Of a stretch of 64,000 bases of DNA, positions 1 to 64,000 are shown one piece after another. How positions within the stretch are numbered: position 1 is the stretch's first letter; every line of letters starts with the position of its first letter. Origin of the DNA: Thiomicrorhabdus aquaedulcis (lineage in GTDB: Bacteria > Pseudomonadota > Gammaproteobacteria > Thiomicrospirales > Thiomicrospiraceae); assembly GCF_004001325.1 (NCBI RefSeq), contig NZ_AP018722.1, positions 1,612,001-1,676,000 on the forward strand, given 5' to 3'. A program made the position numbers and the translations under genes. The notes under the pieces were generated by a model. It was not told where the DNA came from. It saw nothing but the letters and a program-made list of their open reading frames with translations, and made no database searches.

Positions 1-423
1 TTCTACGCGGGCAACCAAACGTGCTTTTGTGTCAACGTGCAAAGCAAAATTAGCGCCTACGTCAGCGCCCACTTCCGCACCCAAGCTAACCACTTGCTCA
101 ACGGTTAATGAAAATGCCACATCGACCGTTTGCTCTAGCACGCCGCGATCTAACGCTAACGAGCTTAAACTATGATGGGTCAAGTCGCGACCTGCCCACA
201 TAATGCGCCCATCACTTGGAAGTATTTCTTTCGCCAATAAGCGTAAAAGAGTGGTTTTTCCCGCGCCGTTCTGTCCCAAAATAACGCTAATCTGACCGGG
301 CAAAAATCGCACATTAACGCCCCTCAGCAAGGCATGAGAGGCCACACAAAAACCCACTGCATTTAACTCAATGGCCTGGGCATCCGTGGACAATGAGTCG
401 GCTGTATCTAAAAACACGGCCAT
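1..423 (-). CDS. ABC transporter ATP-binding protein, HmuV/FecE-like (partial, runs off the window)
   Basis: This is the N-terminal 141 codons of the ATPase of an iron-chelate, haem or B12 importer; it would hydrolyse ATP at the cytoplasmic face to drive the neighbouring permease. A Walker A motif GQNGAGKTT lies near residue 50, and the stretch around VLEQTVDVAFSLTVEQVVSLG matches the Q-loop region of HmuV-type ATPases. The signature motif and Walker B lie beyond base 1. The ATG is at 423-421, one base after the permease stop codon, so the two are surely cotranscribed and probably translationally coupled. The substrate (haem, siderophore or cobalamin) cannot be decided without the binding protein and outer-membrane receptor. 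Confidence 0.85.
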   Translation of the reverse strand, partial: MAVFLDTADSLSTDAQAIELNAVGFCVASHALLRGVNVRFLPGQISVILGQNGAGKTTLLRLLAKEILPSDGRIMWAGRDLTHHSLSSLALDRGVLEQTVDVAFSLTVEQVVSLGAEVGADVGANFALHVDTKARLVARVE

Positions 424-424
424 G

Positions 425-1414
425 CTAAAACCCTCGCCGTTTGGCTAAAAGCATCATTAAAAAAAACGGCCCGCCTAACAGCGCCATCAACAAGCCAATG
501 GGCAGCTCGCCCGGACTGATTAAGATACGCGCAAACAAGTCGGCGTACACCAGTAAGCTGGCTCCGGCTAGGGCACTTAAGGGCAATAAGGTGCGATGAT
601 CGGCTCCGCAACACAGTCGGATAATGTGCGGCACAATCAAGCCAACAAAGCCAATCACCCCCACCACTGAGACCGAACTGCTGACCAATAACGCGCTAAG
701 CAACATAACTTGCCATTTAAAACGACGTGGATTAAAACCCATGTGCAACGCGGTGCGTTCGCCCAACAAAAATGCATTCATGGGGCGCTTTAACCACCAT
801 AATCCTATGAGTGATACACCCATAGCCGCACCTACAAAATAGGTGGTATTCCAAGATAAGTTTGCAAACGAGCCCATCATCCAAAACGTGAGTGAGCGTA
901 GCTGAATGTCGTCTGCTATAAACACCAGTACACCAATAAGTGCGCCGGTTAAGGCGTTTAACGCCACACCGGCAAGTAACATCAGCGCCACGTCGGTGTA
1001 GCCTTGTCGAGTTGCAATTAGATAAATAAAGCCAATAGACGCTATCCCAAATGCAAATGCCATTAAGGACATGTGCCAGGCCTCTACACTGCCCCACCAC
1101 ATTGCGCCCAACACAATGATCAGCACCGCACCTAGGGCGGCACTGCTGGACACACCAATGAGGCCAGGTTCGGCCAATGGATTTCTAAACAGCGATTGCA
1201 AGGCCACACCCGCCACAGCCAAACCAGCCCCCACCATGGCCGCCATGACCACCCTAGGCAACCTAATGTGCCACAACACAAGACTTTGTTGCGCCGACAA
1301 ACCTTGAGCCCATACCGTGTTTAAGTCTAATGCCATGGTGCCAAACAGCATGCTAAATGCAATGCCCGCCATTAACACAACCACCAACGACCATTTAACA
1401 ATTATTACGCGCAT
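425..1414 (-). CDS. FecCD-family ABC transporter permease, HmuU/BtuC-like
   Basis: A 329-residue inner-membrane permease of the FecCD family, close to the usual 330-350. It has an N-terminal membrane anchor and about nine further hydrophobic segments. The family motif RNPLAEPGLIGVSSSAALGAV lies around residues 76-96, and the cytoplasmic coupling region GVIGFVGLIVPHIIRL around 250-266. It would pair with the ATPase that follows it after a one-base gap. Its start overlaps the end of yihY by 10 bases. The RNPLAEPGLIGVSS form is common in haem permeases (HmuU), but BtuC and siderophore permeases are close, so the substrate is left open. Confidence 0.88.
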   Translation of the reverse strand: MRVIIVKWSLVVVLMAGIAFSMLFGTMALDLNTVWAQGLSAQQSLVLWHIRLPRVVMAAMVGAGLAVAGVALQSLFRNPLAEPGLIGVSSSAALGAVLIIVLGAMWWGSVEAWHMSLMAFAFGIASIGFIYLIATRQGYTDVALMLLAGVALNALTGALIGVLVFIADDIQLRSLTFWMMGSFANLSWNTTYFVGAAMGVSLIGLWWLKRPMNAFLLGERTALHMGFNPRRFKWQVMLLSALLVSSSVSVVGVIGFVGLIVPHIIRLCCGADHRTLLPLSALAGASLLVYADLFARILISPGELPIGLLMALLGGPFFLMMLLAKRRGF

Positions 1415-2337
1415 GAGGGGTCATTAGGGTTAGAAGAGTTAGCAGAGTTAGCAGAGTTAGAAGGATTAGAAAGGTCTGCGAGTTTAAGGGTATCAGGCGG
1501 TGTATGCGTTAAGGTATACACCACCGCAGCGTTCCACATGACAATAAACCACACCAAATACAGCCACATTAAAAACAGCGGCACACTGGCAAACGCGCCA
1601 TATATTAAATCGTAGGTAGGAAACCAACCTATGTATAACGCAAAACCAGTTTTTAATAGTTCAAGTTGCACCGTGGCCAACAGAGCGCCTATAAAAGCGG
1701 CTTTGGCGCTTACAAAGACCACTGGCACAAACTTATACAACACCATAAAACCCAACAAACTAAATATAAACGGCAACAGTTGCATGCCAAAGGTAAACTT
1801 TTCAAGCATGGGCATAGTGTCTACAAGCCAAGGCAACGCTAAAATAGTTGAGCTGGTAAGCAAGCTCAACCCCAACAGCAAGGGGCCTAAAATGCTCACT
1901 CCTAAATAATTCAACAACCCAACCCACCATTTGCGTTTAACGGGACTGTCCCATAAGCCATTCAGTTTTTGGTCTATTTTCCACAACAACATTAAGGTGG
2001 TCAGTAGCATTATCACCAGGCCTGGTCCTTTCAATAAAACCGCTTGTTGAGAAAACTGCATTAAATAAACTTCAATCATAGGCTGCGAATCGGGCATTAA
2101 ATTGTGTACCACTTGCTCCATTACCAGCGCTTCAAAATTGGCAAAATAAGGAGAAACCGAAAACAAGCTTAACATCACCGCCAACATAGGCACTACGCCC
2201 AACAAAGTGGTGTACGCCAAAATAGCCACGGCATCAAAGCCTTTGCTTTGTCTAAAGCGCACCCATACTCGTTTCCACAAAGTAAAATGACCTAAGCGTT
2301 TAAACTCAATGGGTGGCGACTTAACCGACTCAAACAT
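1405..2337 (-). CDS. yihY: YihY/BrkB family inner-membrane protein
   Basis: A 310-residue polytopic membrane protein of the YihY (UPF0761) family, once misnamed RNase BN. About six hydrophobic segments occupy residues 35-285, with the family's TLLGVVPMLAVMLSLFSVSPYF segment near the N-terminus and the FVPVVFVSAKAAFIGALLA segment near residue 205. Its molecular function is not settled. The C-terminal tail is a low-complexity Ser/Asn/Pro/Ala stretch encoded by 9-bp tandem repeats (about 1428-1475) that run up to the start of the overlapping permease gene. The first base of the gene overlaps the last of the DJ-1 family gene, so all four minus-strand genes here look like one operon. Confidence 0.85.
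   Translation of the reverse strand: MFESVKSPPIEFKRLGHFTLWKRVWVRFRQSKGFDAVAILAYTTLLGVVPMLAVMLSLFSVSPYFANFEALVMEQVVHNLMPDSQPMIEVYLMQFSQQAVLLKGPGLVIMLLTTLMLLWKIDQKLNGLWDSPVKRKWWVGLLNYLGVSILGPLLLGLSLLTSSTILALPWLVDTMPMLEKFTFGMQLLPFIFSLLGFMVLYKFVPVVFVSAKAAFIGALLATVQLELLKTGFALYIGWFPTYDLIYGAFASVPLFLMWLYLVWFIVMWNAAVVYTLTHTPPDTLKLADLSNPSNSANSANSSNPNDPSCA
1428..1475. repeat. 9-bp tandem repeat (GAGTTAGCA type) at the yihY/permease junction
   Basis: About five imperfect copies of a 9-base unit (gagttagca, gagttagaa, ggattagaa and similar). They encode the Ser/Asn-rich tail of YihY and end just upstream of the permease start codon. The unit length is a multiple of three, so copy-number change would not break yihY. 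Confidence 0.7.
2015..2026. repeat. Palindrome ACCAGGCCTGGT (exact) inside yihY
   Basis: Exact copy of the window-wide 12-bp palindrome, read within yihY as part of the codons for KGPGLV. Confidence 0.9.
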
Positions 2338-2888
2338 TAACGCTGCAATCCTTGCTCGACACCGGTGCGAACCGCCTTATTGGTAAGCCGCTCCAACAAC
2401 AGCAATGCAAAATCTATTGCCGTACCTGGCCCACGAGAGGTAATCACATTACCGTCCTCAACCACCGCCGCATTAACAAAGCGCATGCCTGCCCCTGGTT
2501 GCTGCTCAATCACACCTGGGTAACTGGTGGCTTGCTTGCCATCGAGTAAACCGGCATGCACCAACACTTTTGGCGCGGCGCAAATGGCCGCTACATAATG
2601 CCCCTGCGCCACGGTGCGTTGCAATAAGGTAATCACACGCGAGTCCTGTTGCAAATAATCGGCACCAGGCAAACCGCCGGGTAACACCACCATGTCAAAC
2701 ACTTGGTGCTCAACTGCCGCCAACGTGGTGTCCGCCAGTAATCGCACGCCTCGGCTGGCGGTGATCACTAAGTTATCATCCAAACTGGCACTCAACACCT
2801 CTACTCCACCGCGCACTAAAATGTCCATAATGGTCACGGCTTCTAGTTCTTCGCACCCTTGTGCTAAAGGAATTAATACTCGTGTCAT
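2337..2888 (-). CDS. yajL: DJ-1/PfpI family protein, YajL-like
   Basis: A 183-residue cytoplasmic protein of the DJ-1/ThiJ/PfpI superfamily. The conserved acidic residue is in AQGCEELEAVTIMDIL near residue 16, and the nucleophile-elbow cysteine is in YVAAICAAPKVL around residue 103, the motif of the YajL/DJ-1 branch. Members act in oxidative and carbonyl stress protection; whether as a chaperone, a glyoxalase or a deglycase is disputed. A strong ribosome-binding site (AAGGGG) lies about 6 bases upstream of the ATG. A hairpin element begins 17 bases upstream of the start. It probably opens the operon containing yihY and the ABC transporter genes. Confidence 0.85.
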   Translation of the reverse strand: MTRVLIPLAQGCEELEAVTIMDILVRGGVEVLSASLDDNLVITASRGVRLLADTTLAAVEHQVFDMVVLPGGLPGADYLQQDSRVITLLQRTVAQGHYVAAICAAPKVLVHAGLLDGKQATSYPGVIEQQPGAGMRFVNAAVVEDGNVITSRGPGTAIDFALLLLERLTNKAVRTGVEQGLQR

Positions 2889-2904
2889 GTAAACCCCTTA
2901 AATA

Positions 2905-3063
2905 GAGACCTTTGCACGAGTCAAGGCACGGTTAAAAATGGCTAAAATTTACCTGATTTTTGTTGAAAACCTTGCGAATAGCCAGCTATTCACTGCGTTT
3001 TTCGCCGCAATCAGGCAAATTTTATCTCATTTTTTCCTCGCACCTCACTCGTGCAAAGGTCTC
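2905..3063. mobile_element. Hairpin MITE-like element, copy 1 (159 bp)
   Basis: Terminal inverted repeats GAGACCTTTGCACGAGT / ACTCGTGCAAAGGTCTC bound a long imperfect palindrome whose centre is GAATAGCCAGCTATTC. It is flanked by AAATA on both sides, a likely 5-bp target duplication. It carries no open reading frame of note and lies 17 bases upstream of the DJ-1 gene start. This element and the next terminator fill the 353-base gap between ctpA and the DJ-1 gene. Confidence 0.85.
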
Positions 3064-3148
3064 AAATAAATTAAATAAACGTTCTTAAAAAATGCAAACA
3101 GCTTACACATAGGTTAAAGGCATTTAGGTTGGACGTTACACCAAATAA

Positions 3149-3176
3149 AAAAGCCTCTGCAATGCGAGAGGCTTTT
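3149..3176 (-). terminator. Rho-independent terminator of ctpA
   Basis: A 10-bp stem AAAAGCCTCT/AGAGGCTTTT with an 8-base loop. Read on the minus strand it is followed by a T-rich run, 66 bases past the ctpA stop codon. Confidence 0.85.
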
Positions 3177-3241
3177 ATACAACCGTATCAAACCTAAACG
3201 TGTACCAAAAAATTACAGCACACGCTTGGAAAAAATAACGC

Positions 3242-4615
3242 CTAACTTTTCATTTGCTGGGCAAACGTCATTGTTTTTAACAAGCGAATGGCTTCGTTTA
3301 GCTCAAAATCTTTATCCAAGACCTCTTGCAACTCTGCTTTCGCCGCGTCTTTGTCTACGGATTTAGCGTCCGATTTCTCTTTGCTTTCAGTGCCATTGCC
3401 ATTTTCTAAATGACCTGATAAATCTTTTTCTTTGACGTTACTCAATCCGTTATCGTCGATTTTTTCAACTTTAACCAACTCGATATTCACATCTGGCTTA
3501 ATGCCTTCAGCCTGAATAGAACGACCCGACGGAGTAAAGTAACGCGCTGTAGTAACCTTAATAGCCGCACCATTGTTTAACTGCAACAAGGTCTGAACCG
3601 AACCTTTACCAAAACTGTTGCGTCCAGCAATTAAAGCGCGTTTTTGATCTTGCAACGCCCCAGCTACAATTTCAGACGCCGAAGCGGAGCCTTCATTAAT
3701 GAGTACTACAATAGGACGACCTTGCATAATATCGCCTTGCTCGGCTTCAAAACGCATTTGTGAATTTTTAATGCGCCCTTCGGTGTAAACAATTAACCCT
3801 TTGTTTAAAAAGGCATCCGACACCTGAATAGCGGCATTTAACACGCCACCTGGATTATTGCGCAAATCCAACACCAAACCGCTTAACGGCTTGCCATTAT
3901 CGGCCTCAAGCTTTTCAATGGCCGCGACTAAGTCAGGACCAGTACGAACTTGAAACTGACTGATGCGTGCGTAACCAAAGTTATCGGTCAGCATGCGCTG
4001 TTTTAAACTTTTAACCTTAATGATTGCGCGCGTTAACTCCAATACCAGTGGCTTGTCTTCGCCTTTACGCACAATAGTCAACGACAAAGTAGAGCCTGGC
4101 TTGCCGCGCATAATATTAACGGCTTCGTTTAAGGTCTTACCTTTAACGGGCTCAGATCCCAACTTAATAATTAAATCGCCTGCTTTTACTCCGGCTTTTT
4201 CGGCTGGCGTGTCGTCGATAGGTGAAATAACTTTAACAAAGCCATCTTCCATACCCACTTCCATGCCTAAACCACCAAATTCGCCTTTGGTGCTCTCTTC
4301 CATGTCTTTGTAGTCGCTAGGTGGCAAATACGCCGAATGAGGGTCAAGGCTTGATAACATGCCGCTAATCGCACCTTCTAGCAATTTTTTATCGTCAACC
4401 ACTTCAACGTAATCGTTTGAAACTCGTTCAAATACTTCCACAAAAGCCCTAAGCTCTTCCAATGGCAAGCTCACTTGCTGAACATCATCAGCCACTTCTA
4501 CAGCCTGAGGAGTTTTATCAGCCCAAACAGTTGTGCCCACCGCAATGGCCGCACCTAGAAATACACCCGTGCTTACATACATTACTTTTTTTATTCCCGA
4601 AGGTTTTGTAGCCAC
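3242..4615 (-). CDS. ctpA: Carboxyl-terminal processing protease, S41 family
   Basis: A 457-residue periplasmic serine protease of the CtpA/Prc family. An N-terminal hydrophobic segment (about residues 12-32) acts as signal or anchor. A PDZ domain occupies roughly 95-180 (GGLGMEV, then GVKAGDLIIKLGSEPV). The S41 catalytic core follows, with the nucleophile serine in NEGSASASEIVAGALQD (about 310) and the general-base lysine in GKGSVQT (about 338). The tail after residue 400 is Lys/Asp/Glu-rich and low in complexity. Family members trim the C-termini of periplasmic and cell-wall enzymes. It is a single gene with its own terminator, divergent from the ArsR regulator. Confidence 0.92.
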   Translation of the reverse strand: MATKPSGIKKVMYVSTGVFLGAAIAVGTTVWADKTPQAVEVADDVQQVSLPLEELRAFVEVFERVSNDYVEVVDDKKLLEGAISGMLSSLDPHSAYLPPSDYKDMEESTKGEFGGLGMEVGMEDGFVKVISPIDDTPAEKAGVKAGDLIIKLGSEPVKGKTLNEAVNIMRGKPGSTLSLTIVRKGEDKPLVLELTRAIIKVKSLKQRMLTDNFGYARISQFQVRTGPDLVAAIEKLEADNGKPLSGLVLDLRNNPGGVLNAAIQVSDAFLNKGLIVYTEGRIKNSQMRFEAEQGDIMQGRPIVVLINEGSASASEIVAGALQDQKRALIAGRNSFGKGSVQTLLQLNNGAAIKVTTARYFTPSGRSIQAEGIKPDVNIELVKVEKIDDNGLSNVKEKDLSGHLENGNGTESKEKSDAKSVDKDAAKAELQEVLDKDFELNEAIRLLKTMTFAQQMKS

Positions 4616-4785
4616 CGTTTGCTCTCCAATTAATACTAAATTTCCCGTACCTTTTAAGTGGTATTAGGGTTTGTAAGGCAGTACCCAAAAATTATTAGTC
4701 CATTATAAAGTAACTTTAAGTGACATAACGGCTCGTTTTCATTAGAATTTAACAATTATCATAATATAGTTATACAGTGAAATAG

Positions 4786-5103
4786 ATGATTGATTCAGAA
4801 TCCAAGCAGTTCCAAATGAAAGAAGACAATATTAATAAAGCCTCTAAAGCCTTAAAAGCCATGGGTCATCCATTGCGATTAAAAATTTTATGCGTTATTG
4901 GTGAACAAGAACTCCCCGTAATGGACATCGTGTCGCAAGTGGGCACTACACAAAGTAACATATCACAACACATTGATATTTTAAGAGAAAAAGGCATCAT
5001 AACCTCACGGCGTGAGGGCAGTAAAATTCTGTGCAAAGTGCGCGACAAAACCATATTAAACTTAATGGGCGCTATGCAACAAACGTTTTGCCAAGTAGAT
5101 TAG
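4786..5103 (+). CDS. ArsR/SmtB-family winged-helix regulator
   Basis: A 105-residue transcription factor. The winged-helix core spans about residues 17-95, with MGHPLRLKILCVIGE (helix 1-2), the recognition helix TTQSNISQHIDILREKGI and the wing SRREGSKILCKV. It has no CxCxxC metal-binding loop of the classical ArsR type, so metal sensing is not supported by sequence. The start at 4786 has no clear ribosome-binding site, and an ATG at 4816 is an alternative. It opens a plus-strand run with the HDOD gene 120 bases downstream and diverges from ctpA across a 170-base spacer. Confidence 0.82.
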   Translation: MIDSESKQFQMKEDNINKASKALKAMGHPLRLKILCVIGEQELPVMDIVSQVGTTQSNISQHIDILREKGIITSRREGSKILCKVRDKTILNLMGAMQQTFCQVD

Positions 5104-5223
5104 TGGCAAAACATAAGAGGGAGCCGCACTGTTTTAATGCATTGAAAAAAACACGTATTACCTAGCTATAACCGTTAAAATCCTGCTAATATATTCTCTT
5201 TTTCTAATTAAGTAGGGTTTTTA

Positions 5224-6083
5224 ATGCAAGATAAACTCGCCATTGCTGCGCAAATTATTGCCAAACTGACCATTCCCACCATTCCAGAAGAAATTATTAA
5301 GCTTAAAGAAGAACTCCATAAAAATACCCAAATACCTCGGTTATCGCTGGCTTAATAAGTCACAATCCTGAATTATTAGGCAGTTTTATGCGCTTAGTAA
5401 ATACCAGCGTAACCAATGAAAAATCCGAAATAAAAGACGCTAAAGCGGCGGTAAATGTCTTGGGACTGGACGAAATTTACAATTTATTTTTAGCCAGCAG
5501 CCTTACCAAAGTTATTGCTCAAAACCCACTTGAAAAAGAAATTTTACTGCACGGCGCGCAAGCTGGTTTAGCGGCCGCAGAACTATCATACTGGGTGTTT
5601 GATGTGTCGCGCTCTGAAGCGTATATGGCGGGGTTAATGCAAAATATAGGTGCCGTTTATATGTCGCGTGTGGCGCCACAACTTTACAGCGAAATTGTTC
5701 GTGCTCAACTATCCAACCCTATTAGTGCTTACAACAACGAGTTAGATGTTTATAATACAGCTCATACATACTTGGGTATTTTTATCTCAAAAAAATGGCA
5801 TATTAGCGCAAGTGTCTACAAAGCTATACTGTTACATCACGATATAGACTTTGAACTTAAAACCGCTAACGATCAAAAAGTACGTCACATTACAGCTTTA
5901 ATTATGGCGGCCAATTATGTCGTCAGCTCGTCAAACGGTGAGCAATACATGACACAAGAATTAAGAGATTATAGAAATATTGCATTACATGTCTTAAAGA
6001 TGCCCGACAACGCCATGAAAGCCGCCACCGCGGCCGTTATGAAATGGGGAAAATCGATTGGGTTATCTACCGGAACACATTAA
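5224..6083 (+). CDS. HDOD-domain protein, interrupted by a one-base frameshift
   Basis: The first 43 codons (ending LKEELHKNTQIPRLSLA, stop at 5353-5355) are followed by the continuation in another frame (LISHNPELLGSFMRLVNTSV and on). Adding one T at 5352-5353 gives an uninterrupted 286-codon HDOD protein. The domain spans about residues 10-215 and includes GLMQNIGAVYMSRV, the degenerate HD-like motif. HDOD proteins lack the phosphodiesterase metal ligands and act in signalling, often near chemotaxis or regulatory genes. The downstream piece alone would start at the internal ATG at 5388. Real mutation and base-calling error cannot be told apart here, but six other genes show the same defect. 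Confidence 0.8.
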
Positions 6084-6120
6084 AACCAGTCTCAAAATAA
6101 ACATTAAACGGTTTAAATGA

Positions 6121-6140
6121 GGGTTAATCAGGGTTAATTA
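6121..6140. repeat. 10-bp direct repeat (GGGTTAATCA/GGGTTAATTA) before the unknown membrane protein
   Basis: Two adjacent 10-base units end 13 bases upstream of the start codon at 6154. They belong to the short tandem repeats found at many starts in this window. Confidence 0.6.
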
Positions 6141-6153
6141 GCAGAGAAAAATT

Positions 6154-6861
6154 ATGAAGCAAGTTGACCATATGGCGGCGCTTAAACTGCTGTTAGACAT
6201 AGATACTACGGTATTTAAAGAAGAACTGTATTATCCATGGTTTATTCAAAAACCAGCTATTATTGGGCTTAGCGTTGCTTGGTTGCTGTTTGCTAGCGGA
6301 TCCATAATGCTTCTTGCAACACTCACTAAAACTTCGTTACTTGTTTTAATCCTTATTTTTAGCGTCTTAACATTCGCATTGGTGGCGGGCTACGCTGGTC
6401 TTGTTAAAACCCAAATAGGCCACGCAAAATCAAAAGTACTTAATCTAATGATGCGCTTAGAAAAACAATATTTTATGAAAGGCATTCAACCCTTTGTGCC
6501 AGCCGATCAGCAAACCGCGGTTAAACGCATCGCCAAAGACAAAACCTTTACCCCTAAAGAATATACGTCCATCACATTATCCACGCAAAGTCGTGTGTTG
6601 TTTAATACCGAATCGTTCATAAAAGAAATTGAACGCATGCTGGCCGACCCAGACATTAAAATCACGCCTAATACATCCACCGACTTCGACGAAAACACCT
6701 TTAGAGTTCCACAAAGTGCTCGAAAAAACTACGATAAAATTAAAAACTCTTCTACGTTTAATGATGTATTTACCATTCCTCCTGAAGCCAAAAAAGCCAT
6801 TCTGGTTAAGGTACATGATTTGGTTAATCAAGCCGCTTTAGGTAAATTGCCCATGCTATGA
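6154..6861 (+). CDS. Unknown protein with two membrane segments
   Basis: I do not recognise the family of this 235-residue protein. A short N-terminal region precedes two closely spaced hydrophobic segments at about residues 34-57 and 60-82, joined by a tight turn. The remaining 150 residues are soluble, charged and rich in Lys, Thr and Asp, with no catalytic motif I can name. The topology suggests a hairpin anchor with a cytoplasmic C-terminal domain. It lies 70 bases after the HDOD gene and 13 bases before the L,D-transpeptidase start, so it probably shares their transcript. A link to envelope or signalling work is only a guess from position. Confidence 0.75.
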   Translation: MKQVDHMAALKLLLDIDTTVFKEELYYPWFIQKPAIIGLSVAWLLFASGSIMLLATLTKTSLLVLILIFSVLTFALVAGYAGLVKTQIGHAKSKVLNLMMRLEKQYFMKGIQPFVPADQQTAVKRIAKDKTFTPKEYTSITLSTQSRVLFNTESFIKEIERMLADPDIKITPNTSTDFDENTFRVPQSARKNYDKIKNSSTFNDVFTIPPEAKKAILVKVHDLVNQAALGKLPML

Positions 6862-6874
6862 CTGGGTGTTTATA

Positions 6875-8685
6875 ATGAAAAACCATACTATTAAAACGGC
6901 ATGGCTGCTTGGCGTGTGGTTAACCTGCCTGCCCTACTTAGGCATACAAGCAAACCAAGTAAATCAAACCAATCAAATTACTCAGCCGCAACCGCTTCAA
7001 CTTCGCTTGCAAAATATCCTGTCGCAACCCCCCCAAACCTTAACGGGTAAACCCACCTACCTTAACGCCAATCAATTGGCTAATTTACAAGACTTTTATG
7101 CCGCACGCGCATATCAACTGGCTTGGACTGCTGAAGACTACCAGGCCTGGTCAAACCCGCTTTTTGAGGCATTTAAACTGGCCGCACACCACGGATTAAA
7201 CCCCAACCATCCGCTGTACCATCAAGAGCACTTAAACGCACTCATCAACCAATCGACATTACATAGGTCGAGCCTAGACCAAGAAAACACGCTCTTACGC
7301 GACCTATGGCTCAGCAGTGCGTTTATGTCTTTAAGTCAACATTTGGTGCAGGGTGTCGCTCCTGAGCTGGGGGCAAATAAGATTCACTCAACCCTTTCCC
7401 CGCGTGCGTTTAATGCGCCGCAATTTCTTGAAAAAACATTACGACAACGCCCTATCAAACTGACACACGCGTTAGAATCTTTAGCGCCCAAACATCAAGC
7501 GTACCTAAATCTTCAGAAAGCTTTGGCGTTTTATAAAACTCTTTCGCACAACAACGCTTGGCTCACAGAGCCTAACGCCTATATTAACCCCGAGAACGTT
7601 AGGCAACGTCTTATGCTCACAGGCGACTACACAAAAAACTAACCAGGCCTGGTCAAAGCGTGCAAAACAACATTGCGATGAGTTGGCAATGGGCAGATGA
7701 AACAGAAGATATGAATCAATCCTCGGTCGTCACGACAACAGAACCCCCAAAAGAAGACCATCCAATAGACGACTCAATCGAGCGCAAAGCCAGTCTTGAC
7801 CAAGCCATTCGCACCTTTCAACAGCGTCATCACATCAACGAGGAAGGTGTGCTGGGTCTAAAAACCCGCGCCCAGCTGGCGCTAAGTGTGCCTGAAATTA
7901 TAGCGAGCATTCGCACCAATCTAGAACGCTGGCGATGGTTTCAGCACCTACCCACTGAACTCAATCAACAGTATATTGAGGTTAACATTGCCAACTTCTC
8001 TTTACGCTATATACACGATGCGCAAAATTTTTCGATGAAAGCCGTTGTGGGTACTTTGCAGCGTCAAACGCCCATGATGGAAGCCAGCCTAAACCACCTG
8101 GTATTTAACCCCTACTGGCGCATTCCTAAAACCATTTTGGTTCAAGACATATTGCCTAAGCTTAAAAAAGACCTTAATTATTTAAACCAGCACAACATAA
8201 AAATTTTTAACCTAAACGACCCCCAAGAACGCCAACCTCTTGATCCCAACAGCATTGACTGGAAATCTATGTCCGCTCAGGGCATTTTAAAGTACCGCTT
8301 CAGGCAAGACGCAGGTGCAACAAACGCATTGGGCGCCATTAAATTTATGTTTCCTAATAACCAAGATATTTACATTCACGATACCCCTGTGCGCTCAACT
8401 TTTGCGCGAACAACCCGTTTAGCGAGTTCAGGGTGCATTCGTGCCGAAAAACCCAAAGAGTTAGCGTTTCACATCCTTAACCGCAATCAATCACCCACAA
8501 CCCAAGCCCTTGTAAAAAATTATCTTCAATCCAATCAACAGCACGTCGTTTGGCTTAAAGACCCTATACCGGTTTATCTCACCTATCAAACGGTCTGGGC
8601 AGACGAATCTGGACGGATTTTTTCACGACCTGATGTGTACAAATACGACACTAAGCTATTGGATTTATTCAGAAATCAACTATAA
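6875..8685 (+). CDS. ldtD: LdtD-like L,D-transpeptidase, interrupted by a one-base frameshift at an A AAA AAC site
   Basis: A periplasmic YkuD-fold enzyme that would make 3-3 cross-links in peptidoglycan. The first part (stop at 7640-7642) has a signal peptide and the N-terminal LdtD-type region ending VRQRLMLTGDY. The second part has the peptidoglycan-binding repeat (AIRTFQQRHHINEEGVLGLKT) and the catalytic core with IHDTP and SSGCIRAEKP, the Cys/His/Arg motif. One extra A in the A6 run at 7633-7638 joins both into about 603 residues, close to E. coli LdtD at 615. The run is also an in-frame slippery heptamer followed at once by a stop and a palindrome. ATG 6875 is preferred over GTG 6866. 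The ycbK gene follows, as in E. coli. Confidence 0.85.
7140..7151. repeat. Palindrome ACCAGGCCTGGT (exact) inside ldtD
   Basis: Exact copy, read in frame as Tyr-Gln-Ala-Trp-Ser (YQAWS). Confidence 0.9.
7642..7653. repeat. Palindrome ACCAGGCCTGGT (exact) just after the ldtD frameshift site
   Basis: Exact copy beginning at the last base of the zero-frame stop codon and three bases after the slippery run. Only 491 bases separate it from the previous copy. Confidence 0.9.
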
Positions 8686-8719
8686 AACCCTTATGGAAAC
8701 GTAAAAACCAAAGTAATTA

Positions 8720-8728
8720 TGGTACAAT
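8720..8728 (+). promoter_or_regulatory. Candidate extended -10 promoter of ycbK
   Basis: TGG followed by TACAAT (8723-8728) resembles an extended -10 element, about 44 bases upstream of the ycbK ATG. No convincing -35 hexamer is visible. Confidence 0.35.
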
Positions 8729-8771
8729 TTTACTTTTACGACATCGTGTCAAATAATCGTTGAGAATAAGT

Positions 8772-9338
8772 ATGCCAGACCATCATTCAATGAAACGCAG
8801 AGCTTTTTTAAAACTGGGAATGGGAAGTGTCGCCGCCATTGCGGGCATCGCGCCCGCAGCCGTATTTGCCAAATCAAGCCACGAAGAATTCCGCAACCTA
8901 TCGTTTTACAACACCCACACGGGCGAAACCCTTAGTACCACTTACTGGGAACAAGGCGTATACCACAAAAGCGCCATTAACGAATTTAACCAACTCTTAA
9001 GAGACCACCGAACCGGCGAATCGCACCCCATAGACATTAAACTGTTTGATTTGCTGCACGCCATTCGCGCCCAAACCGGCCGCAAGGATGCCTTTAATGT
9101 TATTTCAGGGTATCGTTCAGCTAAAACCAACGCCATGTTAAACGGTAAATCGGCCGCGTCGGGTGTGGCTAAAAAAAGTCTGCACATGCAAGGCAAAGCC
9201 ATTGACATTAATTTACCCGGATTTAAACTCGCCGACCTGCGCACCATTGCCATGCACCAACAGCGCGGTGGCGTAGGTTTCTACCCCAAATCTAATTTTA
9301 TCCACGTTGACACCGGATCAGTGCGCCATTGGCAATAA
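8772..9338 (+). CDS. ycbK: YcbK/DUF882 family peptidase-like protein with a Tat signal
   Basis: A protein of about 188 residues of the DUF882 (peptidase M15-like) family. The N-terminus has MKRRAFLKLG followed by a hydrophobic stretch ending AVFAKS, a typical twin-arginine signal. The mature domain carries the family zinc-site motifs: SGYRSAKTNAML, SLHMQGKAIDINL (HxxGxAxD) and FIHVDTGSVRHW near the C-terminus. Family members are taken to act on the cell wall, and the pairing with an LdtD-like gene is conserved in enterobacteria. ATG 8772 is chosen; TTG 8760 is possible upstream and ATG 8790 would start right at the twin-arginine motif. Confidence 0.87.
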   Translation: MPDHHSMKRRAFLKLGMGSVAAIAGIAPAAVFAKSSHEEFRNLSFYNTHTGETLSTTYWEQGVYHKSAINEFNQLLRDHRTGESHPIDIKLFDLLHAIRAQTGRKDAFNVISGYRSAKTNAMLNGKSAASGVAKKSLHMQGKAIDINLPGFKLADLRTIAMHQQRGGVGFYPKSNFIHVDTGSVRHWQ

Positions 9339-9379
9339 AGCCGTGTGCGCATAAATCTTTAGCGACCTCTTGTTATCTC

Positions 9380-11233
9380 TTATTCGACCGTGACGGATTT
9401 AGCCAGATTTCTAGGCTGATCCACATCGGTGCCTTTAATTAAGGCAACATGGTAGCTTAATAATTGCAACGGAATGTTAAAGGTAATAGGGGCGGTAATG
9501 CGCCCAACATTGGTGGTGGCTTTAATGACTTTAAAGCCCGGCCCTGATTGCACATTGGACTTTTCATCTTCAAACACAATCATTTGTCCACCGCGTGCAT
9601 TAACCTCTTGCAGATTCGATTTTAGTTTTTCTAACAAATCGTCGTGCGGTGCAATCGCAACAACCGGAATATTTTCATCAATTAACGCCAAAGGCCCATG
9701 CTTTAACTCACCTGCTGGATACGCTTCGGCGTGAATGTAGCTAATCTCTTTTAGCTTAAGCGCGCCTTCCATCGCAATGGGGTACATGGTGCCGCGGCCT
9801 AAAAACAGCGCACTGCTTTTATCGGCAAATTGCTTCGCAATCTCCATAATTTGGTCTTCGTTGGCCAGCGCACTTTTGATCAGGCCTGGTAACTTTTGCA
9901 AACCCAAAACAATAATATTTTCACGTTCTTCACTTATTAAGCCTTGGGTTTTGCCCACGCACGTTAACAACAACGCCAACGACACCAATTGCGTCGTAAA
10001 CGCTTTGGTGCTGGCCACGCCGATTTCGGGGCCAGCATGGGTTAAAAAGGTTAAGTCCGACTCACGCGTTAAGCTCGATTCGGCCACATTGCAAATGGTC
10101 AGCGTAGGAATGTTTTTAGCCTTTTTAAGACGTTTAATTTGCTGTAACGCCGCCAAGGTATCCGCGGTTTCACCCGACTGGCTAATGCTGACAAACAACG
10201 TATTGTCTTGCACAACCGGATTGCGATAACGGTATTCGCTGGCCACTTCGACCTGACAGGGCATACCAATAATGTCTTCAAACCAATACTTAGCCACCAA
10301 TCCAGAATGGTAACTGGTACCACATGCCACAATTTGCACCTGTGTAATGGTGTTAAACAACGCCTCGGCTTGATGACCAAACGCCGAAACCAACACATGT
10401 TCTTGGCTAATGCGCCCTTCTAAGGTATCAATGACCGCCTGTGGCTGCTCAAAAATCTCTTTGTGCATGTAATGACGGTGTTCGCCCAGCTCGACCGCAT
10501 GCGAACTTAAGGTAGAAGTTTTAATAAGCCGTTCTACGACCTCACCTTCGGCGTTAAAAATACACACATCGTCGCGCGTAATTTTTGCAATATCACCCTC
10601 TTCTAAAAACATAAAACGTTGCGTAACCGGCAAAAGAGCCGACACATCAGAGGCAATAAAGTGTTCACCAATCCCCACGCCAATAACTAACGGACTGCCT
10701 TTGCGGGCAACCACAAGAGTATCTGGCTCATTAATAGCAATAACCCCCAAGGCGTAAGCGCCTTTAAAGCCTTTAATGGCGGTTAATACTGCATTAAATA
10801 AATCATGGCCATCGCTTAAGTGCTTATGAATGCAATGTGCGACCACTTCGGTGTCGGTTTCAGAAGTAAACCGATACCCTTGTGCGAGTTGTAATGTTTT
10901 AAGTTCGGCGTAGTTTTCAATAATGCCATTGTGCACCACAGCCACTTGGTTGTTGCAAATATGCGGATGCGCATTGTGCTCGGCCGGAACACCATGCGTG
11001 GCCCAACGGGTATGTGCAATGCCAATTTGACCAGAAAAAACGGTGGGACTACCTTGAATTTTTTCGTCTAAACTTTTGATTTTTCCTAAAGAGCGAATGC
11101 GCGAAAGCTGCTGCTGATTGTCCAATACGGCAATGCCAGAAGAGTCGTACCCCCGATACTCTAATCGGCGCAATCCTTCTAACAAAATAGGCACAATATT
11201 ACGCTCGCCCACACCGCCTACAATTCCGCACAT
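9380..11233 (-). CDS. glmS: Glutamine-fructose-6-phosphate aminotransferase (isomerizing)
   Basis: Makes glucosamine-6-phosphate from fructose-6-phosphate and glutamine, the first step to UDP-GlcNAc for cell wall and lipid A. The start is set at 11233 because the N-terminus MCGIVGGVGERN exposes the catalytic Cys after Met removal; the longer 631-residue frame adds 14 residues that cannot belong. The glutaminase domain (about 1-240) includes RWATHG and HNGIIENY. Two SIS domains follow with CGTSYHSG and SQSGETADT, and the C-terminus is PRNLAKSVTVE, the family signature. At 617 residues it has the usual length. No glmS ribozyme is expected in this group and none is visible. Confidence 0.96.
   Translation of the reverse strand: MCGIVGGVGERNIVPILLEGLRRLEYRGYDSSGIAVLDNQQQLSRIRSLGKIKSLDEKIQGSPTVFSGQIGIAHTRWATHGVPAEHNAHPHICNNQVAVVHNGIIENYAELKTLQLAQGYRFTSETDTEVVAHCIHKHLSDGHDLFNAVLTAIKGFKGAYALGVIAINEPDTLVVARKGSPLVIGVGIGEHFIASDVSALLPVTQRFMFLEEGDIAKITRDDVCIFNAEGEVVERLIKTSTLSSHAVELGEHRHYMHKEIFEQPQAVIDTLEGRISQEHVLVSAFGHQAEALFNTITQVQIVACGTSYHSGLVAKYWFEDIIGMPCQVEVASEYRYRNPVVQDNTLFVSISQSGETADTLAALQQIKRLKKAKNIPTLTICNVAESSLTRESDLTFLTHAGPEIGVASTKAFTTQLVSLALLLTCVGKTQGLISEERENIIVLGLQKLPGLIKSALANEDQIMEIAKQFADKSSALFLGRGTMYPIAMEGALKLKEISYIHAEAYPAGELKHGPLALIDENIPVVAIAPHDDLLEKLKSNLQEVNARGGQMIVFEDEKSNVQSGPGFKVIKATTNVGRITAPITFNIPLQLLSYHVALIKGTDVDQPRNLAKSVTVE
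9879..9890. repeat. Palindrome variant (one mismatch) inside glmS
   Basis: ATCAGGCCTGGT, 11 of 12 bases matching; encodes part of KLPGLIKS on the minus strand. Confidence 0.7.
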
Positions 11234-11372
11234 ATCCCACTCCAAACTGCATAATTTAAACATGAATTGTAGCATTCATTGGGCTTAAAACCCATTCAAA
11301 CAGGCCGACCTGTCAGTTATAGAAGGCTATAAAACCCTACGCGAGTTCTAAAAAATAAAAGATAATTAAAAA

Positions 11373-11409
11373 AAACCGATTATCCGTGCAGCACACAAAT
11401 AATCGGTTT
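11373..11409 (-). terminator. Rho-independent terminator downstream of glgP
   Basis: An 11-bp stem AAACCGATTAT/ATAATCGGTTT with a 15-base loop, followed on the minus strand by a long T run. It lies beyond the hairpin element that separates glgP from glmS, so it would end the glycogen operon transcript before glmS. Confidence 0.7.
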
Positions 11410-11446
11410 AATAAAGATAGCCAACTCAACAAACATTTAAGAATGC

Positions 11447-11613
11447 CTAGCAGCCTGTCGGATTAAAGCCGATTGGCTGCAAAAAAGCTGGATTTGGCCA
11501 TTTTTTGCCCACTTTTTCGTCAAATAGCGGGCTATTTTCCTCAAAATTGAACAAAAACTGTTTCAAACCAGGCTTTTTTTCGCTTCAACCATTTTAATCC
11601 GACAGGCTGCTAG
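11447..11613. mobile_element. Second hairpin-element family (167 bp, 21-bp inverted ends)
   Basis: Perfect terminal inverted repeats (TAGCAGCCTGTCGGATTAAA and its complement, plus one further base) enclose an A/T-rich imperfect palindrome centred on AAATAGCGGGCTATTT. It codes for nothing visible. The design matches the GAGACC elements although the ends are unrelated. It lies in the 477-base gap between glgP and glmS and is the only copy in the window. Confidence 0.75.
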
Positions 11614-11627
11614 AGAAACCTTACATT

Positions 11628-11651
11628 GAAACCCTTGCATGCAAAGGTTTC
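11628..11651. repeat. 24-bp near-perfect palindrome
   Basis: GAAACCCTTGCA/TGCAAAGGTTTC, one mismatch, no loop. A direct repeat of AAAGGGCACCC follows at about 11657 and 11683. This is the glgP-proximal part of the gap; its role is unknown. Confidence 0.5.
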
Positions 11652-11710
11652 ACATTAAAGGGCACCCCTATTCAACGTAATAAAGGGCACCCTAATGTTT
11701 ATATCGAGGG

Positions 11711-14203
11711 TTAAGCCTCAGGTGAAACTGGCGTGAGTTTCCAAATGTCTTGATTGTATTCGAGCATAGTGCGGTCGGTTGAAAAGACCCCACTGCGTGC
11801 TGAGTTGATGATACTCATGCGCACCCATTCTTCACGATTTTGATAAGCCAAAGCGGCCTTTTCTTGCGCGGTAATGTAACTGCCAAAATCGGCCAATGTC
11901 ATCCAAGGGTCACTCGGGCTTTTAAGCGAGTTTAATATGTCGTTAAAAATTCCGGGTTCAAACTGGCTAAAGTGACCACTTTCTAATAAACCCATTACCG
12001 CCTGTAAATTATGGCTTTCATTAATGTACCCTTGCGGATAATAATGATGACGCAACGCTTCTACATCAGGTGTATGCAAGCCAAACAAAAAGAAGTTTTC
12101 ATCGCCAACGGCTTCACGAATTTCGACGTTTGCGCCGTCCAACGTACCAATGGTTAAGGCACCGTTCATCATAAACTTCATATTGCCTGTGCCAGAAGCC
12201 TCTTTACCGGCGGTTGAAATTTGCTCGGACAAATCAGTTCCGGGACAAATAACCTCCATAGCCGACACACGATAATTTGGAAAAAACACCACTTTAAGTT
12301 TATCGCCCACATCAGGGTCAGCGTTAACCACTTGCGCCACGTTATTGATTAACTTAATAATGTTTTTGGCCATCGCATAACCCGGTGCCGCTTTGCCACC
12401 AAAAATAACACTGCGATTGGTCCAATTATCGGTATCACCACGTTTAATGCGCGAGTACAAATGGATTACATGCAATACATTTAATAGCTGACGCTTGTAT
12501 TCGTGAATACGTTTAACTTGAACATCAAACAACGATTCGATATTAAGCACGACACCCGTTTCTTTTTGAACCATATCGGCTAAAGCTTGTTTATTAGCTT
12601 GTTTAACGTCATACCAAGCCTGGGCAAATACAGCATCGGTGGCTAAAGGTTCAATTTTGGCCAATTGAGTGAGTTCAGTAATCCATCCCTCACCAATTTT
12701 GGTTTTTAGCAATGCACGTAATTTAGGATTGCAACCGGCCAACCAACGACGTTGAGTTACCCCGTTGGTTTTGTTATTAAATTTTTCAGGCCACAGTTGA
12801 TAAAAATCGTTAAACAAACCTTCTTTTAACAGCTGAGAATGCAACGCTGCCACACCATTAACCGAATGACTGCCGACAATGGCCAAATACGCCATGCAGA
12901 CGTTATTGTGCTCATCAATAATGGACAAACGACGTTGACGCTGTAAATCGGCAGGCCACTTCATGGCCACTTGCGTTAAAAAGCGTCGATTAATTTCATA
13001 AATAATTTCTAATGGACGCGGCAATAACTTTTGAAACAAGCCAATCGACCATTTCTCAAGCGCCTCGGGCAATAAGGTGTGATTGGTGTACGCCATGGTC
13101 TGTGTAGTGATTGACCAGGCCTGGTCCCAAGGCATGCGCTCTTTATCTACCAATAAGCGCATTAATTCGGCTATCGCCAAACTCGGGTGCGTATCGTTAA
13201 GCTGAAAGGCATTAAATTGCGCAAAATCGGTAAAGTCTTGGTATTTGGTTTTCCATTGGGTCACCACATCTTGCAAACTGGCCGACACTAAAAAGTATTG
13301 CTGCTTTAGACGCAACTCTTTACCGTTTTCACTGCTGTCATTGGGGTAAAGCACCATAGTAATATTTTCAGCAGTGGCTTTTTGCGCCACCGCTTCGTGA
13401 TACGAACCGGCGTTAAATTGCGATAAATTAAACCCTTCTTGCGCGGTCGCCGACCACAAACGTAAGGTGTTGACCGTGTTGTTTTTAAACCCAGGAATGG
13501 GTACGTCAAACGGCACAGCTTCAACTACCTCTGCGTGTTCCCAATGGGCATACACTTGCCCGCTTTGCGGGTCAACATATTGTCGTGACTCGCCGCCAAA
13601 TTTAATGACTTGGGTGTATTCAGCTCGCTGCACTTCCCACGGATAAGGCCCTGCACCCAACCAATGATCAGGTTCTTCAATTTGAAAACCGTTTTGAATC
13701 ATCTGTCTAAACATGCCGTATTCATAACGCAAACCGTACCCCATTACCGGCAGTTGCAATGTGGCACAACTGTCCATAAAACACGCGGCTAAACGTCCTA
13801 AACCGCCGTTTCCTAAACCAGCATCACGCTCGGCCGATTCAATTTCTTCTATGTTCAAGCCCAAATCGTACATGGCTTGAGTGGTTTCGTTTTCAATTCC
13901 CAAGTTTAATAAATTATTGGTAAGCGAACGACCAATTAAAAACTCCATTGATAAATAATAAGCTTTTTTATGTTTATTGTTGTTATACGCTTCCCAAGTA
14001 TTTTTCCAACGGGTCATTAAACGATCACGAGTCGCATACGATAACGCTTTAAATAAATAGTAGTCTTCAGAAGTAATATCACGACCCAAGGTGTGGCATA
14101 AATACTTTAAAAAATCGATTTCAATGTCGTCTTTTTCCATGCCGATATGGTGCAACATTTCGTTAATTACATCCATTCGTTTGGCCTCGGTTGATGTGGG
14201 CAT
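11711..14203 (-). CDS. glgP: Glycogen/maltodextrin phosphorylase
   Basis: An 830-residue GT35 phosphorylase that releases glucose-1-phosphate from alpha-1,4-glucan ends. The N-terminal domain has KKAYYLSMEFLIGRSL and GNGGLGRLAACFMDS. The pyridoxal-phosphate lysine is in EASGTGNMKFMMNGALTIGTLDGAN, about residues 660-685, and the domain with RRLSIIDEHNNVCMA and KTNGVTQRRWL precedes it. Length matches the family. The stop of glgA and the start of glgP are adjacent (14204/14203), so the two are coupled. It is the last gene of the glycogen cluster and has a terminator some 300 bases beyond. Confidence 0.96.
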   Translation of the reverse strand: MPTSTEAKRMDVINEMLHHIGMEKDDIEIDFLKYLCHTLGRDITSEDYYLFKALSYATRDRLMTRWKNTWEAYNNNKHKKAYYLSMEFLIGRSLTNNLLNLGIENETTQAMYDLGLNIEEIESAERDAGLGNGGLGRLAACFMDSCATLQLPVMGYGLRYEYGMFRQMIQNGFQIEEPDHWLGAGPYPWEVQRAEYTQVIKFGGESRQYVDPQSGQVYAHWEHAEVVEAVPFDVPIPGFKNNTVNTLRLWSATAQEGFNLSQFNAGSYHEAVAQKATAENITMVLYPNDSSENGKELRLKQQYFLVSASLQDVVTQWKTKYQDFTDFAQFNAFQLNDTHPSLAIAELMRLLVDKERMPWDQAWSITTQTMAYTNHTLLPEALEKWSIGLFQKLLPRPLEIIYEINRRFLTQVAMKWPADLQRQRRLSIIDEHNNVCMAYLAIVGSHSVNGVAALHSQLLKEGLFNDFYQLWPEKFNNKTNGVTQRRWLAGCNPKLRALLKTKIGEGWITELTQLAKIEPLATDAVFAQAWYDVKQANKQALADMVQKETGVVLNIESLFDVQVKRIHEYKRQLLNVLHVIHLYSRIKRGDTDNWTNRSVIFGGKAAPGYAMAKNIIKLINNVAQVVNADPDVGDKLKVVFFPNYRVSAMEVICPGTDLSEQISTAGKEASGTGNMKFMMNGALTIGTLDGANVEIREAVGDENFFLFGLHTPDVEALRHHYYPQGYINESHNLQAVMGLLESGHFSQFEPGIFNDILNSLKSPSDPWMTLADFGSYITAQEKAALAYQNREEWVRMSIINSARSGVFSTDRTMLEYNQDIWKLTPVSPEA
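13114..13125. repeat. Palindrome ACCAGGCCTGGT (exact) inside glgP
   Basis: Exact copy within the 14-base GACCAGGCCTGGTC; read as Asp-Gln-Ala-Trp-Ser (DQAWS). Confidence 0.9.
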
Positions 14204-15724
14204 TTAGAGTTTCTCCGCATAAAGTTTTGCATAGTGCTTAGCACTGCTTTGCCAACCAAAATTTTGTTGCATACCGGTTTTTTGTAAAGCTTGCCAGGTA
14301 CGCTTTTTGGTAAACAAGTGTAAAGCGTGTAATAAAGTTGATTTTAAGGCATGCCGACTGGGGTCATAAAATACAAACCCAGTAGCCGTGCCGTTTTTTA
14401 AGTGTTCGTCCGTGGCATTGACAACGGTGTCAGCCAGTCCACCGGTGTGGTGAACAATGGGCGGCGTTCCATACGCAAGGCTGTACATTTGGTTTAGCCC
14501 ACACGGTTCAAACCGCGAAGGCATTAAAAACAAGTCAGCCCCGGCCTCGACTTGATGCGCTAGGGCTTCTGAATAGCCAATATACACCCAAATTCGATTG
14601 GGGTGAGCGGCGGCCAGCTCAAGCAAAGCCGCTTCAAACAATCTGTCGCCCGAACCCACAATAACAAAATTGGCGGTGCTTTGTGCCAGCATTTCGGGCA
14701 AGATAGTTAAAATCAAATCTACCCCTTTTTGCTCCACTAAACGTCCCACAAAGCCCACCAATGGGCGCTCTAACCAACTGGCCATTTTAGGCTGTATCAC
14801 GCAATCATCCTGACCTATTATTAAACACATTTCGTTTAACAAAGCCTGTTTATTGTGTTGTTTACCCACCACACGACCTTTACTGGCCGAATAATTACGA
14901 TGAATTAACGGGTCTTTTTCAGGGTTCCAAACAGTCTCGTCAATACCGTTTAAAATGCCTACCAATCGATGTTGAGCGGCGCGTTTAAGCAAAACGCCCT
15001 CTAAACCATAGCCATATTCGGGGTAGCAAATTTCTTTGGCATAAGTGGGGCTAACCGTACTCACCCAATCCGCAAACATTAAACCCGCTTTGAGCATTGA
15101 AAAATGCCCCCAATACTCTACCCCCTCGGTATGCCATAAAGTCCACGGCAGACCTAATTGCTCAAACAATGACTTAGGAAAACTCCCAGGATACGCCATG
15201 TTATGAACCGTAAATACGCTTACTGGTGCGTTTTCTTCTAAGTGCAACAATGCAGGGACTAGACCAGTTTGCCAATCGTTGACGTGCACGGCATCGGCAC
15301 GCCAGTTAAGCTCTGCTCTGTCCATAGCAAGCTCAACCACGACTTTTGAAAACACCGCAAAACGCTCGCCATTGTCCCACCAATCCATACCATCCTCGGC
15401 TATGTAGGGATTTCCAGCACGCTCAAACAGTTCGGGAATTTGCACCAACCAAATTGGAACATCCAAACCTTTAATCGAGCCAGCGTTAAGCTCTAAAATA
15501 TGCGCGACTAGGTTTCGCTCACACCCTTCAACCATAATAGAAGCAATTTTTTTGGGTGAACTACCGACCGGCAAGCGCTCCATAATAGCACCGTACGCTG
15601 GCAAGACCAGGCGCAATGAATGTTTTAACGCGGCTAAAGCATTGGGCAAACTTCCCGACACATCCCCCAACCCTCCGGTTTTAATCAGTGGGTGCGCTTC
15701 AGAAGTGGCAAAAAGAATTTTCAT
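14204..15724 (-). CDS. glgA: Glycogen synthase (ADP-glucose)
   Basis: A GT5 enzyme that extends alpha-1,4-glucan from ADP-glucose. ATG 15724 is chosen: it gives MKILFATSEAHPLIKTGGLGDV, the standard GlgA N-terminus with the KTGGL ADP-glucose loop, and an AGGAA ribosome-binding site lies 6 bases upstream. The frame is open for another 10 codons. The GT-B fold shows VHNMAYPGSF (about 160), VNGIDE-type LVGILNGIDETVWNPEKD (about 235-250), LVGFVGRLVEQKGVDL (about 310) and the C-terminal RFEPCGLNQMYSLAYGTPPIV. The 506-residue length is usual. It lies 22 bases after glgB. Confidence 0.95.
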   Translation of the reverse strand: MKILFATSEAHPLIKTGGLGDVSGSLPNALAALKHSLRLVLPAYGAIMERLPVGSSPKKIASIMVEGCERNLVAHILELNAGSIKGLDVPIWLVQIPELFERAGNPYIAEDGMDWWDNGERFAVFSKVVVELAMDRAELNWRADAVHVNDWQTGLVPALLHLEENAPVSVFTVHNMAYPGSFPKSLFEQLGLPWTLWHTEGVEYWGHFSMLKAGLMFADWVSTVSPTYAKEICYPEYGYGLEGVLLKRAAQHRLVGILNGIDETVWNPEKDPLIHRNYSASKGRVVGKQHNKQALLNEMCLIIGQDDCVIQPKMASWLERPLVGFVGRLVEQKGVDLILTILPEMLAQSTANFVIVGSGDRLFEAALLELAAAHPNRIWVYIGYSEALAHQVEAGADLFLMPSRFEPCGLNQMYSLAYGTPPIVHHTGGLADTVVNATDEHLKNGTATGFVFYDPSRHALKSTLLHALHLFTKKRTWQALQKTGMQQNFGWQSSAKHYAKLYAEKL

Positions 15725-15746
15725 AACAGTTCCTACGGGTAAAAAA

Positions 15747-17960
15747 TTAAGCATCTCGGTGCATCAACACCAACACCGACAAGGGTGGCAAGGTTAGTTC
15801 AGCCGAAAAATTTTGATTCATCCAGGGCTGATCTTGTGCCATGACAAGACCCGCGTTGCCTAAATTACTGCCGCCAAATAACGCCGAATCGGAATTAAGT
15901 AACTCAACATACTCACCACCTTGGGGTAATCCAATGCGATAGTGCTCGCGAGGTACTGGGGTAAAGTTAAACACGCACACCAATTTTTCATGTTCGCTGT
16001 GACGAATAAAACTCAACACAGATTGCTGATAATCGTGACAATCAATCCACTCAAACCCACTGCTTTCAAACTCACGCTCGTACAACGCAGGTCTTTGCTG
16101 GTATAGGTGGTTAAGGGCTTTTGCCATCAATTGCACACCCTTATTAAGTGGGTCTTGGCAAACATACCAATCCAATGCACGCGATTCACTCCACTCGTTC
16201 CATTGGGCAAATTCGCAGCCCATAAACAGTAGTTTTTTACCCGGATGCAATATTTGGTAGGCCAATAACAGACGTAAATTAGCGGCTTTTTGCCAATCGT
16301 CACCTGGCATTTTGGCAATTAAAGAGCCTTTTAAATGCACCACTTCGTCGTGCGACAGCGGCAAAACAAAATTTTCAGAATAAGCGTACATTTGGCTAAA
16401 GGTTAATTCGCTATGATGGTACTGGCGGTAAATGGGCGCATTTTCAAAATAGCTTAAGGTGTCGTTCATCCACCCCATATTCCATTTCATTGAAAAACCT
16501 AATCCGCCCATCCAGGTCGGACGCGACACCATGGGCCAAGAGGTAGACTCCTCAGCCATGACCACCGCCCCGGGACACTGGGCATGCACTTGCTCGTTCA
16601 GAGCGCGCATAAAGGTAATGGCCTCTAAATTTTCGCGACCGCCAAATTCATTAGGCACCCATTGATCGTGGGCGCGTGAGTAATCCAAATACAGCATAGA
16701 GGCCACAGCATCAACGCGCAAACCGTCGATGTGCAGTTCTTTTAACCAATAGAGTGCGTTGCTTATTAAAAAGTTACGCACCTCATTGCGCCCAAAGTTA
16801 AAAATGTATGTACCCCACTCGGTATGCTCACCTTTGCGCGGGTCTTCATGCTCGTAGAGTGCCGTGCCGTCAAAACGCCCTAATGCAAATTGATCTTTAG
16901 GAAAATGCGCTGGCACCCAATCCAAAAACACACCAATGTGATGTTGATGGCAATAATCCACAAAATATTTAAAATCGTCTGGCGTACCAAAACGACTGGT
17001 CGGGGCAAAATACCCGGTGGTTTGGTAACCCCAAGATTCATCTAAAGGATGTTCGGACACTGGCAACAATTCAATGTGGGTATAGCCCATCCACAAAACA
17101 TATTCGACTAAACGATGCGCAATGTCGCGGTAATTTAAAAACGAGCCGTCATCGGCTCTTTGCCAAGAACCCAAATGCACTTCATAGATATTGATAGGCG
17201 CTTTTTGCCAATCAAACTGCTTTAAATGGTTTGACCAGGCCTGGTCATTCCATTGATAGTTTGATTCATACACAATGCATCCCGTAGCAGGACGATATTC
17301 CATTGCTTGAGCGTAAGGATCGACTTTGGTAAAACAGTCGCCAGTATGGCGATTACGAATTTCAAACTTGTATAAATCACCCGCTTGCAAACCAGGAATA
17401 AACAATTCCCACACCCCAGAACCGCCGTTTACGCGCATAGGATGGCGCAAACCATGCCACGCGTTAAAGTCACCAATCACTGACACACGCTCGGCCGACG
17501 GTGCCCACACCGCAAATTGAACGCCGCTAATGCCATCAATGACTTTAGGGTGCGCGCCCAAAACGTCGTACAAATTCCAATGTTGCCCTTGCGAAAATAG
17601 GTGCAAATCGAGTTCACCTAATTGCGGTAAAAATGTGTAAGGCGACACCATGGCGTGTTCTGAGCCATTTTTTTCAACCCATTGCACTGTAAAATGCAAG
17701 GGTAAACTGGCTTTTTGCTGAGCGTTAAGCGTGGCGACAAACAAAGGACTGTCAGCCACTTGTTTTAAGCAAATATTGCCCTCAACCTGAGCGCTTTCCG
17801 CGGTAGGCAGCCACACTCTAACTTCCCATTGTGCAGGTGTTAACGCATGAAAACCTAAAACGGCAAAAGGATCATGATGACGCCCTTGCTTTAAACGCTC
17901 AAGATTTGCCTGCATTGATTTATCGAGGGTTTGCCATAAAATCTGCATAGTGATATTCAA
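15747..17960 (-). CDS. glgB: 1,4-alpha-glucan branching enzyme
   Basis: A 737-residue GH13 branching enzyme that creates alpha-1,6 branches. Two N-terminal carbohydrate-binding (CBM48-like) modules are visible; the second has [22 protein letters not shown] around residues 150-170. The catalytic barrel has EVHLGSW, the nucleophile Asp in [17 protein letters not shown], the acid Glu in [11 protein letters not shown] and the third Asp in [17 protein letters not shown]-terminal beta domain ends VLVLMHRDA. Both ATG 17960 and ATG 17948 fit the N-terminus. It lies between malQ, 64 bases upstream, and glgA. Confidence 0.96.
17234..17245. repeat. Palindrome ACCAGGCCTGGT (exact) inside glgB
   Basis: Exact copy within TTGACCAGGCCTGGTCA; read as DQAWS. 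Confidence 0.9.
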
Positions 17961-18024
17961 CCAATCTGTTATGACCCACTCACGCTCGTATTGCCTGCAC
18001 TTAAGTGGGTAAAAAATGTATTAA

Positions 18025-19416
18025 TTAAGGCGCAATGACACGCTGCGTTTGCGTTAATAAACTACGCAATTGTTGGGCAAGAGCATCGGGCACTTGTGTC
18101 CAATCAAATTGCCAACGCCAATTACCCCCGGCCACACCGGGCACATTCATACGGTGTTCTGAGTTAAGCATTAAAAAATCTTGCATGGGCACAATCACCC
18201 TTTGAGCCACGGTATTTAACGCAGCCGCCACCAATGGCCACGGCATTAAACTGGGCAGTCCTGCTTGCTCCAATTGGTGAGCCACATTGGGCATAAGCTG
18301 TTGCACTATCCATGATTGTGCCGACTCATCAAGACTGTTAAACCATCCTAATGAGGTGTCATTGTCATGGGTACCAGTATAAGTCACCGAATTTTCGACC
18401 TGCTCGTGCAACGAATGGGGATTGTCTGGCAAACCATTAAAACCAAATTGCAACACCGACATACCCGGCAGTTGATATTGATTTTTTAACGCCACCACGC
18501 CAGGCGTGATAATACCCAAATCTTCGGCCACCAAAGGCAATAGCGGACATTCGGCTTGCAATGCGGCCAATAAAGCCTCGCCTGGTGTAGCAACCCATTG
18601 TCCATTTATGGCTGTTTCTTCGTGTGCTGCAATTTCCCAGGCCGCTTCAAAGCCTCTAAAATGATCAATACGAACCAAATCAAACTGCTCTAATGCTTGG
18701 CTAACACGTTGACGCCACCACGCAAAGTTATCTTGCAACATCACATCCCAATTGTAATGCGGGTTTCCCCAGCGTTGACCGGTTTCAGAGAAGTAGTCTG
18801 GCGGTACGCCGGTTACTACGGTTGGGTTTAAATTGGCATCAAGCTTAAACTGTCCAGGATTAGCCCAAACGTCGGCACTGTCGTAAGCTACAAAAATAGG
18901 CATGTCCCCAAACAATTCAATGCCTTTTTGATTGGCATCGGCCTTAAACTTTTGCCAAATCAGCGACATTACAAATTGTTGTTTTTTAAACTCCAACAAC
19001 TCGCTGGCGTGTTTATTAGAAAACGCTTGCAATGCAGATAAATCGCGAATTTTAAGCGCATGAGGCCATTCTCGCCAAGCCATTTTATTGTGTTGCAACC
19101 GAATGGTCATAAACATCGCATAATCTTCGAGCCAGTGTGGTGGGTGATTTAGATAGTGTATAAACGCTTCTTCATCCATCCAACGTAACCAATCATCGGG
19201 CAATAAAGCGGGGTTTAAGGCAAAAGCCGATACCGCTTGATACGGTGATAAATCATCGTGAGTTTGAGTTAATGGGAGCATTTGCCAAATAGACAAGCCC
19301 GCTTGCGCCATCCAATCTAAAAAGCGCCAGGCCTGGTCATTTAACTGTCCAGGCCTGCCTTCTGTATTGGGTAAGGATGTGGGGTGTAACAGCACGCCAG
19401 CTTGTTTTTTATTCAC
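18025..19416 (-). CDS. malQ: 4-alpha-glucanotransferase (amylomaltase)
   Basis: A 463-residue GH77 enzyme that disproportionates maltodextrins. The N-terminus has the family start GVLLHPTSLPNTEGRPGQLN. Catalytic regions are VRIDHFRGFEAAWEI (nucleophile Asp), LPLVAEDLGIITPGV (acid Glu) and YTGTHDNDTSLGW (third Asp). The length fits the short amylomaltase type rather than the 690-residue E. coli form. A 159-bp hairpin element lies 60 bases upstream of its start. Together with the GH57 enzyme it would remodel linear chains for glgP. Confidence 0.94.
   Translation of the reverse strand: MNKKQAGVLLHPTSLPNTEGRPGQLNDQAWRFLDWMAQAGLSIWQMLPLTQTHDDLSPYQAVSAFALNPALLPDDWLRWMDEEAFIHYLNHPPHWLEDYAMFMTIRLQHNKMAWREWPHALKIRDLSALQAFSNKHASELLEFKKQQFVMSLIWQKFKADANQKGIELFGDMPIFVAYDSADVWANPGQFKLDANLNPTVVTGVPPDYFSETGQRWGNPHYNWDVMLQDNFAWWRQRVSQALEQFDLVRIDHFRGFEAAWEIAAHEETAINGQWVATPGEALLAALQAECPLLPLVAEDLGIITPGVVALKNQYQLPGMSVLQFGFNGLPDNPHSLHEQVENSVTYTGTHDNDTSLGWFNSLDESAQSWIVQQLMPNVAHQLEQAGLPSLMPWPLVAAALNTVAQRVIVPMQDFLMLNSEHRMNVPGVAGGNWRWQFDWTQVPDALAQQLRSLLTQTQRVIAP
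19326..19337. repeat. Palindrome variant (one mismatch) inside malQ
   Basis: GCCAGGCCTGGT; read as DQAWR. A weaker copy, TCCAGGCCTGCC (9 of 12), follows at 19348-19359. Confidence 0.75.
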
Positions 19417-19475
19417 AATATTTTCTCAATATGAGTTGAAGAACAACCTAAAATAACTTTATAAAAATACTTTAT

Positions 19476-19634
19476 GAGACCTTTGCACGAGTGGATGTAC
19501 GGCCAAAAATGGTTAAAATTTTCCTGATTTTCGTTGAAAAACTTGCGAATAGCCAGCTATTCACTGCGTTTCCCGCCTCAATCAGGTAAATTTTTCCTCA
19601 TTTTTTTCTCGCACCCCACTCGTGCAAAGGTCTC
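19476..19634. mobile_element. Hairpin MITE-like element, copy 2 (159 bp)
   Basis: Same inverted ends and GAATAGCCAGCTATTC centre as copy 1, in the same orientation. It is flanked by TTTAT on both sides, a clear 5-bp target duplication. It occupies about half of the 341-base gap upstream of malQ; the rest, to 19757, is A/T-rich with nothing I can name. Confidence 0.9.
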
Positions 19635-19757
19635 TTTATAAAACTAATTTATAAAAAAGTTTAAAAACAGTTTAAAACATTAAGTTATATAAGCATCCAT
19701 TTAAGATTAGGTGTACGCTAATAGGTAAACCAAGTTATAAAGATGCCGCTGGCTGTC

Positions 19758-21475
19758 TTAATTACGGCGCATAGTGCCGGCATTTTCCATGTCGCCACCC
19801 CCATAAGAGATGGCCACCGCCAAGTTTTCAGGTACAGCCACATTCAACATTTGATACAACCGAGTTAAATGGCGACGGTACAAATGATCGAAATCACGCA
19901 CACTGCCCGATGGATTGTACCCACCAAACCACCAAAACCAATCAGAACCCTCACACACGGCCAATTGAGTAGTAGCCTGTTTAACCTCATTAGGCGTCAG
20001 ACTGCCTAAAGCCATGACCGTATCAAAAGCGTATTTAGCCTCTACCAATAAGTCCCAGCCTCGATTCTTATCGGCCTCACCAATCCACGTCGAAAACGAA
20101 CCGTACACCCAACTTCCTGCTTTTAACACAGGTAAATGACGCACCACCGCACCTTGGTCTAAAGCATCCGCAAAAGTGGTCATTTGAATGCGTGGATGCT
20201 GACTGAGTTTCTCATACATTTTGCTTAAAAACAGATGTGCGTTATCGGGGTAGTATTCCCATGCATTTTCACCGTCTAAAATGACACTGACCACGTGCTC
20301 CTCCACATCATCGCCTAAAAAGTTAGCAATGTTTTCCATGTGTTGTGCAAAATCGTTAGCGGCATCTTGCGGGTTCCAATCTTTATATTGAAAACCCACC
20401 ATATCCGACAGCCCATCGTCTCTAAAAAACATGGCACAATCTTGCGAGCCTTGCTGCAAAGGCTGATATAAGGCTCGCTTGCTGTGTATGTCGTGCTCAT
20501 TTAAGTGCGAAGCTTCGCATGAATGACGCCATACCCCTTCTCCCGATGCCGTCCAACGAATATCAAACTCGTCCAGCAATCCCACTGCGGCACTGCTGAC
20601 AGCACCTTCTGACAGCCAAACCCCTTTAGGGCGCGTAGCAAAATAATGTTCATAAACCTCTATGCCATGTTGCATATGCCATTTAGCGCGTTCATATCCG
20701 TCCGGATACCCTGAGTATAAAGGCGCTGGAGCATTAGGTAAGGCGTCTTTCATGCTCGCAAAATCAATGAGCAAAGGCATAATGGGATGACCGTAAGGGG
20801 TCATTGAAATCTCAATTTGATCACGTTCTTTTAATGCGCGGTAACGAGGAATAATACTGGCCACTGCATCGGTCATTATCTCCATTAAAATACATTGATC
20901 TTCTTTAGTATAATGATTTTTTTTGGCCATGAGCTTGTTCACTCTAGGGTCACAGTGACGCAAACTTACGCCCATCCACGCTAAATGATACCAAACTAAC
21001 AAGTCCACAAAAAATTGCGTATTTAGGTAGCTAATGCACGCATTATCGACACTTAAAGGTGGTTTATGACACTGAACCATCTCAACCAATTCTTTAAAAT
21101 GCGGAAATACATTTATCATAGTGGGCGCGTAAGCACGTTGACACGCCATAACAATCTCAGCGCGTAAACTTGGTTCGCTAGGAATTGGTTGCGCGCCAGA
21201 CACTAGATTGAGTAAAGGGTCTTGCATCATTTTTCCACTGACTAACCAGGCCTGCATTTGTTGCTGATAATCGTCTAATTGCTCAAGCAGCACCGGGGCA
21301 AAATTAACGACCACTCTAGCCTCCGGACAATTTTCAAGATGCCAAGCCATGTCGGCGTAATCTTTAATGGCGTGTAAATACACCCAAGGCAGACGATACA
21401 AACCGTCTAAGCCATCACGATAATGAGGTTGGTGCATGTGCCAACACAGTACGACTTTTATTTTTTTGTTGTCAT
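19758..21475 (-). CDS. GH57 glycoside hydrolase (alpha-amylase/glucanotransferase type), one-base frameshift near its start
   Basis: A family 57 retaining alpha-glucan enzyme. It shows WHMHQPHYRDGLDGLYRLPWVYLHAIKDY at the N-terminus, the nucleophile Glu in GVWLSEGAVSSAA and the acid Asp in VVSVILDGENAWEYYPD. The frame as given has no ATG start; its only upstream start is a GTG inside the neighbouring hairpin element. An ATG at 21475 with a good AAGGGA ribosome-binding site is out of frame, but adding one A to the A7 run (21461-21467) yields MTTKKIKVVLCWHMHQPHY, a normal N-terminus. I therefore set the start at 21475 and read about 572 residues. Substrate specificity within GH57 is not settled. 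Confidence 0.85.
21245..21256. repeat. Palindrome variant (two mismatches) inside the GH57 gene
   Basis: ACCAGGCCTGCA; read as MQAWLV. Confidence 0.5.
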
Positions 21476-21505
21476 GTCGATTCTTATTTCCCTTTAAAGC
21501 TATCT

Positions 21506-21664
21506 GAGATCTTTGCACGAGTCAGGTGCGAAAGAAAAATGAGGAAAAATCTGCCTGATTGCGGCGGAAAATGCAGTGAATAGCTGGCTATTCGCAAGTT
21601 TTTCAACAAAAATCAGGTGAATTTTAACCATTTTTATTCGTGCATTGACTCGTGCAAAGGTCTC
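21506..21664. mobile_element. Hairpin MITE-like element, copy 3 (159 bp)
   Basis: Opposite orientation to copies 1 and 2, with one change in the left end (GAGATC). Flanked by TATCT on both sides. It ends 31 bases upstream of the GH57 start codon proposed here. Confidence 0.9.
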
Positions 21665-21694
21665 TATCTAAACCACTTAAAACATTAAGACTGC

Positions 21695-22966
21695 TTAACG
21701 CAATGTATGCAACTTTTGCCCCATCATATCTGGGGTTACCAAAACAATACCGCTTTCTGGTTCAACGTAAAACCGTTTGGCGTCTTCAATAGGGTCTTCA
21801 CCGATAATGGTGTTTTCAGGTATTTTGGTGCCTTTGTCAATTACCGCGTTTTGAATACGACAATTACGCCCCACCTCAACGCGCGGCAGCAACACCGAAT
21901 CTTTAATAAGAGAATAACTGTGCACCCGCGAACCGCTTGAAATCACTGAACGCTTAATACGCGCGCCCGAAATAATGCAACCGCCTGCCACTAAAGAGTC
22001 AATGGCTTCACCACGACGTCCTTCGTCATCGAAGGTAAATTTAGCCGGAGGCATTTGTGCTTGATAGGTCCAAATAGGCCATTCACGATCGTACAAGTTT
22101 AACTCAGGTTCAATCGAGCACAGGTCAAGATTGGCTTTCCAAAACGACTCAATAGTACCCACATCACGCCAATAAACTGGATCACCTTTGTCGTCAACAA
22201 ACGGATAAGCTTGCACTTTATGGTCGGCAATCACTGAGGGGATAATGTCTTTGCCAAAATCGTGTGACGAATTTGGGTTATCGCTGTCTTCAATTAATTT
22301 TTGATACAAAAACTCGGTCGAAAAAATATAAATTCCCATCGACGCCAACGCTTTGTCTGGCTTACCAGGCATGGCTTCTGGATCGGCCGGTTTTTCAGTG
22401 AACTTGGTAATTTTTAGCGTTTCATCGACCGACATAACTCCAAAACCAGTCGCTTCCATGCGCGGCACTTCAATGCAACCAATCGTTACATCTGCGCCCG
22501 AGTTGGCGTGGTCAAATAGCATTTTGCTGTAGTCCATCGAATAAATATGATCGCCCCCCAGCACCATCACAAATTTAGGCGTGTGACGTCGCATGATGTC
22601 AAGGTTTTGATACAGTGCATCAGCAGTGCCTTTATACCAATCTTTGTCCACTCGCTGTTGCGCGGGAAGCAGTTCAACAAACTCACCTACCTCGTAACGC
22701 ATAAAACTCCACGCACGTTGCACATGACGTATTAGTGAATGCGATTTGTATTGGGTTAACACACCAATTTTACGAATTCCAGAGTTAACGCAGTTAGACA
22801 ATACAAAATCAATAATGCGGTATTTGCCTCCAAACGGCACGGCAGGTTTTGCACGCCAGCGGGTTAAATCTTTTAAACGACTGCCTTCACCACCGGCCAA
22901 CACCAAGGCTAAGGTTTTACGAGTTAACTTAGTGGCTGATTTTGTTTCCATATAATATTTCATCAC
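21695..22966 (-). CDS. glgC: Glucose-1-phosphate adenylyltransferase
   Basis: Makes ADP-glucose, the committed step of glycogen synthesis. The N-terminal nucleotidyltransferase domain has [38 protein letters not shown] and [13 protein letters not shown]. After residue 290 a left-handed beta-helix follows with [22 protein letters not shown]. At 423 residues it has the usual length. Two in-frame ATGs (22966, 22963) follow a GAGAGGA ribosome-binding site. Enzymes of this family are allosterically controlled by glycolytic intermediates and AMP. It lies 147 bases after glk, with a palindrome copy in the spacer. Confidence 0.96.
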
Positions 22967-23079
22967 GCATCCTCTCTTATTGTTTTGTAGACGTAAAGTT
23001 TGTCACTATTTAAAACAAATTGGCTTTTTTAGAAGCGTTTGTTAAACGCAACCCCTAATTTTCTTGATTTAAATCAACT

Positions 23080-23091
23080 ACCAGGCCTGGT
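23080..23091. repeat. Palindrome ACCAGGCCTGGT (exact) between glk and glgC
   Basis: Exact copy in non-coding DNA, 23 bases past the glk stop codon. No T run follows, so it is not a terminator. Confidence 0.9.
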
Positions 23092-23113
23092 TAAATTTCA
23101 ATCAGTCCCGATT

Positions 23114-24280
23114 TCACAACGAATCCATAAAATTATGTTGCATTGCCCCGCGTAAACCCAAGCTGGCATCGGTGACTAAAAACACAGGCATTTTAGCTAT
23201 TACACCGGCCATACGGCCTTTTTCGAGCAAGGCTTGTTTAAAGTAAGGTTTTAACATCCAGTTCAACAATTTATCCGCAATGCCTCCGGCTAAATAAATT
23301 CCTTGTGGCGCGTGCCAAATTAAAGCCGCCGCACCTACAAACGCGCCGTAAATAGTCACAAATTCGGTCAAAGCTTTAATGGCCGTTGGGTCACCTTGCT
23401 CAGCCGCCGCATGAATTTGCGCCGCATTTAAACTGGGCTGCGCCGCCAAAAGAGCGGATGCCTGTAAATAGGCGGTCGTTTGAGTAATGCCAAAGGGCGT
23501 TAGTGGTTTTAACGTGTTTTTTTGTACGCTCAAAACACTTAAATCACCGGCTTCTATCACGGTATTTAACGAATAGGTAGGCGGACAATCAAACAATTTA
23601 AAGAACGTATAAAGCGTTTCTATACCTGGCCCCGATAAAACCCGCTCGTACGAAACGTGCTCCCAAGTTTGCCATAACCAATTTAACAAAAGTTGTTGCG
23701 TTTCAGAGATAGGGGCAAAATCAAAATGCCCACCTTCACAACTCACAGGTAAATAACGCGCCCCATCGTAAAAAATGGGTGCAAGACCTAAACCGGTACC
23801 TGCACCAATCACCAAACGATTGCCGGCCACTTTGCCGTTGGCGTGAGTGGGTATGTTAAAGGGTTGATACAAAGGCACCACATTTTCATCGGTAAGCGTT
23901 TGCACCCCTAATGCCGCCGCGTAAAAATCGTTTACAAAACAAACAGATTGGATAAAACAGGCTTTTTCAATGGCATCAGCGTCTACCTCCCAGGGCAAGT
24001 TGGTTAACTTAACCTTGCGCCCACTGACTGGACCGGGCAACCCAAAGCAAGCCCGCTCAACCAGGATTTCTTTAGTTTTAAATGACAATTTAGCGCAAGA
24101 TTCACTGGACTGCATGGACAGAAAATGAGATAAAAAATCACTCACAATACTTTCTAAAGAGTTAAAGTCTTTGCATAAATAATGCTGCTTGGCCAACACA
24201 ATGGTATCTGAAGACGATCGTACTTCAATCAATTGTAACAACGCTTTAGTGCCACCAATATCGCCTGCCAAAAATAACAT
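23114..24280 (-). CDS. glk: Glucokinase
   Basis: A ROK-independent bacterial glucokinase (Glk family) that phosphorylates glucose with ATP. The N-terminal phosphate loop is LFLAGDIGGTKALL; the sugar site shows LTNLPWEVDA and FVNDFYAAALG; ATP contacts are GAGTGLGLAPI and GIYLAGGIADK near residues 160 and 335. At 388 residues it exceeds E. coli Glk (321) by about 65, mainly from inserts at residues 25-70 and 205-260. It is first in the glycogen cluster and would feed glucose released by GH57/MalQ action back into metabolism. Confidence 0.92.
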   Translation of the reverse strand: MLFLAGDIGGTKALLQLIEVRSSSDTIVLAKQHYLCKDFNSLESIVSDFLSHFLSMQSSESCAKLSFKTKEILVERACFGLPGPVSGRKVKLTNLPWEVDADAIEKACFIQSVCFVNDFYAAALGVQTLTDENVVPLYQPFNIPTHANGKVAGNRLVIGAGTGLGLAPIFYDGARYLPVSCEGGHFDFAPISETQQLLLNWLWQTWEHVSYERVLSGPGIETLYTFFKLFDCPPTYSLNTVIEAGDLSVLSVQKNTLKPLTPFGITQTTAYLQASALLAAQPSLNAAQIHAAAEQGDPTAIKALTEFVTIYGAFVGAAALIWHAPQGIYLAGGIADKLLNWMLKPYFKQALLEKGRMAGVIAKMPVFLVTDASLGLRGAMQHNFMDSL

Positions 24281-24346
24281 TTATTACCCCATTATTGTCT
24301 ATCTAGGTTAGAGGACATTGGACGCTTAAAATTTTAGGCTAAATCG

Positions 24347-24909
24347 CTACCCGTAGATAGAATCAAGCCCCTCACAAATTAAATGGCTTAAAAAGCTATG
24401 CGCTTCTTGTGCCCGAGCTGTTTCGAGCGTATTTACCTTAAAACATATGTCGGCCAAACTGCTTAAAGCACTGTCAGCCCGGCCAGTCATGGCAACGGTT
24501 ACACACCCCAACTCTTTGGCGGCTTGCAACGCTTTAAGCACGTTAACGCTGTTGCCCGAGGTAGACAAACCAATCACCACGTCACCGGCTTTAGCCAACC
24601 CCATAATTTGCCTTGAAAACACCGTATCAAAACTAAAATCATTACTGTGAGCCGTTAAAATAGAACTGTCAGTGGTTAAGGCTAATGAAGCAATGGGTGC
24701 ACGATTTTTAACGTAACGCACCATAAGCTCGGCGGCCATGTGCTGCGCATCGGCGGCACTGCCACCGTTACCCAACCAAAGTACCTTGCCACCGTATTCA
24801 ACACTTTTTTAATTGCCAATACCACTTTACGCACATTATCGGACTGTTGCAAGACCGATTCAATGGCTTTTTGATGTTCTGCGTACGCATATTCAAAATC
24901 AATATTCAT
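24347..24909 (-). CDS. gmhA: Phosphoheptose isomerase, interrupted by a one-base frameshift
   Basis: Converts sedoheptulose-7-phosphate to D-glycero-D-manno-heptose-7-phosphate for the lipopolysaccharide core. The N-terminal part (ATG 24909, MNIDFEYAYAEHQKAIESVL to KKVLNT) and the SIS-domain part (LGNGGSAADAQHMAAELMV to FLSHLICEGLDS) are in different frames. One added G at 24792-24793 (plus-strand CC) gives KVLNTGGKVLWLGNGGSAAD and about 187 residues, near the 192 of E. coli GmhA. The Ser/Asp/His/Glu active-site motifs are intact. Its start overlaps the hldE stop by four bases (ATGA). Six similar defects in the window suggest a base-calling error. Confidence 0.88.
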
Positions 24910-26423
24910 GCTTTCGCATCCGTCGTAGTGCGTTGCTCTTGTTTTTTGGCGGCTGTAATCTTATCCACTAAACGAGTGGTCGAATACCCATCCCAAAAAG
25001 ACAATACCTCTACCTGCCCGCCGCTAGCCCAAACACATTGTGCACCAGCAATTTCGGCGGGCTTATAATCGCCACCTTTTACTAAAACATCAGGTTGCAG
25101 TTTACAAATAAGACGCTCAGGCGTGGGTTCGTTAAAGGCCACCACCCAATCAACACAACTCAACGCCGAAAGCAATTCCATACGTCCTTGCACGCCTACA
25201 ATCGGACGCGCATCCCCCTTTAAAATCTGCACCGACGCATCTGTGTTTACCGCGACAATTAAGCGATCACCCAACCCTGCGGCCTCGTTTAAATAACGCA
25301 CGTGGCCGCTGTGTAATAAATCAAAACAGCCGTTGGTCATCACCACGCGCTCACCATTGCGTTGCGCCATCTGCACCAAAGTCAATAACTCGTCTTCGTT
25401 CATGGCCACATAGCCCTTATGGCGCATAGAAGCTTTAATCGCCTGGTCTAACTCTGCTTTGGATACAGTCGATGTACCCACTTTACGCACAACAATGCTG
25501 GCCGCCTGATTGGCCAAATGCGTGGCACTTTGCAAACTCATACCACTTGCAAACCCTACCGCTAAAGCGGCGATGACAGTATCGCCAGCGCCAGTCACAT
25601 CAAACACTTCTTGCGCTTGGCTGCTCAGTAAGTACGGCGCATCATTACGTGTCACCAGCGCCATACCGTGTTCGCTACGTGTCACTAACAATGCCTCTAA
25701 ATCTAAGCGTTGCATAAGCTCATTGGCCGCGCTTACCAGCGTTTGGCTGTTTACCGCATGTCCCACCACCGCTTCAAATTCACTTTGATTGGGCTTGATT
25801 AGACTCGCGCCGCGATATCGTTCAAACGCCAAGCCTTTGGGATCAACCAGCACAGGTACATTGGCCTGCTTGGCGCTAGCAATCATCTGTTCTACAAACT
25901 GCAAGCTGCCTTTGGCGTAATCCGAGACCACCAGCACATCATAGTGCGCTACGTGCTCAGCCACTTTAAGCGCCAAGGCTTGCGCGGCCACTTCAGGCAC
26001 CGTAGTTTCAAAATCCATTCTAATTAATTGCTGATGATGGCTCAAAACACGTAATTTACAAATAGTGCCACTGGGTGACAACACCCAACCACACTCGACT
26101 TGAGCCGACTGCATCAACTCATTTAACTGAACACCATACTGATCCAGCGCAGGTTGAATGCCTTGTTGATTTTCAGTTATACCCGTTGAAACGTCTTGCC
26201 CAATCACGCCTAACAAGTGCGCCTTAGCACCAAGAGACATAATGTTCATGGCCACATTGGCGGCTCCTCCGGCACGAACTTCTTGAGTGTGAACGTTTAC
26301 AACGGGCACAGGTGCCTCTGGCGAAATACGCCCGGCACGTCCCGACCAATATTGGTCGAGCATGACATCGCCCACCACCAAAACTTTTACCTGAGAAAAA
26401 TCGTGCGTTCCATCTTTAACCAT
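24906..26423 (-). CDS. hldE: Bifunctional heptose-7-phosphate kinase/heptose-1-phosphate adenylyltransferase
   Basis: A two-domain 505-residue enzyme of ADP-heptose synthesis. The N-terminal PfkB-type kinase (about 1-330) has GGAANVAMNIMSLGAKAHLLG and the catalytic loop VTGAGDTVIAALAVGFASG. The C-terminal cytidylyltransferase-fold domain (about 360-500) has VMTNGCFDLLHSGHVRYLNEA with the HxGH motif and LVKGGDYKPAEIAG. Length and order match E. coli HldE (477). It is followed by gmhA in a four-base overlap, so two steps of the same pathway are coupled. It diverges from pagL across a 163-base spacer. Confidence 0.96.
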   Translation of the reverse strand: MVKDGTHDFSQVKVLVVGDVMLDQYWSGRAGRISPEAPVPVVNVHTQEVRAGGAANVAMNIMSLGAKAHLLGVIGQDVSTGITENQQGIQPALDQYGVQLNELMQSAQVECGWVLSPSGTICKLRVLSHHQQLIRMDFETTVPEVAAQALALKVAEHVAHYDVLVVSDYAKGSLQFVEQMIASAKQANVPVLVDPKGLAFERYRGASLIKPNQSEFEAVVGHAVNSQTLVSAANELMQRLDLEALLVTRSEHGMALVTRNDAPYLLSSQAQEVFDVTGAGDTVIAALAVGFASGMSLQSATHLANQAASIVVRKVGTSTVSKAELDQAIKASMRHKGYVAMNEDELLTLVQMAQRNGERVVMTNGCFDLLHSGHVRYLNEAAGLGDRLIVAVNTDASVQILKGDARPIVGVQGRMELLSALSCVDWVVAFNEPTPERLICKLQPDVLVKGGDYKPAEIAGAQCVWASGGQVEVLSFWDGYSTTRLVDKITAAKKQEQRTTTDAKA

Positions 26424-26586
26424 TAAATTTATCAGTCCCTAATAGATTGTCTAGGTGTTTAAAGCGGCTTTTGCCTTTTGTAGGCATGTTGCACGTTTAA
26501 ACCGCTTCAATTTTAAACGTGTAAATTTACAAAGCGTGTTAAATTTACATTAAAATGCGTGTCACAGTTTATCAGGAATCATAAAT

Positions 26587-27249
26587 ATGCGCAGTGTAAA
26601 AACCTTCCCAAAATACATTATGGTCACGGCTATTTTAGCCTCTTTCTCAGTAACAAGCCCCCACGCTTTTGCCGCTGACGCACAAAACGGCCCTATGTCA
26701 TTGGCGATTTTGGGAGCCTTAGGCTCATTAGGCTTTGCCTGCTACCAAGGCAAAGCGCCGTGCTCGTTGTCGCCCGGCATTAACACCGACCAGCTCACAT
26801 TCAGCTTAGACTTAGGCGAAGACAGCACCTTAAAACACGCCAGAATAGCCTTGGGTGCCAATTGGCAAGAAAAAATTTACGAGGCCAATAGCTGGGAAAT
26901 CGCAGGGCGTTGGGAGGTTAATTTAAACCATTGGGATTCAACCCTTAGCAACCCAGATCAAGACATCGGTTACATGATTGGCATCACGCCCGTGTTTCAT
27001 TATCAGCTTAAAAACAGAGCCATTACCCCGTTTATAGAAATGGGCGGTGGCCCACAATTATTAAGCAACGTGACGGTTGAAAATGAGTTTAAATCGACCC
27101 AATTTCAGTTTGGCAGTATTTTTGGTTTGGGCGTTAAAACGGCCGATTTTGAGGTGGGTTACCGCTATTTACACATCTCAAACGCCGGCATAGAAATGCC
27201 CAATCCCGGCACCGATTTTCACAACATTCACGTGGGTTATTATTTCTAA
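26587..27249 (+). CDS. pagL: Lipid A 3-O-deacylase, PagL-like
   Basis: An outer-membrane beta-barrel enzyme that removes the 3-position acyl chain of lipid A. A signal peptide spans about residues 1-29 (ending SPHAFA). The barrel shows alternating hydrophobic strands and ends in YYF, the aromatic C-terminus typical of outer-membrane proteins. The active-site motif is YRYLHISNAGIEMPNPGTDFH, with the His-Ser pair and the acidic residue of PagL. At 220 residues it is slightly longer than PagL of Pseudomonas. An AGGAATC ribosome-binding site lies upstream. It is placed among other lipopolysaccharide genes. Confidence 0.85.
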   Translation: MRSVKTFPKYIMVTAILASFSVTSPHAFAADAQNGPMSLAILGALGSLGFACYQGKAPCSLSPGINTDQLTFSLDLGEDSTLKHARIALGANWQEKIYEANSWEIAGRWEVNLNHWDSTLSNPDQDIGYMIGITPVFHYQLKNRAITPFIEMGGGPQLLSNVTVENEFKSTQFQFGSIFGLGVKTADFEVGYRYLHISNAGIEMPNPGTDFHNIHVGYYF

Positions 27250-27289
27250 CCACGGTTAATCCCATAAATTACACGCCAAGTTGATTAAT

Positions 27290-27475
27290 GAGACCTTTGC
27301 ACGAGAGGGGTACGAGAAAAAAATGAGGAAAAATTTACCTGATTCTTGGCTTTTCGCCAAGTTCTTCGTTTGAGGCGGGAAACGCAGTGAATAGCTGGCT
27401 ATTCACAAGTTTTCCAACGAAAAGCAGGAAAATTTTAACCATTTTTGGCCGTACATCCACTCGTGCAAAGGTCTC
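27290..27475. mobile_element. Hairpin MITE-like element, copy 4 (186 bp, with a 27-bp insertion)
   Basis: Orientation as copies 3 and 5. It differs from copy 5 by a 27-base insertion between GATT and GAGGCGGG that itself holds the small hairpin CTTGGCTTTTCGCCAAG. The flanks (TTAAT, AATGT) do not form a clean duplication. It ends 34 bases upstream of kdsD. Confidence 0.88.
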
Positions 27476-27509
27476 AATGTAACTTGCTAACAAAGAGTAA
27501 AACCACCGC

Positions 27510-28451
27510 ATGCCAATAGATTATCAAGCACTCGCCAAACAGGTTTTTGACATTGAAGCCGAAGCGGTTTTACACTTAAAAACGCTGCTGAACGACGATT
27601 TTAACGGCAGTGTTAATGCCATTTTGGCCACGCAAGGCCGTTTGGTGATTTGCGGCATGGGCAAGTCGGGATTAATTGGTAAAAAAATCGTCGCCACCTT
27701 GGCCAGCACTGGCACGCCGTGTTTTTTTATGCACCCAGGTGAAGCGTTTCATGGCGATTTGGGCATGGTATCGCCACAAGATGTGTTTTTGGCGCTGTCA
27801 AATTCGGGTGAAACCGAAGAGGTGATTCGCTTATTGCCGTTTTTAAAAGACAACGGCAACATTGTGATTTCTATGACCGGCAAACCCAATTCAACCTTAG
27901 CCACCAACTCCAATTTTCACCTTAACGTGGCCGTACCGCGTGAAGCGTGCCCGCATCAACTTGCCCCTACCTCGTCCACCACGGCCACATTGGTCATGGG
28001 CGATGCGCTGGCGGTCGCGCTGATGGAAGCACGTGATTTTCAACCGCATCAATTTGCGCGCTTTCACCCCGGCGGCAGCTTAGGGCGCAAACTGCTCACC
28101 CGCGTGTCGCATGAGATGATTACTAAAAACTTACCCATGGTCAGTGCAAGCGCCAGCATGAAAGACGTGATTCACACCATGAGCGAAGGCCGCTTGGGGT
28201 TGTGCATTGTCGATAATGGCGCAGGCATTATTACCGACGGTGATTTACGCCGCCACATGGAAAGCAACGCGGCGCAGTTTATGACCTTAACCGCGCACGA
28301 CATTATGGGCAAACACCCCAAAAGCATTGACGCCAACGCCCGCTTAAACGACGCCGAAGAGCTGATGAACACACACAAAATTACCTCGCTGTTGGTCACA
28401 CAAGACAACAACGTGGTGGGTGTGATTCAAATTTACGACTTAAATCGTTGA
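27510..28451 (+). CDS. kdsD: D-arabinose-5-phosphate isomerase
   Basis: Makes D-arabinose-5-phosphate from ribulose-5-phosphate, the first step to Kdo. The SIS domain (about 40-180) has GRLVICGMGKSGLIGKKIVATLASTG, HGDLGMV and LSNSGETEEV. Two CBS domains follow (about 200-313; VSASASMKDVIHTMSEGRLG and HDIMGKHPKSIDANARLNDAE). A KpsF/GutQ/KdsD-type protein of 313 residues, of usual length. The assignment to KdsD over GutQ rests on the nearby waaA. The ATG at 27510 lies 34 bases after a hairpin element. Confidence 0.93.
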   Translation: MPIDYQALAKQVFDIEAEAVLHLKTLLNDDFNGSVNAILATQGRLVICGMGKSGLIGKKIVATLASTGTPCFFMHPGEAFHGDLGMVSPQDVFLALSNSGETEEVIRLLPFLKDNGNIVISMTGKPNSTLATNSNFHLNVAVPREACPHQLAPTSSTTATLVMGDALAVALMEARDFQPHQFARFHPGGSLGRKLLTRVSHEMITKNLPMVSASASMKDVIHTMSEGRLGLCIVDNGAGIITDGDLRRHMESNAAQFMTLTAHDIMGKHPKSIDANARLNDAEELMNTHKITSLLVTQDNNVVGVIQIYDLNR

Positions 28452-28510
28452 TTTCAATCTTAATTGAGCAACTAATACTTTCATTGATTTTTAAACTAAA
28501 AACCCACTTA

Positions 28511-28522
28511 ACCAGGCCTGGT
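28511..28522. repeat. Palindrome ACCAGGCCTGGT (exact) between kdsD and waaA
   Basis: Exact intergenic copy, 60 bases after the kdsD stop. Confidence 0.9.
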
Positions 28523-28553
28523 CAACGCTGTTTTAACACGTAAATCCATCCTA

Positions 28554-28571
28554 CGACCTTTGCACGAGTGG
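28554..28571. repeat. Solitary end of a GAGACC-type hairpin element
   Basis: CGACCTTTGCACGAGTGG matches one terminal repeat, with no partner end within the following gene. It lies about 18 bases upstream of the waaA ATG and looks like a remnant. Confidence 0.6.
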
Positions 28572-28588
28572 TGGAGTCTTTTACCCTA

Positions 28589-29953
28589 ATGCGTTTACTT
28601 ACATACCAAATTTTAACCACCTTGGCGCTGCCCTTTGTTGCGTATAAAGGCTACAAACGCTGTAAAAAACACGCCTTACAACACGCACAACAGCCCACTT
28701 TACCCGCCATTGTCGATTGTTTTAAAGCGCGTTTTGGGCTAAGTCGCCAACCCCTTCAAACCGATGGCATTTGGATTCATGCGGTATCAGTGGGTGAAAC
28801 CCGCTCTATTTTCCCGCTGCTTTCGCGCTTAAAACTTGACTACCCTAGCTTACCGTTAACGCTCACCAGCGGCTCTACTCAAGGCGCCATGCAAGCGTTG
28901 CAATTTGCCCCAGTGCCCATTCAACATCAAATGATTCCTTACGATTACCCGTTTGCAATCAACCGGTTTTTAAGCCAAATTAAACCGAAACTCGTTATTA
29001 TGGTCGAAACCGAAGTTTGGCCTAATTTGTACCAGGCCTGTTCAAAACGCGGCATTCCCATTGTGTTAATTAACGCGCGCCTAAAAGCGCAATCGTTTTA
29101 CGCTTACCAAAAATGGGGCGGCACAATGTTGGCCAATGCGCTTAATCAAACCCAATGGATTGGCGCACAATTTAAGGTAGACGCCGACTATTTTAAAGCC
29201 CTCGGCGCACACTCTAGCAAAGTCAAAACCTTGGGCAACCTAAAATTTGACCTTGCACTGCCCAAAGAATTAGAAAACCAAGCACAACACTGGCGGTCAC
29301 AACAAACCGAGCCAGAGCGTTTTATTTGGGTCGCCGCCAGCACCCATAAAAGCACCGATGGCCAGGTTATAGACGAAGAGTTAATGATGCTTCAAGCCCA
29401 TCAGCAACTGTTAACCCAACACCCTAACGCCTTACTTATTTTAGTGCCGCGTCATGCCGATCGTTTTAACGATGTGGCGCAGATGCTTGAACAATCGTCG
29501 CTTAATTGGGCACGGCGCAGCACCCAGCAAACGGTAAACGCCAATACACAGGTCTATTTGGCCGACACCATTGGTGAGCTTATGTTGTGGTTTGCCATCG
29601 GCGATGTGGCGTTTGTCGGCGGCAGTTTGGTGCCGTTTGGTGGGCACAATATTTTAGAACCGGCCGCGCTAAAAAAACCGGTATTGTCAGGACCACACTA
29701 CGCTAATTTGCAAGCACTCTTTGAAGGTCTATTGCAGCAAAATGCGGTGCAGATTGTACACAACACCAACGACCTAGCGCGCACCTTAACGACCCTAGCC
29801 CAAGACCCTCATCAGCGCCAACAACTAGGTCAACAGGCCTACCAAGCCTTTAGCCAGCAAAGCGGTGTATTGGACAAAGTGATGCAACACTTAAGCCCGT
29901 TGTTACTCAATACACTTCCCAACACGCCCTCTAAAAACGTTCCCCAAAACTAA
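28589..29953 (+). CDS. waaA: Kdo transferase
   Basis: Adds Kdo from CMP-Kdo to lipid IVA at the inner membrane. ATG 28589 gives an N-terminal hydrophobic anchor (MRLLTYQILTTLALPFVAYKG) as usual in WaaA, with GGAG upstream at 28572; the frame is open back to a GTG at 28568. The GT-B fold shows GIWIHAVSVGETRSIFPLL (acceptor domain, catalytic Glu region), VETEVWPNLY and, in the C-terminal half, VGGSLVPFGGHNILEPAAL, the sugar-nucleotide site. At 454 residues it is slightly longer than E. coli WaaA (425). It ends at a strong bidirectional terminator. Confidence 0.95.
   Translation: MRLLTYQILTTLALPFVAYKGYKRCKKHALQHAQQPTLPAIVDCFKARFGLSRQPLQTDGIWIHAVSVGETRSIFPLLSRLKLDYPSLPLTLTSGSTQGAMQALQFAPVPIQHQMIPYDYPFAINRFLSQIKPKLVIMVETEVWPNLYQACSKRGIPIVLINARLKAQSFYAYQKWGGTMLANALNQTQWIGAQFKVDADYFKALGAHSSKVKTLGNLKFDLALPKELENQAQHWRSQQTEPERFIWVAASTHKSTDGQVIDEELMMLQAHQQLLTQHPNALLILVPRHADRFNDVAQMLEQSSLNWARRSTQQTVNANTQVYLADTIGELMLWFAIGDVAFVGGSLVPFGGHNILEPAALKKPVLSGPHYANLQALFEGLLQQNAVQIVHNTNDLARTLTTLAQDPHQRQQLGQQAYQAFSQQSGVLDKVMQHLSPLLLNTLPNTPSKNVPQN
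29031..29042. repeat. Palindrome variant (one mismatch) inside waaA
   Basis: ACCAGGCCTGTT; read as YQACS, the Trp codon of the usual QAW reading replaced. Confidence 0.7.
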
Positions 29954-29984
29954 AAAGCCCGCTCAAAACAATGAGCGGGCTTTT
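29953..29984. terminator. Bidirectional Rho-independent terminator between waaA and yqhA
   Basis: A 13-bp perfect stem AAAAGCCCGCTCA/TGAGCGGGCTTTT with a 6-base loop. T runs occur on both strands and the stem starts at the waaA stop codon. It serves two converging genes. Confidence 0.92.
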
Positions 29985-30036
29985 AGTTTTAAACACCTGG
30001 TAAAACCAGGATTGGCTTGGTTGGTTCTAAGGTCAA

Positions 30037-30639
30037 TTAGTGATAAGCCTTATGTGACAAATACAACGCCAATGCCACTAACATAATAGCCAAAGCATAA
30101 TAAAGCAACTCTAACGGTTCGGTGGGTTTCAAGAAAATGGCCTGTTCAAAGAACATTACAATCAAAATTAACACAATTACCTTGGCCAAACGGTCTTTTA
30201 AATCGTCTAACGAGCTGATAAATAAAATATTGCTGGCACCGTGCTTATCGCCTGCAATGTCAATTTTGGAGATAAACAACTCGTACAATCCCAGTGAAAA
30301 AATCAGCATGATTGCGCCCAATAAAAAGCCGTCGACCGAACCCACCACGTGCGCCACGGTTTGCGACTTTAACAACGCCCGTCCAGCATCATCTAACTCG
30401 TGATAATGCGTTAGATGCGAAATGGTGTAATAAATATCGATGGTGGTGATGTAAAAAATGCCAAACGCGGTAATTAAACTGGCCACCACCGCCACCAACA
30501 CCACAAAGCGACTGTTCCAAAGCATCGACTCAAACGCAACTTCAACTCGACCTGGCGCCTGAGCAGCAGGATAACAAATCAACTCTTCGGCTTGGTTTGC
30601 AGTAGGTTCTTTTACTTTTTGTTGTTCTTTTATTTGCAT
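30037..30639 (-). CDS. yqhA: YqhA family (UPF0114) membrane protein
   Basis: A 200-residue inner-membrane protein of the YqhA family, function unknown. The signature FESMLWNSRFVVLVAVVASL lies near residues 37-56, with four hydrophobic segments in all and the conserved FISSLDDLKDRLAKVIVLILIVMFFE in the third. ATG 30639 is preferred over an upstream TTG because GGAGA lies 6 bases before it. A soluble Gln/Glu/Lys-rich N-terminal extension of about 35 residues precedes the family domain. It converges on waaA and starts 24 bases after the hslV stop, so both may share a transcript. Confidence 0.85.
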   Translation of the reverse strand: MQIKEQQKVKEPTANQAEELICYPAAQAPGRVEVAFESMLWNSRFVVLVAVVASLITAFGIFYITTIDIYYTISHLTHYHELDDAGRALLKSQTVAHVVGSVDGFLLGAIMLIFSLGLYELFISKIDIAGDKHGASNILFISSLDDLKDRLAKVIVLILIVMFFEQAIFLKPTEPLELLYYALAIMLVALALYLSHKAYH

Positions 30640-30662
30640 CGCATTCTCCAAATGGGTAAACG

Positions 30663-31205
30663 TTAGTCTTTTGACTGCAACATTTCAATTGTAAAGTTAT
30701 GGTTGGTGTAAATACACAAGTCGGCGGCCACGGTTAGGGCTTTTTCGACCACATCGCGTGCCGACAAATCGGTGTTTTGCATTAACGCTTGTGCCGCCGC
30801 GTGAGCGTAATTGCCGCCCGAACCGATGGCAATAAAGTCGTGTTGCGGCTCAATAACGTCGCCTGTTCCCGAAATTAACAGCATGTTATCAGCGTCGGCC
30901 ACCAGCATCATCGCCTCTAATTTACGCAAAGCGCGGTCGGTGCGCCAGTCTTTGGCCATCTCAACCGCCGCACGCATAAGTTGGCCGTTGTGCGTTTGCA
31001 AGCGTCCTTCAAAGCGTTCAAACAAGGTAAAGGCATCGGCCGTGGCACCGGCAAAACCGGCAATTACCTGACCGTTGTGCAGACGACGCACTTTACGGGC
31101 GTTGCCTTTCATAACCACATGCCCCAAAGTCACCTGGCCATCACCACCAATCACCATTTGGCCATTGCGCTTAGCGCATAAAATTGTTGTTCCGTGAAAT
31201 GACAT
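30663..31205 (-). CDS. hslV: ATP-dependent protease subunit HslV
   Basis: The peptidase of the HslUV (ClpQY) complex, an N-terminal threonine hydrolase in the cytoplasm. The start is set at 31205: [15 protein letters not shown], where processing after Gly exposes the catalytic Thr; the frame runs 25 codons further upstream without family similarity. A ribosome-binding site (AGGGG) lies before this ATG. Conserved regions are [26 protein letters not shown] and the C-terminal [17 protein letters not shown]. At 180 residues it has the usual length. Its partner hslU is not next to it but on the other strand 3 kb away. Confidence 0.96.
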
Positions 31206-31447
31206 AACACCCCTTTTTAACGGTTTATAAACGATAAATTCAGTTGCGTATTCTAACCCGAATATTTCACAAATTTGCACCGATCTTGCTTGTTACTTGA
31301 TTCCACAAAAAATATTTTCTCAGTTGGCCGTAATCGTGGATACGACACGCCTTCGAAAATTTCCTTGTGAAGCCAATGCCCTGCGCAATCTCAGCACAAA
31401 TTCATGAAACATTCTGGCTAAAGGATATTTTATGCGTCTTACAGTTT

Positions 31448-32407
31448 TTACTCATCCAACGACTGAGTGGGCGTTTTTTTAGCGCGTGGATGCGCCAAAT
31501 CGTACACTTGGGCTAAATGCTGCAAGTCTAATTTAGTATAAATTTGCGTGGTAGATAAATTAGCGTGCCCTAAAATTTCTTGTACCGCACGTAGGTCGCC
31601 ACTGGATTCCAGCACGTGCGTGGCACACGCATGACGCAAGCGATGCGGTGACATTTTGGTGGGCAAGCCGGCTTGCACGGTGCGTTTGTCTAAACTTAAC
31701 TGCACCGAGCGCACCCCCAATCGCGTGCCGCGCGCACTGACAAACACAGCGGTTTCATGGGGTTTGGCATAGGTTGGGCGAACGGTTAACCAGGCCTGGA
31801 GCGCTTGCAAGGCTTTAGAGCCAACTGGCGCTAGACGGTGTTTTTGACCTTTGCCCAAGACCTGCACCCAACCCGAATTTAACATGGCCAGGCCTGGTAA
31901 CAAATCTAAACCCACACACTCAGACACCCGCAAACCGCCACTGTATAAAAGCTCAAACACCGCTTGATCTCGCACATTTTGCCACGAATTTAGGGGTTGG
32001 TCTAACAGCGTTTGCGTCCAATCAACATCAATACTTTTGGGCAGCGGCTTCCCTTGCTTGGGCGCTTTAATGCCTTTGGCTGGGTTAAGCGTCACCAAAC
32101 CACGGTGCAATAAAAAATCGTAAAACGCCCTAATGGCCGACAACTGCCTGGCCAACGTACGCGCACCGATACCTTGCGCCATGCGTTCACTTAAAAAGCG
32201 CCGCAGCGCATTAGGCTGAATCTGCGCCCAATCGGTAAACTCAGCATCAGACAACTCACTTAAAGAGTGCTTTAAGTAAAATGCCAAAAAGGCCTGTAAA
32301 TCACGCTGATAATTGGTTTGCGTGTGCACTGAGGCGTTGCGAGCTTGTAAATCATGGATAAACGCCATTATCTGCGGCGCTTGCGACGGGGCTTGGCTAC
32401 AACGCAT
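31448..32407 (-). CDS. xerC: Site-specific tyrosine recombinase XerC
   Basis: Acts with XerD at dif to resolve chromosome dimers. The N-terminal SAM-like domain covers about residues 1-105. The catalytic domain has Arg in ELLYSGGLRVSECVGLDL, Lys in GKGQKHRLAPVG, HRLRHACATH, GHANLSTTQIYTKLD with the nucleophile Tyr. At 319 residues it is a little longer than E. coli XerC (298). It follows dapF and DUF484 in the order typical of gammaproteobacteria. Its start codon lies inside a 10-bp tandem repeat. It carries two palindrome copies. The 242-base spacer to hslV shows nothing I can name. Confidence 0.94.
   Translation of the reverse strand: MRCSQAPSQAPQIMAFIHDLQARNASVHTQTNYQRDLQAFLAFYLKHSLSELSDAEFTDWAQIQPNALRRFLSERMAQGIGARTLARQLSAIRAFYDFLLHRGLVTLNPAKGIKAPKQGKPLPKSIDVDWTQTLLDQPLNSWQNVRDQAVFELLYSGGLRVSECVGLDLLPGLAMLNSGWVQVLGKGQKHRLAPVGSKALQALQAWLTVRPTYAKPHETAVFVSARGTRLGVRSVQLSLDKRTVQAGLPTKMSPHRLRHACATHVLESSGDLRAVQEILGHANLSTTQIYTKLDLQHLAQVYDLAHPRAKKTPTQSLDE
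31789..31800. repeat. Palindrome variant (one mismatch) inside xerC
   Basis: ACCAGGCCTGGA; read as LQAWL. Confidence 0.75.
31887..31898. repeat. Palindrome variant (one mismatch) inside xerC
   Basis: GCCAGGCCTGGT, 98 bases from the previous copy; read as LLPGLAML, a different frame. Confidence 0.75.
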
Positions 32408-32446
32408 AACTAAACGTGGCTAAACATGACTAAGCATGACTAAAAA
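32404..32446. repeat. 10-bp tandem repeat spanning the DUF484 end and the xerC start
   Basis: On the minus strand the units TTAGTCATGC, TTAGTCATGT, TTAGCCACGT and TTAGTTATGC follow one another. The first unit contains the end of the DUF484 gene and the last contains the xerC ATG, so the stop-start junction itself seems to have been duplicated. Confidence 0.75.
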
Positions 32447-33206
32447 GATGCCCTAATTTGGCACTGACCAACTCGGCCATCATTTTTAAAAAATAGGTGC
32501 CTAAACTGGGATGAAAACGATCGGTTTGACTGCCCAACGCCAACACGCCCCACACTTTGGTGTTACCCAACGGCAATAAGCAGACCGATTGCATCGCCTG
32601 TCCTGTGCTAAACAACCCCTTTTGCCACTCTTTTTCAACCAAACCGCAAATGGGATGCTCTGCCTGCAAGGTGGTTTTTAAGGCGCTAACCCAGGTTTGA
32701 CTTAAACCCAATTGGTTCATGCCTTGCACACTGACCTTAGGCACATCCCAAGACACCAGCGCGATGTGCTCGACCTTAAAAAGCGTTTTCATCTGTTCAA
32801 TAATGCACTCCACGGCGGCTTGTTCGCTTTGAGTGGCCATCAGGGCTTTGGTAAACTGCTGAACCTTTTGCGACAACTCGGCATTTTCGCCCACAATGTC
32901 CAATTGCAAATCCACCGCCACTTGCAAGGCATCACGCTGTTCGCGCAACTGAAACACCTGACGTTCTAACAACGACACCGCCTGACCACTTTTAGGGTGC
33001 GGAATGCTCAACTCATCCAACAGATTGGGAAACAGATGAAAAAACGTACGATTTTGGTCTAAATAATTCACCACTTGCTCGGCACTTAAGCGGTGCTTGC
33101 CTTCCACATCGTGCCCCAAACGTTCATAGGCAAATATTTCATTGCCGTGTGCGTCGAGCGTTTTGGTCGCCGACTTAGGCGTACCGACATTAAGGTTTAA
33201 ACTCAT
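32430..33206 (-). CDS. DUF484 family protein
   Basis: A 258-residue protein of the DUF484 family, found between dapF and xerC in many gammaproteobacteria. The N-terminal half has the family motif [31 protein letters not shown] and then a heptad-rich helix. The C-terminal half resembles a GAF-type domain. The function is unknown; the fixed neighbourhood hints at a role linked to XerC or cell-wall precursor supply. It overlaps dapF by four bases (ATGA). Confidence 0.88.
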
Positions 33207-34033
33207 AGTTCCATTACCCCTTCAAACACCGTGACAGCGGGCCCGGTCATCCACAAGGGCGACTCGCTTAAACCGCTCCAACGAATCACCAAATCGCCTC
33301 CAGGCAAGCTCACGGTAACGGTTTCAGACAACAGCCCACGACTGCGCAATACCGCCACGGCGGCGCACGCGCCCGTACCGCACGCCAAGGTTTCGGCCGC
33401 ACCGCGTTCGTACACCCGCAGTTTAATATGCTGGGTGTTTAAAATTTGCGCAAACCCCACATTTACTCGCTCGGGAAACCAAGGGTGCGACTCCAACAGT
33501 GCGCCCAAATAGGCCACGGGTGCGGCTTCAATATCGTCTACCAGCAACACGGCATGCGGATTACCCATAGACACCGCCCCCAATTCAATCCACTCATCGT
33601 CAATGGGCACGCTGTAAATAGGTTGGCGTTCGTCCACCGTAAAAGGCAAGGCGCTGGGGTTAAAATTGGGTTGCCCCATGTTGACCCGCACCAAATCGCC
33701 CTCTATGTACAACACAATAATGCCCGAGGCGGTTTCAACGGTAATCTCGGTTTTAGTGGTTAGTTTTTTATCGACCACAAAGCGCGCAAAACAGCGCGCG
33801 CCATTGCCACACTGTTGCACTTCTGAACCGTCGGCATTAAAAATGCGGTATTTAAAATCCACCTTAGGCAGACTGGGTTTTTCAACCACCAGCAGTTGGT
33901 CAAACCCTACCCCAAATTGGCGGTGTGCCCACTGCTTGACTTTTTCTGGCGTAAATTGCACGGTTTGATTAATGGCGTCGACCACCATAAAATCGTTGCC
34001 TAACCCTTGCATTTTGGTAAATTTGAGTTGCAT
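33203..34033 (-). CDS. dapF: Diaminopimelate epimerase
   Basis: Interconverts LL- and meso-diaminopimelate for lysine and peptidoglycan. A cofactor-free two-cysteine racemase: the cysteines are in [17 protein letters not shown] (about 73) and [16 protein letters not shown] (about 217). The N-terminus [21 protein letters not shown] is the family start. The 276-residue length is standard. It diverges from hslU across a spacer of about 200 bases and leads the dapF-DUF484-xerC-hslV-yqhA run. Confidence 0.96.
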
Positions 34034-34196
34034 GATGCTCCTTTAATACGCATTACAGTACGGCATGACGGTACAGTTTAAACCGCCCAAAATAATCGCA
34101 TGAATTTAGCATGCATGCGCTCAATACGCAAACAACACAAACCAATTTGCGGGTGCTTTAGCGCGATTTAGACGCTAAATTTACTTTTAAATCCAC

Positions 34197-34202
34197 TATA
34201 AT
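34197..34202 (+). promoter_or_regulatory. Candidate -10 element of the hslU promoter
   Basis: A perfect TATAAT 38 bases upstream of the hslU ATG. No good -35 hexamer at the right distance; a heat-shock type promoter cannot be made out. Confidence 0.4.
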
Positions 34203-34239
34203 CATTTGTTCATAAAAATTGTTAGGAAACGACCCAAAC

Positions 34240-35570
34240 ATGACGACCCGTATGATGACCCCCAAAGAAATTGTCCACAGTTTAGACGCTCACATTATTG
34301 GTCAGGCCGATGCCAAACGCGCCGTGGCCATTGCCTTGCGAAATCGCTGGCGTCGAAGCCAATTGGCCGACGATTTACGCCATGAAGTCACCCCAAAAAA
34401 CATTTTAATGATTGGTCCTACTGGCGTAGGCAAAACCGAAATTGCTCGACGTTTGGCCAAACTTTCCAACGCCCCGTTTTTAAAAATTGAAGCCACTAAA
34501 TTTACCGAGGTGGGGTATGTGGGGCGCGATGTCGATTCGATTATTCGCGACTTAGTCGAAACCGCCATTAAAATGACCCGTGAACAAGCCACGCAAAAAG
34601 TTCAACGCCAAGCCGAAGACCGTGCCGAAGAACGTATTTTAGACATTTTACTGCCGCCCGCGCGCGGTCGCGAAGCCGAAAGCCACGACAACATGGCCGA
34701 CACCCGCCAAAAGTTTAGAAAACGCCTGCGCGAAGGCAGTTTAGACGACAAAGAAATTGAACTCGATTTAAGCACCGCGCCCGCCCACGTCGAAATTATG
34801 GGCGCACCGGGCATGGAAGAGATGACCCAGCAACTGCAAAGTATGTTTGAAGGCTTGGGGCAAGGCAAAAAAGAGAAGCGCAAACTGCCCATTAAAAAGC
34901 CCTAAAAGCGCTGATTGAAGAAGAGGCTCAGCGCCTGGTCAACGACGAAGACATTAAAGCGCAAGCCATCGAAAGTGTCGAACAAAACGGCATTGTGTTT
35001 ATTGATGAAATCGACAAAGTCGCCAAACGCCAAGAAGGCAGTGGCGGCGATGTGTCGCGCGAAGGCGTGCAACGCGATTTACTGCCGCTCATCGAAGGCT
35101 GTTCTATCAGCACCAAATACGGCACCATTAAAACCGACCATATTCTTTTTATTGCCTCGGGGGCGTTTCACCTGGTCAAACCGTCCGATTTAATTCCCGA
35201 ACTGCAAGGCCGCTTGCCCATTCGCGTTGAACTGCAATCGTTACGGGTCGCCGATTTTGTGCGTATTTTAACCGAACCCAAAGCCGCCTTAACCACCCAA
35301 GCCATTGCGTTGCTTAAAACCGAAGGGGTCGATTTGAGCTTTACCGATGCGGGCATTCAGCGCCTGGCCGAGATTGCGTTTGATGTAAACGAAGGCACCG
35401 AAAACATTGGCGCGCGCCGTTTGCACACCGTACTTGAACGTCTGCTAGAAGAAGTCTCGTTTGACGCCTCTGAAAAACCCGGCACACAGGTTGAAATTAC
35501 CGCCGAGTTTGTCGAAGAACGTCTGGGCGCTTTAGCCACTAACCAAGACTTGTCGCAGTACATTCTTTAA
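34240..35570 (+). CDS. hslU: HslU ATPase/unfoldase, interrupted by a one-base frameshift
   Basis: The AAA+ unfoldase of HslUV. ATG 34240 ([33 protein letters not shown]) has an AGGAAA ribosome-binding site. Walker A is [17 protein letters not shown], followed by the intermediate domain; Walker B is VFIDEID and the sensor region follows. The frame breaks after KLPIK: one added A in the A5 run at 34894-34898 gives [20 protein letters not shown] and a continuous 443-residue protein, the same length as E. coli HslU. The broken point lies in the I domain, before Walker B, so a real break would abolish function. An assembly error is likelier. Confidence 0.93.
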
Positions 35571-35602
35571 ACATTTTTTAAAAGTTGATTGAGAAAAAAA
35601 CT

Positions 35603-35983
35603 ATGCCCCACCCCACCGACATCAAATTGCACCAAGCGTCGCGCAAGCTCGAAGTGAGTTTTGACAGCGGTGAAACCTTTGTGTTTACCTGCGAGTTTTT
35701 GCGAGTTTATTCACAATCGGCTGAAGTGACTGGGCATGCGCCTGGGCAAGAGGTGTTGCAGGTTGGCAAACACGCCGTCAATATTACCGCCATAACGCCC
35801 GTGGGGCATTATGCGGTAAAACTGCATTTTGACGACGGTCACGACACCGGGCTGTACACATGGGAGCGTCTGTACGATTTAGGCGTACACCAAACCGATT
35901 ATTGGACCGACTATTTACGCCGTTTAATGCGCGCCGGACACGCCCACCCCGATTTGAATGCGTTAAAAATGCAGCACACTTAA
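35603..35983 (+). CDS. DUF971 family protein
   Basis: A 126-residue protein with the single DUF971 domain: IKLHQASRKLEVSFDSGETF, CEFLRVYSQSAEVTGHAPGQ and FDDGHDTGLYTWERLYDLG. The ATG at 35603 matches the family N-terminus; the frame also opens from a TTG at 35585. The same domain occurs in gamma-butyrobetaine hydroxylase N-termini and in iron-sulfur related proteins, but the stand-alone form has no established function. Its place between hslU and ubiE is conserved in Pseudomonas-type genomes. Confidence 0.85.
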   Translation: MPHPTDIKLHQASRKLEVSFDSGETFVFTCEFLRVYSQSAEVTGHAPGQEVLQVGKHAVNITAITPVGHYAVKLHFDDGHDTGLYTWERLYDLGVHQTDYWTDYLRRLMRAGHAHPDLNALKMQHT

Positions 35984-36014
35984 AAAGAGCTTCGCCATCG
36001 TGCCCACTCTATCC

Positions 36015-36030
36015 ACCTTAGAACCTTAGA
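36015..36030. repeat. 8-bp direct repeat (ACCTTAGA twice) upstream of ubiE
   Basis: Two adjacent copies end 16 bases before the ubiE start; one of the short tandem repeats found near starts here. Confidence 0.5.
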
Positions 36031-36046
36031 ACAAAGGCAAAATACC

Positions 36047-36799
36047 ATGAGCAATCCCAAACAAACCATCGATTTTGGCTTTTTAGAAGTGCCGCTGGAC
36101 GAAAAAGTTAAAAAGGTTAAAGGCGTGTTTGATTCCGTCGCCGGCAACTACGACATTATGAACGACGTGATGTCGATGGGCATTCATCGTTTATGGAAAC
36201 GCCACACCATTGAACTAAGCGGTATTAGGCCTGGTCAAGTGGTGCTGGATTTGGCGGGCGGCACCGGTGATTTAACCAAAGAATTTGCTAAACGTGTGGG
36301 CAAAACCGGTCGCGTGGTGTTGGCCGACATTAACGAAAGCATGGTGCGTGTGGGTCGTGACCGCTTAATTAATCACGGCATTAGCGGCAATGTGGATTAC
36401 ACCATCACCAACGCCGAGGCCTTAGCGTTTCCAGACAACACCTTTGATTTAGCCACCATCGCCTTTGGATTACGCAACGTCACCCACAAAGACAAAGCGC
36501 TTAGCGAGCTGTATCGCGTGCTTAAACCCGGCGGTCAATTGATGGTGTTAGAGTTCTCTAAGGTTGAGCAACCTCTGTTAGCCAAAGCCTACGATTTTTA
36601 TTCGTTTAATATTTTGCCCAAACTGGGCAAATTGATTGCCAACGACGAAGCCAGTTATCAATACTTGGCCGAATCGATTCGCATGCACCCAGATCAAGAA
36701 ACCCTAAAACAGATGATGCTCACCGCCGGTTTTGATAAAGCCGACTACCTTAATATGAGTGAAGGCATTGTGGCGTTGCACCGTGGTTGGAAGTATTAA
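36047..36799 (+). CDS. ubiE: Ubiquinone/menaquinone C-methyltransferase
   Basis: An SAM-dependent methyltransferase acting on the quinone ring. Signature regions are [26 protein letters not shown], the SAM-binding [41 protein letters not shown] and the C-terminal [14 protein letters not shown]. The 250-residue length is standard. It is followed after one base by ubiJ and then ubiB, the usual ubiquinone operon. Confidence 0.97.
36224..36235. repeat. Palindrome variant (two mismatches) inside ubiE
   Basis: ATTAGGCCTGGT; read as GIRPGQVV. Confidence 0.5.
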
Positions 36800-36800
36800 T

Positions 36801-37463
36801 ATGAGTGCTGCTAACGCCGATCACACTTCACCAGGCCTGGTAAGTTTAGCCACACTCTTACAAACCCTGCTGACCCAAGCGATGCGCTTAAACGACGCGA
36901 ACGATGCCAACGGCGCGTTGTTTGCATCCCTTGAAGATCACGTAATAGGTGTGCAACTAAAAGAAACCCAACACCCGCTGTATTTTATCTTTACCCACTA
37001 TGGGGTAAGCGTGCAAACCCAGTTAATAGGCGAGCCCGATGCCATTCTGCACACCGGTTTTATAGACTTATTAAACAACAAACCCATTGAAATTTTGGCC
37101 GGCGATGAATTATTAGCCCAGAACTTTATAGACGCACTGCGTGGCATAGAGATTGATTGGGAAGAACAACTTTCACACCTAACCGGTGACTTAGTGGCCT
37201 TTAAAGTGGGACAAGGTGTGCGGGCTTTTTTAACGCAGTCAAACACCACACAAGACCACCTAAGAAATCATCTAACAAATCACCTAGGCCAAACGATTAA
37301 AGAGTATTTGCACTTTGAGCTTAACGCCCTGCCCACTCAAGCCCAGGTAACGCGTTTTACCCAGAGCAACCAGCAAACCGCCCAAGCGGTAGACGTCTTA
37401 AGCGACCGAATTGAACGCCTACTTGAGCGCTTAACCGCACCTAATTTAAAAGAATCCCATTAA
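36801..37463 (+). CDS. ubiJ: Ubiquinone biosynthesis accessory factor UbiJ
   Basis: A 220-residue protein with an N-terminal SCP2-like lipid-binding domain (about 35-115) and a C-terminal helical, Gln-rich tail (DVLSDRIERLLERL). With UbiK it aids the soluble ubiquinone-modifying complex under air. The ATG at 36801, one base after the ubiE stop, is preferred; the frame is open into ubiE back to 36759. Low sequence conservation is normal for UbiJ, so the call rests on domain type and position between ubiE and ubiB. Confidence 0.88.
   Translation: MSAANADHTSPGLVSLATLLQTLLTQAMRLNDANDANGALFASLEDHVIGVQLKETQHPLYFIFTHYGVSVQTQLIGEPDAILHTGFIDLLNNKPIEILAGDELLAQNFIDALRGIEIDWEEQLSHLTGDLVAFKVGQGVRAFLTQSNTTQDHLRNHLTNHLGQTIKEYLHFELNALPTQAQVTRFTQSNQQTAQAVDVLSDRIERLLERLTAPNLKESH
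36830..36841. repeat. Palindrome ACCAGGCCTGGT (exact) inside ubiJ
   Basis: Exact copy; read as SPGLVSL near the N-terminus. Confidence 0.9.
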
Positions 37464-39076
37464 TGAAATTTATTCACAAATTGTTGCGCATCATCAAAAT
37501 CAATCGCGTTTTGAGCTATTACCAAATTGATAAAATGGTGCTGAGCGATACCAAATACGCCTGGCTTATTACCCTAAACAAACTATTGCCCTGGAACTGG
37601 CGCACCCCATCGCAGGCGCAACGTGGTGAGCGCATTAGGTTGGCGTTAGAAGAGTTAGGGCCTATTTTTATCAAACTCGGGCAAGCACTGTCCACCCGCA
37701 AAGACTTACTGCCGCACGACATTTCGCTTGAGCTGGCCAAACTGCAAGACGACTGCCCACCGTTTGACGAAGTGCACTCCAAACAACTCATCGAGACCGG
37801 TTTAAAACAAACGGTAGAAGAAGCCTTTGCCTTTTTTGACCCTGTGCCTATGGCATCAGCGTCCATCGCGCAAGTGCACGCTGCCCGCATGCACAGCGGT
37901 CTTGACGTAGTGGTTAAGGTGGTGCGTCCCGACATCAAACCCATTATTGAACAAGACGTGTCCATTATGTTTAGCTTAGCGCGTCTATTAGAAGCCGCCG
38001 TTAAAATAGCCAAACGCCTGCATCCAGTAGAAGTCGTGGCCGAGTTTGAAAAAACCATCTTAGACGAACTCGACATGATGCGCGAAGCCGCCAATGCCAC
38101 GCAATTGCGCCGTAATTTTGAAGACTCTGACCTATTGTATGTTCCCGAAATTTTCTGGTCGCACACCTCCGAAAGTGTCATGACCATGGAGCGCATTTAC
38201 GGCATTCGCATCAGCGAAACCGACAAACTAAAAGAAGCGGGCATTAACCTCACCGACATTTCGGCCAAAGGCGTGGTCATCTTTTTTACCCAAGTGTTTA
38301 AGCACAATTTTTTTCACGCTGACATGCACCCGGGTAATATTTTTGTACTGCCCGACGGCCGTTACGCCGCGATTGATTTTGGCATTATGGGCACGCTCAC
38401 CCCAGACGACCAACGCTATTTGGCCGAGAACTTTTTAGCCTTTTTTAACCGCGACTATTTGCGTGTGTCCGAGCTGCACATCGAATCGGGCTGGGTGCCC
38501 AGAGAAACCCGCGTGGACGAATTTGAGTCGGCCATTCGCTCGGTGTGCGAACCTATTTGGGACAGACCATTAAAAGACATTTCGTTTGGCTTGGTGCTGA
38601 TGCGCTTGTTTCAGACCGCGCGCCGTTTTGGGATGGAGGTGCAACCGCAACTGGTGTTACTGCAAAAAACCTTGCTTAACATTGAAGGCCTTGGCCGCCA
38701 GCTGGACGACGAACTCGATCTGTGGGACACCGCAAAACCGTTTTTAGAAAACTGGATGCAAGAACGCGTCGGCCCGAAAGGTTTGGTTAAAAACATCAAA
38801 GCCAATCTGCCATTTTGGATAGAACAAGCCCCGCAAATTCCGGGTTTATTGCACGGTACACTCACTAAGTTAGCCCATCAAGGCATTGGGATTCAGTCGG
38901 CACAATTAGACGAAATAAAAGCCACACTTGCCCAACAAAATCGCCAACAACGCCAGCGGGCGATTGGTTTAATGCTGATATTACTGGGTTTATTACTGCC
39001 CATCGACGCCGACTACGCCAGTACGCTGCAAATTGGTTTATTGCTGGTGGGTGGTTATTTTATTATTAAAAACTAG
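37463..39076 (+). CDS. ubiB: Ubiquinone biosynthesis protein kinase-like UbiB
   Basis: A 537-residue membrane-bound ABC1/ADCK family ATPase needed for ubiquinone synthesis. The family KxGQ motif is in FIKLGQALSTRKDLLP, followed by PMASASIAQVHAAR (the A-rich loop), VVKVVRPDI (Lys), FFHADMHPGNIFVLPDG and AIDFGIMGTL. Two hydrophobic segments near the C-terminus (about 497-515 and 520-535) anchor it. It starts at the last base of the ubiJ stop. Confidence 0.96.
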   Translation: MKFIHKLLRIIKINRVLSYYQIDKMVLSDTKYAWLITLNKLLPWNWRTPSQAQRGERIRLALEELGPIFIKLGQALSTRKDLLPHDISLELAKLQDDCPPFDEVHSKQLIETGLKQTVEEAFAFFDPVPMASASIAQVHAARMHSGLDVVVKVVRPDIKPIIEQDVSIMFSLARLLEAAVKIAKRLHPVEVVAEFEKTILDELDMMREAANATQLRRNFEDSDLLYVPEIFWSHTSESVMTMERIYGIRISETDKLKEAGINLTDISAKGVVIFFTQVFKHNFFHADMHPGNIFVLPDGRYAAIDFGIMGTLTPDDQRYLAENFLAFFNRDYLRVSELHIESGWVPRETRVDEFESAIRSVCEPIWDRPLKDISFGLVLMRLFQTARRFGMEVQPQLVLLQKTLLNIEGLGRQLDDELDLWDTAKPFLENWMQERVGPKGLVKNIKANLPFWIEQAPQIPGLLHGTLTKLAHQGIGIQSAQLDEIKATLAQQNRQQRQRAIGLMLILLGLLLPIDADYASTLQIGLLLVGGYFIIKN

Positions 39077-39094
39077 AGTTAGAACTAGAACCAG
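39071..39094. repeat. 12-bp imperfect direct repeat upstream of the lipoprotein gene
   Basis: AACTAGAGTTAG and AACTAGAACCAG lie side by side, ending 16 bases before the start at 39111 and overlapping the ubiB stop. Confidence 0.5.
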
Positions 39095-39110
39095 CATAAA
39101 AGGATTAAAC

Positions 39111-39791
39111 ATGGTAAATACATTAACCTGTTTAGCGAACATTGGCCAACGCGCCCTAATGCCCACTCTAATGCCCATTTTACTGGTGGCCATTTTGGGT
39201 TTAAGCGCCTGCGCCAGCCCATATCCACTGGGCATGAGCGAAGAGCAGTGGAACGCGTTAAGCACCGATGAACGCAAAACTCTTTTGGTAAAGCAACAAG
39301 CCTATCAAGAAGAGCAACGCCTGGCCAAACAGCAAGCCGACGCCAAAGCCCGCGAACTTAGCTTACAACTGGAAATTGCCGAACGCGCTCGCTTAGAAAA
39401 GCTGTATCAACAGCCGCAAAACGGCAATGTGATGATGGTCAATGTTTTAGAAGGCCAATACCGTTCTGGCAAACGCCAATTACGCTTAGTAGAAGCGTCG
39501 TATCTTATTGCGCGCGGTGAAAGCCAATTCATAGAACTGGTGTTGGAAGACGCTAAACACCGCACCATAACCACCGTAAACGCGTATTTACACTACGATA
39601 TAAACGGTAATGGCCTTTATTTGGCGTTTGACCGTTACCAAAACGCCCAACGCATTGCCCTGTTGCGCGATGGTCAATGGAACTGTGGCACCACCTATCA
39701 AAAAAACTTAATGACCTCGTATCAACAACTGCTCGGCGTGCACTTTTACGTGCAAGAACAAGGGGCGCAATGCCGAGGACATCGGCGTTAG
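39111..39791 (+). CDS. Putative lipoprotein of unknown function
   Basis: A 226-residue protein with a lipoprotein signal: hydrophobic segment and lipobox LSAC around residues 35-38, Ala-Ser following. After a short helical, Gln/Lys/Glu-rich stretch (about 70-105, probable coiled coil), a compact C-terminal domain follows (RQLRLVEASYLIARGESQFIELVL and on) with two Cys (WNCGTTY, AQCRG) that could form a disulfide. I do not recognise the family. The ATG at 39111 with AGGATT upstream is chosen; the frame opens earlier inside ubiB. Confidence 0.75.
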   Translation: MVNTLTCLANIGQRALMPTLMPILLVAILGLSACASPYPLGMSEEQWNALSTDERKTLLVKQQAYQEEQRLAKQQADAKARELSLQLEIAERARLEKLYQQPQNGNVMMVNVLEGQYRSGKRQLRLVEASYLIARGESQFIELVLEDAKHRTITTVNAYLHYDINGNGLYLAFDRYQNAQRIALLRDGQWNCGTTYQKNLMTSYQQLLGVHFYVQEQGAQCRGHRR

Positions 39792-39820
39792 CGATTAGCG
39801 CTTACTTTAAAGCGCCTTTA

Positions 39821-39878
39821 TTAACATGTATTAACATGTATTAACATGTATTAACATGTATTAACATGTATTAACATG
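39821..39878. repeat. 10-bp tandem repeat (TTAACATGTA, six copies) reaching the thioredoxin-like start
   Basis: Five perfect TTAACATGTA units and a sixth TTAACATG. Each contains an ATG, and the ATG of the last unit is the possible start at 39876. Perfect units suggest recent slippage. Confidence 0.95.
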
Positions 39879-40460
39879 AGAACCGTTATGAACATCTGCA
39901 TAAAAAAGCCGTTATCAAACAAACTTGCCACTCCTTTACTGAGCCTGTTTTTGCTCTTTAATGTAGGGCTTTCTGTCACACACACCGCACACGCCGGCGA
40001 AATCTTGCCTCTGGCGGTTGACCTTAAAAAAGACGCTCAAACCGCTCAACAACATAATGTGCCCGTGGTGCTGTTTTTTACCGCCACCTGGTGCGGCTAT
40101 TGCAAAAAACTTGAAGAAAACATTTTAAACCCCCTGTTTGAACACACCGATTTAGAAAACTACGGCGAGTTTAGACAAGTGGTCATGGACAAATCGCATT
40201 GGATGATGAAAGACCTAAACGGTCAAGCCATTGAAATGAAAACCTTTGGCCCCGCTATGCACATTAAAGTGGCGCCCACCACGCTGTTTTTAAACGCCAA
40301 AGGTGAGCAAATTGCCGAACCCATAATCGGCTTAACGCTAGAAGAGTTTTACCCAGGAAATTTAGAAAAATCGCTCAATCAAGCCCTTAAAGCTTTGGGC
40401 AATCCTAAGCAAATCGATTTATACAAAATGGTCAACGACAGCGCCACGAACGTTAAATAA
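39876..40460 (+). CDS. Periplasmic thioredoxin-like protein
   Basis: A 194-residue thioredoxin-fold protein with an N-terminal signal peptide (hydrophobic LLSLFLLFNVGLSV, cleavage near THTAHAG). The redox motif is ATWCGYCKK around residues 68-76, with the cis-Pro loop IKVAPTTLFLNAKGEQ. It resembles the SoxW/thioredoxin_7 type that reduces or shuttles periplasmic disulfides; I cannot assign a partner. The start at 39876 lies in the last unit of a 10-bp repeat and has no ribosome-binding site; ATG 39888 is the other candidate and leaves the signal peptide intact. Confidence 0.82.
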   Translation: MRTVMNICIKKPLSNKLATPLLSLFLLFNVGLSVTHTAHAGEILPLAVDLKKDAQTAQQHNVPVVLFFTATWCGYCKKLEENILNPLFEHTDLENYGEFRQVVMDKSHWMMKDLNGQAIEMKTFGPAMHIKVAPTTLFLNAKGEQIAEPIIGLTLEEFYPGNLEKSLNQALKALGNPKQIDLYKMVNDSATNVK

Positions 40461-40504
40461 AGCTTTTAGCAGTAGCACTTTAACTCTTTAAACTAATGAA
40501 CATA

Positions 40505-40530
40505 CTCAACATAGCGTTAGCGTTGTTGAG
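40505..40530. terminator. Hairpin between the converging thioredoxin-like and chemoreceptor genes
   Basis: CTCAAC/GTTGAG outer stem with a partly paired interior. No T run on either strand, so termination is uncertain. Confidence 0.3.
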
Positions 40531-40590
40531 CATTATTAAGCATTTCTAAATCAGACTTATAAAGACTTTTGATCGTGTGAATGGTCGGCC

Positions 40591-43590
40591 TTAAGCTGCT
40601 GTTTGCTCAATTAATTGACCCAGCAGTTCAACCACTTTGTCACTTTGAGTATCTAGTTCATTAATCCCTTTTTCTAAGGTTTCATAATCGTCAATACTAA
40701 AAGCGTCCATAATATTTTTAATTAAACAGTGCATCATTGAGTGTTCTTCACCAAGGGCTTTCATGGCTGGCAGGTGCATAAAGGCTTGGCCATTAGCACC
40801 GTAATACCATTTACCTAAGGCACAAGCGGTATGGTCTATGGCATTTTCATAGGTTACGCCAATTTCAGCGCCATCAATAAAGCTACGAATTTTACTCTTC
40901 CAACCCAAGTGCGCCTTAACCATCGCGTCAAACTGCTTGGCTAAATCTGACTTCGCAATCAGCTTTTCACGACGACACTGAACCGCTACTTTGGAATGAG
41001 TATTAGGCGGGCAACCGACTTTATTAAGTTTAGTGATTAATTCTTCTGGTTTTAGAGGTTTATGAATAATGTCTTTCATGCCGGCGGCATAAATGGTCTT
41101 CTCAAAATCAGGACCGTGTCCGGTGTAAGCCAATATGGGTTTTTGGTAACCCATCTTGCGTATGGCATGAGTCGCGTCAATACCGCTCATTCCTGGCATT
41201 TCTATGTCCATAAGAATGGCCGCTGGGTTATAGCGTTGGCATTGGGTAATCGCTTCACGTCCATTGGATGCCACTTTAGTGTAATACCCCATTCTGTTCA
41301 GCAACATCACCGCTACTTTTTGATTAGAAATATTGTCGTCCACCACCAGCACCAAATACTGGCTTTCGGTCTGCTCTTGAGTAGAGTTTGCCGCAGTTTC
41401 ACAATCACCCAATTGGAAAGAGCCAACCAGAGCATCCATGCTTTTTGCTACATCCCCTAAATATTCGGCCAAAGAAGCATTTTCTAACACCAAGGTCGAG
41501 TTTTCACTGGCCGACTGCTCAAGACTGATAATGGATTGATTAACCTCATGAATCTGCTCGGCTTGTTGGTGCGCATTGTGCGAAATGTGACGAATATTGA
41601 CGGTCATATCAGTCACTTGAGAAATAATGGCTTGCAAGGATGCACCCGTAGCCTCAACTTTCTGAGTACCTTGTGCAATTTTTTCGGCGGTCATTCCAAT
41701 TAAACCATTAATTTCGCGTGCCGCATCAGCAGATTTTTGTGCCAAATTACGCACTTCACCAGCCACTACCGCAAATCCTCGACCATGTTCACCGGCTCTG
41801 GCGGCTTCAACGGCCGCATTAAGCGCCAATAAATTGGTTTGAAAAGCGATACTGTCAATTAAGGTAACAATACCGGTAATTTTTTGGCTAACCTCGGCAA
41901 TCTCACTCATGGCAGAAATGGCTTCTTGCATGTTGCGATTACTGGCCTGCACTCCCGCTTCGGTTTGTATGGCGAGTTGATTAGAAACCTTAGCTTGCTC
42001 GGTCGTTTCAGTGACTTTTTGGGTTAGTAAATTCATCGATACAGCGGTTTTTTGCAGTTCATCTGCCTGATTTTTAATTGAATTTGATAAAATTACATTA
42101 CTTTCAGACACATGCTCTGCCGAGTGCGCAACTTCCTTGGCTTGATTATTAAAACCACAAAAAGAAGTTCTTAACGACTCTATGCCAGCGCCTAAGCTTT
42201 TAATGGTCCAACCGTATTGTCCAAAATGCTGACTTTGCGCTTTAAGCGTTAGATTTTTAGCCGGTAACCCACCAATTAATATAGAAATATCACTCAGCGT
42301 TTTTTGCAGATTGCTCATGAGCGCGTTAATGTCTGTGCATAGATCGTGATAAAACCCAGTCAGTGAAGACGCGTCTACACGCGAATGCAGCTTGCCCTGA
42401 CTGGCGTTAGTCACAAGATTTTTAATGCTTTGCTGCACAAACAATTCTTGAAAAATATCTTGCCATTCAATGGCTACACCCAACGACTTACCATGGCTGT
42501 CAAAAATGGGTGACATGGACAATTGCACTTCGGCTGAATAAAAATTAAATTTAAAGATTTTGGGCTCTTTTAAATCTAAACAAGCCATTAAAATATTGGC
42601 ATCATTTCTAAACAAACAGCCTATGTTTTTACCGGTTAGTTTGTTTAAGTTAAAGTCAGAAACCTCTTTTTGAATAATCGCTTCTATGGGTTTTAAAAAT
42701 TCCACTAGCGATTGATTCATAAACACAATGGTGCCATTTTGATCAGAAAGCATAATGTAGGTTTTTAAATCATCCATACCCGATTTCATGCGTTGCGAAA
42801 AACGTGCTTCAGTATCAATTAGATTTTGTTGAGCGCCCAAACGTATTTGCATGGTTTTTAAACGGCGGTTCATGGTGCCGGCTGTATTAGCACCGTGAGT
42901 ATTGATGCGGCCATTTAATTGCCCATTGGTTAACTCATCCACCGCTTTTATGGCATCTTGAATACGGTTTAAATAGTAAATAACATGCATTGCGGATAAA
43001 AGCGTTAATACAACAACCGCAATGTTTAAGAACTCGTAATTAATATCAAAGAAAAAAGACAAAATTTCATTCAATATGGCAATTAACGTGGCTGGAATAA
43101 TGGTAATCAAAGGCGGCCAATGCGCCAGTGGGTTTAGGCGTTGATAGAGCGAGTCTGGCACCCCGTTATGCAATTTTACTTTTCCGGCTTTAATCGCCGC
43201 ATAAGCCGCCTCGGCCTCTTTAATTTGTTCGCGCGTTGCCTGAACTCTAACGCTGATATATCCGGTAATTTTGTCATTTTCAATAATGGGCGTCGCATTA
43301 GCTTCAACCCAATAAAAACCACCGTGTTTGCGTCGATTCTTAACAATTTGATTCCACGGACGACCACTTTCAATGGTGCCCCAAAAATCTGCAAACACTT
43401 GTTCTGGCACATCAGGATGACGTAATATGTTATGCGGCTCACCCAGTAACTCTTCCAACTCAAAACCGCTGGATGTTACAAAAGCTTCATTAGCGTAGAT
43501 AATAGAACCCTGTAAATCGGTTTTGGAAACCAGCATTTGGCCTTCTGGAATGATGTATTCATCATTTATAACTGGCTGATTATTTCGCAT
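40591..43590 (-). CDS. Hybrid chemoreceptor: PAS, membrane segments, PAS, MCP signalling domain, receiver and CZB zinc domain
   Basis: A 999-residue protein. An Aer-type PAS domain lies at about 10-130 (GSIIYANEAFVTSSGFELEELLG, FRHPD-like ILRHPDVPEQVF). Two membrane segments follow at about 160-210, then a HAMP-like region and a second PAS-like domain (about 260-385). The methyl-accepting signalling domain spans about 430-720, with the hairpin tip AFQTNLLALNAAVEAARAGEHGRGFAVVAGEVRNLAQ. A receiver domain follows (about 740-870; VVDDN, phosphoacceptor Asp in LMDIEMPG, Lys in IHKPLK). The end is a chemoreceptor zinc-binding domain (HLGWKSKI, ACALGKWYYG, EEHSMMH). A degenerate hairpin element lies upstream. 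Confidence 0.9.
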   Translation of the reverse strand: MRNNQPVINDEYIIPEGQMLVSKTDLQGSIIYANEAFVTSSGFELEELLGEPHNILRHPDVPEQVFADFWGTIESGRPWNQIVKNRRKHGGFYWVEANATPIIENDKITGYISVRVQATREQIKEAEAAYAAIKAGKVKLHNGVPDSLYQRLNPLAHWPPLITIIPATLIAILNEILSFFFDINYEFLNIAVVVLTLLSAMHVIYYLNRIQDAIKAVDELTNGQLNGRINTHGANTAGTMNRRLKTMQIRLGAQQNLIDTEARFSQRMKSGMDDLKTYIMLSDQNGTIVFMNQSLVEFLKPIEAIIQKEVSDFNLNKLTGKNIGCLFRNDANILMACLDLKEPKIFKFNFYSAEVQLSMSPIFDSHGKSLGVAIEWQDIFQELFVQQSIKNLVTNASQGKLHSRVDASSLTGFYHDLCTDINALMSNLQKTLSDISILIGGLPAKNLTLKAQSQHFGQYGWTIKSLGAGIESLRTSFCGFNNQAKEVAHSAEHVSESNVILSNSIKNQADELQKTAVSMNLLTQKVTETTEQAKVSNQLAIQTEAGVQASNRNMQEAISAMSEIAEVSQKITGIVTLIDSIAFQTNLLALNAAVEAARAGEHGRGFAVVAGEVRNLAQKSADAAREINGLIGMTAEKIAQGTQKVEATGASLQAIISQVTDMTVNIRHISHNAHQQAEQIHEVNQSIISLEQSASENSTLVLENASLAEYLGDVAKSMDALVGSFQLGDCETAANSTQEQTESQYLVLVVDDNISNQKVAVMLLNRMGYYTKVASNGREAITQCQRYNPAAILMDIEMPGMSGIDATHAIRKMGYQKPILAYTGHGPDFEKTIYAAGMKDIIHKPLKPEELITKLNKVGCPPNTHSKVAVQCRREKLIAKSDLAKQFDAMVKAHLGWKSKIRSFIDGAEIGVTYENAIDHTACALGKWYYGANGQAFMHLPAMKALGEEHSMMHCLIKNIMDAFSIDDYETLEKGINELDTQSDKVVELLGQLIEQTAA

Positions 43591-43621
43591 AACGTATCCT
43601 TATTTTTCTTAAAAAGATTAA

Positions 43622-43850
43622 AACTTTTGCACGAATTTGGATCTATATAACAATAAAAAATTACCTTATGGTACAACGAAAACCCGCAAAACGTTAGCCA
43701 TTTTTACACCCTAAACAGGTAACTATGCCGCCAATTTATTCGTACTAAAAACTTTGTAAACACTATGGCAAAATTAACACCAATTTACCGAGGTTTTCAT
43801 GCGTTTGATTACGAATAACTTCATACACTCATTTACTTATGCAAAGGTCT
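43622..43850. mobile_element. Possible degenerate GAGACC-type element
   Basis: AACTTTTGCACGAAT at the left and TTATGCAAAGGTCT at the right resemble the element ends, 229 bases apart; the interior has diverged. It starts about 32 bases upstream of the chemoreceptor gene. It and copy 5 account for most of the 551-base gap between that gene and the antiporter. Confidence 0.35.
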
Positions 43851-43917
43851 AAAGATGTCTAAAGAAGCTTAATACGATTTAAGGCTGCTTTAAACTATGG
43901 TTTAATAAAACCTATTA

Positions 43918-44076
43918 GAGACCTTTGCACGAGAGGGGTACGAGAAAAAAATGAGGAAAAATTTACCTGATTGAGGCGGGAAACGCAGTGAATAGCTGGC
44001 TATTCACAAGTTTTCCAACGAAAAGCAGAGAAATTTTAACCATTTTTGGCCGTACATCCACTCGTGCAAAGGTCTC
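43918..44076. mobile_element. Hairpin MITE-like element, copy 5 (159 bp)
   Basis: Orientation as copy 3, flanked by TATTA on both sides. It ends 66 bases upstream of the antiporter ATG. Confidence 0.9.
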
Positions 44077-44098
44077 TATTAATAAAGTTGTTCACTAA

Positions 44099-44122
44099 AA
44101 CTGTTAATAAAACTGTTAATAA
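44099..44122. repeat. 12-bp direct repeat (AACTGTTAATAA twice) upstream of the antiporter
   Basis: Two perfect adjacent copies ending 20 bases before the ATG at 44142. Confidence 0.7.
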
Positions 44123-44141
44123 ATCCAAAAAAGGAAACCGT

Positions 44142-45775
44142 ATGTTTGAAAGCGCATTTTTAGAGCTCAGCATGTTGTTAACGGTTTCAGCTGTCGTTGG
44201 TTTTATTGCAGTACAACTTAAACAACCTCTTATTGTTGCCTTTATTGCCGTGGGAATTATTGCCGGACCAGCCGTTTTGGGTATGGTATCGCTTAACGAG
44301 CAAATTGATTTATTGGCGCATTTAGGCATAGCCATTTTATTGTTTGTGGTGGGGTTAAAACTGGATTTGCACATTATTCGCACCATGGGTGTGGTGGCGT
44401 TATTTACCGGGCTAGGCCAAGTTATATTTACCTCTGTTATTGGTTATTTAATTGCCTTGGCGTTGGGAATGTCACCCATTGGAGCCTTGTATGTCGCGGT
44501 AGCATTAACTTTTTCAAGCACCATCATCATCGTTAAACTTTTATCAGACAAACGTGAACTCGATGCGCTGCACGGGCGTATTGCTATTGGTTTTTTAATT
44601 GTGCAAGACATAGTTGTAGTGCTGGCCATGATTGGTTTAACCGCGCTGGGTCAAGCACAAGAAACCACCAGTTTGGGGTTTGAGGCTTTAATGGTGCTGT
44701 TAAAAGGTATTTTAATGCTCATCGTGGTAGCACTGTTAATGCGCTACGTTATACCAGGCCTGCTCAAACGCCTGGCGCATTCACCCGAGTTGTTAATCTT
44801 ATTTGCCATTGCCTGGGCGGTATTGGGCGCATCGCTTGGTGATATGCTGGGCTTTAGTAAAGAAGTGGGCGCATTTTTAGCCGGGATTTCGTTGGCTTCA
44901 ACCCACTATCGTGAATTAATTGGCGCCAGATTGGTCAGTTTGCGTGATTTTTTACTGTTATTTTTCTTTATTAGCTTGGGCGCAAGCCTAGAGATGGATA
45001 CATTAGGCGCACAAGTCTGGCCAGCACTTATTTTATCGGTATTTGTATTAATTGGTAACCCATTGATTGTAATGGCTATTATGGGGTACATGGGCTATCG
45101 TAAGCGCACTGGGTTTTTAGCCGGATTAACCGTGGCGCAAATTTCTGAATTTTCACTTATTCTGGCGGCTCTAGGCTTTAACTTGGGTCACATTGACCAA
45201 GAAACCGTTGGCTTAATTACCCTGGTAGGCTTAATTACCATTTCGGCCTCTACCTACATGATTTTGTACTCACACCCGTTATACGAAAAGCTTTCACCCT
45301 TCTTAGGCCTTTTGAACGCAAAATACCCCAGCGCGAAATTGCCCTAGACCAAGACCAACCTGCCCAGCCTACTGACATTATTTTATTTGGTTTAGGACGT
45401 TTTGGCATGGTTATGGCAAAAGATTTACAAAAACAAGGTAAAACTGTGCTTGCGGTCGATTTTAACCCCGAACTGGTGCAAGAAACTGCCGAGCATGGCG
45501 TTCCCACGCGATACGGCGATGCCGAAGACCCCGAGTTTATTGCCAGTTTGCCATTACACGAAGCCCGTTGGGTAGTAGGAACCATGCGTGACCGCCAAAT
45601 TAGTTTAGCCTTGTTTAAGTCGCTTAAAGAAGACCATTATCGTGGCAAAATCGCCTTAGCCGCCACACATCAAGAGGATGCCGATTATTTTAAAAAGATG
45701 GGCGTAGACATGGTTTTAATCCCTTACCACGATGCAGCAGTGGAAGCCGTAAACCGTTTGATAACACAAAACTAA
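44142..45775 (+). CDS. Kef/YbaL-type monovalent cation:proton antiporter with TrkA-N domain, one-base frameshift
   Basis: A CPA2 family membrane antiporter. ATG 44142 (MFESAFLELSMLL) with AAGGAA upstream is chosen; the frame is open back into the hairpin element. About 12 hydrophobic segments span residues 1-390, with FSSTIIIVKLLSDKRELD typical of Kef/YbaL. The frame stops after LLNAKYPSAKLP, but adding one T to the T4 run at 45310-45313 leads into FERKIPQREIALDQDQ and the NAD-binding TrkA-N domain (DIILFGLGRFGMVMAKDLQ). The total would be about 544 residues. Seven bases separate it from uspE. The ion (K+ or Na+) cannot be told from sequence. Confidence 0.88.
44753..44764. repeat. Palindrome variant (one mismatch) inside the antiporter gene
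   Basis: ACCAGGCCTGCT; read as IPGLLKR. Confidence 0.7.
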
Positions 45776-45781
45776 GGAACC

Positions 45782-46735
45782 ATGATGAACTTTAAACACA
45801 TCTTATTCATGTCGCAAAACATCCCAAACGATCAAGCGTTGTTTGACTGGATTCTTAGGCTCGCTCAACAACATAATGCCCACCTTACGGTGTTAAGCGT
45901 ACTGCCCGAGCTGACAGCCAATTTAACCGATTGGATAAAAAACTACTTGCCCGGCGATATTATCGCGCAACAAACCCAAAACGCTTTATCGGCTATGCAC
46001 CCTTGGGCTATGCAAGCCAATCAAGTGGGAGTGCACTTAAGCACCCAAGTTGAATTTGGAAAACCTTTTTACAAAGCCATTCAAACTGTCTTAAAAACCA
46101 ACGTCGACTTGATGATAAAGCAAACCGATCAAATTGAATCATCTTTAAGCCATTATGTGTTTGGTAGTCAAGACCTGCATTTATTGCGCAAATGCCCCTG
46201 CCCCGTACTGTTGCATAAACAAGGCACTAGCTTACCTTTTGAGCGTGTTATGGCCAGTATAGACGTGGACATTGATGCTGAAAACCTTGCGCCAAACCAT
46301 CTTAATGAATCTATTTTAAGTTTAGCGTTGGCCATGGCAGAACACGATGATTCGGCCTTATCCGTTGTACACGCATGGCAAGCAGAAGCCGAAAATCTAA
46401 TGCGTTACTGGAACAGCGACCTGTCGGATGTTGATGTATTACGTTTTACCGAAAGCGTCCATCAGCAACATGCCTGGGCGCTCGACCATGAAATAGCCGC
46501 GTATCGAGCACGCAAACCTAATTTAAATGTCATGCTGCCTAAAGGTCGTGCAGAACAGGTGATTCCACAAATAGCCCAAGACCAAAACATTGACTTAATT
46601 GTGATGGGAACCCTTGGACGCAGTGGTTTACCAGGCCTGGTCATTGGCAATACCGCCGAAACGATTTTGGAGCAAATTCAATGCTCGGTCTTGGCCGTAA
46701 AACCTTCTGGGTTTGTTTCACCTATTACCGTTTAA
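45782..46735 (+). CDS. Tandem universal stress protein, UspE-like
   Basis: A 317-residue protein of two Usp domains (about 1-150 and 155-315). The second has the ATP-type loop IDLIVMGTLGRSGLPGLVIGNTAETILEQIQCSVLAVKP, the GxxG...S/T pattern of nucleotide-binding Usp proteins; the first domain keeps FGSQDLHLLRKCPCPVLLHK and is more degenerate, as in UspE. It follows the antiporter by six bases, suggesting that it modulates or accompanies ion homeostasis under stress. Two ATGs (45782, 45785) fit the AAGGA ribosome-binding site. Confidence 0.9.
   Translation: MMNFKHILFMSQNIPNDQALFDWILRLAQQHNAHLTVLSVLPELTANLTDWIKNYLPGDIIAQQTQNALSAMHPWAMQANQVGVHLSTQVEFGKPFYKAIQTVLKTNVDLMIKQTDQIESSLSHYVFGSQDLHLLRKCPCPVLLHKQGTSLPFERVMASIDVDIDAENLAPNHLNESILSLALAMAEHDDSALSVVHAWQAEAENLMRYWNSDLSDVDVLRFTESVHQQHAWALDHEIAAYRARKPNLNVMLPKGRAEQVIPQIAQDQNIDLIVMGTLGRSGLPGLVIGNTAETILEQIQCSVLAVKPSGFVSPITV
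46630..46641. repeat. Palindrome ACCAGGCCTGGT (exact) inside uspE
   Basis: Exact copy; read as GLPGLVIGN. Confidence 0.9.
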
Positions 46736-46800
46736 CCAATGTGAAACTTTTTGACTAAAACCTTTTGATTTTAAAAGGCGTTAATCTACCAAGATTTATT

Positions 46801-46842
46801 TTGAATTTATGTTGAATTTATATTGAGTTTGTATTGAGTTTA
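46801..46842. repeat. 11-bp tandem repeat between converging genes
   Basis: TTGAATTTATG, TTGAATTTATA, TTGAGTTTGTA and TTGAGTTTA in succession. It lies between two 3' ends, unlike the other tandem repeats. A short hairpin (ACCCTTT/AAAGGGT, 46874-46891) follows with no T run. Confidence 0.75.
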
Positions 46843-46901
46843 CTAGTTCACTTTGGCTTTCTTGAGTAATTACACCCTTTTAACAAAGGGTTAGCAAAAA
46901 G

Positions 46902-47483
46902 TTAACGCGTTTTATAACGCGGCTCGCTCAAAATGGGCACGGCAAATTGCACGTCTTTATCGCGGTCTAAGGTTTCTAACAAGGTATCAAACGACGTTTG
47001 CGGCAGTACATCAACAATCGCAGTAAGCGGATTGGGCAGACGAGTCAGCAGTTTAAAGCCGTAACGGTTGACAATTTTGTCTAGGTCGTCTGCCTCGTAG
47101 CTTTTAACTATAAACGTGCCAGTCAACACGGCGTTAACCCCGGTTTGTTTGTTTAAAAAAACCGGCATAAACTCGTAGGGCTTGTTGTTAAACAAGCGGC
47201 TTAACGGCGCACATTGGGTGTAACTTAAATCAGGATGGGTGGTGGAATACACAAACCACGCACCGTGAGTTTCAAGTTGCGTTAATTGCCACTCTTCTGG
47301 CAGTTTATTCAGCGGCAATAAACTCGCCAGCCGATTCGGTTGGGCTTGATACACCTTGGCATCGGCCATTTTAACCACCAGCTCACACGGTTGGGTAAAT
47401 GACCAGGCCTGGTTAGACACCAATAAACCCGCCAGCAGCAGTGTACGGACCGTAATGGGTATAAATCGTTTTTTAAATTGCAT
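46902..47483 (-). CDS. Small exported protein resembling a subtilase prodomain (candidate trans-acting chaperone)
   Basis: A 193-residue protein with a signal peptide (hydrophobic TLLLAGLLVSNQAWS, cleavage near AWSFT). The C-terminal 80 residues (TFIVKSYEADDLDKIVNRYG, ITAIVDVLP-like PLTAIVDVLPQ, DKDVQFAVPILSEPRYKTR) have the order and ending of S8 prodomains, which fold their protease and then block its active site with the C-terminal tail. It starts 45 bases downstream of a kexin-like protease that has no prodomain of its own. The arrangement recalls the Aeromonas sobria ASP protease and its separate ORF2 chaperone. The function is inferred from these features and position. Confidence 0.6.
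   Translation of the reverse strand: MQFKKRFIPITVRTLLLAGLLVSNQAWSFTQPCELVVKMADAKVYQAQPNRLASLLPLNKLPEEWQLTQLETHGAWFVYSTTHPDLSYTQCAPLSRLFNNKPYEFMPVFLNKQTGVNAVLTGTFIVKSYEADDLDKIVNRYGFKLLTRLPNPLTAIVDVLPQTSFDTLLETLDRDKDVQFAVPILSEPRYKTR
47402..47413. repeat. Palindrome ACCAGGCCTGGT (exact) in the signal-peptide codons of the prodomain-like gene
   Basis: Exact copy; read as NQAWSF at the end of the signal peptide. Confidence 0.9.
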
Positions 47484-47528
47484 CAGGGTGTCCTTTGTTG
47501 TCTTATCTTTTTGTCTTATTTACAGGCT

Positions 47529-49385
47529 TTAGTGACCGTACAGCGTCAACGACCAATTAACTAACTTGCCCAAACCTGTTCCATTGGTACTGTTGTCCAA
47601 ATCGCGCACGGTCACTGTCCAATTGCCATTTAGAGCCTCGCCGTAAAACGCATGGCTAATAAGCATAAGGTTGTTCATGTCGTAATGCGGCAAATAGGCG
47701 TTAAACGGGGTAAGCACAATACTTTGCGTGCCCGACGGCGAGGTTAAAAGAATTTGATAATCGCTTAGGTCAATATTATGGGCAACATTGCCTTCTGTAT
47801 TGCTGTCGCGCCCAACAATGCTGAGCGTTAACAGCACGCTTTCGGCGGTTAGGGTTGAATTAACCGTGGTGATTTTGCTTAAACCTGCGGCGTTAAAATC
47901 GGGGATTTCGTTGTCAGTGCTTAAAGAAAAAACCGGTGTGCTGACGGTTTGCATGGCCAGCAATGGGCTGTAATTAGTGCGCGCCAGGGTAATGGCAGCG
48001 TCGACATTAAGCGCCCCAAAGCCATAAGCATTGCTGTACTTTATGCCCGCATTATTGGTGACCCAACCATTTTCTAACACCACGCTTGTGCTGTTTACCG
48101 CAAGGGTTTTTGAGCTTAAATCGGGATCAATTTGGCGAGCTGTGCTGGCCAGTACATGCTTAACGTCGCGCCAAGTTAAATTAGGATTGGCCTCTAACAA
48201 CAAAGCCGCCGCGCCACTGACCATGGCAGTAGATGAAGACGTGCCGTTAAAGCGTGAAAAATAATTGCACGACTCATTGCCAGTGCCTTGCGCTCCATCG
48301 TCAAAGGGCACGATGCCGTACGGCGTGTTGGTTCGACTGTAACCAATCGTGCAACCACTTTGATCCGTGGTGACTAAAGTTGGACTTTCAACACCAAACT
48401 CGCCACCCGGCGCCGATAACCAGAGTGCCGAACCCGTGTTGGAATAGCTTGCTCGGCGATCACTGGCGTTAAACGCCCCCACCACCATTTGAAACGGTGT
48501 GGCGTGTTCGGTTTCCATATTGACGTTGTAACAGGTCATACCATTAGCGCAACTGCCAGAGTCGCTGTAAAATTCATTACCAGCTGCTTTAACGTACACC
48601 GCGCCTTTTAACGCGCGAAGATTATTTGTACCCCATTCCAATGCGTCCATGATGGTTTGGTAATACGTCAACTCAGTGCCCTCAGGAACATAATCAGGAT
48701 TACGACCATAGCTTTTATTAAATACATCGATTTGGGTAGAGGTAAGTCCTACAAACTGATCAGCCGACTCTTTGTAACCCAAAGCCGCTAACTCTTCGTT
48801 AAATTCTTGCGACGCTAAAAAATTAAAACCATGCAACTCAACGCTTGGGGCAACGCCCCAAATTCCTAGGCTGTTTCCGCCACGCGCACCGGATAACCCC
48901 GCTACGCTTGTGCCGTGATCACCATCAACAAACGTTGACGTTGGGTCAAATAGACTTTTACCATTATTAGAAAAATTATATGAACCATTGAGCACCACAT
49001 TGGGGCTTAAATCTTCATGGCCAATCTCCATACCTTCATCGATAATTGCCAAATGGACACCATCGCCGGTAAAGCCTTGCGCGTAAGCGTCTACCCCTTC
49101 ACCCGCACCAAACACGTTAATATCAGCACCCGGCACACCACCGGTTCCGTCATACACCAACGCAGCTTGGCCGCTGTTATACAACGACCATTGGTGTTCA
49201 ATAAACGGATCATTGATGGCCGTAATAGGCGTATCGGGTGGCGGTGGCGGCGTTGAAGAACCTCCTCCTCCCCCGCCGCCACAAGCCGATAGCAACCCTA
49301 GCATCCCTAGTAACCCAATGGCGATAATGCGTTTAACGGTGTTATTTAAAGAGTCACCAGGCCTTGTGATGTTTATTTGCTTCAT
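47529..49385 (-). CDS. Kexin-like S8 serine protease lipoprotein with C-terminal P domain
   Basis: A 618-residue protease. ATG 49385 is chosen: AAGGAG lies 8 bases upstream, and it overlaps the gspN stop as TAATG; the frame opens 22 codons earlier. The lipobox is LLSAC (Cys35), followed by a poly-Gly and poly-Pro linker and then directly by DPFIEHQWSLYNSGQ, the start of the catalytic domain, so no prodomain is present in cis. The triad is Asp116 (IIDEG), His157 (VDGDHGTSVAG) and Ser383 (NGTSSSTAMVSG), with oxyanion Asn270 (KAAGNEF). A P domain of about 145 residues ends NWSLTLYGH. Coupling to the gsp operon suggests it is a type II secretion substrate. Confidence 0.9.
   Translation of the reverse strand: MKQINITRPGDSLNNTVKRIIAIGLLGMLGLLSACGGGGGGGSSTPPPPPDTPITAINDPFIEHQWSLYNSGQAALVYDGTGGVPGADINVFGAGEGVDAYAQGFTGDGVHLAIIDEGMEIGHEDLSPNVVLNGSYNFSNNGKSLFDPTSTFVDGDHGTSVAGLSGARGGNSLGIWGVAPSVELHGFNFLASQEFNEELAALGYKESADQFVGLTSTQIDVFNKSYGRNPDYVPEGTELTYYQTIMDALEWGTNNLRALKGAVYVKAAGNEFYSDSGSCANGMTCYNVNMETEHATPFQMVVGAFNASDRRASYSNTGSALWLSAPGGEFGVESPTLVTTDQSGCTIGYSRTNTPYGIVPFDDGAQGTGNESCNYFSRFNGTSSSTAMVSGAAALLLEANPNLTWRDVKHVLASTARQIDPDLSSKTLAVNSTSVVLENGWVTNNAGIKYSNAYGFGALNVDAAITLARTNYSPLLAMQTVSTPVFSLSTDNEIPDFNAAGLSKITTVNSTLTAESVLLTLSIVGRDSNTEGNVAHNIDLSDYQILLTSPSGTQSIVLTPFNAYLPHYDMNNLMLISHAFYGEALNGNWTVTVRDLDNSTNGTGLGKLVNWSLTLYGH
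49356..49367. repeat. Palindrome variant (one mismatch) in the protease signal region
   Basis: ACCAGGCCTTGT; read within ITRPGDS near the N-terminus. Confidence 0.6.
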
Positions 49386-50329
49386 TACAGGGCTCCTTGC
49401 GCGCTTAATATGGCAACTGTGGGGCTTTTTAGGTTCATAAAACTGGCCCAATCGGGCATTTGCTGTGCCGATTGCGCGGTGAGCGTGAGATCAATTTGGT
49501 AATGTATGCTGCGCTCGGTTGTGATTGACGGTGATGTAACGTGCGCTTGCGTAAAGACTATTTTACCCGACAATTGCCAAGCGTTACTTTGGCTATTACT
49601 GGTACTGTTAGCTTGGCTATCGGTTTGAGCCGAGGCCAAAGAAAGAACTACTTTGTCGTTGTCGATACTCGGTGTAACAATAAGGTCAGGCATGGTACTG
49701 CCTAAGAGTTCAAGCTGGCTAATACGCACTGAACCAGCCCATTGTGTTGGCCATAAATTGGGTAAATTAACGTTGGCCGACATATCTTCAAAGTGCAGTG
49801 TTCCGCCGCGTGTGGCGCCTTTTGCGGTTGCAACTTGAACACCCAACGCGCTTAAATGCGCGTACATGGCCGTTAAATCTATTTGGCCATTAAGTGCGTT
49901 CACGTTTAAAGAATATGGGTTAGACGCATTAAACAACGCGGTTAAAGGTACGCTTGCGTGAGTCTTTAGGGTGATGCCGGGTGATGCATTTTCACGGTTT
50001 ACATTTAGCCTTAACGCTAAATCGCCCCAAAAAAGGGCGCTTGGTGATACCTGCCAGTCAACCAACCCCACCACGGTACGCGGGTTTAAAGTGAGCAGGT
50101 GAGTTTGCCCTTGCCACAGCGTACCTTGAGTGGACTGAGCTTGCCATGCGGCACTGGGCAAGTTTAAGGTACTTTGCACCCATGCCGCTGGCAAGTGATA
50201 ACCTACCGACACGACCAAACCTACACTAAACAGCAACAACCCTTGCACAAACGCTTTTTTAGAGCGCATGCCATTAAAGGTTTTTGCATGGGGTTTACCA
50301 TGAGAACTGGCATAAGATTGAGCACTCAT
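49385..50329 (-). CDS. gspN: Type II secretion system protein GspN
   Basis: A 314-residue inner-membrane protein with one N-terminal hydrophobic segment (about 28-48, GLLLFSVGLVVSVGYHLPAAWV) and a large periplasmic domain rich in beta strands (STQGTLWQGQTHLLTLN and so on), as in GspN. The role of GspN in secretion is unclear and many systems lack it. It overlaps gspM by one base and the protease gene by one base (TAATG at both ends), so it is translated as part of the operon. Confidence 0.88.
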   Translation of the reverse strand: MSAQSYASSHGKPHAKTFNGMRSKKAFVQGLLLFSVGLVVSVGYHLPAAWVQSTLNLPSAAWQAQSTQGTLWQGQTHLLTLNPRTVVGLVDWQVSPSALFWGDLALRLNVNRENASPGITLKTHASVPLTALFNASNPYSLNVNALNGQIDLTAMYAHLSALGVQVATAKGATRGGTLHFEDMSANVNLPNLWPTQWAGSVRISQLELLGSTMPDLIVTPSIDNDKVVLSLASAQTDSQANSTSNSQSNAWQLSGKIVFTQAHVTSPSITTERSIHYQIDLTLTAQSAQQMPDWASFMNLKSPTVAILSAQGAL

Positions 50330-50877
50330 TAACGCGCACCTGGTGCGTTGGTGCCGGCATTGCGCAAGGCATCTGCTAACACGTCAAACTGCACTTCGGC
50401 CTGGGTTAAGCCGGGCGAAATGGGAGTAATATCTAAGCGACTCGCCACCAAGCCTTGTTGCTCAAGAGCGGCCAACCAGGCAAATAAGCGCGGAGCATCT
50501 ACTTGAGCAAACCGGACTTTAACCCCTTGTGCGGTAGGCTCAATACCTTGGGCGGCGCGCAATAAATTTTGCACACGCAGCGTTTGTTGCACGCTGTCGA
50601 TTAAGGCGGTTTTACTGTTAAACGCAAGTGGGTCTGTAAGCACCGTTGCCCTTCCCGTTGCACTTTTTTCGACTATTTTAGGGGCTTGTTCGTTAAGCCA
50701 CTGCCAATCGGCTTGAGATTTTTGCAAGGCTGCATGCGCTTGTTGTTGAGCATTTTGAATAGGCAACCACAGCAGTTGATAAAACATAAATCCCGTTAAA
50801 AATACCGCCAAACCTATTAATAATCGGCGTTCGCGCACCGCTAAAGCTGACCAGGCCTGGTTAATTTGCATCCACAT
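50329..50877 (-). CDS. gspM: Type II secretion system protein GspM
   Basis: A 182-residue inner-membrane platform protein. A hydrophobic segment at about residues 19-38 follows a short cytoplasmic part (ALAVRERRLLIGLAVFLTGF is typical of GspM), and the periplasmic part has a ferredoxin-like fold type (ARLFAWLAALEQQGLVASRLDI). It recruits GspL to the platform. It overlaps gspL by 17 bases. Confidence 0.9.
   Translation of the reverse strand: MWMQINQAWSALAVRERRLLIGLAVFLTGFMFYQLLWLPIQNAQQQAHAALQKSQADWQWLNEQAPKIVEKSATGRATVLTDPLAFNSKTALIDSVQQTLRVQNLLRAAQGIEPTAQGVKVRFAQVDAPRLFAWLAALEQQGLVASRLDITPISPGLTQAEVQFDVLADALRNAGTNAPGAR
50850..50861. repeat. Palindrome ACCAGGCCTGGT (exact) at the gspL/gspM junction
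   Basis: Exact copy; read in gspM as NQAWSAL and ending at the gspL stop. Confidence 0.9.
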
Positions 50878-52138
50878 ACAACACTCCTTCTGCCAAGGTT
50901 GCGGTGACGTTTTTAAGCTCTAAACTAAACGTTATATTAGCCATGTTAGACTTATTAGACATATTGGCAGTACCGGGCGTTAGGACGTCTGCCGCCTCAC
51001 TCACACTCACTAACGTTTGCAACGCCGCGGCATTGGCGGCACTGACTTGCACGCTCATACGCTGACCATTTTTAACCGGTTGCAGCGCTATTTTTTTAAG
51101 CGTAACCTCGGGGTTTTTAAGCACTGTGATTTCTAGCGCGCGCATCATCTGCATCGGTGAGGTTTGGGTACGGTTGGTTGGTTGGTCTTTTAAGCGACTG
51201 TTGGTTTGAGCCCGCACGTTGACCACGCGCTTTACATCTGGAAACAACTGCTTAAACAGCGCGTGAGTTTGGGTTTGATACACATCTGCTTGCGCGGCTA
51301 ATCGCTGGGTCTGCCAATGTGTCGCCAACATGGACGTAACCAGCATAAGCGCCACTAAACCGCCCGCCCAACGCAAACGTTTAACGCCCGCGCCCCATAC
51401 TGATTGGGCTTTAAAATCGCCCTTGGTTAAACTTAATGCCGACAGGACACTGGCCGATGTAAATGTTGGTTCAACCGCCTGCAGTGTCTTATTTTGATGT
51501 TCTGGCAAATGCCTAATTTGCTCAAACCAGGCATGGTCGCACGCAAAACCGCTGTAGAAACCGGTGCGCACAGTGTGTAAAGTAGATTGGTTGGTCGTAT
51601 AAACCAACCAGGCCTGGTCAGTCGATTTAAGATTGGCTGGATTGTTTGTTGGGTTAAACGGCCAATCCAATGCAAAACAATCTGGCACCAACTGGGCGTG
51701 TTCGAGTCCTGCGGCGTTTAAACCGGCTTGCCAGGTAAGCATTTTTTGGCGTTCGACCACGGCACAAAACACCGTATTGCCTGCATGGGTATCGCGCGCA
51801 AAGCTCACGATATGAAACTGCTCAATGGGTTGCGACAAACTCTCTTCTAACGCATAAGGCAACGCCGCTTGCCAATCGGCTTTACGTTTTCCTGGCACGC
51901 TCACTTGGGTTAACAGTACCGACTGAGTGGGAACCCATACGGTGACCACCGCGCTTTTTAAAACGCCCTGTGCCTTAAGTTCTGCCAATAATGCGTCCAC
52001 CTCACTGGGCAACGTGACGGTACGCGCCAACGATTCCACTACCAGCGTGTCGTCTTGAGTAAATTTAACGCTCACGGGCGTTATGGCTGTCCCGCGTTTA
52101 GGGGGCTGCGCGGCTTTGGGTAACACGTTCTGTAACAC
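50861..52138 (-). CDS. gspL: Type II secretion system protein GspL
   Basis: A 425-residue bitopic protein. The cytoplasmic actin-like domain (about 20-235) binds the GspE ATPase; the membrane segment is at about 245-262 (AGGLVALMLVTSMLATHW) and a periplasmic ferredoxin-like domain follows. The start at 52138 is a GTG overlapping gspK by 41 bases; a GTG at 52075 would remove the overlap, and neither has a strong ribosome-binding site. Confidence 0.9.
   Translation of the reverse strand: MLQNVLPKAAQPPKRGTAITPVSVKFTQDDTLVVESLARTVTLPSEVDALLAELKAQGVLKSAVVTVWVPTQSVLLTQVSVPGKRKADWQAALPYALEESLSQPIEQFHIVSFARDTHAGNTVFCAVVERQKMLTWQAGLNAAGLEHAQLVPDCFALDWPFNPTNNPANLKSTDQAWLVYTTNQSTLHTVRTGFYSGFACDHAWFEQIRHLPEHQNKTLQAVEPTFTSASVLSALSLTKGDFKAQSVWGAGVKRLRWAGGLVALMLVTSMLATHWQTQRLAAQADVYQTQTHALFKQLFPDVKRVVNVRAQTNSRLKDQPTNRTQTSPMQMMRALEITVLKNPEVTLKKIALQPVKNGQRMSVQVSAANAAALQTLVSVSEAADVLTPGTANMSNKSNMANITFSLELKNVTATLAEGVLYVDAN
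51526..51537. repeat. Palindrome variant (one mismatch) inside gspL
   Basis: ACCAGGCATGGT; read as DHAWFEQ. The mismatch falls in the central GGCC. Confidence 0.6.
51606..51617. repeat. Palindrome ACCAGGCCTGGT (exact) inside gspL
   Basis: Exact copy, 80 bases from the previous variant; read as TDQAWLVY. Confidence 0.9.
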
Positions 52139-53102
52139 TTAACCACCTTTGTACTAAGCTAACGTCTGTTGGACTTTTTCGATAAAACAACCCAAATACG
52201 GCTTGCTGTGCCACGCCGTAATCGACCTGCGCTTTAAGCAAAAAATACTGGCTTTGCACGCTTAACACCCCATCAGGAAAATCAAGCGCTACTTCGGCTT
52301 GCGTAAACCCGCTTTGGGTTTGTAAAAACGCTGTAAACTCTTCGACGGTCTGCGCCGGCTCGGTTTGCCGGCGCTGTAACCAACTGTCTACCATCGCATC
52401 GGTTATCCAGTCGGCCAGCACCAATAAGGTTACTTTTGATGCCGTATTAACATTAATGGAGCTTACACTGGGCAATGCCGCCAAATCGTTTAATACGGCC
52501 TGCCACTTTAACGGTTCGAGCGTGGCAAAACCCTGCACATTTTTTAACTCACTTAACATGCTAAAAGGTCTGTTAGCCGCACGATACGCTGGATTAAGCA
52601 ATAAATAAGCGTCACTTTCGGCGCCCAATGGCATAGGCTCATCGTCGGTGTCTACCCAATCGGTTAACACATCGCTTAGGCTAAAATCTAGCCCTTGGCG
52701 CGCCGCGTAACGTGTAAACATAGCGTACCATAAACCCCGCATTACCTCGTCGGTGTCGGCCAGGTTGTTAATATTAAGGCGGCCGTTTAAATCGACCAAT
52801 TGACCCGATACCTCGCCACCCTCAAACGCCATGGGCGCCATGGGTTGAGCCCACACTTCGGTTAAATGGTCGGTGGCGTTATTTTGCGCGTCGACTTTTA
52901 AACCCTTTTTAACCCAACTTTCTAACCCATACGCCACCGACAGCGATTGCGCTTGGTGCAACATATGGGTACTGCGTTTAATTTGCGCGTATTGTTCATA
53001 CAACACATTGCTGGCCATGATAGCCACCAACGCCACAATGACCAAGACTGTTAACAACGCAAAACCGCGCTGTGAGGCACCATGATGCCGAGCCTGTTTC
53101 AT
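52098..53102 (-). CDS. gspK: Type II secretion minor pseudopilin GspK
   Basis: A 334-residue minor pseudopilin. The prepilin region RGFALLTVLVIVALVAIMASNV lies near residue 12; as usual for GspK, there is no Glu at position 5 of the mature protein. A large globular domain with the GspK insertion follows (LNGRLNINNLAD, SINVNTASKVTLLVL). GspK with I and J forms the tip that starts pseudopilus assembly. It overlaps gspJ by four bases. Confidence 0.92.
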   Translation of the reverse strand: MKQARHHGASQRGFALLTVLVIVALVAIMASNVLYEQYAQIKRSTHMLHQAQSLSVAYGLESWVKKGLKVDAQNNATDHLTEVWAQPMAPMAFEGGEVSGQLVDLNGRLNINNLADTDEVMRGLWYAMFTRYAARQGLDFSLSDVLTDWVDTDDEPMPLGAESDAYLLLNPAYRAANRPFSMLSELKNVQGFATLEPLKWQAVLNDLAALPSVSSINVNTASKVTLLVLADWITDAMVDSWLQRRQTEPAQTVEEFTAFLQTQSGFTQAEVALDFPDGVLSVQSQYFLLKAQVDYGVAQQAVFGLFYRKSPTDVSLVQRWLSVTERVTQSRAAP

Positions 53103-54034
53103 GGCGTTGCCTCGGGCGATAACGAATCGGTTATACCCGGCACATCGGCGTTAATGGTTAAACCAGCGTCGGTTTCAACCTCGCCGGTTGCATCGCTGGT
53201 TTTATCGCCAGTTGTATCGCCGCTTGCATCGTTTTCAATGTCGTTTACGACTTGCGTGCCACGTACCGTGGTGCTCCAATCTACGGCGTCTACGCCCCTA
53301 AACAGTCGGGTAATTATGCCCAAATCATCCAACTCTATTTGCACCTCGGTTAACACCGGCAAAGCCGTTAAGGCATCTTTGCTGGATGAATTGGCAGCGG
53401 TGCTAGTGGCAGAAATTATAACTGGGGTAAGCGCCTCGCCGGTCCAAGTTTGTGGCCAAACCTCTACCCAAGATTCAATCCCAGGTTCCATCAAATCATT
53501 GGCACTGGGAAGTGCTTTTAAAAACCGCACAGTAAAACGCTTAACCCCGGTTAACACCACTTGACGGGTTGGTTGGGTGTCGGGCGCACGGTCTAACACC
53601 GGCCACACAAAGCGCACCAGCGTTTCATCTTCTAACTCATAACCCACTCGCAGTAATCCACCCGAAGCATTGGGGGTGGGAAACTGTGCCAAACGGCTTA
53701 ACTCTAACCCTAAATCGGCACGGTACTGTAAAGCCGGTAAGCTCGAACCCAAACCGTCCAAAATAGGCCGCGGCACCATTTGAATAAAATCTTGTTCCAT
53801 CCACCATATCGCGCGTTGCACTTGACCACTGCGGTCGGTATGTTCTTGCATCGCGCTTTGCACCTTAACCATGCCGTTTACAGATTGATAGGCCAAGGCG
53901 GCAATCACCGCCGACACCGCTAGGGCAATCAGCAACTCAATTAAGGTAAAACCGCGCTGAACGTACTTGAGCTTTTCGCACGGCTTTACGCACGATGTTA
54001 TGCATGGTGCTATGCAAAATTGAACGCGACTCAC
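53099..54034 (-). CDS. gspJ: Type II secretion minor pseudopilin GspJ
   Basis: A 311-residue minor pseudopilin with the prepilin cleavage and helix motif [25 protein letters not shown] at about residues 28-52. It continues with the GspJ-type RAIWWMEQDFIQMVPRPI. The C-terminal 60 residues are an Asp/Thr/Gly-rich, low-complexity tail (NDIENDASGDTTGDKTSDATGE) that usual GspJ proteins lack. It overlaps gspI and gspK by four bases each. Confidence 0.92.
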   Translation of the reverse strand: MSRVQFCIAPCITSCVKPCEKLKYVQRGFTLIELLIALAVSAVIAALAYQSVNGMVKVQSAMQEHTDRSGQVQRAIWWMEQDFIQMVPRPILDGLGSSLPALQYRADLGLELSRLAQFPTPNASGGLLRVGYELEDETLVRFVWPVLDRAPDTQPTRQVVLTGVKRFTVRFLKALPSANDLMEPGIESWVEVWPQTWTGEALTPVIISATSTAANSSSKDALTALPVLTEVQIELDDLGIITRLFRGVDAVDWSTTVRGTQVVNDIENDASGDTTGDKTSDATGEVETDAGLTINADVPGITDSLSPEATP

Positions 54035-54477
54035 TCGCCCACCACGCTGACTAACGTGGCGTGCGCTTGTGTTTTAGAAAACCTTTGCGATGCGGATTTA
54101 GACTCGGATTGCAATACCACATGTTGTTCGGTAATGCGCATTTGGGCTTTAACCACTCCGGGCAATAACGTGGGTTCGGTAGTGAGTTCGCTTTGCCACG
54201 TGCGCCCCATAAAATCATGGGTTTGTACGGCTTCGGAGCGCAAACCTGGCATTAACTGCACTCTAAGCAGTTCGTTTTGCGCCAACCAGGTGGCGGCCAC
54301 TTTGGTCTCTAACTGGGCTTGATTGCTAACCGACATCCCCATGGTGCGGCTTACCGCACTTAAAGCAATGGCCACAATCGCCAACGCCATCATCACTTCA
54401 ATTAGGGTAAAACCCCGCTGGACATGCCGCGTTAATGGCACGGCCAATGTTAGGGTATTTGTGCCAATGTTGTTCAC
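54031..54477 (-). CDS. gspI: Type II secretion minor pseudopilin GspI
   Basis: A 148-residue minor pseudopilin: prepilin motif RGFTLIEVMMALAIVAIALSAV at about 21-42, then the short GspI globular domain (TWLAQNELLRVQL). Forms the tip complex with J and K. Overlaps both neighbours by four bases. Confidence 0.92.
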   Translation of the reverse strand: MNNIGTNTLTLAVPLTRHVQRGFTLIEVMMALAIVAIALSAVSRTMGMSVSNQAQLETKVAATWLAQNELLRVQLMPGLRSEAVQTHDFMGRTWQSELTTEPTLLPGVVKAQMRITEQHVVLQSESKSASQRFSKTQAHATLVSVVGE

Positions 54478-55010
54478 AGCGACGTCTCAAAGTTTAACAA
54501 ACCATCCCACACTACCGTGGTCACCCCGGCAACCTTACCGCCTTTTGCATTGGAGGTTAATTGAGTTTGTCCGTCCAACTGTATCTTAACCTCGCCGGGT
54601 AAAACCTCGCCACTGGGCCAAAACAGCCAACCGGCTTGGGGCAATTGGTTTTGTTGGGCAAAGGTTAAATCGGTGTTCCATTCCACGCTTAGGCCTGCTT
54701 GCCAAGGCAAAAAAGCCACTTGGGATGACACCGACCAGGCCTGGTCAGTGAGTACATACGTGGTTAAACCGTCTTGGGTGGGTGCCATTAAATACAGCCT
54801 TTGCTCAAACGCCGCGTAATCACTGACTAAACGCAATGCACTTTTAAGCTGACCTTGCTGCGTGTTTAAAATAGCCGAATCACTGGGTCGCAACGACAGC
54901 ATGCCAACGCTTAAGACCACTGCCATAATCACCACCACCACCATCAACTCAATTAAAGTAAACCCACGTTGGCGGTGTACTTTAGCCGATGCGACATTGA
55001 CCCAGTTCAT
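54474..55010 (-). CDS. gspH: Type II secretion minor pseudopilin GspH
   Basis: A 178-residue minor pseudopilin with [24 protein letters not shown] at about 15-38, and the GspH-type globular domain. Its start is preceded by 9-bp repeats TAATAAGGT that each carry an AAGG ribosome-binding site. It holds a palindrome copy. Confidence 0.9.
   Translation of the reverse strand: MNWVNVASAKVHRQRGFTLIELMVVVVIMAVVLSVGMLSLRPSDSAILNTQQGQLKSALRLVSDYAAFEQRLYLMAPTQDGLTTYVLTDQAWSVSSQVAFLPWQAGLSVEWNTDLTFAQQNQLPQAGWLFWPSGEVLPGEVKIQLDGQTQLTSNAKGGKVAGVTTVVWDGLLNFETSL
54734..54745. repeat. Palindrome ACCAGGCCTGGT (exact) inside gspH
   Basis: Exact copy within GACCAGGCCTGGTC; read as TDQAWSVS. Confidence 0.9.
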
Positions 55011-55013
55011 TCC

Positions 55014-55035
55014 ATTAACCTTATTAACCTTATTA
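55014..55035. repeat. 9-bp tandem repeat before gspH carrying repeated ribosome-binding sites
   Basis: On the minus strand TAATAAGGT, TAATAAGGT and then TAATGGA run into the gspH ATG at 55010; the nearer AAGG is 8 bases from the ATG. Confidence 0.75.
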
Positions 55036-55057
55036 AGCGTTCAACACGTCATAAAAA

Positions 55058-55525
55058 TTATTCATCTTTTTTCTCGACCCAATTACCTTGCGTAGCGTTA
55101 ATGCCTTCGCCGCCCTCTACACCATCGGCACCGTAGCTAAACAGGTCAAACTCGCCATGCTCACCCGGCATTAAATACAAATATGGGTTGCCCCAAGGAT
55201 CCAACGGCACGCTGTCCAATAACGCTTTCCAATTTTTTGGCACGGGCTCTTGCTCGGGCAACGTCACCAAGGCCTCAATACCCTGATCAGTAGAGGGGTA
55301 AATGTAGTTGTCTAATTTATACAACTGCAGAGCCGACGAAATAGCGCTGATGTCTTGCTTAACCTTGACCAAACGCGCTTCGTCTGGGCGTTCCATCAGT
55401 TTGGGAACCACCAGGCCAGCTAAGACCGCTAAAATAACCACCACCACCATCAGTTCAATTAAGGTAAAACCGCGTTGGGCGTGGTGTTTAAAACCGCTAC
55501 GGTTGATTTCTTGCGTTGTTTGCAT
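55058..55525 (-). CDS. gspG: Type II secretion major pseudopilin GspG
   Basis: A 155-residue major pseudopilin: [27 protein letters not shown] at about 19-45, then [54 protein letters not shown], the calcium-binding C-terminal region of GspG. It makes the pseudopilus shaft. It is separated from gspF by 188 bases that hold a palindrome copy and a REP-like hairpin, unlike the tight joints downstream. Confidence 0.96.
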
Positions 55526-55588
55526 GTTGCATCCTTTTTATTAAGACTACTCTTTAACACGTTGATAATTAAATATAATATTGTTTTG

Positions 55589-55600
55589 ACCAGGCCTGGT
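55589..55600. repeat. Palindrome ACCAGGCCTGGT (exact) between gspF and gspG
   Basis: Exact intergenic copy, preceded by TTTTG and followed by TAA; no terminator T run. Confidence 0.9.
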
Positions 55601-55613
55601 TAACTCCAGAGTT

Positions 55614-55686
55614 AGTCATTACGGGCTTGACCCGTAATCCATTCATCACACTTCACAAAAGACCCCGGGTCGCGCCCTGGGTGACG
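55614..55686. repeat. REP-like hairpin repeat between gspF and gspG
   Basis: ATTACGGGCTTGACCCGTAAT (8-bp stem, 55618-55638), followed by CCCGGGTCGCGCCCTGGGTGACG. This resembles a repeat class (GTCATT...GGGCTTGACCC...AATCC) scattered in many proteobacteria. Confidence 0.55.
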
Positions 55687-55713
55687 AAAACAACGTCCAC
55701 CCCGTTCAAGCGA

Positions 55714-56955
55714 TTAACCCACCATTTGATTCATTTCAAAAATCGGCATCATAATCGCCAACACAATGGTGAGTACCACCCCGCCCATAATAATAATCAG
55801 CATGGGTTCTAAAATACTGACCAATGTGGCGGCGGCGGTTTCAACCGACAACTCGTAATGCTTTGCGCCTTTTAACAGCATGTTGTCCAGCTGGCCTTTG
55901 CCCTCGCCCGTTTTAACCAAATTAAGCAACAACGGCGGAAAAAACCCCGCATCGGTCATGGCCGTGCCCACCGTTTTACCTTCACGCACTTGGGTCACCA
56001 TTTTTAACACCGCTTGTTTCATGGGGTCAAGGGTCATCACCTCGGCCGAAATGGTCAGCGCATCTTTAATGGGCACGCCACTGGACAACAACACCCCCAA
56101 GGTACGCGCCCAACGCGCGGTGGCGGCGTAAATTAAAAAGCGTTTTAAGCCAGGGGCGTTCATCATTAGGGTGTGCACCTTAAAGCGCCATTTGGCTTGA
56201 CGCATCAACCAAATACTCCACAACCAAAGTGCCACAGCCGCCACCAACATAAGCGGCCATTGGTTCTGTACAAACTCGCTCACGCTCAATAACCCTTGGG
56301 TTAACGGCGGCAGGGCTTGTTGCATGTTGTCAAACACGCTCACCACTTTGGGCACCACATACACCATTAAAAAAAACACAATCAATACCGCCACCACCAC
56401 CATTAAGGCGGGGTAAATCAAGGCGGTTTTCATCTTTTTATTCAGCTGATCGCGCTGTTCTACCGCATCCGCTAAACGCGACAATACTTTGTCTAAATGG
56501 CCACTCTCTTCACCGGCTTGAATGGTGGCAATAATGTCGTGCGACACTTTGGCCGGAGCCATTTCCATCGCCGTGGCTAACGAATACCCCTCGGACACCC
56601 GCGTGTGCAAACTGCTTAAAAAGCGCGTTAAGGTTTTAGATTCAGCCTGACCGGCCAACGATTTAAGCGCCTGATTTAGCGGAATCCCCGCATCCAACAA
56701 GGTGTAAAGTTCGCGGGTAAACAGCGCCAGTTCATCGACCTTAATTTTGGCACCAAACCAGGCCTGGTGAGTTTGTTGAGCGCGCCCACTGGCTTGCCCT
56801 GCCGACTTTTTAGAGCCGTCTAAGGCACGAATTTCAATCGGACTTAAACCTTGATCACGCAACATTTGTCTAATTTGACGCTCACCATCGCCCTCCAACA
56901 CCCCTTTGGTGGTTTGACCTTGCTGGGTTAAGGCTCTGTATTCAAATACCGCCAT
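55714..56955 (-). CDS. gspF: Type II secretion inner-membrane platform protein GspF
   Basis: A 413-residue polytopic platform protein with two T2SSF domains (about 70-195 and 275-397) and three membrane segments (about 172-195, 222-245, 380-402). Family motifs: MAVFEYRALTQQGQTTKGVLEGD at the start and GEESGHLDKVLSRLA, GEGKGQLDNMLLKGA in the two domains. Usual length. It lies 49 bases after gspE. Confidence 0.95.
   Translation of the reverse strand: MAVFEYRALTQQGQTTKGVLEGDGERQIRQMLRDQGLSPIEIRALDGSKKSAGQASGRAQQTHQAWFGAKIKVDELALFTRELYTLLDAGIPLNQALKSLAGQAESKTLTRFLSSLHTRVSEGYSLATAMEMAPAKVSHDIIATIQAGEESGHLDKVLSRLADAVEQRDQLNKKMKTALIYPALMVVVAVLIVFFLMVYVVPKVVSVFDNMQQALPPLTQGLLSVSEFVQNQWPLMLVAAVALWLWSIWLMRQAKWRFKVHTLMMNAPGLKRFLIYAATARWARTLGVLLSSGVPIKDALTISAEVMTLDPMKQAVLKMVTQVREGKTVGTAMTDAGFFPPLLLNLVKTGEGKGQLDNMLLKGAKHYELSVETAAATLVSILEPMLIIIMGGVVLTIVLAIMMPIFEMNQMVG
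56757..56768. repeat. Palindrome ACCAGGCCTGGT (exact) inside gspF
   Basis: Exact copy; read as HQAWFG. Confidence 0.9.
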
Positions 56956-57004
56956 GCGCGCCTCGCGTTATCATCGAATAGAGTTTCTGGTATTTCTTGT
57001 GCAT

Positions 57005-58462
57005 TTAACTTTGGGTCACACGTAAAACTTCTTGCAAACTGGTTTTGCCTTCCAATACCGCCTGATAACCATTTTGATTAAGCGACGCACTGTGGGTTCG
57101 TAAATAGGCTTCCATCTCGGCCTCGGACGCATCGGTATGAATGAGTTTTCGTACCGTGTCGTCCACCAAAATTAACTCGTACAAGCCCATGCGCCCGCTG
57201 TAACCGGTGTGCTGGCAATGCTCACAGCCTTCAGGCTGATATATCTGCGCGCTGGGCACACCCAATATTTCGGCTTCGGCGGCATCGGCGGTGTACGGCG
57301 TTTTGCAGTGTTCGCACAAGCGACGCACCAAACGCTGCGCCAACACCCCCACCAAACTGGACGACAATAAAAACGGCTCAATGCCCATGTCGCGCAAGCG
57401 CGTGACCGCGCCAATGGCGGTATTGGTGTGCAAAGTTGACAACACCAAATGCCCGGTTAACGACGCTTGCACGGCAATATTGGCGGTTTCGGCATCTCTA
57501 ATTTCACCAATCATCACCACATCGGGGTCTTGGCGTAAAATGGCGCGCAAGCCTTTGGCAAACGTCATGTCGGCTTTGGCGTTAACCTGGGTTTGGTTAA
57601 TGCCGTCAATGTTGTATTCCACCGGGTCTTCAATGGTCATAATATTGCGCTGAGCGTCGTTTAAACGTCCCAAGCCAGCGTACAAGGTGGTGGTTTTTCC
57701 CGAGCCGGTGGGTCCGGTCACCAAAAAAATACCGTGAGCTTTGCTTAAAGCCTTTTGCACCCCAGCCTCTAAATGATTGGGCAGGCCTAAATCGACTAAA
57801 TTAAGGCGATTGGCACTTTTATCCAGCAGACGCAACACGACACGTTCACCAAAACTCGACGGAATAGTTGAAACCCGTAAATCGACCGCGCGACCACCCA
57901 ATTTAAGGGCAATGCGCCCATCTTGTGGCAAGCGTTTTTCGGCAATGTCCAAACGCGCCATGACTTTAATGCGCGACACCAACATACTGGCCAAACCAAT
58001 TTTAGGGGTTAAAACCGTTTTAAGCACACCATCGACTCTAAAACGAATGCGCAGTTGATTTTCAAACGGTTCAATGTGAATGTCCGATGCATTAGCGCGA
58101 ATCGCTTCGGTTAATACGGCGTTAAGCAGTTTAATAATCGGGGCTTCGTCGGCGCTGTCCAATAAATCCTCGGGTTCGCCTATCTCGGCAAACACAGAGG
58201 CCAAATCGTCGGTGTCAATGGCATCCATTGAATCCATACTGCTTTGCCCGCTGGTGGCGTAACTGGATTGAATTTTTTGTTCAAACTCAGCCTCGCCCAA
58301 TACCTCAAAATGCACCGCACACTTTAGCAAGCGCCGCTGCAGTTCAAGTAACGCCACCAAAGGCGTTTTGGCGGTGTAAAACAGCGCGGTTTCACCGTTC
58401 ATGGCGCTGGCCAACACCACATTGTGTTTGCGCGCAAAACTAAATGGCAACGCTAAATTCAT
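57005..58462 (-). CDS. gspE: Type II secretion ATPase GspE
   Basis: A 485-residue cytoplasmic ATPase powering pseudopilus assembly. An N1E-type domain binds GspL. Then come ASDIHIEPFENQLRIRFRVDG, Walker A GPTGSGKTTTLYAGL (about 253-267), the Asp and His boxes (PVEYNIDGINQTQVN, RDAETANIAVQASLTGHLVLSTLHTN) and Walker B VVMIGEIRD. A zinc motif (CEHCKTPY...GCEHCQHTG) follows. Its start overlaps the gspD stop by four bases. Confidence 0.96.
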   Translation of the reverse strand: MNLALPFSFARKHNVVLASAMNGETALFYTAKTPLVALLELQRRLLKCAVHFEVLGEAEFEQKIQSSYATSGQSSMDSMDAIDTDDLASVFAEIGEPEDLLDSADEAPIIKLLNAVLTEAIRANASDIHIEPFENQLRIRFRVDGVLKTVLTPKIGLASMLVSRIKVMARLDIAEKRLPQDGRIALKLGGRAVDLRVSTIPSSFGERVVLRLLDKSANRLNLVDLGLPNHLEAGVQKALSKAHGIFLVTGPTGSGKTTTLYAGLGRLNDAQRNIMTIEDPVEYNIDGINQTQVNAKADMTFAKGLRAILRQDPDVVMIGEIRDAETANIAVQASLTGHLVLSTLHTNTAIGAVTRLRDMGIEPFLLSSSLVGVLAQRLVRRLCEHCKTPYTADAAEAEILGVPSAQIYQPEGCEHCQHTGYSGRMGLYELILVDDTVRKLIHTDASEAEMEAYLRTHSASLNQNGYQAVLEGKTSLQEVLRVTQS

Positions 58463-60648
58463 AACCCTAACAACTCATCGGTGGTCATGGGGAAAATTAA
58501 GCGATTAGCGGATTTGTTGGCCGGCTCAACGTCCGTTGCTGTTTTTGACTCTGAGTTTGCATTGCCGTTTGCATTGGCATTGGCTTTGACATCAGCATCA
58601 AATGGGGTAGCGGGTTCACTGGCTTTCCATTGCTCCAAAGTTGGCAAACGTGGGCGCAAGCCTTGCAAATAAGTTGAGTCTTTGGTGCGTAACAACTCGT
58701 CTTGCTCATCGTAAACGTAGCTGTACTTTTTATTGCTGTAATAGTCACTCATGGTGTTGTCCCTAATAATAACAGGCCGTAAAAACACCATTAAATTGAC
58801 TTTTTCGCGCTTATTCTGGGTCGAACTAAACAAAGCGCCCAGGCCTGGTATATCGCCCAAACCTGGAACTTTAGAATCCACCAACGTTTCTTTTTCGTTG
58901 ATTAAGCCACCCAACACCACCATATTGCCGTCACCCACAATTACGCGGGTTTTAATTTGACGCTTGGTGGTTTGAATATCGACTGCTTCGCCTTTAGGCA
59001 AGACGTCCGACACCTCTTGGTCAATGTCCAAATAGATTTCATTGCCTTCGTTAATTTGTGGCTTAACCTTAAGTTTTAACCCGACGTTTTTACGCTCAAT
59101 GGTGGTGAACGGATTGGTTGATGTCGTGGTACCACTGGTGTAACTACCGGTCTGAAACGGTACTTCGCGCCCCACGACAATTTCGGCTTCTTCGTTGTCC
59201 AGGGTTAAAATAGAGGGCGTGGCCAACACGTTAGACGACGAATCGCTGTTTAAAGCTCTAATAAAACCACCCCAACCAGAATCGCCACTGGCCGACACTT
59301 CACCGCCGGCAAATGACAAACCAGTGCCAATCACTTTTGACTGCTCAAGCGGATTACCCGCGTTACCAATTAAATTAGGAATGGCGCCCGAAAAATTTAA
59401 AAGCCCTACGCCATTTTGACCTGCAAACCCCCATTCAACCCCTAAATCAAGGGCTTTGTCAGCCGAAATTTCCACAAAAATGGCTTCAATTAACACTTGT
59501 GCGCGTCGAATATCTAACTGCTTAATCACGCCTTTTAACGCTGTCACTACCGCCGTAGGTGCGCTGACAATAACGGCGTTCATACGTTCATCGGCTTCGA
59601 TGCTAATATTTTCTTTAAGCGATTTGTCGCTCATAATGGCCGTGTTAGCCGCTTGCACGGTCGAGGTAGTGGTGGTTGTGCCATCCGCCGCAGTTACATT
59701 GGTCACACTGGGCGTAGTCAATTCGTCACCCGACCCCTCTCCCGACCCCATGAGCACTCGATTGCCCGCAATTTTTTGCAGCACTGGCACAATTTCGGCG
59801 GCTTTGGCGTAGCGTAAATAAATCACCTGCACCCGACCTTCGGAGGCCACTTTAATGTCTAAATCGGCAATTAAGGCACGCAGCTGAATCCGTTTTTGCG
59901 CGTCACCGGTCAAAATAACTCGGTTAGATCGGCCATCAAAACTTACTTTTACCTCATTACCGCCCTCGCCTTTAGGAATAAGCCCTTTAAGCGTTTTTGC
60001 CAGCTCTTCGGCTGATGAATGCTCAACCGTGATAACCTCATAATTGCCACGCGTATCCACGTCAACGCGGCTTAACACGTCTTTAACCCGGCGAATATTG
60101 ACCACGGTGTCCGAAATAATTAATTTATTGCTTTCCGCCAGCGCCACCAAATGGCCTTCGCGCGCCACTAATGGACGCAGTATCGCCACCAATTTAGCCG
60201 CGTCTACATGGTTAACATTAACCACTTCGGTTACCCAAGATTCGTTATTGTCTTCAGCCGTGCGGTAGGGCATTTGATCACGCGCTAAATTGGCAGGTAA
60301 AATCTTAATCACCCCATCACCTGGCACCGCCACGTAACCGTGCACATTCAGCACAGCCAATAAGGTCTGATACAGGGCGGCTGGATCCATCGACTGTGGC
60401 GCAATTAAGGTCACTTTGCCTTTAACACGCGGGTCAATAATAAAATTGTAACCCGATATTTTTGACACCGCTTCAATCACCGTGGCAATTTCAACGTCTT
60501 TAAAGTTTTGATTAAGTTGCTCTTGCCCTTGTGCGGCCTGCACCACGTGCCCCAATACACTCATGTGCAATGCGGCCGCCAACACACCCATTTTGAGCCA
60601 TTGACCAGGCCTGGTCGGTGTGCGGGTAAAAAGTGTGTGAATTGTCAT
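58459..60648 (-). CDS. gspD: Type II secretion secretin GspD
   Basis: A 729-residue outer-membrane secretin. A signal peptide (ending VVQAAQG) is followed by N0-N3 domains (FKDVEIATVIEAVSKISGYNFIIDPRVKGKVTL; LRPLVAREGHLVALAESNKLIISDT; VIYLRYAKAAEIVPVL), then the secretin core with VPFQTGSYT and the motif LGDIPGLGALFSS. The C-terminal 60 residues are Ala/Asn/Lys-rich (KANANANGNANSESK). The N3 domain holds a Thr/Ser-rich loop (TNVTAADGTTTTTSTVQAAN). Confidence 0.95.
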   Translation of the reverse strand: MTIHTLFTRTPTRPGQWLKMGVLAAALHMSVLGHVVQAAQGQEQLNQNFKDVEIATVIEAVSKISGYNFIIDPRVKGKVTLIAPQSMDPAALYQTLLAVLNVHGYVAVPGDGVIKILPANLARDQMPYRTAEDNNESWVTEVVNVNHVDAAKLVAILRPLVAREGHLVALAESNKLIISDTVVNIRRVKDVLSRVDVDTRGNYEVITVEHSSAEELAKTLKGLIPKGEGGNEVKVSFDGRSNRVILTGDAQKRIQLRALIADLDIKVASEGRVQVIYLRYAKAAEIVPVLQKIAGNRVLMGSGEGSGDELTTPSVTNVTAADGTTTTTSTVQAANTAIMSDKSLKENISIEADERMNAVIVSAPTAVVTALKGVIKQLDIRRAQVLIEAIFVEISADKALDLGVEWGFAGQNGVGLLNFSGAIPNLIGNAGNPLEQSKVIGTGLSFAGGEVSASGDSGWGGFIRALNSDSSSNVLATPSILTLDNEEAEIVVGREVPFQTGSYTSGTTTSTNPFTTIERKNVGLKLKVKPQINEGNEIYLDIDQEVSDVLPKGEAVDIQTTKRQIKTRVIVGDGNMVVLGGLINEKETLVDSKVPGLGDIPGLGALFSSTQNKREKVNLMVFLRPVIIRDNTMSDYYSNKKYSYVYDEQDELLRTKDSTYLQGLRPRLPTLEQWKASEPATPFDADVKANANANGNANSESKTATDVEPANKSANRLIFPMTTDELLGL
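58838..58849. repeat. Palindrome variant (one mismatch) inside gspD
   Basis: CCCAGGCCTGGT; read as DIPGLGAL in the conserved secretin motif. Confidence 0.75.
60604..60615. repeat. Palindrome ACCAGGCCTGGT (exact) inside gspD
   Basis: Exact copy near the start of gspD; read as TRPGQWL in the signal region. Confidence 0.9.
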
Positions 60649-60703
60649 CTGTTAACCTTTTGTAAATCTGTTGGGATTTTAATTGGAATTAAATATAAAT
60701 TTT

Positions 60704-61651
60704 TTACTGTAAACGTGCGCTAAAGTTTTCGGTCTGTCCGTTGCGCTCTACGCTCAGGCTAAACTCGGTTTGGTTCATTAATGCTTGCCAGCGTTGTGGG
60801 TTATTAACCATCTCACTTACCGCCACACCGTTAATGGTTTTAAGCACGTCACCCGCTTGAAAACCTATCTGATTAAACAGCGCCGTTTCTTTGCGCGGCC
60901 AGACTTTTATGCCCACCACTTGCGTGCCTTCGTTGACCATTTCAAAGCGCACGTAACGACTAATCGTCAAAGGCGCTTGTTTTATTTCATTGCTAATGTC
61001 GCTTAATTGCGACGGTTGCGTGGCATTAAGATCAGGATTAACCGCCGATTTAAGCAATGAATTATCAAAATCCATAACCAATTTTTCAAGTGCACCGCGA
61101 TGCCTAATAACCACATAGTCGGGGTAAAGCGAATCCAATTCTACTCCAGGCTGAATCGTTTCATTCACCCCAACAATCACCAAGCCGCTGGCGGTTTTAA
61201 TAATGGCAACGCCACGATTAGACGCACTTTTAAACGCGTTATTAACGTTACCAGCGTTACTCTCAGCATTTGCCACTCTTTTTGGCAAACTGATGATTCC
61301 ATGCAGTTTTAAATTAAGTTTGCTGGTGGCCACCTCATCGGCGGCAATAAAACGTTGCGTATCTGACCCGCTTAATGCGATGGCTTGATTGTCTTTAGGC
61401 ACGCTGCCCAACAACGTAAACGGGGCAGATGCCGCACTGCTTGTCACGGTATTTTCTGCCGGATTAAAGCCCATACCAGACTGAGCAAACGCCTCTAAAC
61501 TCGGGACGTTTACGCGCGCCTGCGGCTCAAGTTGCGCGGTAATCACTTTGCCGACTTGCCACCCAAATCCCAACACTAAAAGCACCATCAACGCATTCAA
61601 AGCTCGCGGGTGCAAAAACCAACTTTCTAATTGGAAAAGCCATTTAACCAT
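60704..61651 (-). CDS. gspC: Type II secretion inner-membrane protein GspC
   Basis: A 315-residue protein linking the platform to the secretin. A membrane segment at about residues 16-35 (ALNALMVLLVLGFGWQVGKVI), the HR domain (LHGIISLPKR...GVAIIKTASGLVIVGVNETIQPGVELDSLYPDYVVIRHRGALEKLVMD) and a C-terminal PDZ domain (NQIGFQAGDVLKTINGVAVSEMVNNPQRW). It is the first gene of the operon gspC-D-E-F-G-H-I-J-K-L-M-N. A short hairpin element lies 22 bases upstream. Confidence 0.93.
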   Translation of the reverse strand: MVKWLFQLESWFLHPRALNALMVLLVLGFGWQVGKVITAQLEPQARVNVPSLEAFAQSGMGFNPAENTVTSSAASAPFTLLGSVPKDNQAIALSGSDTQRFIAADEVATSKLNLKLHGIISLPKRVANAESNAGNVNNAFKSASNRGVAIIKTASGLVIVGVNETIQPGVELDSLYPDYVVIRHRGALEKLVMDFDNSLLKSAVNPDLNATQPSQLSDISNEIKQAPLTISRYVRFEMVNEGTQVVGIKVWPRKETALFNQIGFQAGDVLKTINGVAVSEMVNNPQRWQALMNQTEFSLSVERNGQTENFSARLQ

Positions 61652-61672
61652 TGCTTGTTCGCTTTACCTTAT

Positions 61673-61756
61673 AAGGCCTTTGCACCGATGGATACGAGAA
61701 AAAATAAGCAAACACATTACCATTTCTAATCGTTCGTCCACACCTGCAAAGGTCTC
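61673..61756. mobile_element. Short (84-bp) derivative of the GAGACC hairpin element
   Basis: Ends AAGGCCTTTGCACC and CCTGCAAAGGTCTC bound a shortened interior; flanked by CTTAT and TTTAT, a near duplication. The rest of the 303-base gap between gspC and the FAD dehydrogenase gene shows nothing I can name. Confidence 0.7.
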
Positions 61757-61954
61757 TTTATATTTATTGCTCGACCAAATCGCTTAGATTGATCTAAAGC
61801 GTGAATTGTAAATTAATTTACCCCAGCCACACTAGACCAAACAGTATAAATGAGCGCAAGGTTAAGTTAGGATAAGTTTTAGGCATTTTACCCACTAAAA
61901 GCGATTTTTGCATAGCTGAGTGGGTTGCCAAAACTCGGTTATGAATTTGATAAT

Positions 61955-63579
61955 TTAACCAAGCTTTTGCGCTTTAACATCTGCATTTATCGCCAACGCC
62001 ATCGCTTCGGCCACTTTAATGCCGTCAATGGCCGCCGACATAATGCCCCCTGCGTAACCCGCTCCTTCGCCGGCGGGGTATAAACCGTGGGTGTTGACAC
62101 TCTGATAATCGTCGCCGCGCTTAATCGACACCGGTGACGAGGTACGGGTTTCTACCCCAGTGAGCATCGCGTCTTTTAAGGCAAAGCCGCTGATTTTTTA
62201 TTAAACGCCGGAATCGCTTCTTGCAGCGCTTCACGGCAATAATCGGGCAAAATTTGTGTCAGGTCGGTGAGTTTAACCCCCGGCTTGTACGATGGCTCTA
62301 CACAACCCACTTGCGCCGAGGACTTTCCGGCCAAATAATCTCCCACTGACTGGCCTGGTGCATCGTAATTTTCACCGCCTAAAACATAAGCCGCGCTCTC
62401 TAATTGACGTTGCAACTCAATGCCCGCCAACGGGCTGTCACTGGGGTAATCACTGGGATCAATGCCCACCACAATGGCGCTATTGGCATTGCGCTCATTT
62501 CGTGAGTATTGGCTCATGCCGTTGGTGACCACACGATGTTCTTCTGACGTGGCGGCCACCACGGTACCGCCCGGGCACATGCAAAAACTGTACACCGCAC
62601 GGCCGTTTTTGCAGTGATGCACCAGCTTATAATCGGCCGCGCCCAAAATAGGATTACCGGCGTTTTTGCCAAATAACACCTCATCTATGGCCGACTGATT
62701 ATGCTCAATCCTAAAGCCAATCGAAAACGCTTTTGCCTCGATGTACACGCCTTTTTGATAGAGCATTTCAAAGGTGTCGCGCGCGCTGTGCCCAGTGGCA
62801 AGCGCGATGTAATTTGATTTAATCTGCTGACCGTCTGCCAAGGTTACGCCGGTGACTTGACCGTTTTCAATGTGCAAATCGTCTACGCGGGCGCTAAAGC
62901 GAATTTCGCCGCCCAGTTCGATGATTTTTGCGCGCATCTTTTCAACCATCCCCACCAATTTAAACGTACCAATGTGCGGTTTACTTACATACAAAATCTC
63001 TTCGGGTGCGCCGGCCGCCACAAAGTCATGCATGACCTTGCGGCCATAATGCTTTTTATCGTTGACCTGCGTCCACAATTTTCCGTCCGAAAACGTGCCC
63101 GCACCGCCCTCGCCAAACTGCACATTCGATTCGGTGTTTAAGGTTCGATTACGCCAGAATCCAAAGGTGTCTTTAGTGCGTTCACGCACCTCTTTACCAC
63201 GGTCTAACACCAGGGGTTTGTAGCCCATTTCGGCCAACACCAACGCCACAAAGATTCCGCAAGGCCCAAACCCTACCACCACGGGGCGCTGCGCTAAATC
63301 TTCTGGGGCGTGCGCCACGTACTTATAACTCATATCAGGAGTAACCCTAACGTTTTGATTTTGGCTGTACTTTTGCAACAACTCGGCTTCATTTTGTACG
63401 TTTATGTCAAGAGTGTAGAGCAAGGTAATGTTGTTTTTGCTTCTGGCATCAAACCCGCGTCTAAAAATCGTAAACTCGATGAGCTGTTCTTTTGCGATGC
63501 CAAGGGTTAATAAAACGGCCTCTTCAAGTTGCGCTTCGTTATGATTTAAAGGGAGTTTTACATTGGTGATACGAATCAT
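61955..63579 (-). CDS. FAD-dependent dehydrogenase (COG2509 type), one-base frameshift near the end
   Basis: A flavoprotein of the uncharacterized FAD-dependent dehydrogenase family. The N-terminal part has a small domain (MIRITNVKLPLNHNEAQL), then RPVVVGFGPCGIFVALVLAEMGYKPLVLDRG, the FAD-binding dinucleotide fold; CMCPGGTVVAATSEEHRVVTNGMSQYSRN is the family motif around 345-372. The frame stops after FNKKSAALP; adding one A to the A6 run (T6 at 62194-62199) restores FNKKISGFALKDAMLTGVETRTSSPV and the C-terminal YPAGEGAGYAGGIMSAAIDGIKVAEAM. The joined protein has about 541 residues. The substrate is unknown. Confidence 0.85.
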
Positions 63580-63590
63580 GAGGGTGTCCC

Positions 63591-63626
63591 AAAAATATCT
63601 AAAAAATATCTAAAAAATATCCAAAA
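63591..63626. repeat. 11-bp tandem repeat before the FAD dehydrogenase start
   Basis: On the plus strand AAAAATATCT, AAAAAATATCT, AAAAAATATCC in succession, starting 12 bases upstream of the ATG on the minus strand. Confidence 0.75.
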
Positions 63627-63687
63627 AGTGTTCAAAAACCAGGGTCTGCGTTAAAAAGCACCTTTATTAACCCCCAATAATACAGGC

Positions 63688-64000: not shown

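Follow-up and report, generated by a model that had tools for sequence, protein, structure and literature searches.

What keeps one 12-bp palindrome so abundant in the DNA of this marine, sulfur-oxidising bacterium? The 64-kb window, the whole stretch of DNA analysed here, holds 16 exact and 9 one-mismatch copies of it. Copies with at most one mismatch are expected at a mean of 0.09 and a maximum of 1 (100 dinucleotide-preserving shuffles), and an order-3 Markov model predicts 0.006 exact copies. Thus, the over-representation proposed in the sequence-only reading is confirmed. The copy positions given there also stand, save that the copy placed at 51606 starts at 51607. The copies are as follows, with no strand assigned.

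2015..2026, exact copy in an ORF (GPGLV frame)
7140..7151, exact copy in an ORF (QAW frame)
7642..7653, exact copy overlapping the end of ORF 6866-7642
9879..9890, one-mismatch copy in a glmS-like ORF
13114..13125, exact copy in a glycogen phosphorylase-like ORF
17234..17245, exact copy in a glycogen branching enzyme-like ORF
19326..19337, one-mismatch copy in an ORF
23080..23091, exact copy, intergenic
28511..28522, exact copy, intergenic
29031..29042, one-mismatch copy in an ORF
31789..31800, one-mismatch copy in a xer-like recombinase ORF
31887..31898, one-mismatch copy in the same xer-like recombinase ORF as the 31789 copy
36830..36841, exact copy in an ORF
44753..44764, one-mismatch copy in an ORF
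46630..46641, exact copy in a universal-stress-like ORF
47402..47413, exact copy in an ORF
49356..49367, one-mismatch copy in a subtilase-like ORF
50850..50861, exact copy in a gspM-like ORF
51526..51537, one-mismatch copy in a gspL-like ORF
51607..51618, exact copy in a gspL-like ORF
54734..54745, exact copy in a gspH-like ORF
55589..55600, exact copy, intergenic within the gsp cluster
56757..56768, exact copy in a variable segment of a gspF-like ORF
58838..58849, one-mismatch copy in a gspD-like ORF, in the second of two PGLG peptides
60604..60615, exact copy near the start of a gspD-like ORF

The palindrome is not confined to the window. The whole genome (2,537,035 bases) holds 718 exact 12-mers, far above expectation, and none of the reversed word, and the core CAGGCCTG occurs 1106 times, or once per 2.3 kb, against a single copy of the reversed core. 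The layout is a dyad of two head-to-head half sites, ACCAGGCC. Across 181 cores the conserved motif extends beyond 12 bp, with flanks of G or A and then T (0.68) going outward, followed on both sides by A/T-rich positions.

Copies are found chromosome-wide, with 4-12 cores in each of 19 samples of 20 kb. Mapping of spacing and replichore position, suggested earlier, shows no visible trend in core density across these 19 samples, either by replichore or by distance from where the skew switches, and 100 consecutive copies are randomly spaced (CV 0.90 vs 0.99, sd 0.10). In 460 kb of the chromosome, 128 of 195 cores (66%) lie inside ORFs of at least 100 aa and 67 lie outside, where 11% of the sequence is found. 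For comparison, the accessible text of earlier work places 65% of the signals of H. influenzae and 35% of those of N. gonorrhoeae inside ORFs. The second contig (97 kb), judging by its size probably a plasmid, is depleted though not empty, with 7 cores in 94 kb vs 39.8 expected (P 2e-10). Close palindrome pairs (<70 bp) number 8 in this genome vs about 5.7 expected, and this excess is not clear.

Within the ORFs of the window the copies use all three reading frames, and, as noted earlier, they fall in coding and non-coding DNA and in unrelated genes. In a conserved gspD peptide the palindrome is a matter of codon choice, and the first gspD PGLG peptide is written with CAGGCCTG in 6 of 13 signal genomes and in 0 of 7 others. 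Because of the three frames, the unrelated genes, the gspD codon choice and the genome-wide occurrence, the proposal of a DNA-level signal is well supported. The copies originate by substitution; an excess of one-mismatch near misses, 45 vs 1.3 expected, is what such an origin should give. Insertion of a mobile or repeat element, like small palindromic elements or MITE ends, could also place many copies at unrelated sites and could yield the segments around the gspF site and the gspL 51607 site, in which many homologues are gapped. However, the alignment is gapless at the gspD site 58838 in 20 of 20 homologues and at the gspH site 54734 in 18 of 19, and neither this nor the gspD codon choice and the near misses fit spread by insertion, which we regard as highly improbable. 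Once present, palindrome positions are mostly retained in relatives at 72-75% DNA identity.

The count was extended, as had been proposed, to relatives, namely 60 family genomes of Thiomicrospira, Hydrogenovibrio and Thiomicrorhabdus relatives. CAGGCCTG is abundant in 31 of them (236-1173 copies each) and scarce in 29 (0-74 copies each), and some of the latter carry other repeated words. One genome (G023) has an alternative palindrome, ACCGGCCGGT, in 1025 copies. The non-palindromic word ACAGGCCGGGT occurs 503 times in G020 (253 and 250 by strand) and 293 times in G004 (143 and 150), without strand bias in these two draft genomes; four stretches of G020 contig C1 give 13:8. A fourth dialect, the asymmetric AAAATCTGCCAGG(T/C)TGGG, is found in G053, G055 and G057, and, less surely, a G-tract is a further signal among the genomes where CAGGCCTG is scarce. 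In G020, 10 of 32 sites (31%) lie inside ORFs, and 6 of 7 close pairs are inverted, intergenic and 21-25 bp apart, where 0.25 close neighbours are expected; the fourth dialect has one inverted pair (in G055) among 15 sites.

The dialects are mutually exclusive and clade-structured. On a tree of 27 labelled genomes, from which dialect d is absent, they need 4 changes, the fewest possible; dialects d and e were judged from sampled stretches. Counting words with at least 5 occurrences, we found no signal-like words in 80-126 kb each of G003, G011, G013, G014, G019, G024, G026 and G031, and seven genomes without a found signal, examined over the same lengths, group on the tree with G023. The top words of G024 resemble tRNA parts. 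For G001, G028, G029 and G032, the 11-57 kb available each are too short for a sound judgement. Some of the genomes appear to belong to cultured strains; going by inferred names, Thiomicrorhabdus arctica has the palindrome, T. cannonii and Hydrogenovibrio marinus have other dialects, and in T. heinhorstiae none was found.

Since the palindrome is carried by relatives or replaced in them by other words, it looks like a self-recognition tag for DNA uptake. We suggest that it is probably a DUS/USS-like signal for DNA uptake, in its local dialect. Three roles had been put forward from the sequence (uptake, a nucleoid protein and methylation), and uptake fits best, because the dialects are exclusive and follow the tree, the non-palindromic dialect forms inverted intergenic pairs and the second contig is depleted. 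Uptake, receptor and drive are what we infer from this pattern. Signal-bearing DNA would be favoured by a receptor on the cell surface, probably one of the minor pilins of a type IV pilus. Kin DNA would then be preferentially taken up and recombined, and copies would be made and kept chromosome-wide by substitution. The signal would mostly be a dyad of two ACCAGGCC half sites, and their head-to-head order would make it readable on either strand. The taste of the receptor may have shifted in some lineages, with all copies turned over to a new dialect or lost.

Such a site could be bound by a dimeric protein that organises the chromosome (nucleoid-associated, Noc- or SlmA-like) and whose specificity shifts between lineages. 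The dyad symmetry, A/T-rich flanks, conservation of position and depletion of the second contig all fit, yet the spacing is random and the 19 samples show no visible replichore or skew-switch trend. Two dialects are asymmetric, one of them shown to lack strand bias, and the lack of a signal-like word in the seven genomes grouped with G023 (80-126 kb each) is unexpected for a protein that organises the entire chromosome. Thus, we think this role unlikely. Strand balance bears also on a Chi-like recombination or KOPS-like segregation motif. Chi and KOPS motifs are asymmetric and polarised along the replichore. A genome-wide, over-represented motif is what they share with the present one, but the main signal here is palindromic and the asymmetric dialect ACAGGCCGGGT is balanced between the strands genome-wide, so that we see very little chance of such a function.

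We also think it unlikely that an orphan DNA methyltransferase modifies the palindrome or its core and that methyl-directed repair, or a function of methylation, sustains its abundance, as may be envisaged for HIP1. The accessible text of Elhai on cyanobacteria (PMC4390886) describes a comparably abundant palindrome that has alternate forms, also palindromic, in relatives, and the genome studied here has one C5 methyltransferase match (C1:743279). Against this, two dialects are non-palindromic, and 10 of 25 signal-rich genomes at >=99% completeness have neither a C5 (PF00145) nor an N4/N6 (PF01555) match, in a survey of these two methyltransferase families. C5 matches occur in 7 of the 25 (one below cut-off) and N6_N4 matches in 11 (two below cut-off), compared with 7 and 5 of the 15 other genomes at this completeness. 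Because the presence of these two families does not track the signal, they were rejected as its determinant, and the methylation-linked site suggested earlier is weakened.

Candidates for the machinery of the proposed uptake were sought among competence and pilus genes. ComEC is present in 54 of 58 family genomes. Since it is present even where no signal was found (G003, G011, G013, G014, G019, G024 and G026), it does not discriminate, and we rejected it as the signal determinant; no ComEC was found in G004, a signal-bearing genome in 520 contigs. The prepilin family PF07963 was matched in 8 of 8 genomes searched. Among the matches listed, large pilins near a miaB-like gene occur in signal genomes and in G003, and no receptor candidate was singled out from the prepilins and pilin clusters of the 8 genomes. 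The GspH minor-pilin family PF12019 is too insensitive a marker (matches in 3 of 58 genomes), and PilY1 (PF05567) is uninformative, with 0 matches both here and in 14 controls.

To our knowledge, genome-wide uptake tags have been reported so far from two other bacterial families only. In the literature searched we found no report of ACCAGGCCTGGT or CAGGCCTG, nor of an uptake sequence in Thiomicrospira. Of two papers that bring together Thiomicrorhabdus and palindromes, one does so only in spelling out CRISPR. Wider searches did not return this signal among the matches listed, and among those listed for these genera none mentions natural transformation. Word finds for Thiomicrospira and AGGCCT gave nothing in the accessible text of PMC5217627 and PMC1852404. 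We put at about even chances the broader proposal that Thiomicrospiraceae are a third family, of separate origin, with genome-wide uptake signals. An ancestral palindrome would be recognised by a symmetric receptor or as a pair of half sites that overlap. Within the family, full sets numbering from several hundred up to a thousand copies would have been rewritten into asymmetric dialects, into another palindrome and perhaps into a homopolymeric G-tract, or else erased, with such differences reaching down to members of a single genus. If true, free-living sulfur oxidisers would make up this third family. Its palindromic signal, its several dialects and the close relatives in which no signal was found would offer a natural experiment on the origin of uptake signals, the replacement of whole copy sets and the receptor that reads them.

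Among known systems, HIP1 and the alternate HIPs of cyanobacteria share with this signal an over-represented palindrome that other palindromes replace in some relatives. They differ in that HIP1 is accompanied by GATC and CGATCG methyltransferases (PMC4390886, accessible text), whereas here the C5 and N4/N6 families do not track the signal and some dialects are non-palindromic. DUS and USS are described as non-palindromic in the text accessible to us. Like them, the present signal is dispersed in hundreds to thousands of copies, many more than expected, and shows exclusive dialects that follow phylogeny (27 labelled genomes) and strand balance (two draft genomes). The USS of Pasteurellaceae, also Gammaproteobacteria, resemble it in joining a core, there of 9 nt, to A/T-rich regions, and their inverted repeats, which act as terminators, recall the inverted pairs of G020; they differ in having two types with the A/T-rich regions downstream, compared with four to five dialects here, two of them palindromic. 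From the DUS of Neisseriaceae it differs in family, in its perfectly palindromic main dialect with A/T-rich flanks on both sides, in a genus that includes genomes without a found signal and in that uptake is proposed here from the pattern of copies. It shares with DUS the hundreds to thousands of copies, the clade-structured dialects, the conserved inner core and the permissive intergenic sites. Inverted pairs, a reported feature of DUS genomes, are seen here in G020 and once in G055, but show no clear excess for the palindrome itself. Simonsiella muelleri has 1294 DUS occurrences arranged as overlapping dyads. With 718 exact copies and 1106 cores, the genome studied here lies towards the lower limit of the range for Neisseriaceae DUS dialects (943-5918 copies).

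The palindrome ACCAGGCCTGGT occurs in the window 16 times exactly and nine times with one mismatch. These counts reproduce those of the sequence-only reading and are far above chance: shuffles predict 0.09 copies of at most one mismatch, and an order-3 Markov model predicts 0.006 exact ones. The copy positions listed in that reading all agree except 51606, for which the correct start is 51607. A genome-wide count, which it had proposed as a check, places copies beyond the window: the two contigs of Thiomicrorhabdus aquaedulcis (2,537,035 bases) hold 718 exact palindromes, with the reversed word absent, and have the 8-mer core CAGGCCTG 1106 times vs once for the reversed core.

In 460 kb of T. 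aquaedulcis DNA, there are 127 exact copies (0.05 expected), 45 with one mismatch (1.3 expected) and 38 with two (17.8 expected), while those with three or four are fewer than expected. The outer positions of the 12-mer are tolerant of mismatches and the inner positions hardly so: in 40 of the 45 one-mismatch copies the mismatch falls in the two outermost positions at either end, and in 5 it is internal. In a flank profile from 181 cores (444 kb), C (0.88) and A (0.87) adjoin the core. Farther out come a G or A position (0.37, 0.30) and a T (0.68), and beyond these the DNA is A/T-rich on both sides.

The copies had been said to lie in both coding and non-coding DNA, and this is the case, as 21 of the 25 window copies fall within ORFs of at least 150 aa and the rest outside. 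The window ORF set (53 found, three overlapping longer ORFs excluded) carries gene names, such as gspD-like, that are a reading of the translations and not a database result. All three reading frames are used (12, 7 and 2 copies), and the encoded peptides are mostly QAW, PGL or TRPG. Across 460 kb, ORFs of at least 100 aa take 128 of 195 cores but make up 89% of the DNA; thus, intergenic sites are enriched about three times. Nineteen chromosomal samples of 20 kb have 4-12 cores each, with no trend visible in core density relative to the skew switches, and the gaps among 100 consecutive exact copies (CV 0.90) are inside the random range. The second contig has 7 cores in 94 kb vs 39.8 expected. 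Conjugative elements hold few uptake sequences.

Other elements in the window are the following; the four MITE-like intergenic elements (about 157-184 bp) have inverted ends AGACCTTTGCACG and inner ATAGCCAGCTATT.

2906-3062: MITE-like element
19477-19633: MITE-like element
near 21651: MITE-like element, single end AGACCTTTGCACG
27291-27474: MITE-like element
34219-35570: hslU-like gene, divided over two reading frames around 34900
39824-39880: short tandem array of ACATGTATTA units, immediately upstream of a thioredoxin-like ORF
43919-44075: MITE-like element

MITE-like ends also occur 17 times in 396 kb of other T. aquaedulcis DNA, and 5 times and once in stretches of two relatives, G016 and G030. 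The frame split in the hslU-like gene reflects a sequencing error or, alternatively, a disrupted gene. Among the matches listed, large proteins (about 450-570 aa) with a prepilin signature are found in sampled stretches L188, L189, L190, L191, L192, L194, L195 and L197; in these same matches, their C-terminal parts are often GDD/GND-type repeat-rich and a miaB-like gene is nearby in most of the loci.

Core counts for 60 genomes of this family, Thiomicrospiraceae, are 236-1173 in 31 and 0-74 in the other 29. Outside the family, 35 genomes of the same class each have at most one copy of the 12-mer and no more than 222 of the core; the genome with 222 has the reversed word 91 times. The details of the palindrome differ between core-bearing genomes. 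G008 has 1173 cores yet 38 exact 12-mers, its best word being AGCAGGCCTG, and G005, G018 and G025 have 653-900 cores yet 16-25 exact 12-mers.

Some relatives use another word, or dialect, in place of the palindrome. There are 1025 copies of ACCGGCCGGT in G023 and at most 15 in each of the other 59 family genomes. The non-palindromic ACAGGCCGGGT occurs 503 times in G020 and 293 times in G004, evenly on both strands, and at most 9 times in each of the other 58. Many G020 copies extend to AAAACTCAACAGGCCGGGTA, and of 7 close pairs there, 6 are intergenic inverted pairs spaced by 21-25 bp. A fourth dialect, AAAATCTGCCAGG(T/C)TGGG, is common to G053, G055 and G057; its part CTGCCAGG(T/C)TGGG is found 15 times in 149 kb of these three genomes, where G055 has the one inverted pair, and is not seen in the rest of the sampled genomes. 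A G-tract, GGGGGGGGA with A/T-rich DNA after it, has 27 copies in about 100 kb of G012, G017 and G022 and 12 more in about 94 kb of G028, G029 and G001, with 0 or 1 in each other sampled genome. The G-tract is a less secure case, since runs of a single base may arise in other ways. In G022, G017 and G012 it could be a further dialect or else a repeat with no link to the signal; G8 tracts with A/T-rich DNA after them lie in stretches L172, L173, L182, L168 and L169 of these three genomes, a few of them as inverted pairs. Eight genomes, sampled at 80-126 kb each, yielded no signal-like word: G003, G011, G013, G014, G019, G024, G026 and G031. Separately, 40 kb of G050 (L152 and L153) has 109 copies of ACGGATACCGAT, and 40 kb of G043 (L156 and L157) has 18 of CAGGCGGCTTAG; these may be a repetitive gene and a CRISPR-like array.

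In a tree built from GspE, GspD and GspF of 29 genomes, 27 of them labelled (G-tract labels come from sampled stretches; neither G003 nor the fourth dialect is included), five dialect states require 4 changes, the minimum possible, vs an average of 11.8 for shuffled labels. G020, with its non-palindromic dialect, is nested among genomes that carry the palindrome. The G-tract genomes, four in all, fall in a single clade, and G023 clusters with seven genomes in which no signal was found. Since the palindrome is also present outside the genus, in G035, G033 and G036, it may be the ancestral signal, with the tree root and long branches unsure. If so, it drops to background copy number once upkeep ends, and the signal would thus be actively maintained.

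The first of two PGLG peptides in gspD is VPGLG in 18 of 20 relatives; 6 of the 13 palindrome genomes, and none of the 7 others, spell it with CAGGCCTG. The signal sites at this peptide originated by substitution. The gspH window site lies in gap-free alignment in 18 of 19 homologues, the gspF site and the gspL site at 51607 lie within gapped segments, the 60604 site (gspD-like ORF) is alignable in two genomes only, and the gspM site yields no alignment rows. In twelve same-dialect pairings of homologous 20-kb stretches (72-75% identity; the genome sets overlap, so the pairings are not independent), 44 of 59 aligned cores are kept at the same place vs about 6.5 expected from the identical 8-mer share, with lows of 1/3 and 2/5 and a high of 5/5. 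Against no-signal genomes, 0 of 4 are conserved (two comparisons).

C5 methyltransferase family matches are present in 21 of 58 genomes and N4/N6 matches in 22 of 58. Among genomes at least 99% complete, the 25 signal-rich ones have C5 matches in 7, N4/N6 matches in 11 and neither in 10; the 15 others have C5 matches in 7 and N4/N6 matches in 5. These families do not track the signal. ComEC is found in 54 of 58 genomes and not found in G004, G031, G044 and G048. We favor a DNA uptake signal, in the sense that the palindrome would work like a DUS, not that it is a DUS. This is because the counts, intergenic share, strand balance and inverted pairs match DUS/USS properties, as do the second-contig depletion and the dialects, which follow clades and keep an inner part conserved. 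Counts, intergenic share, inverted pairs and dialects are among the DUS/USS properties described in PMC3630211, PMC12616744 and PMC1939737. A precedent for a palindromic signal is reported in PMC3630211, where DUS copies also occur in overlapping dyads, which may indicate dimer-based recognition.
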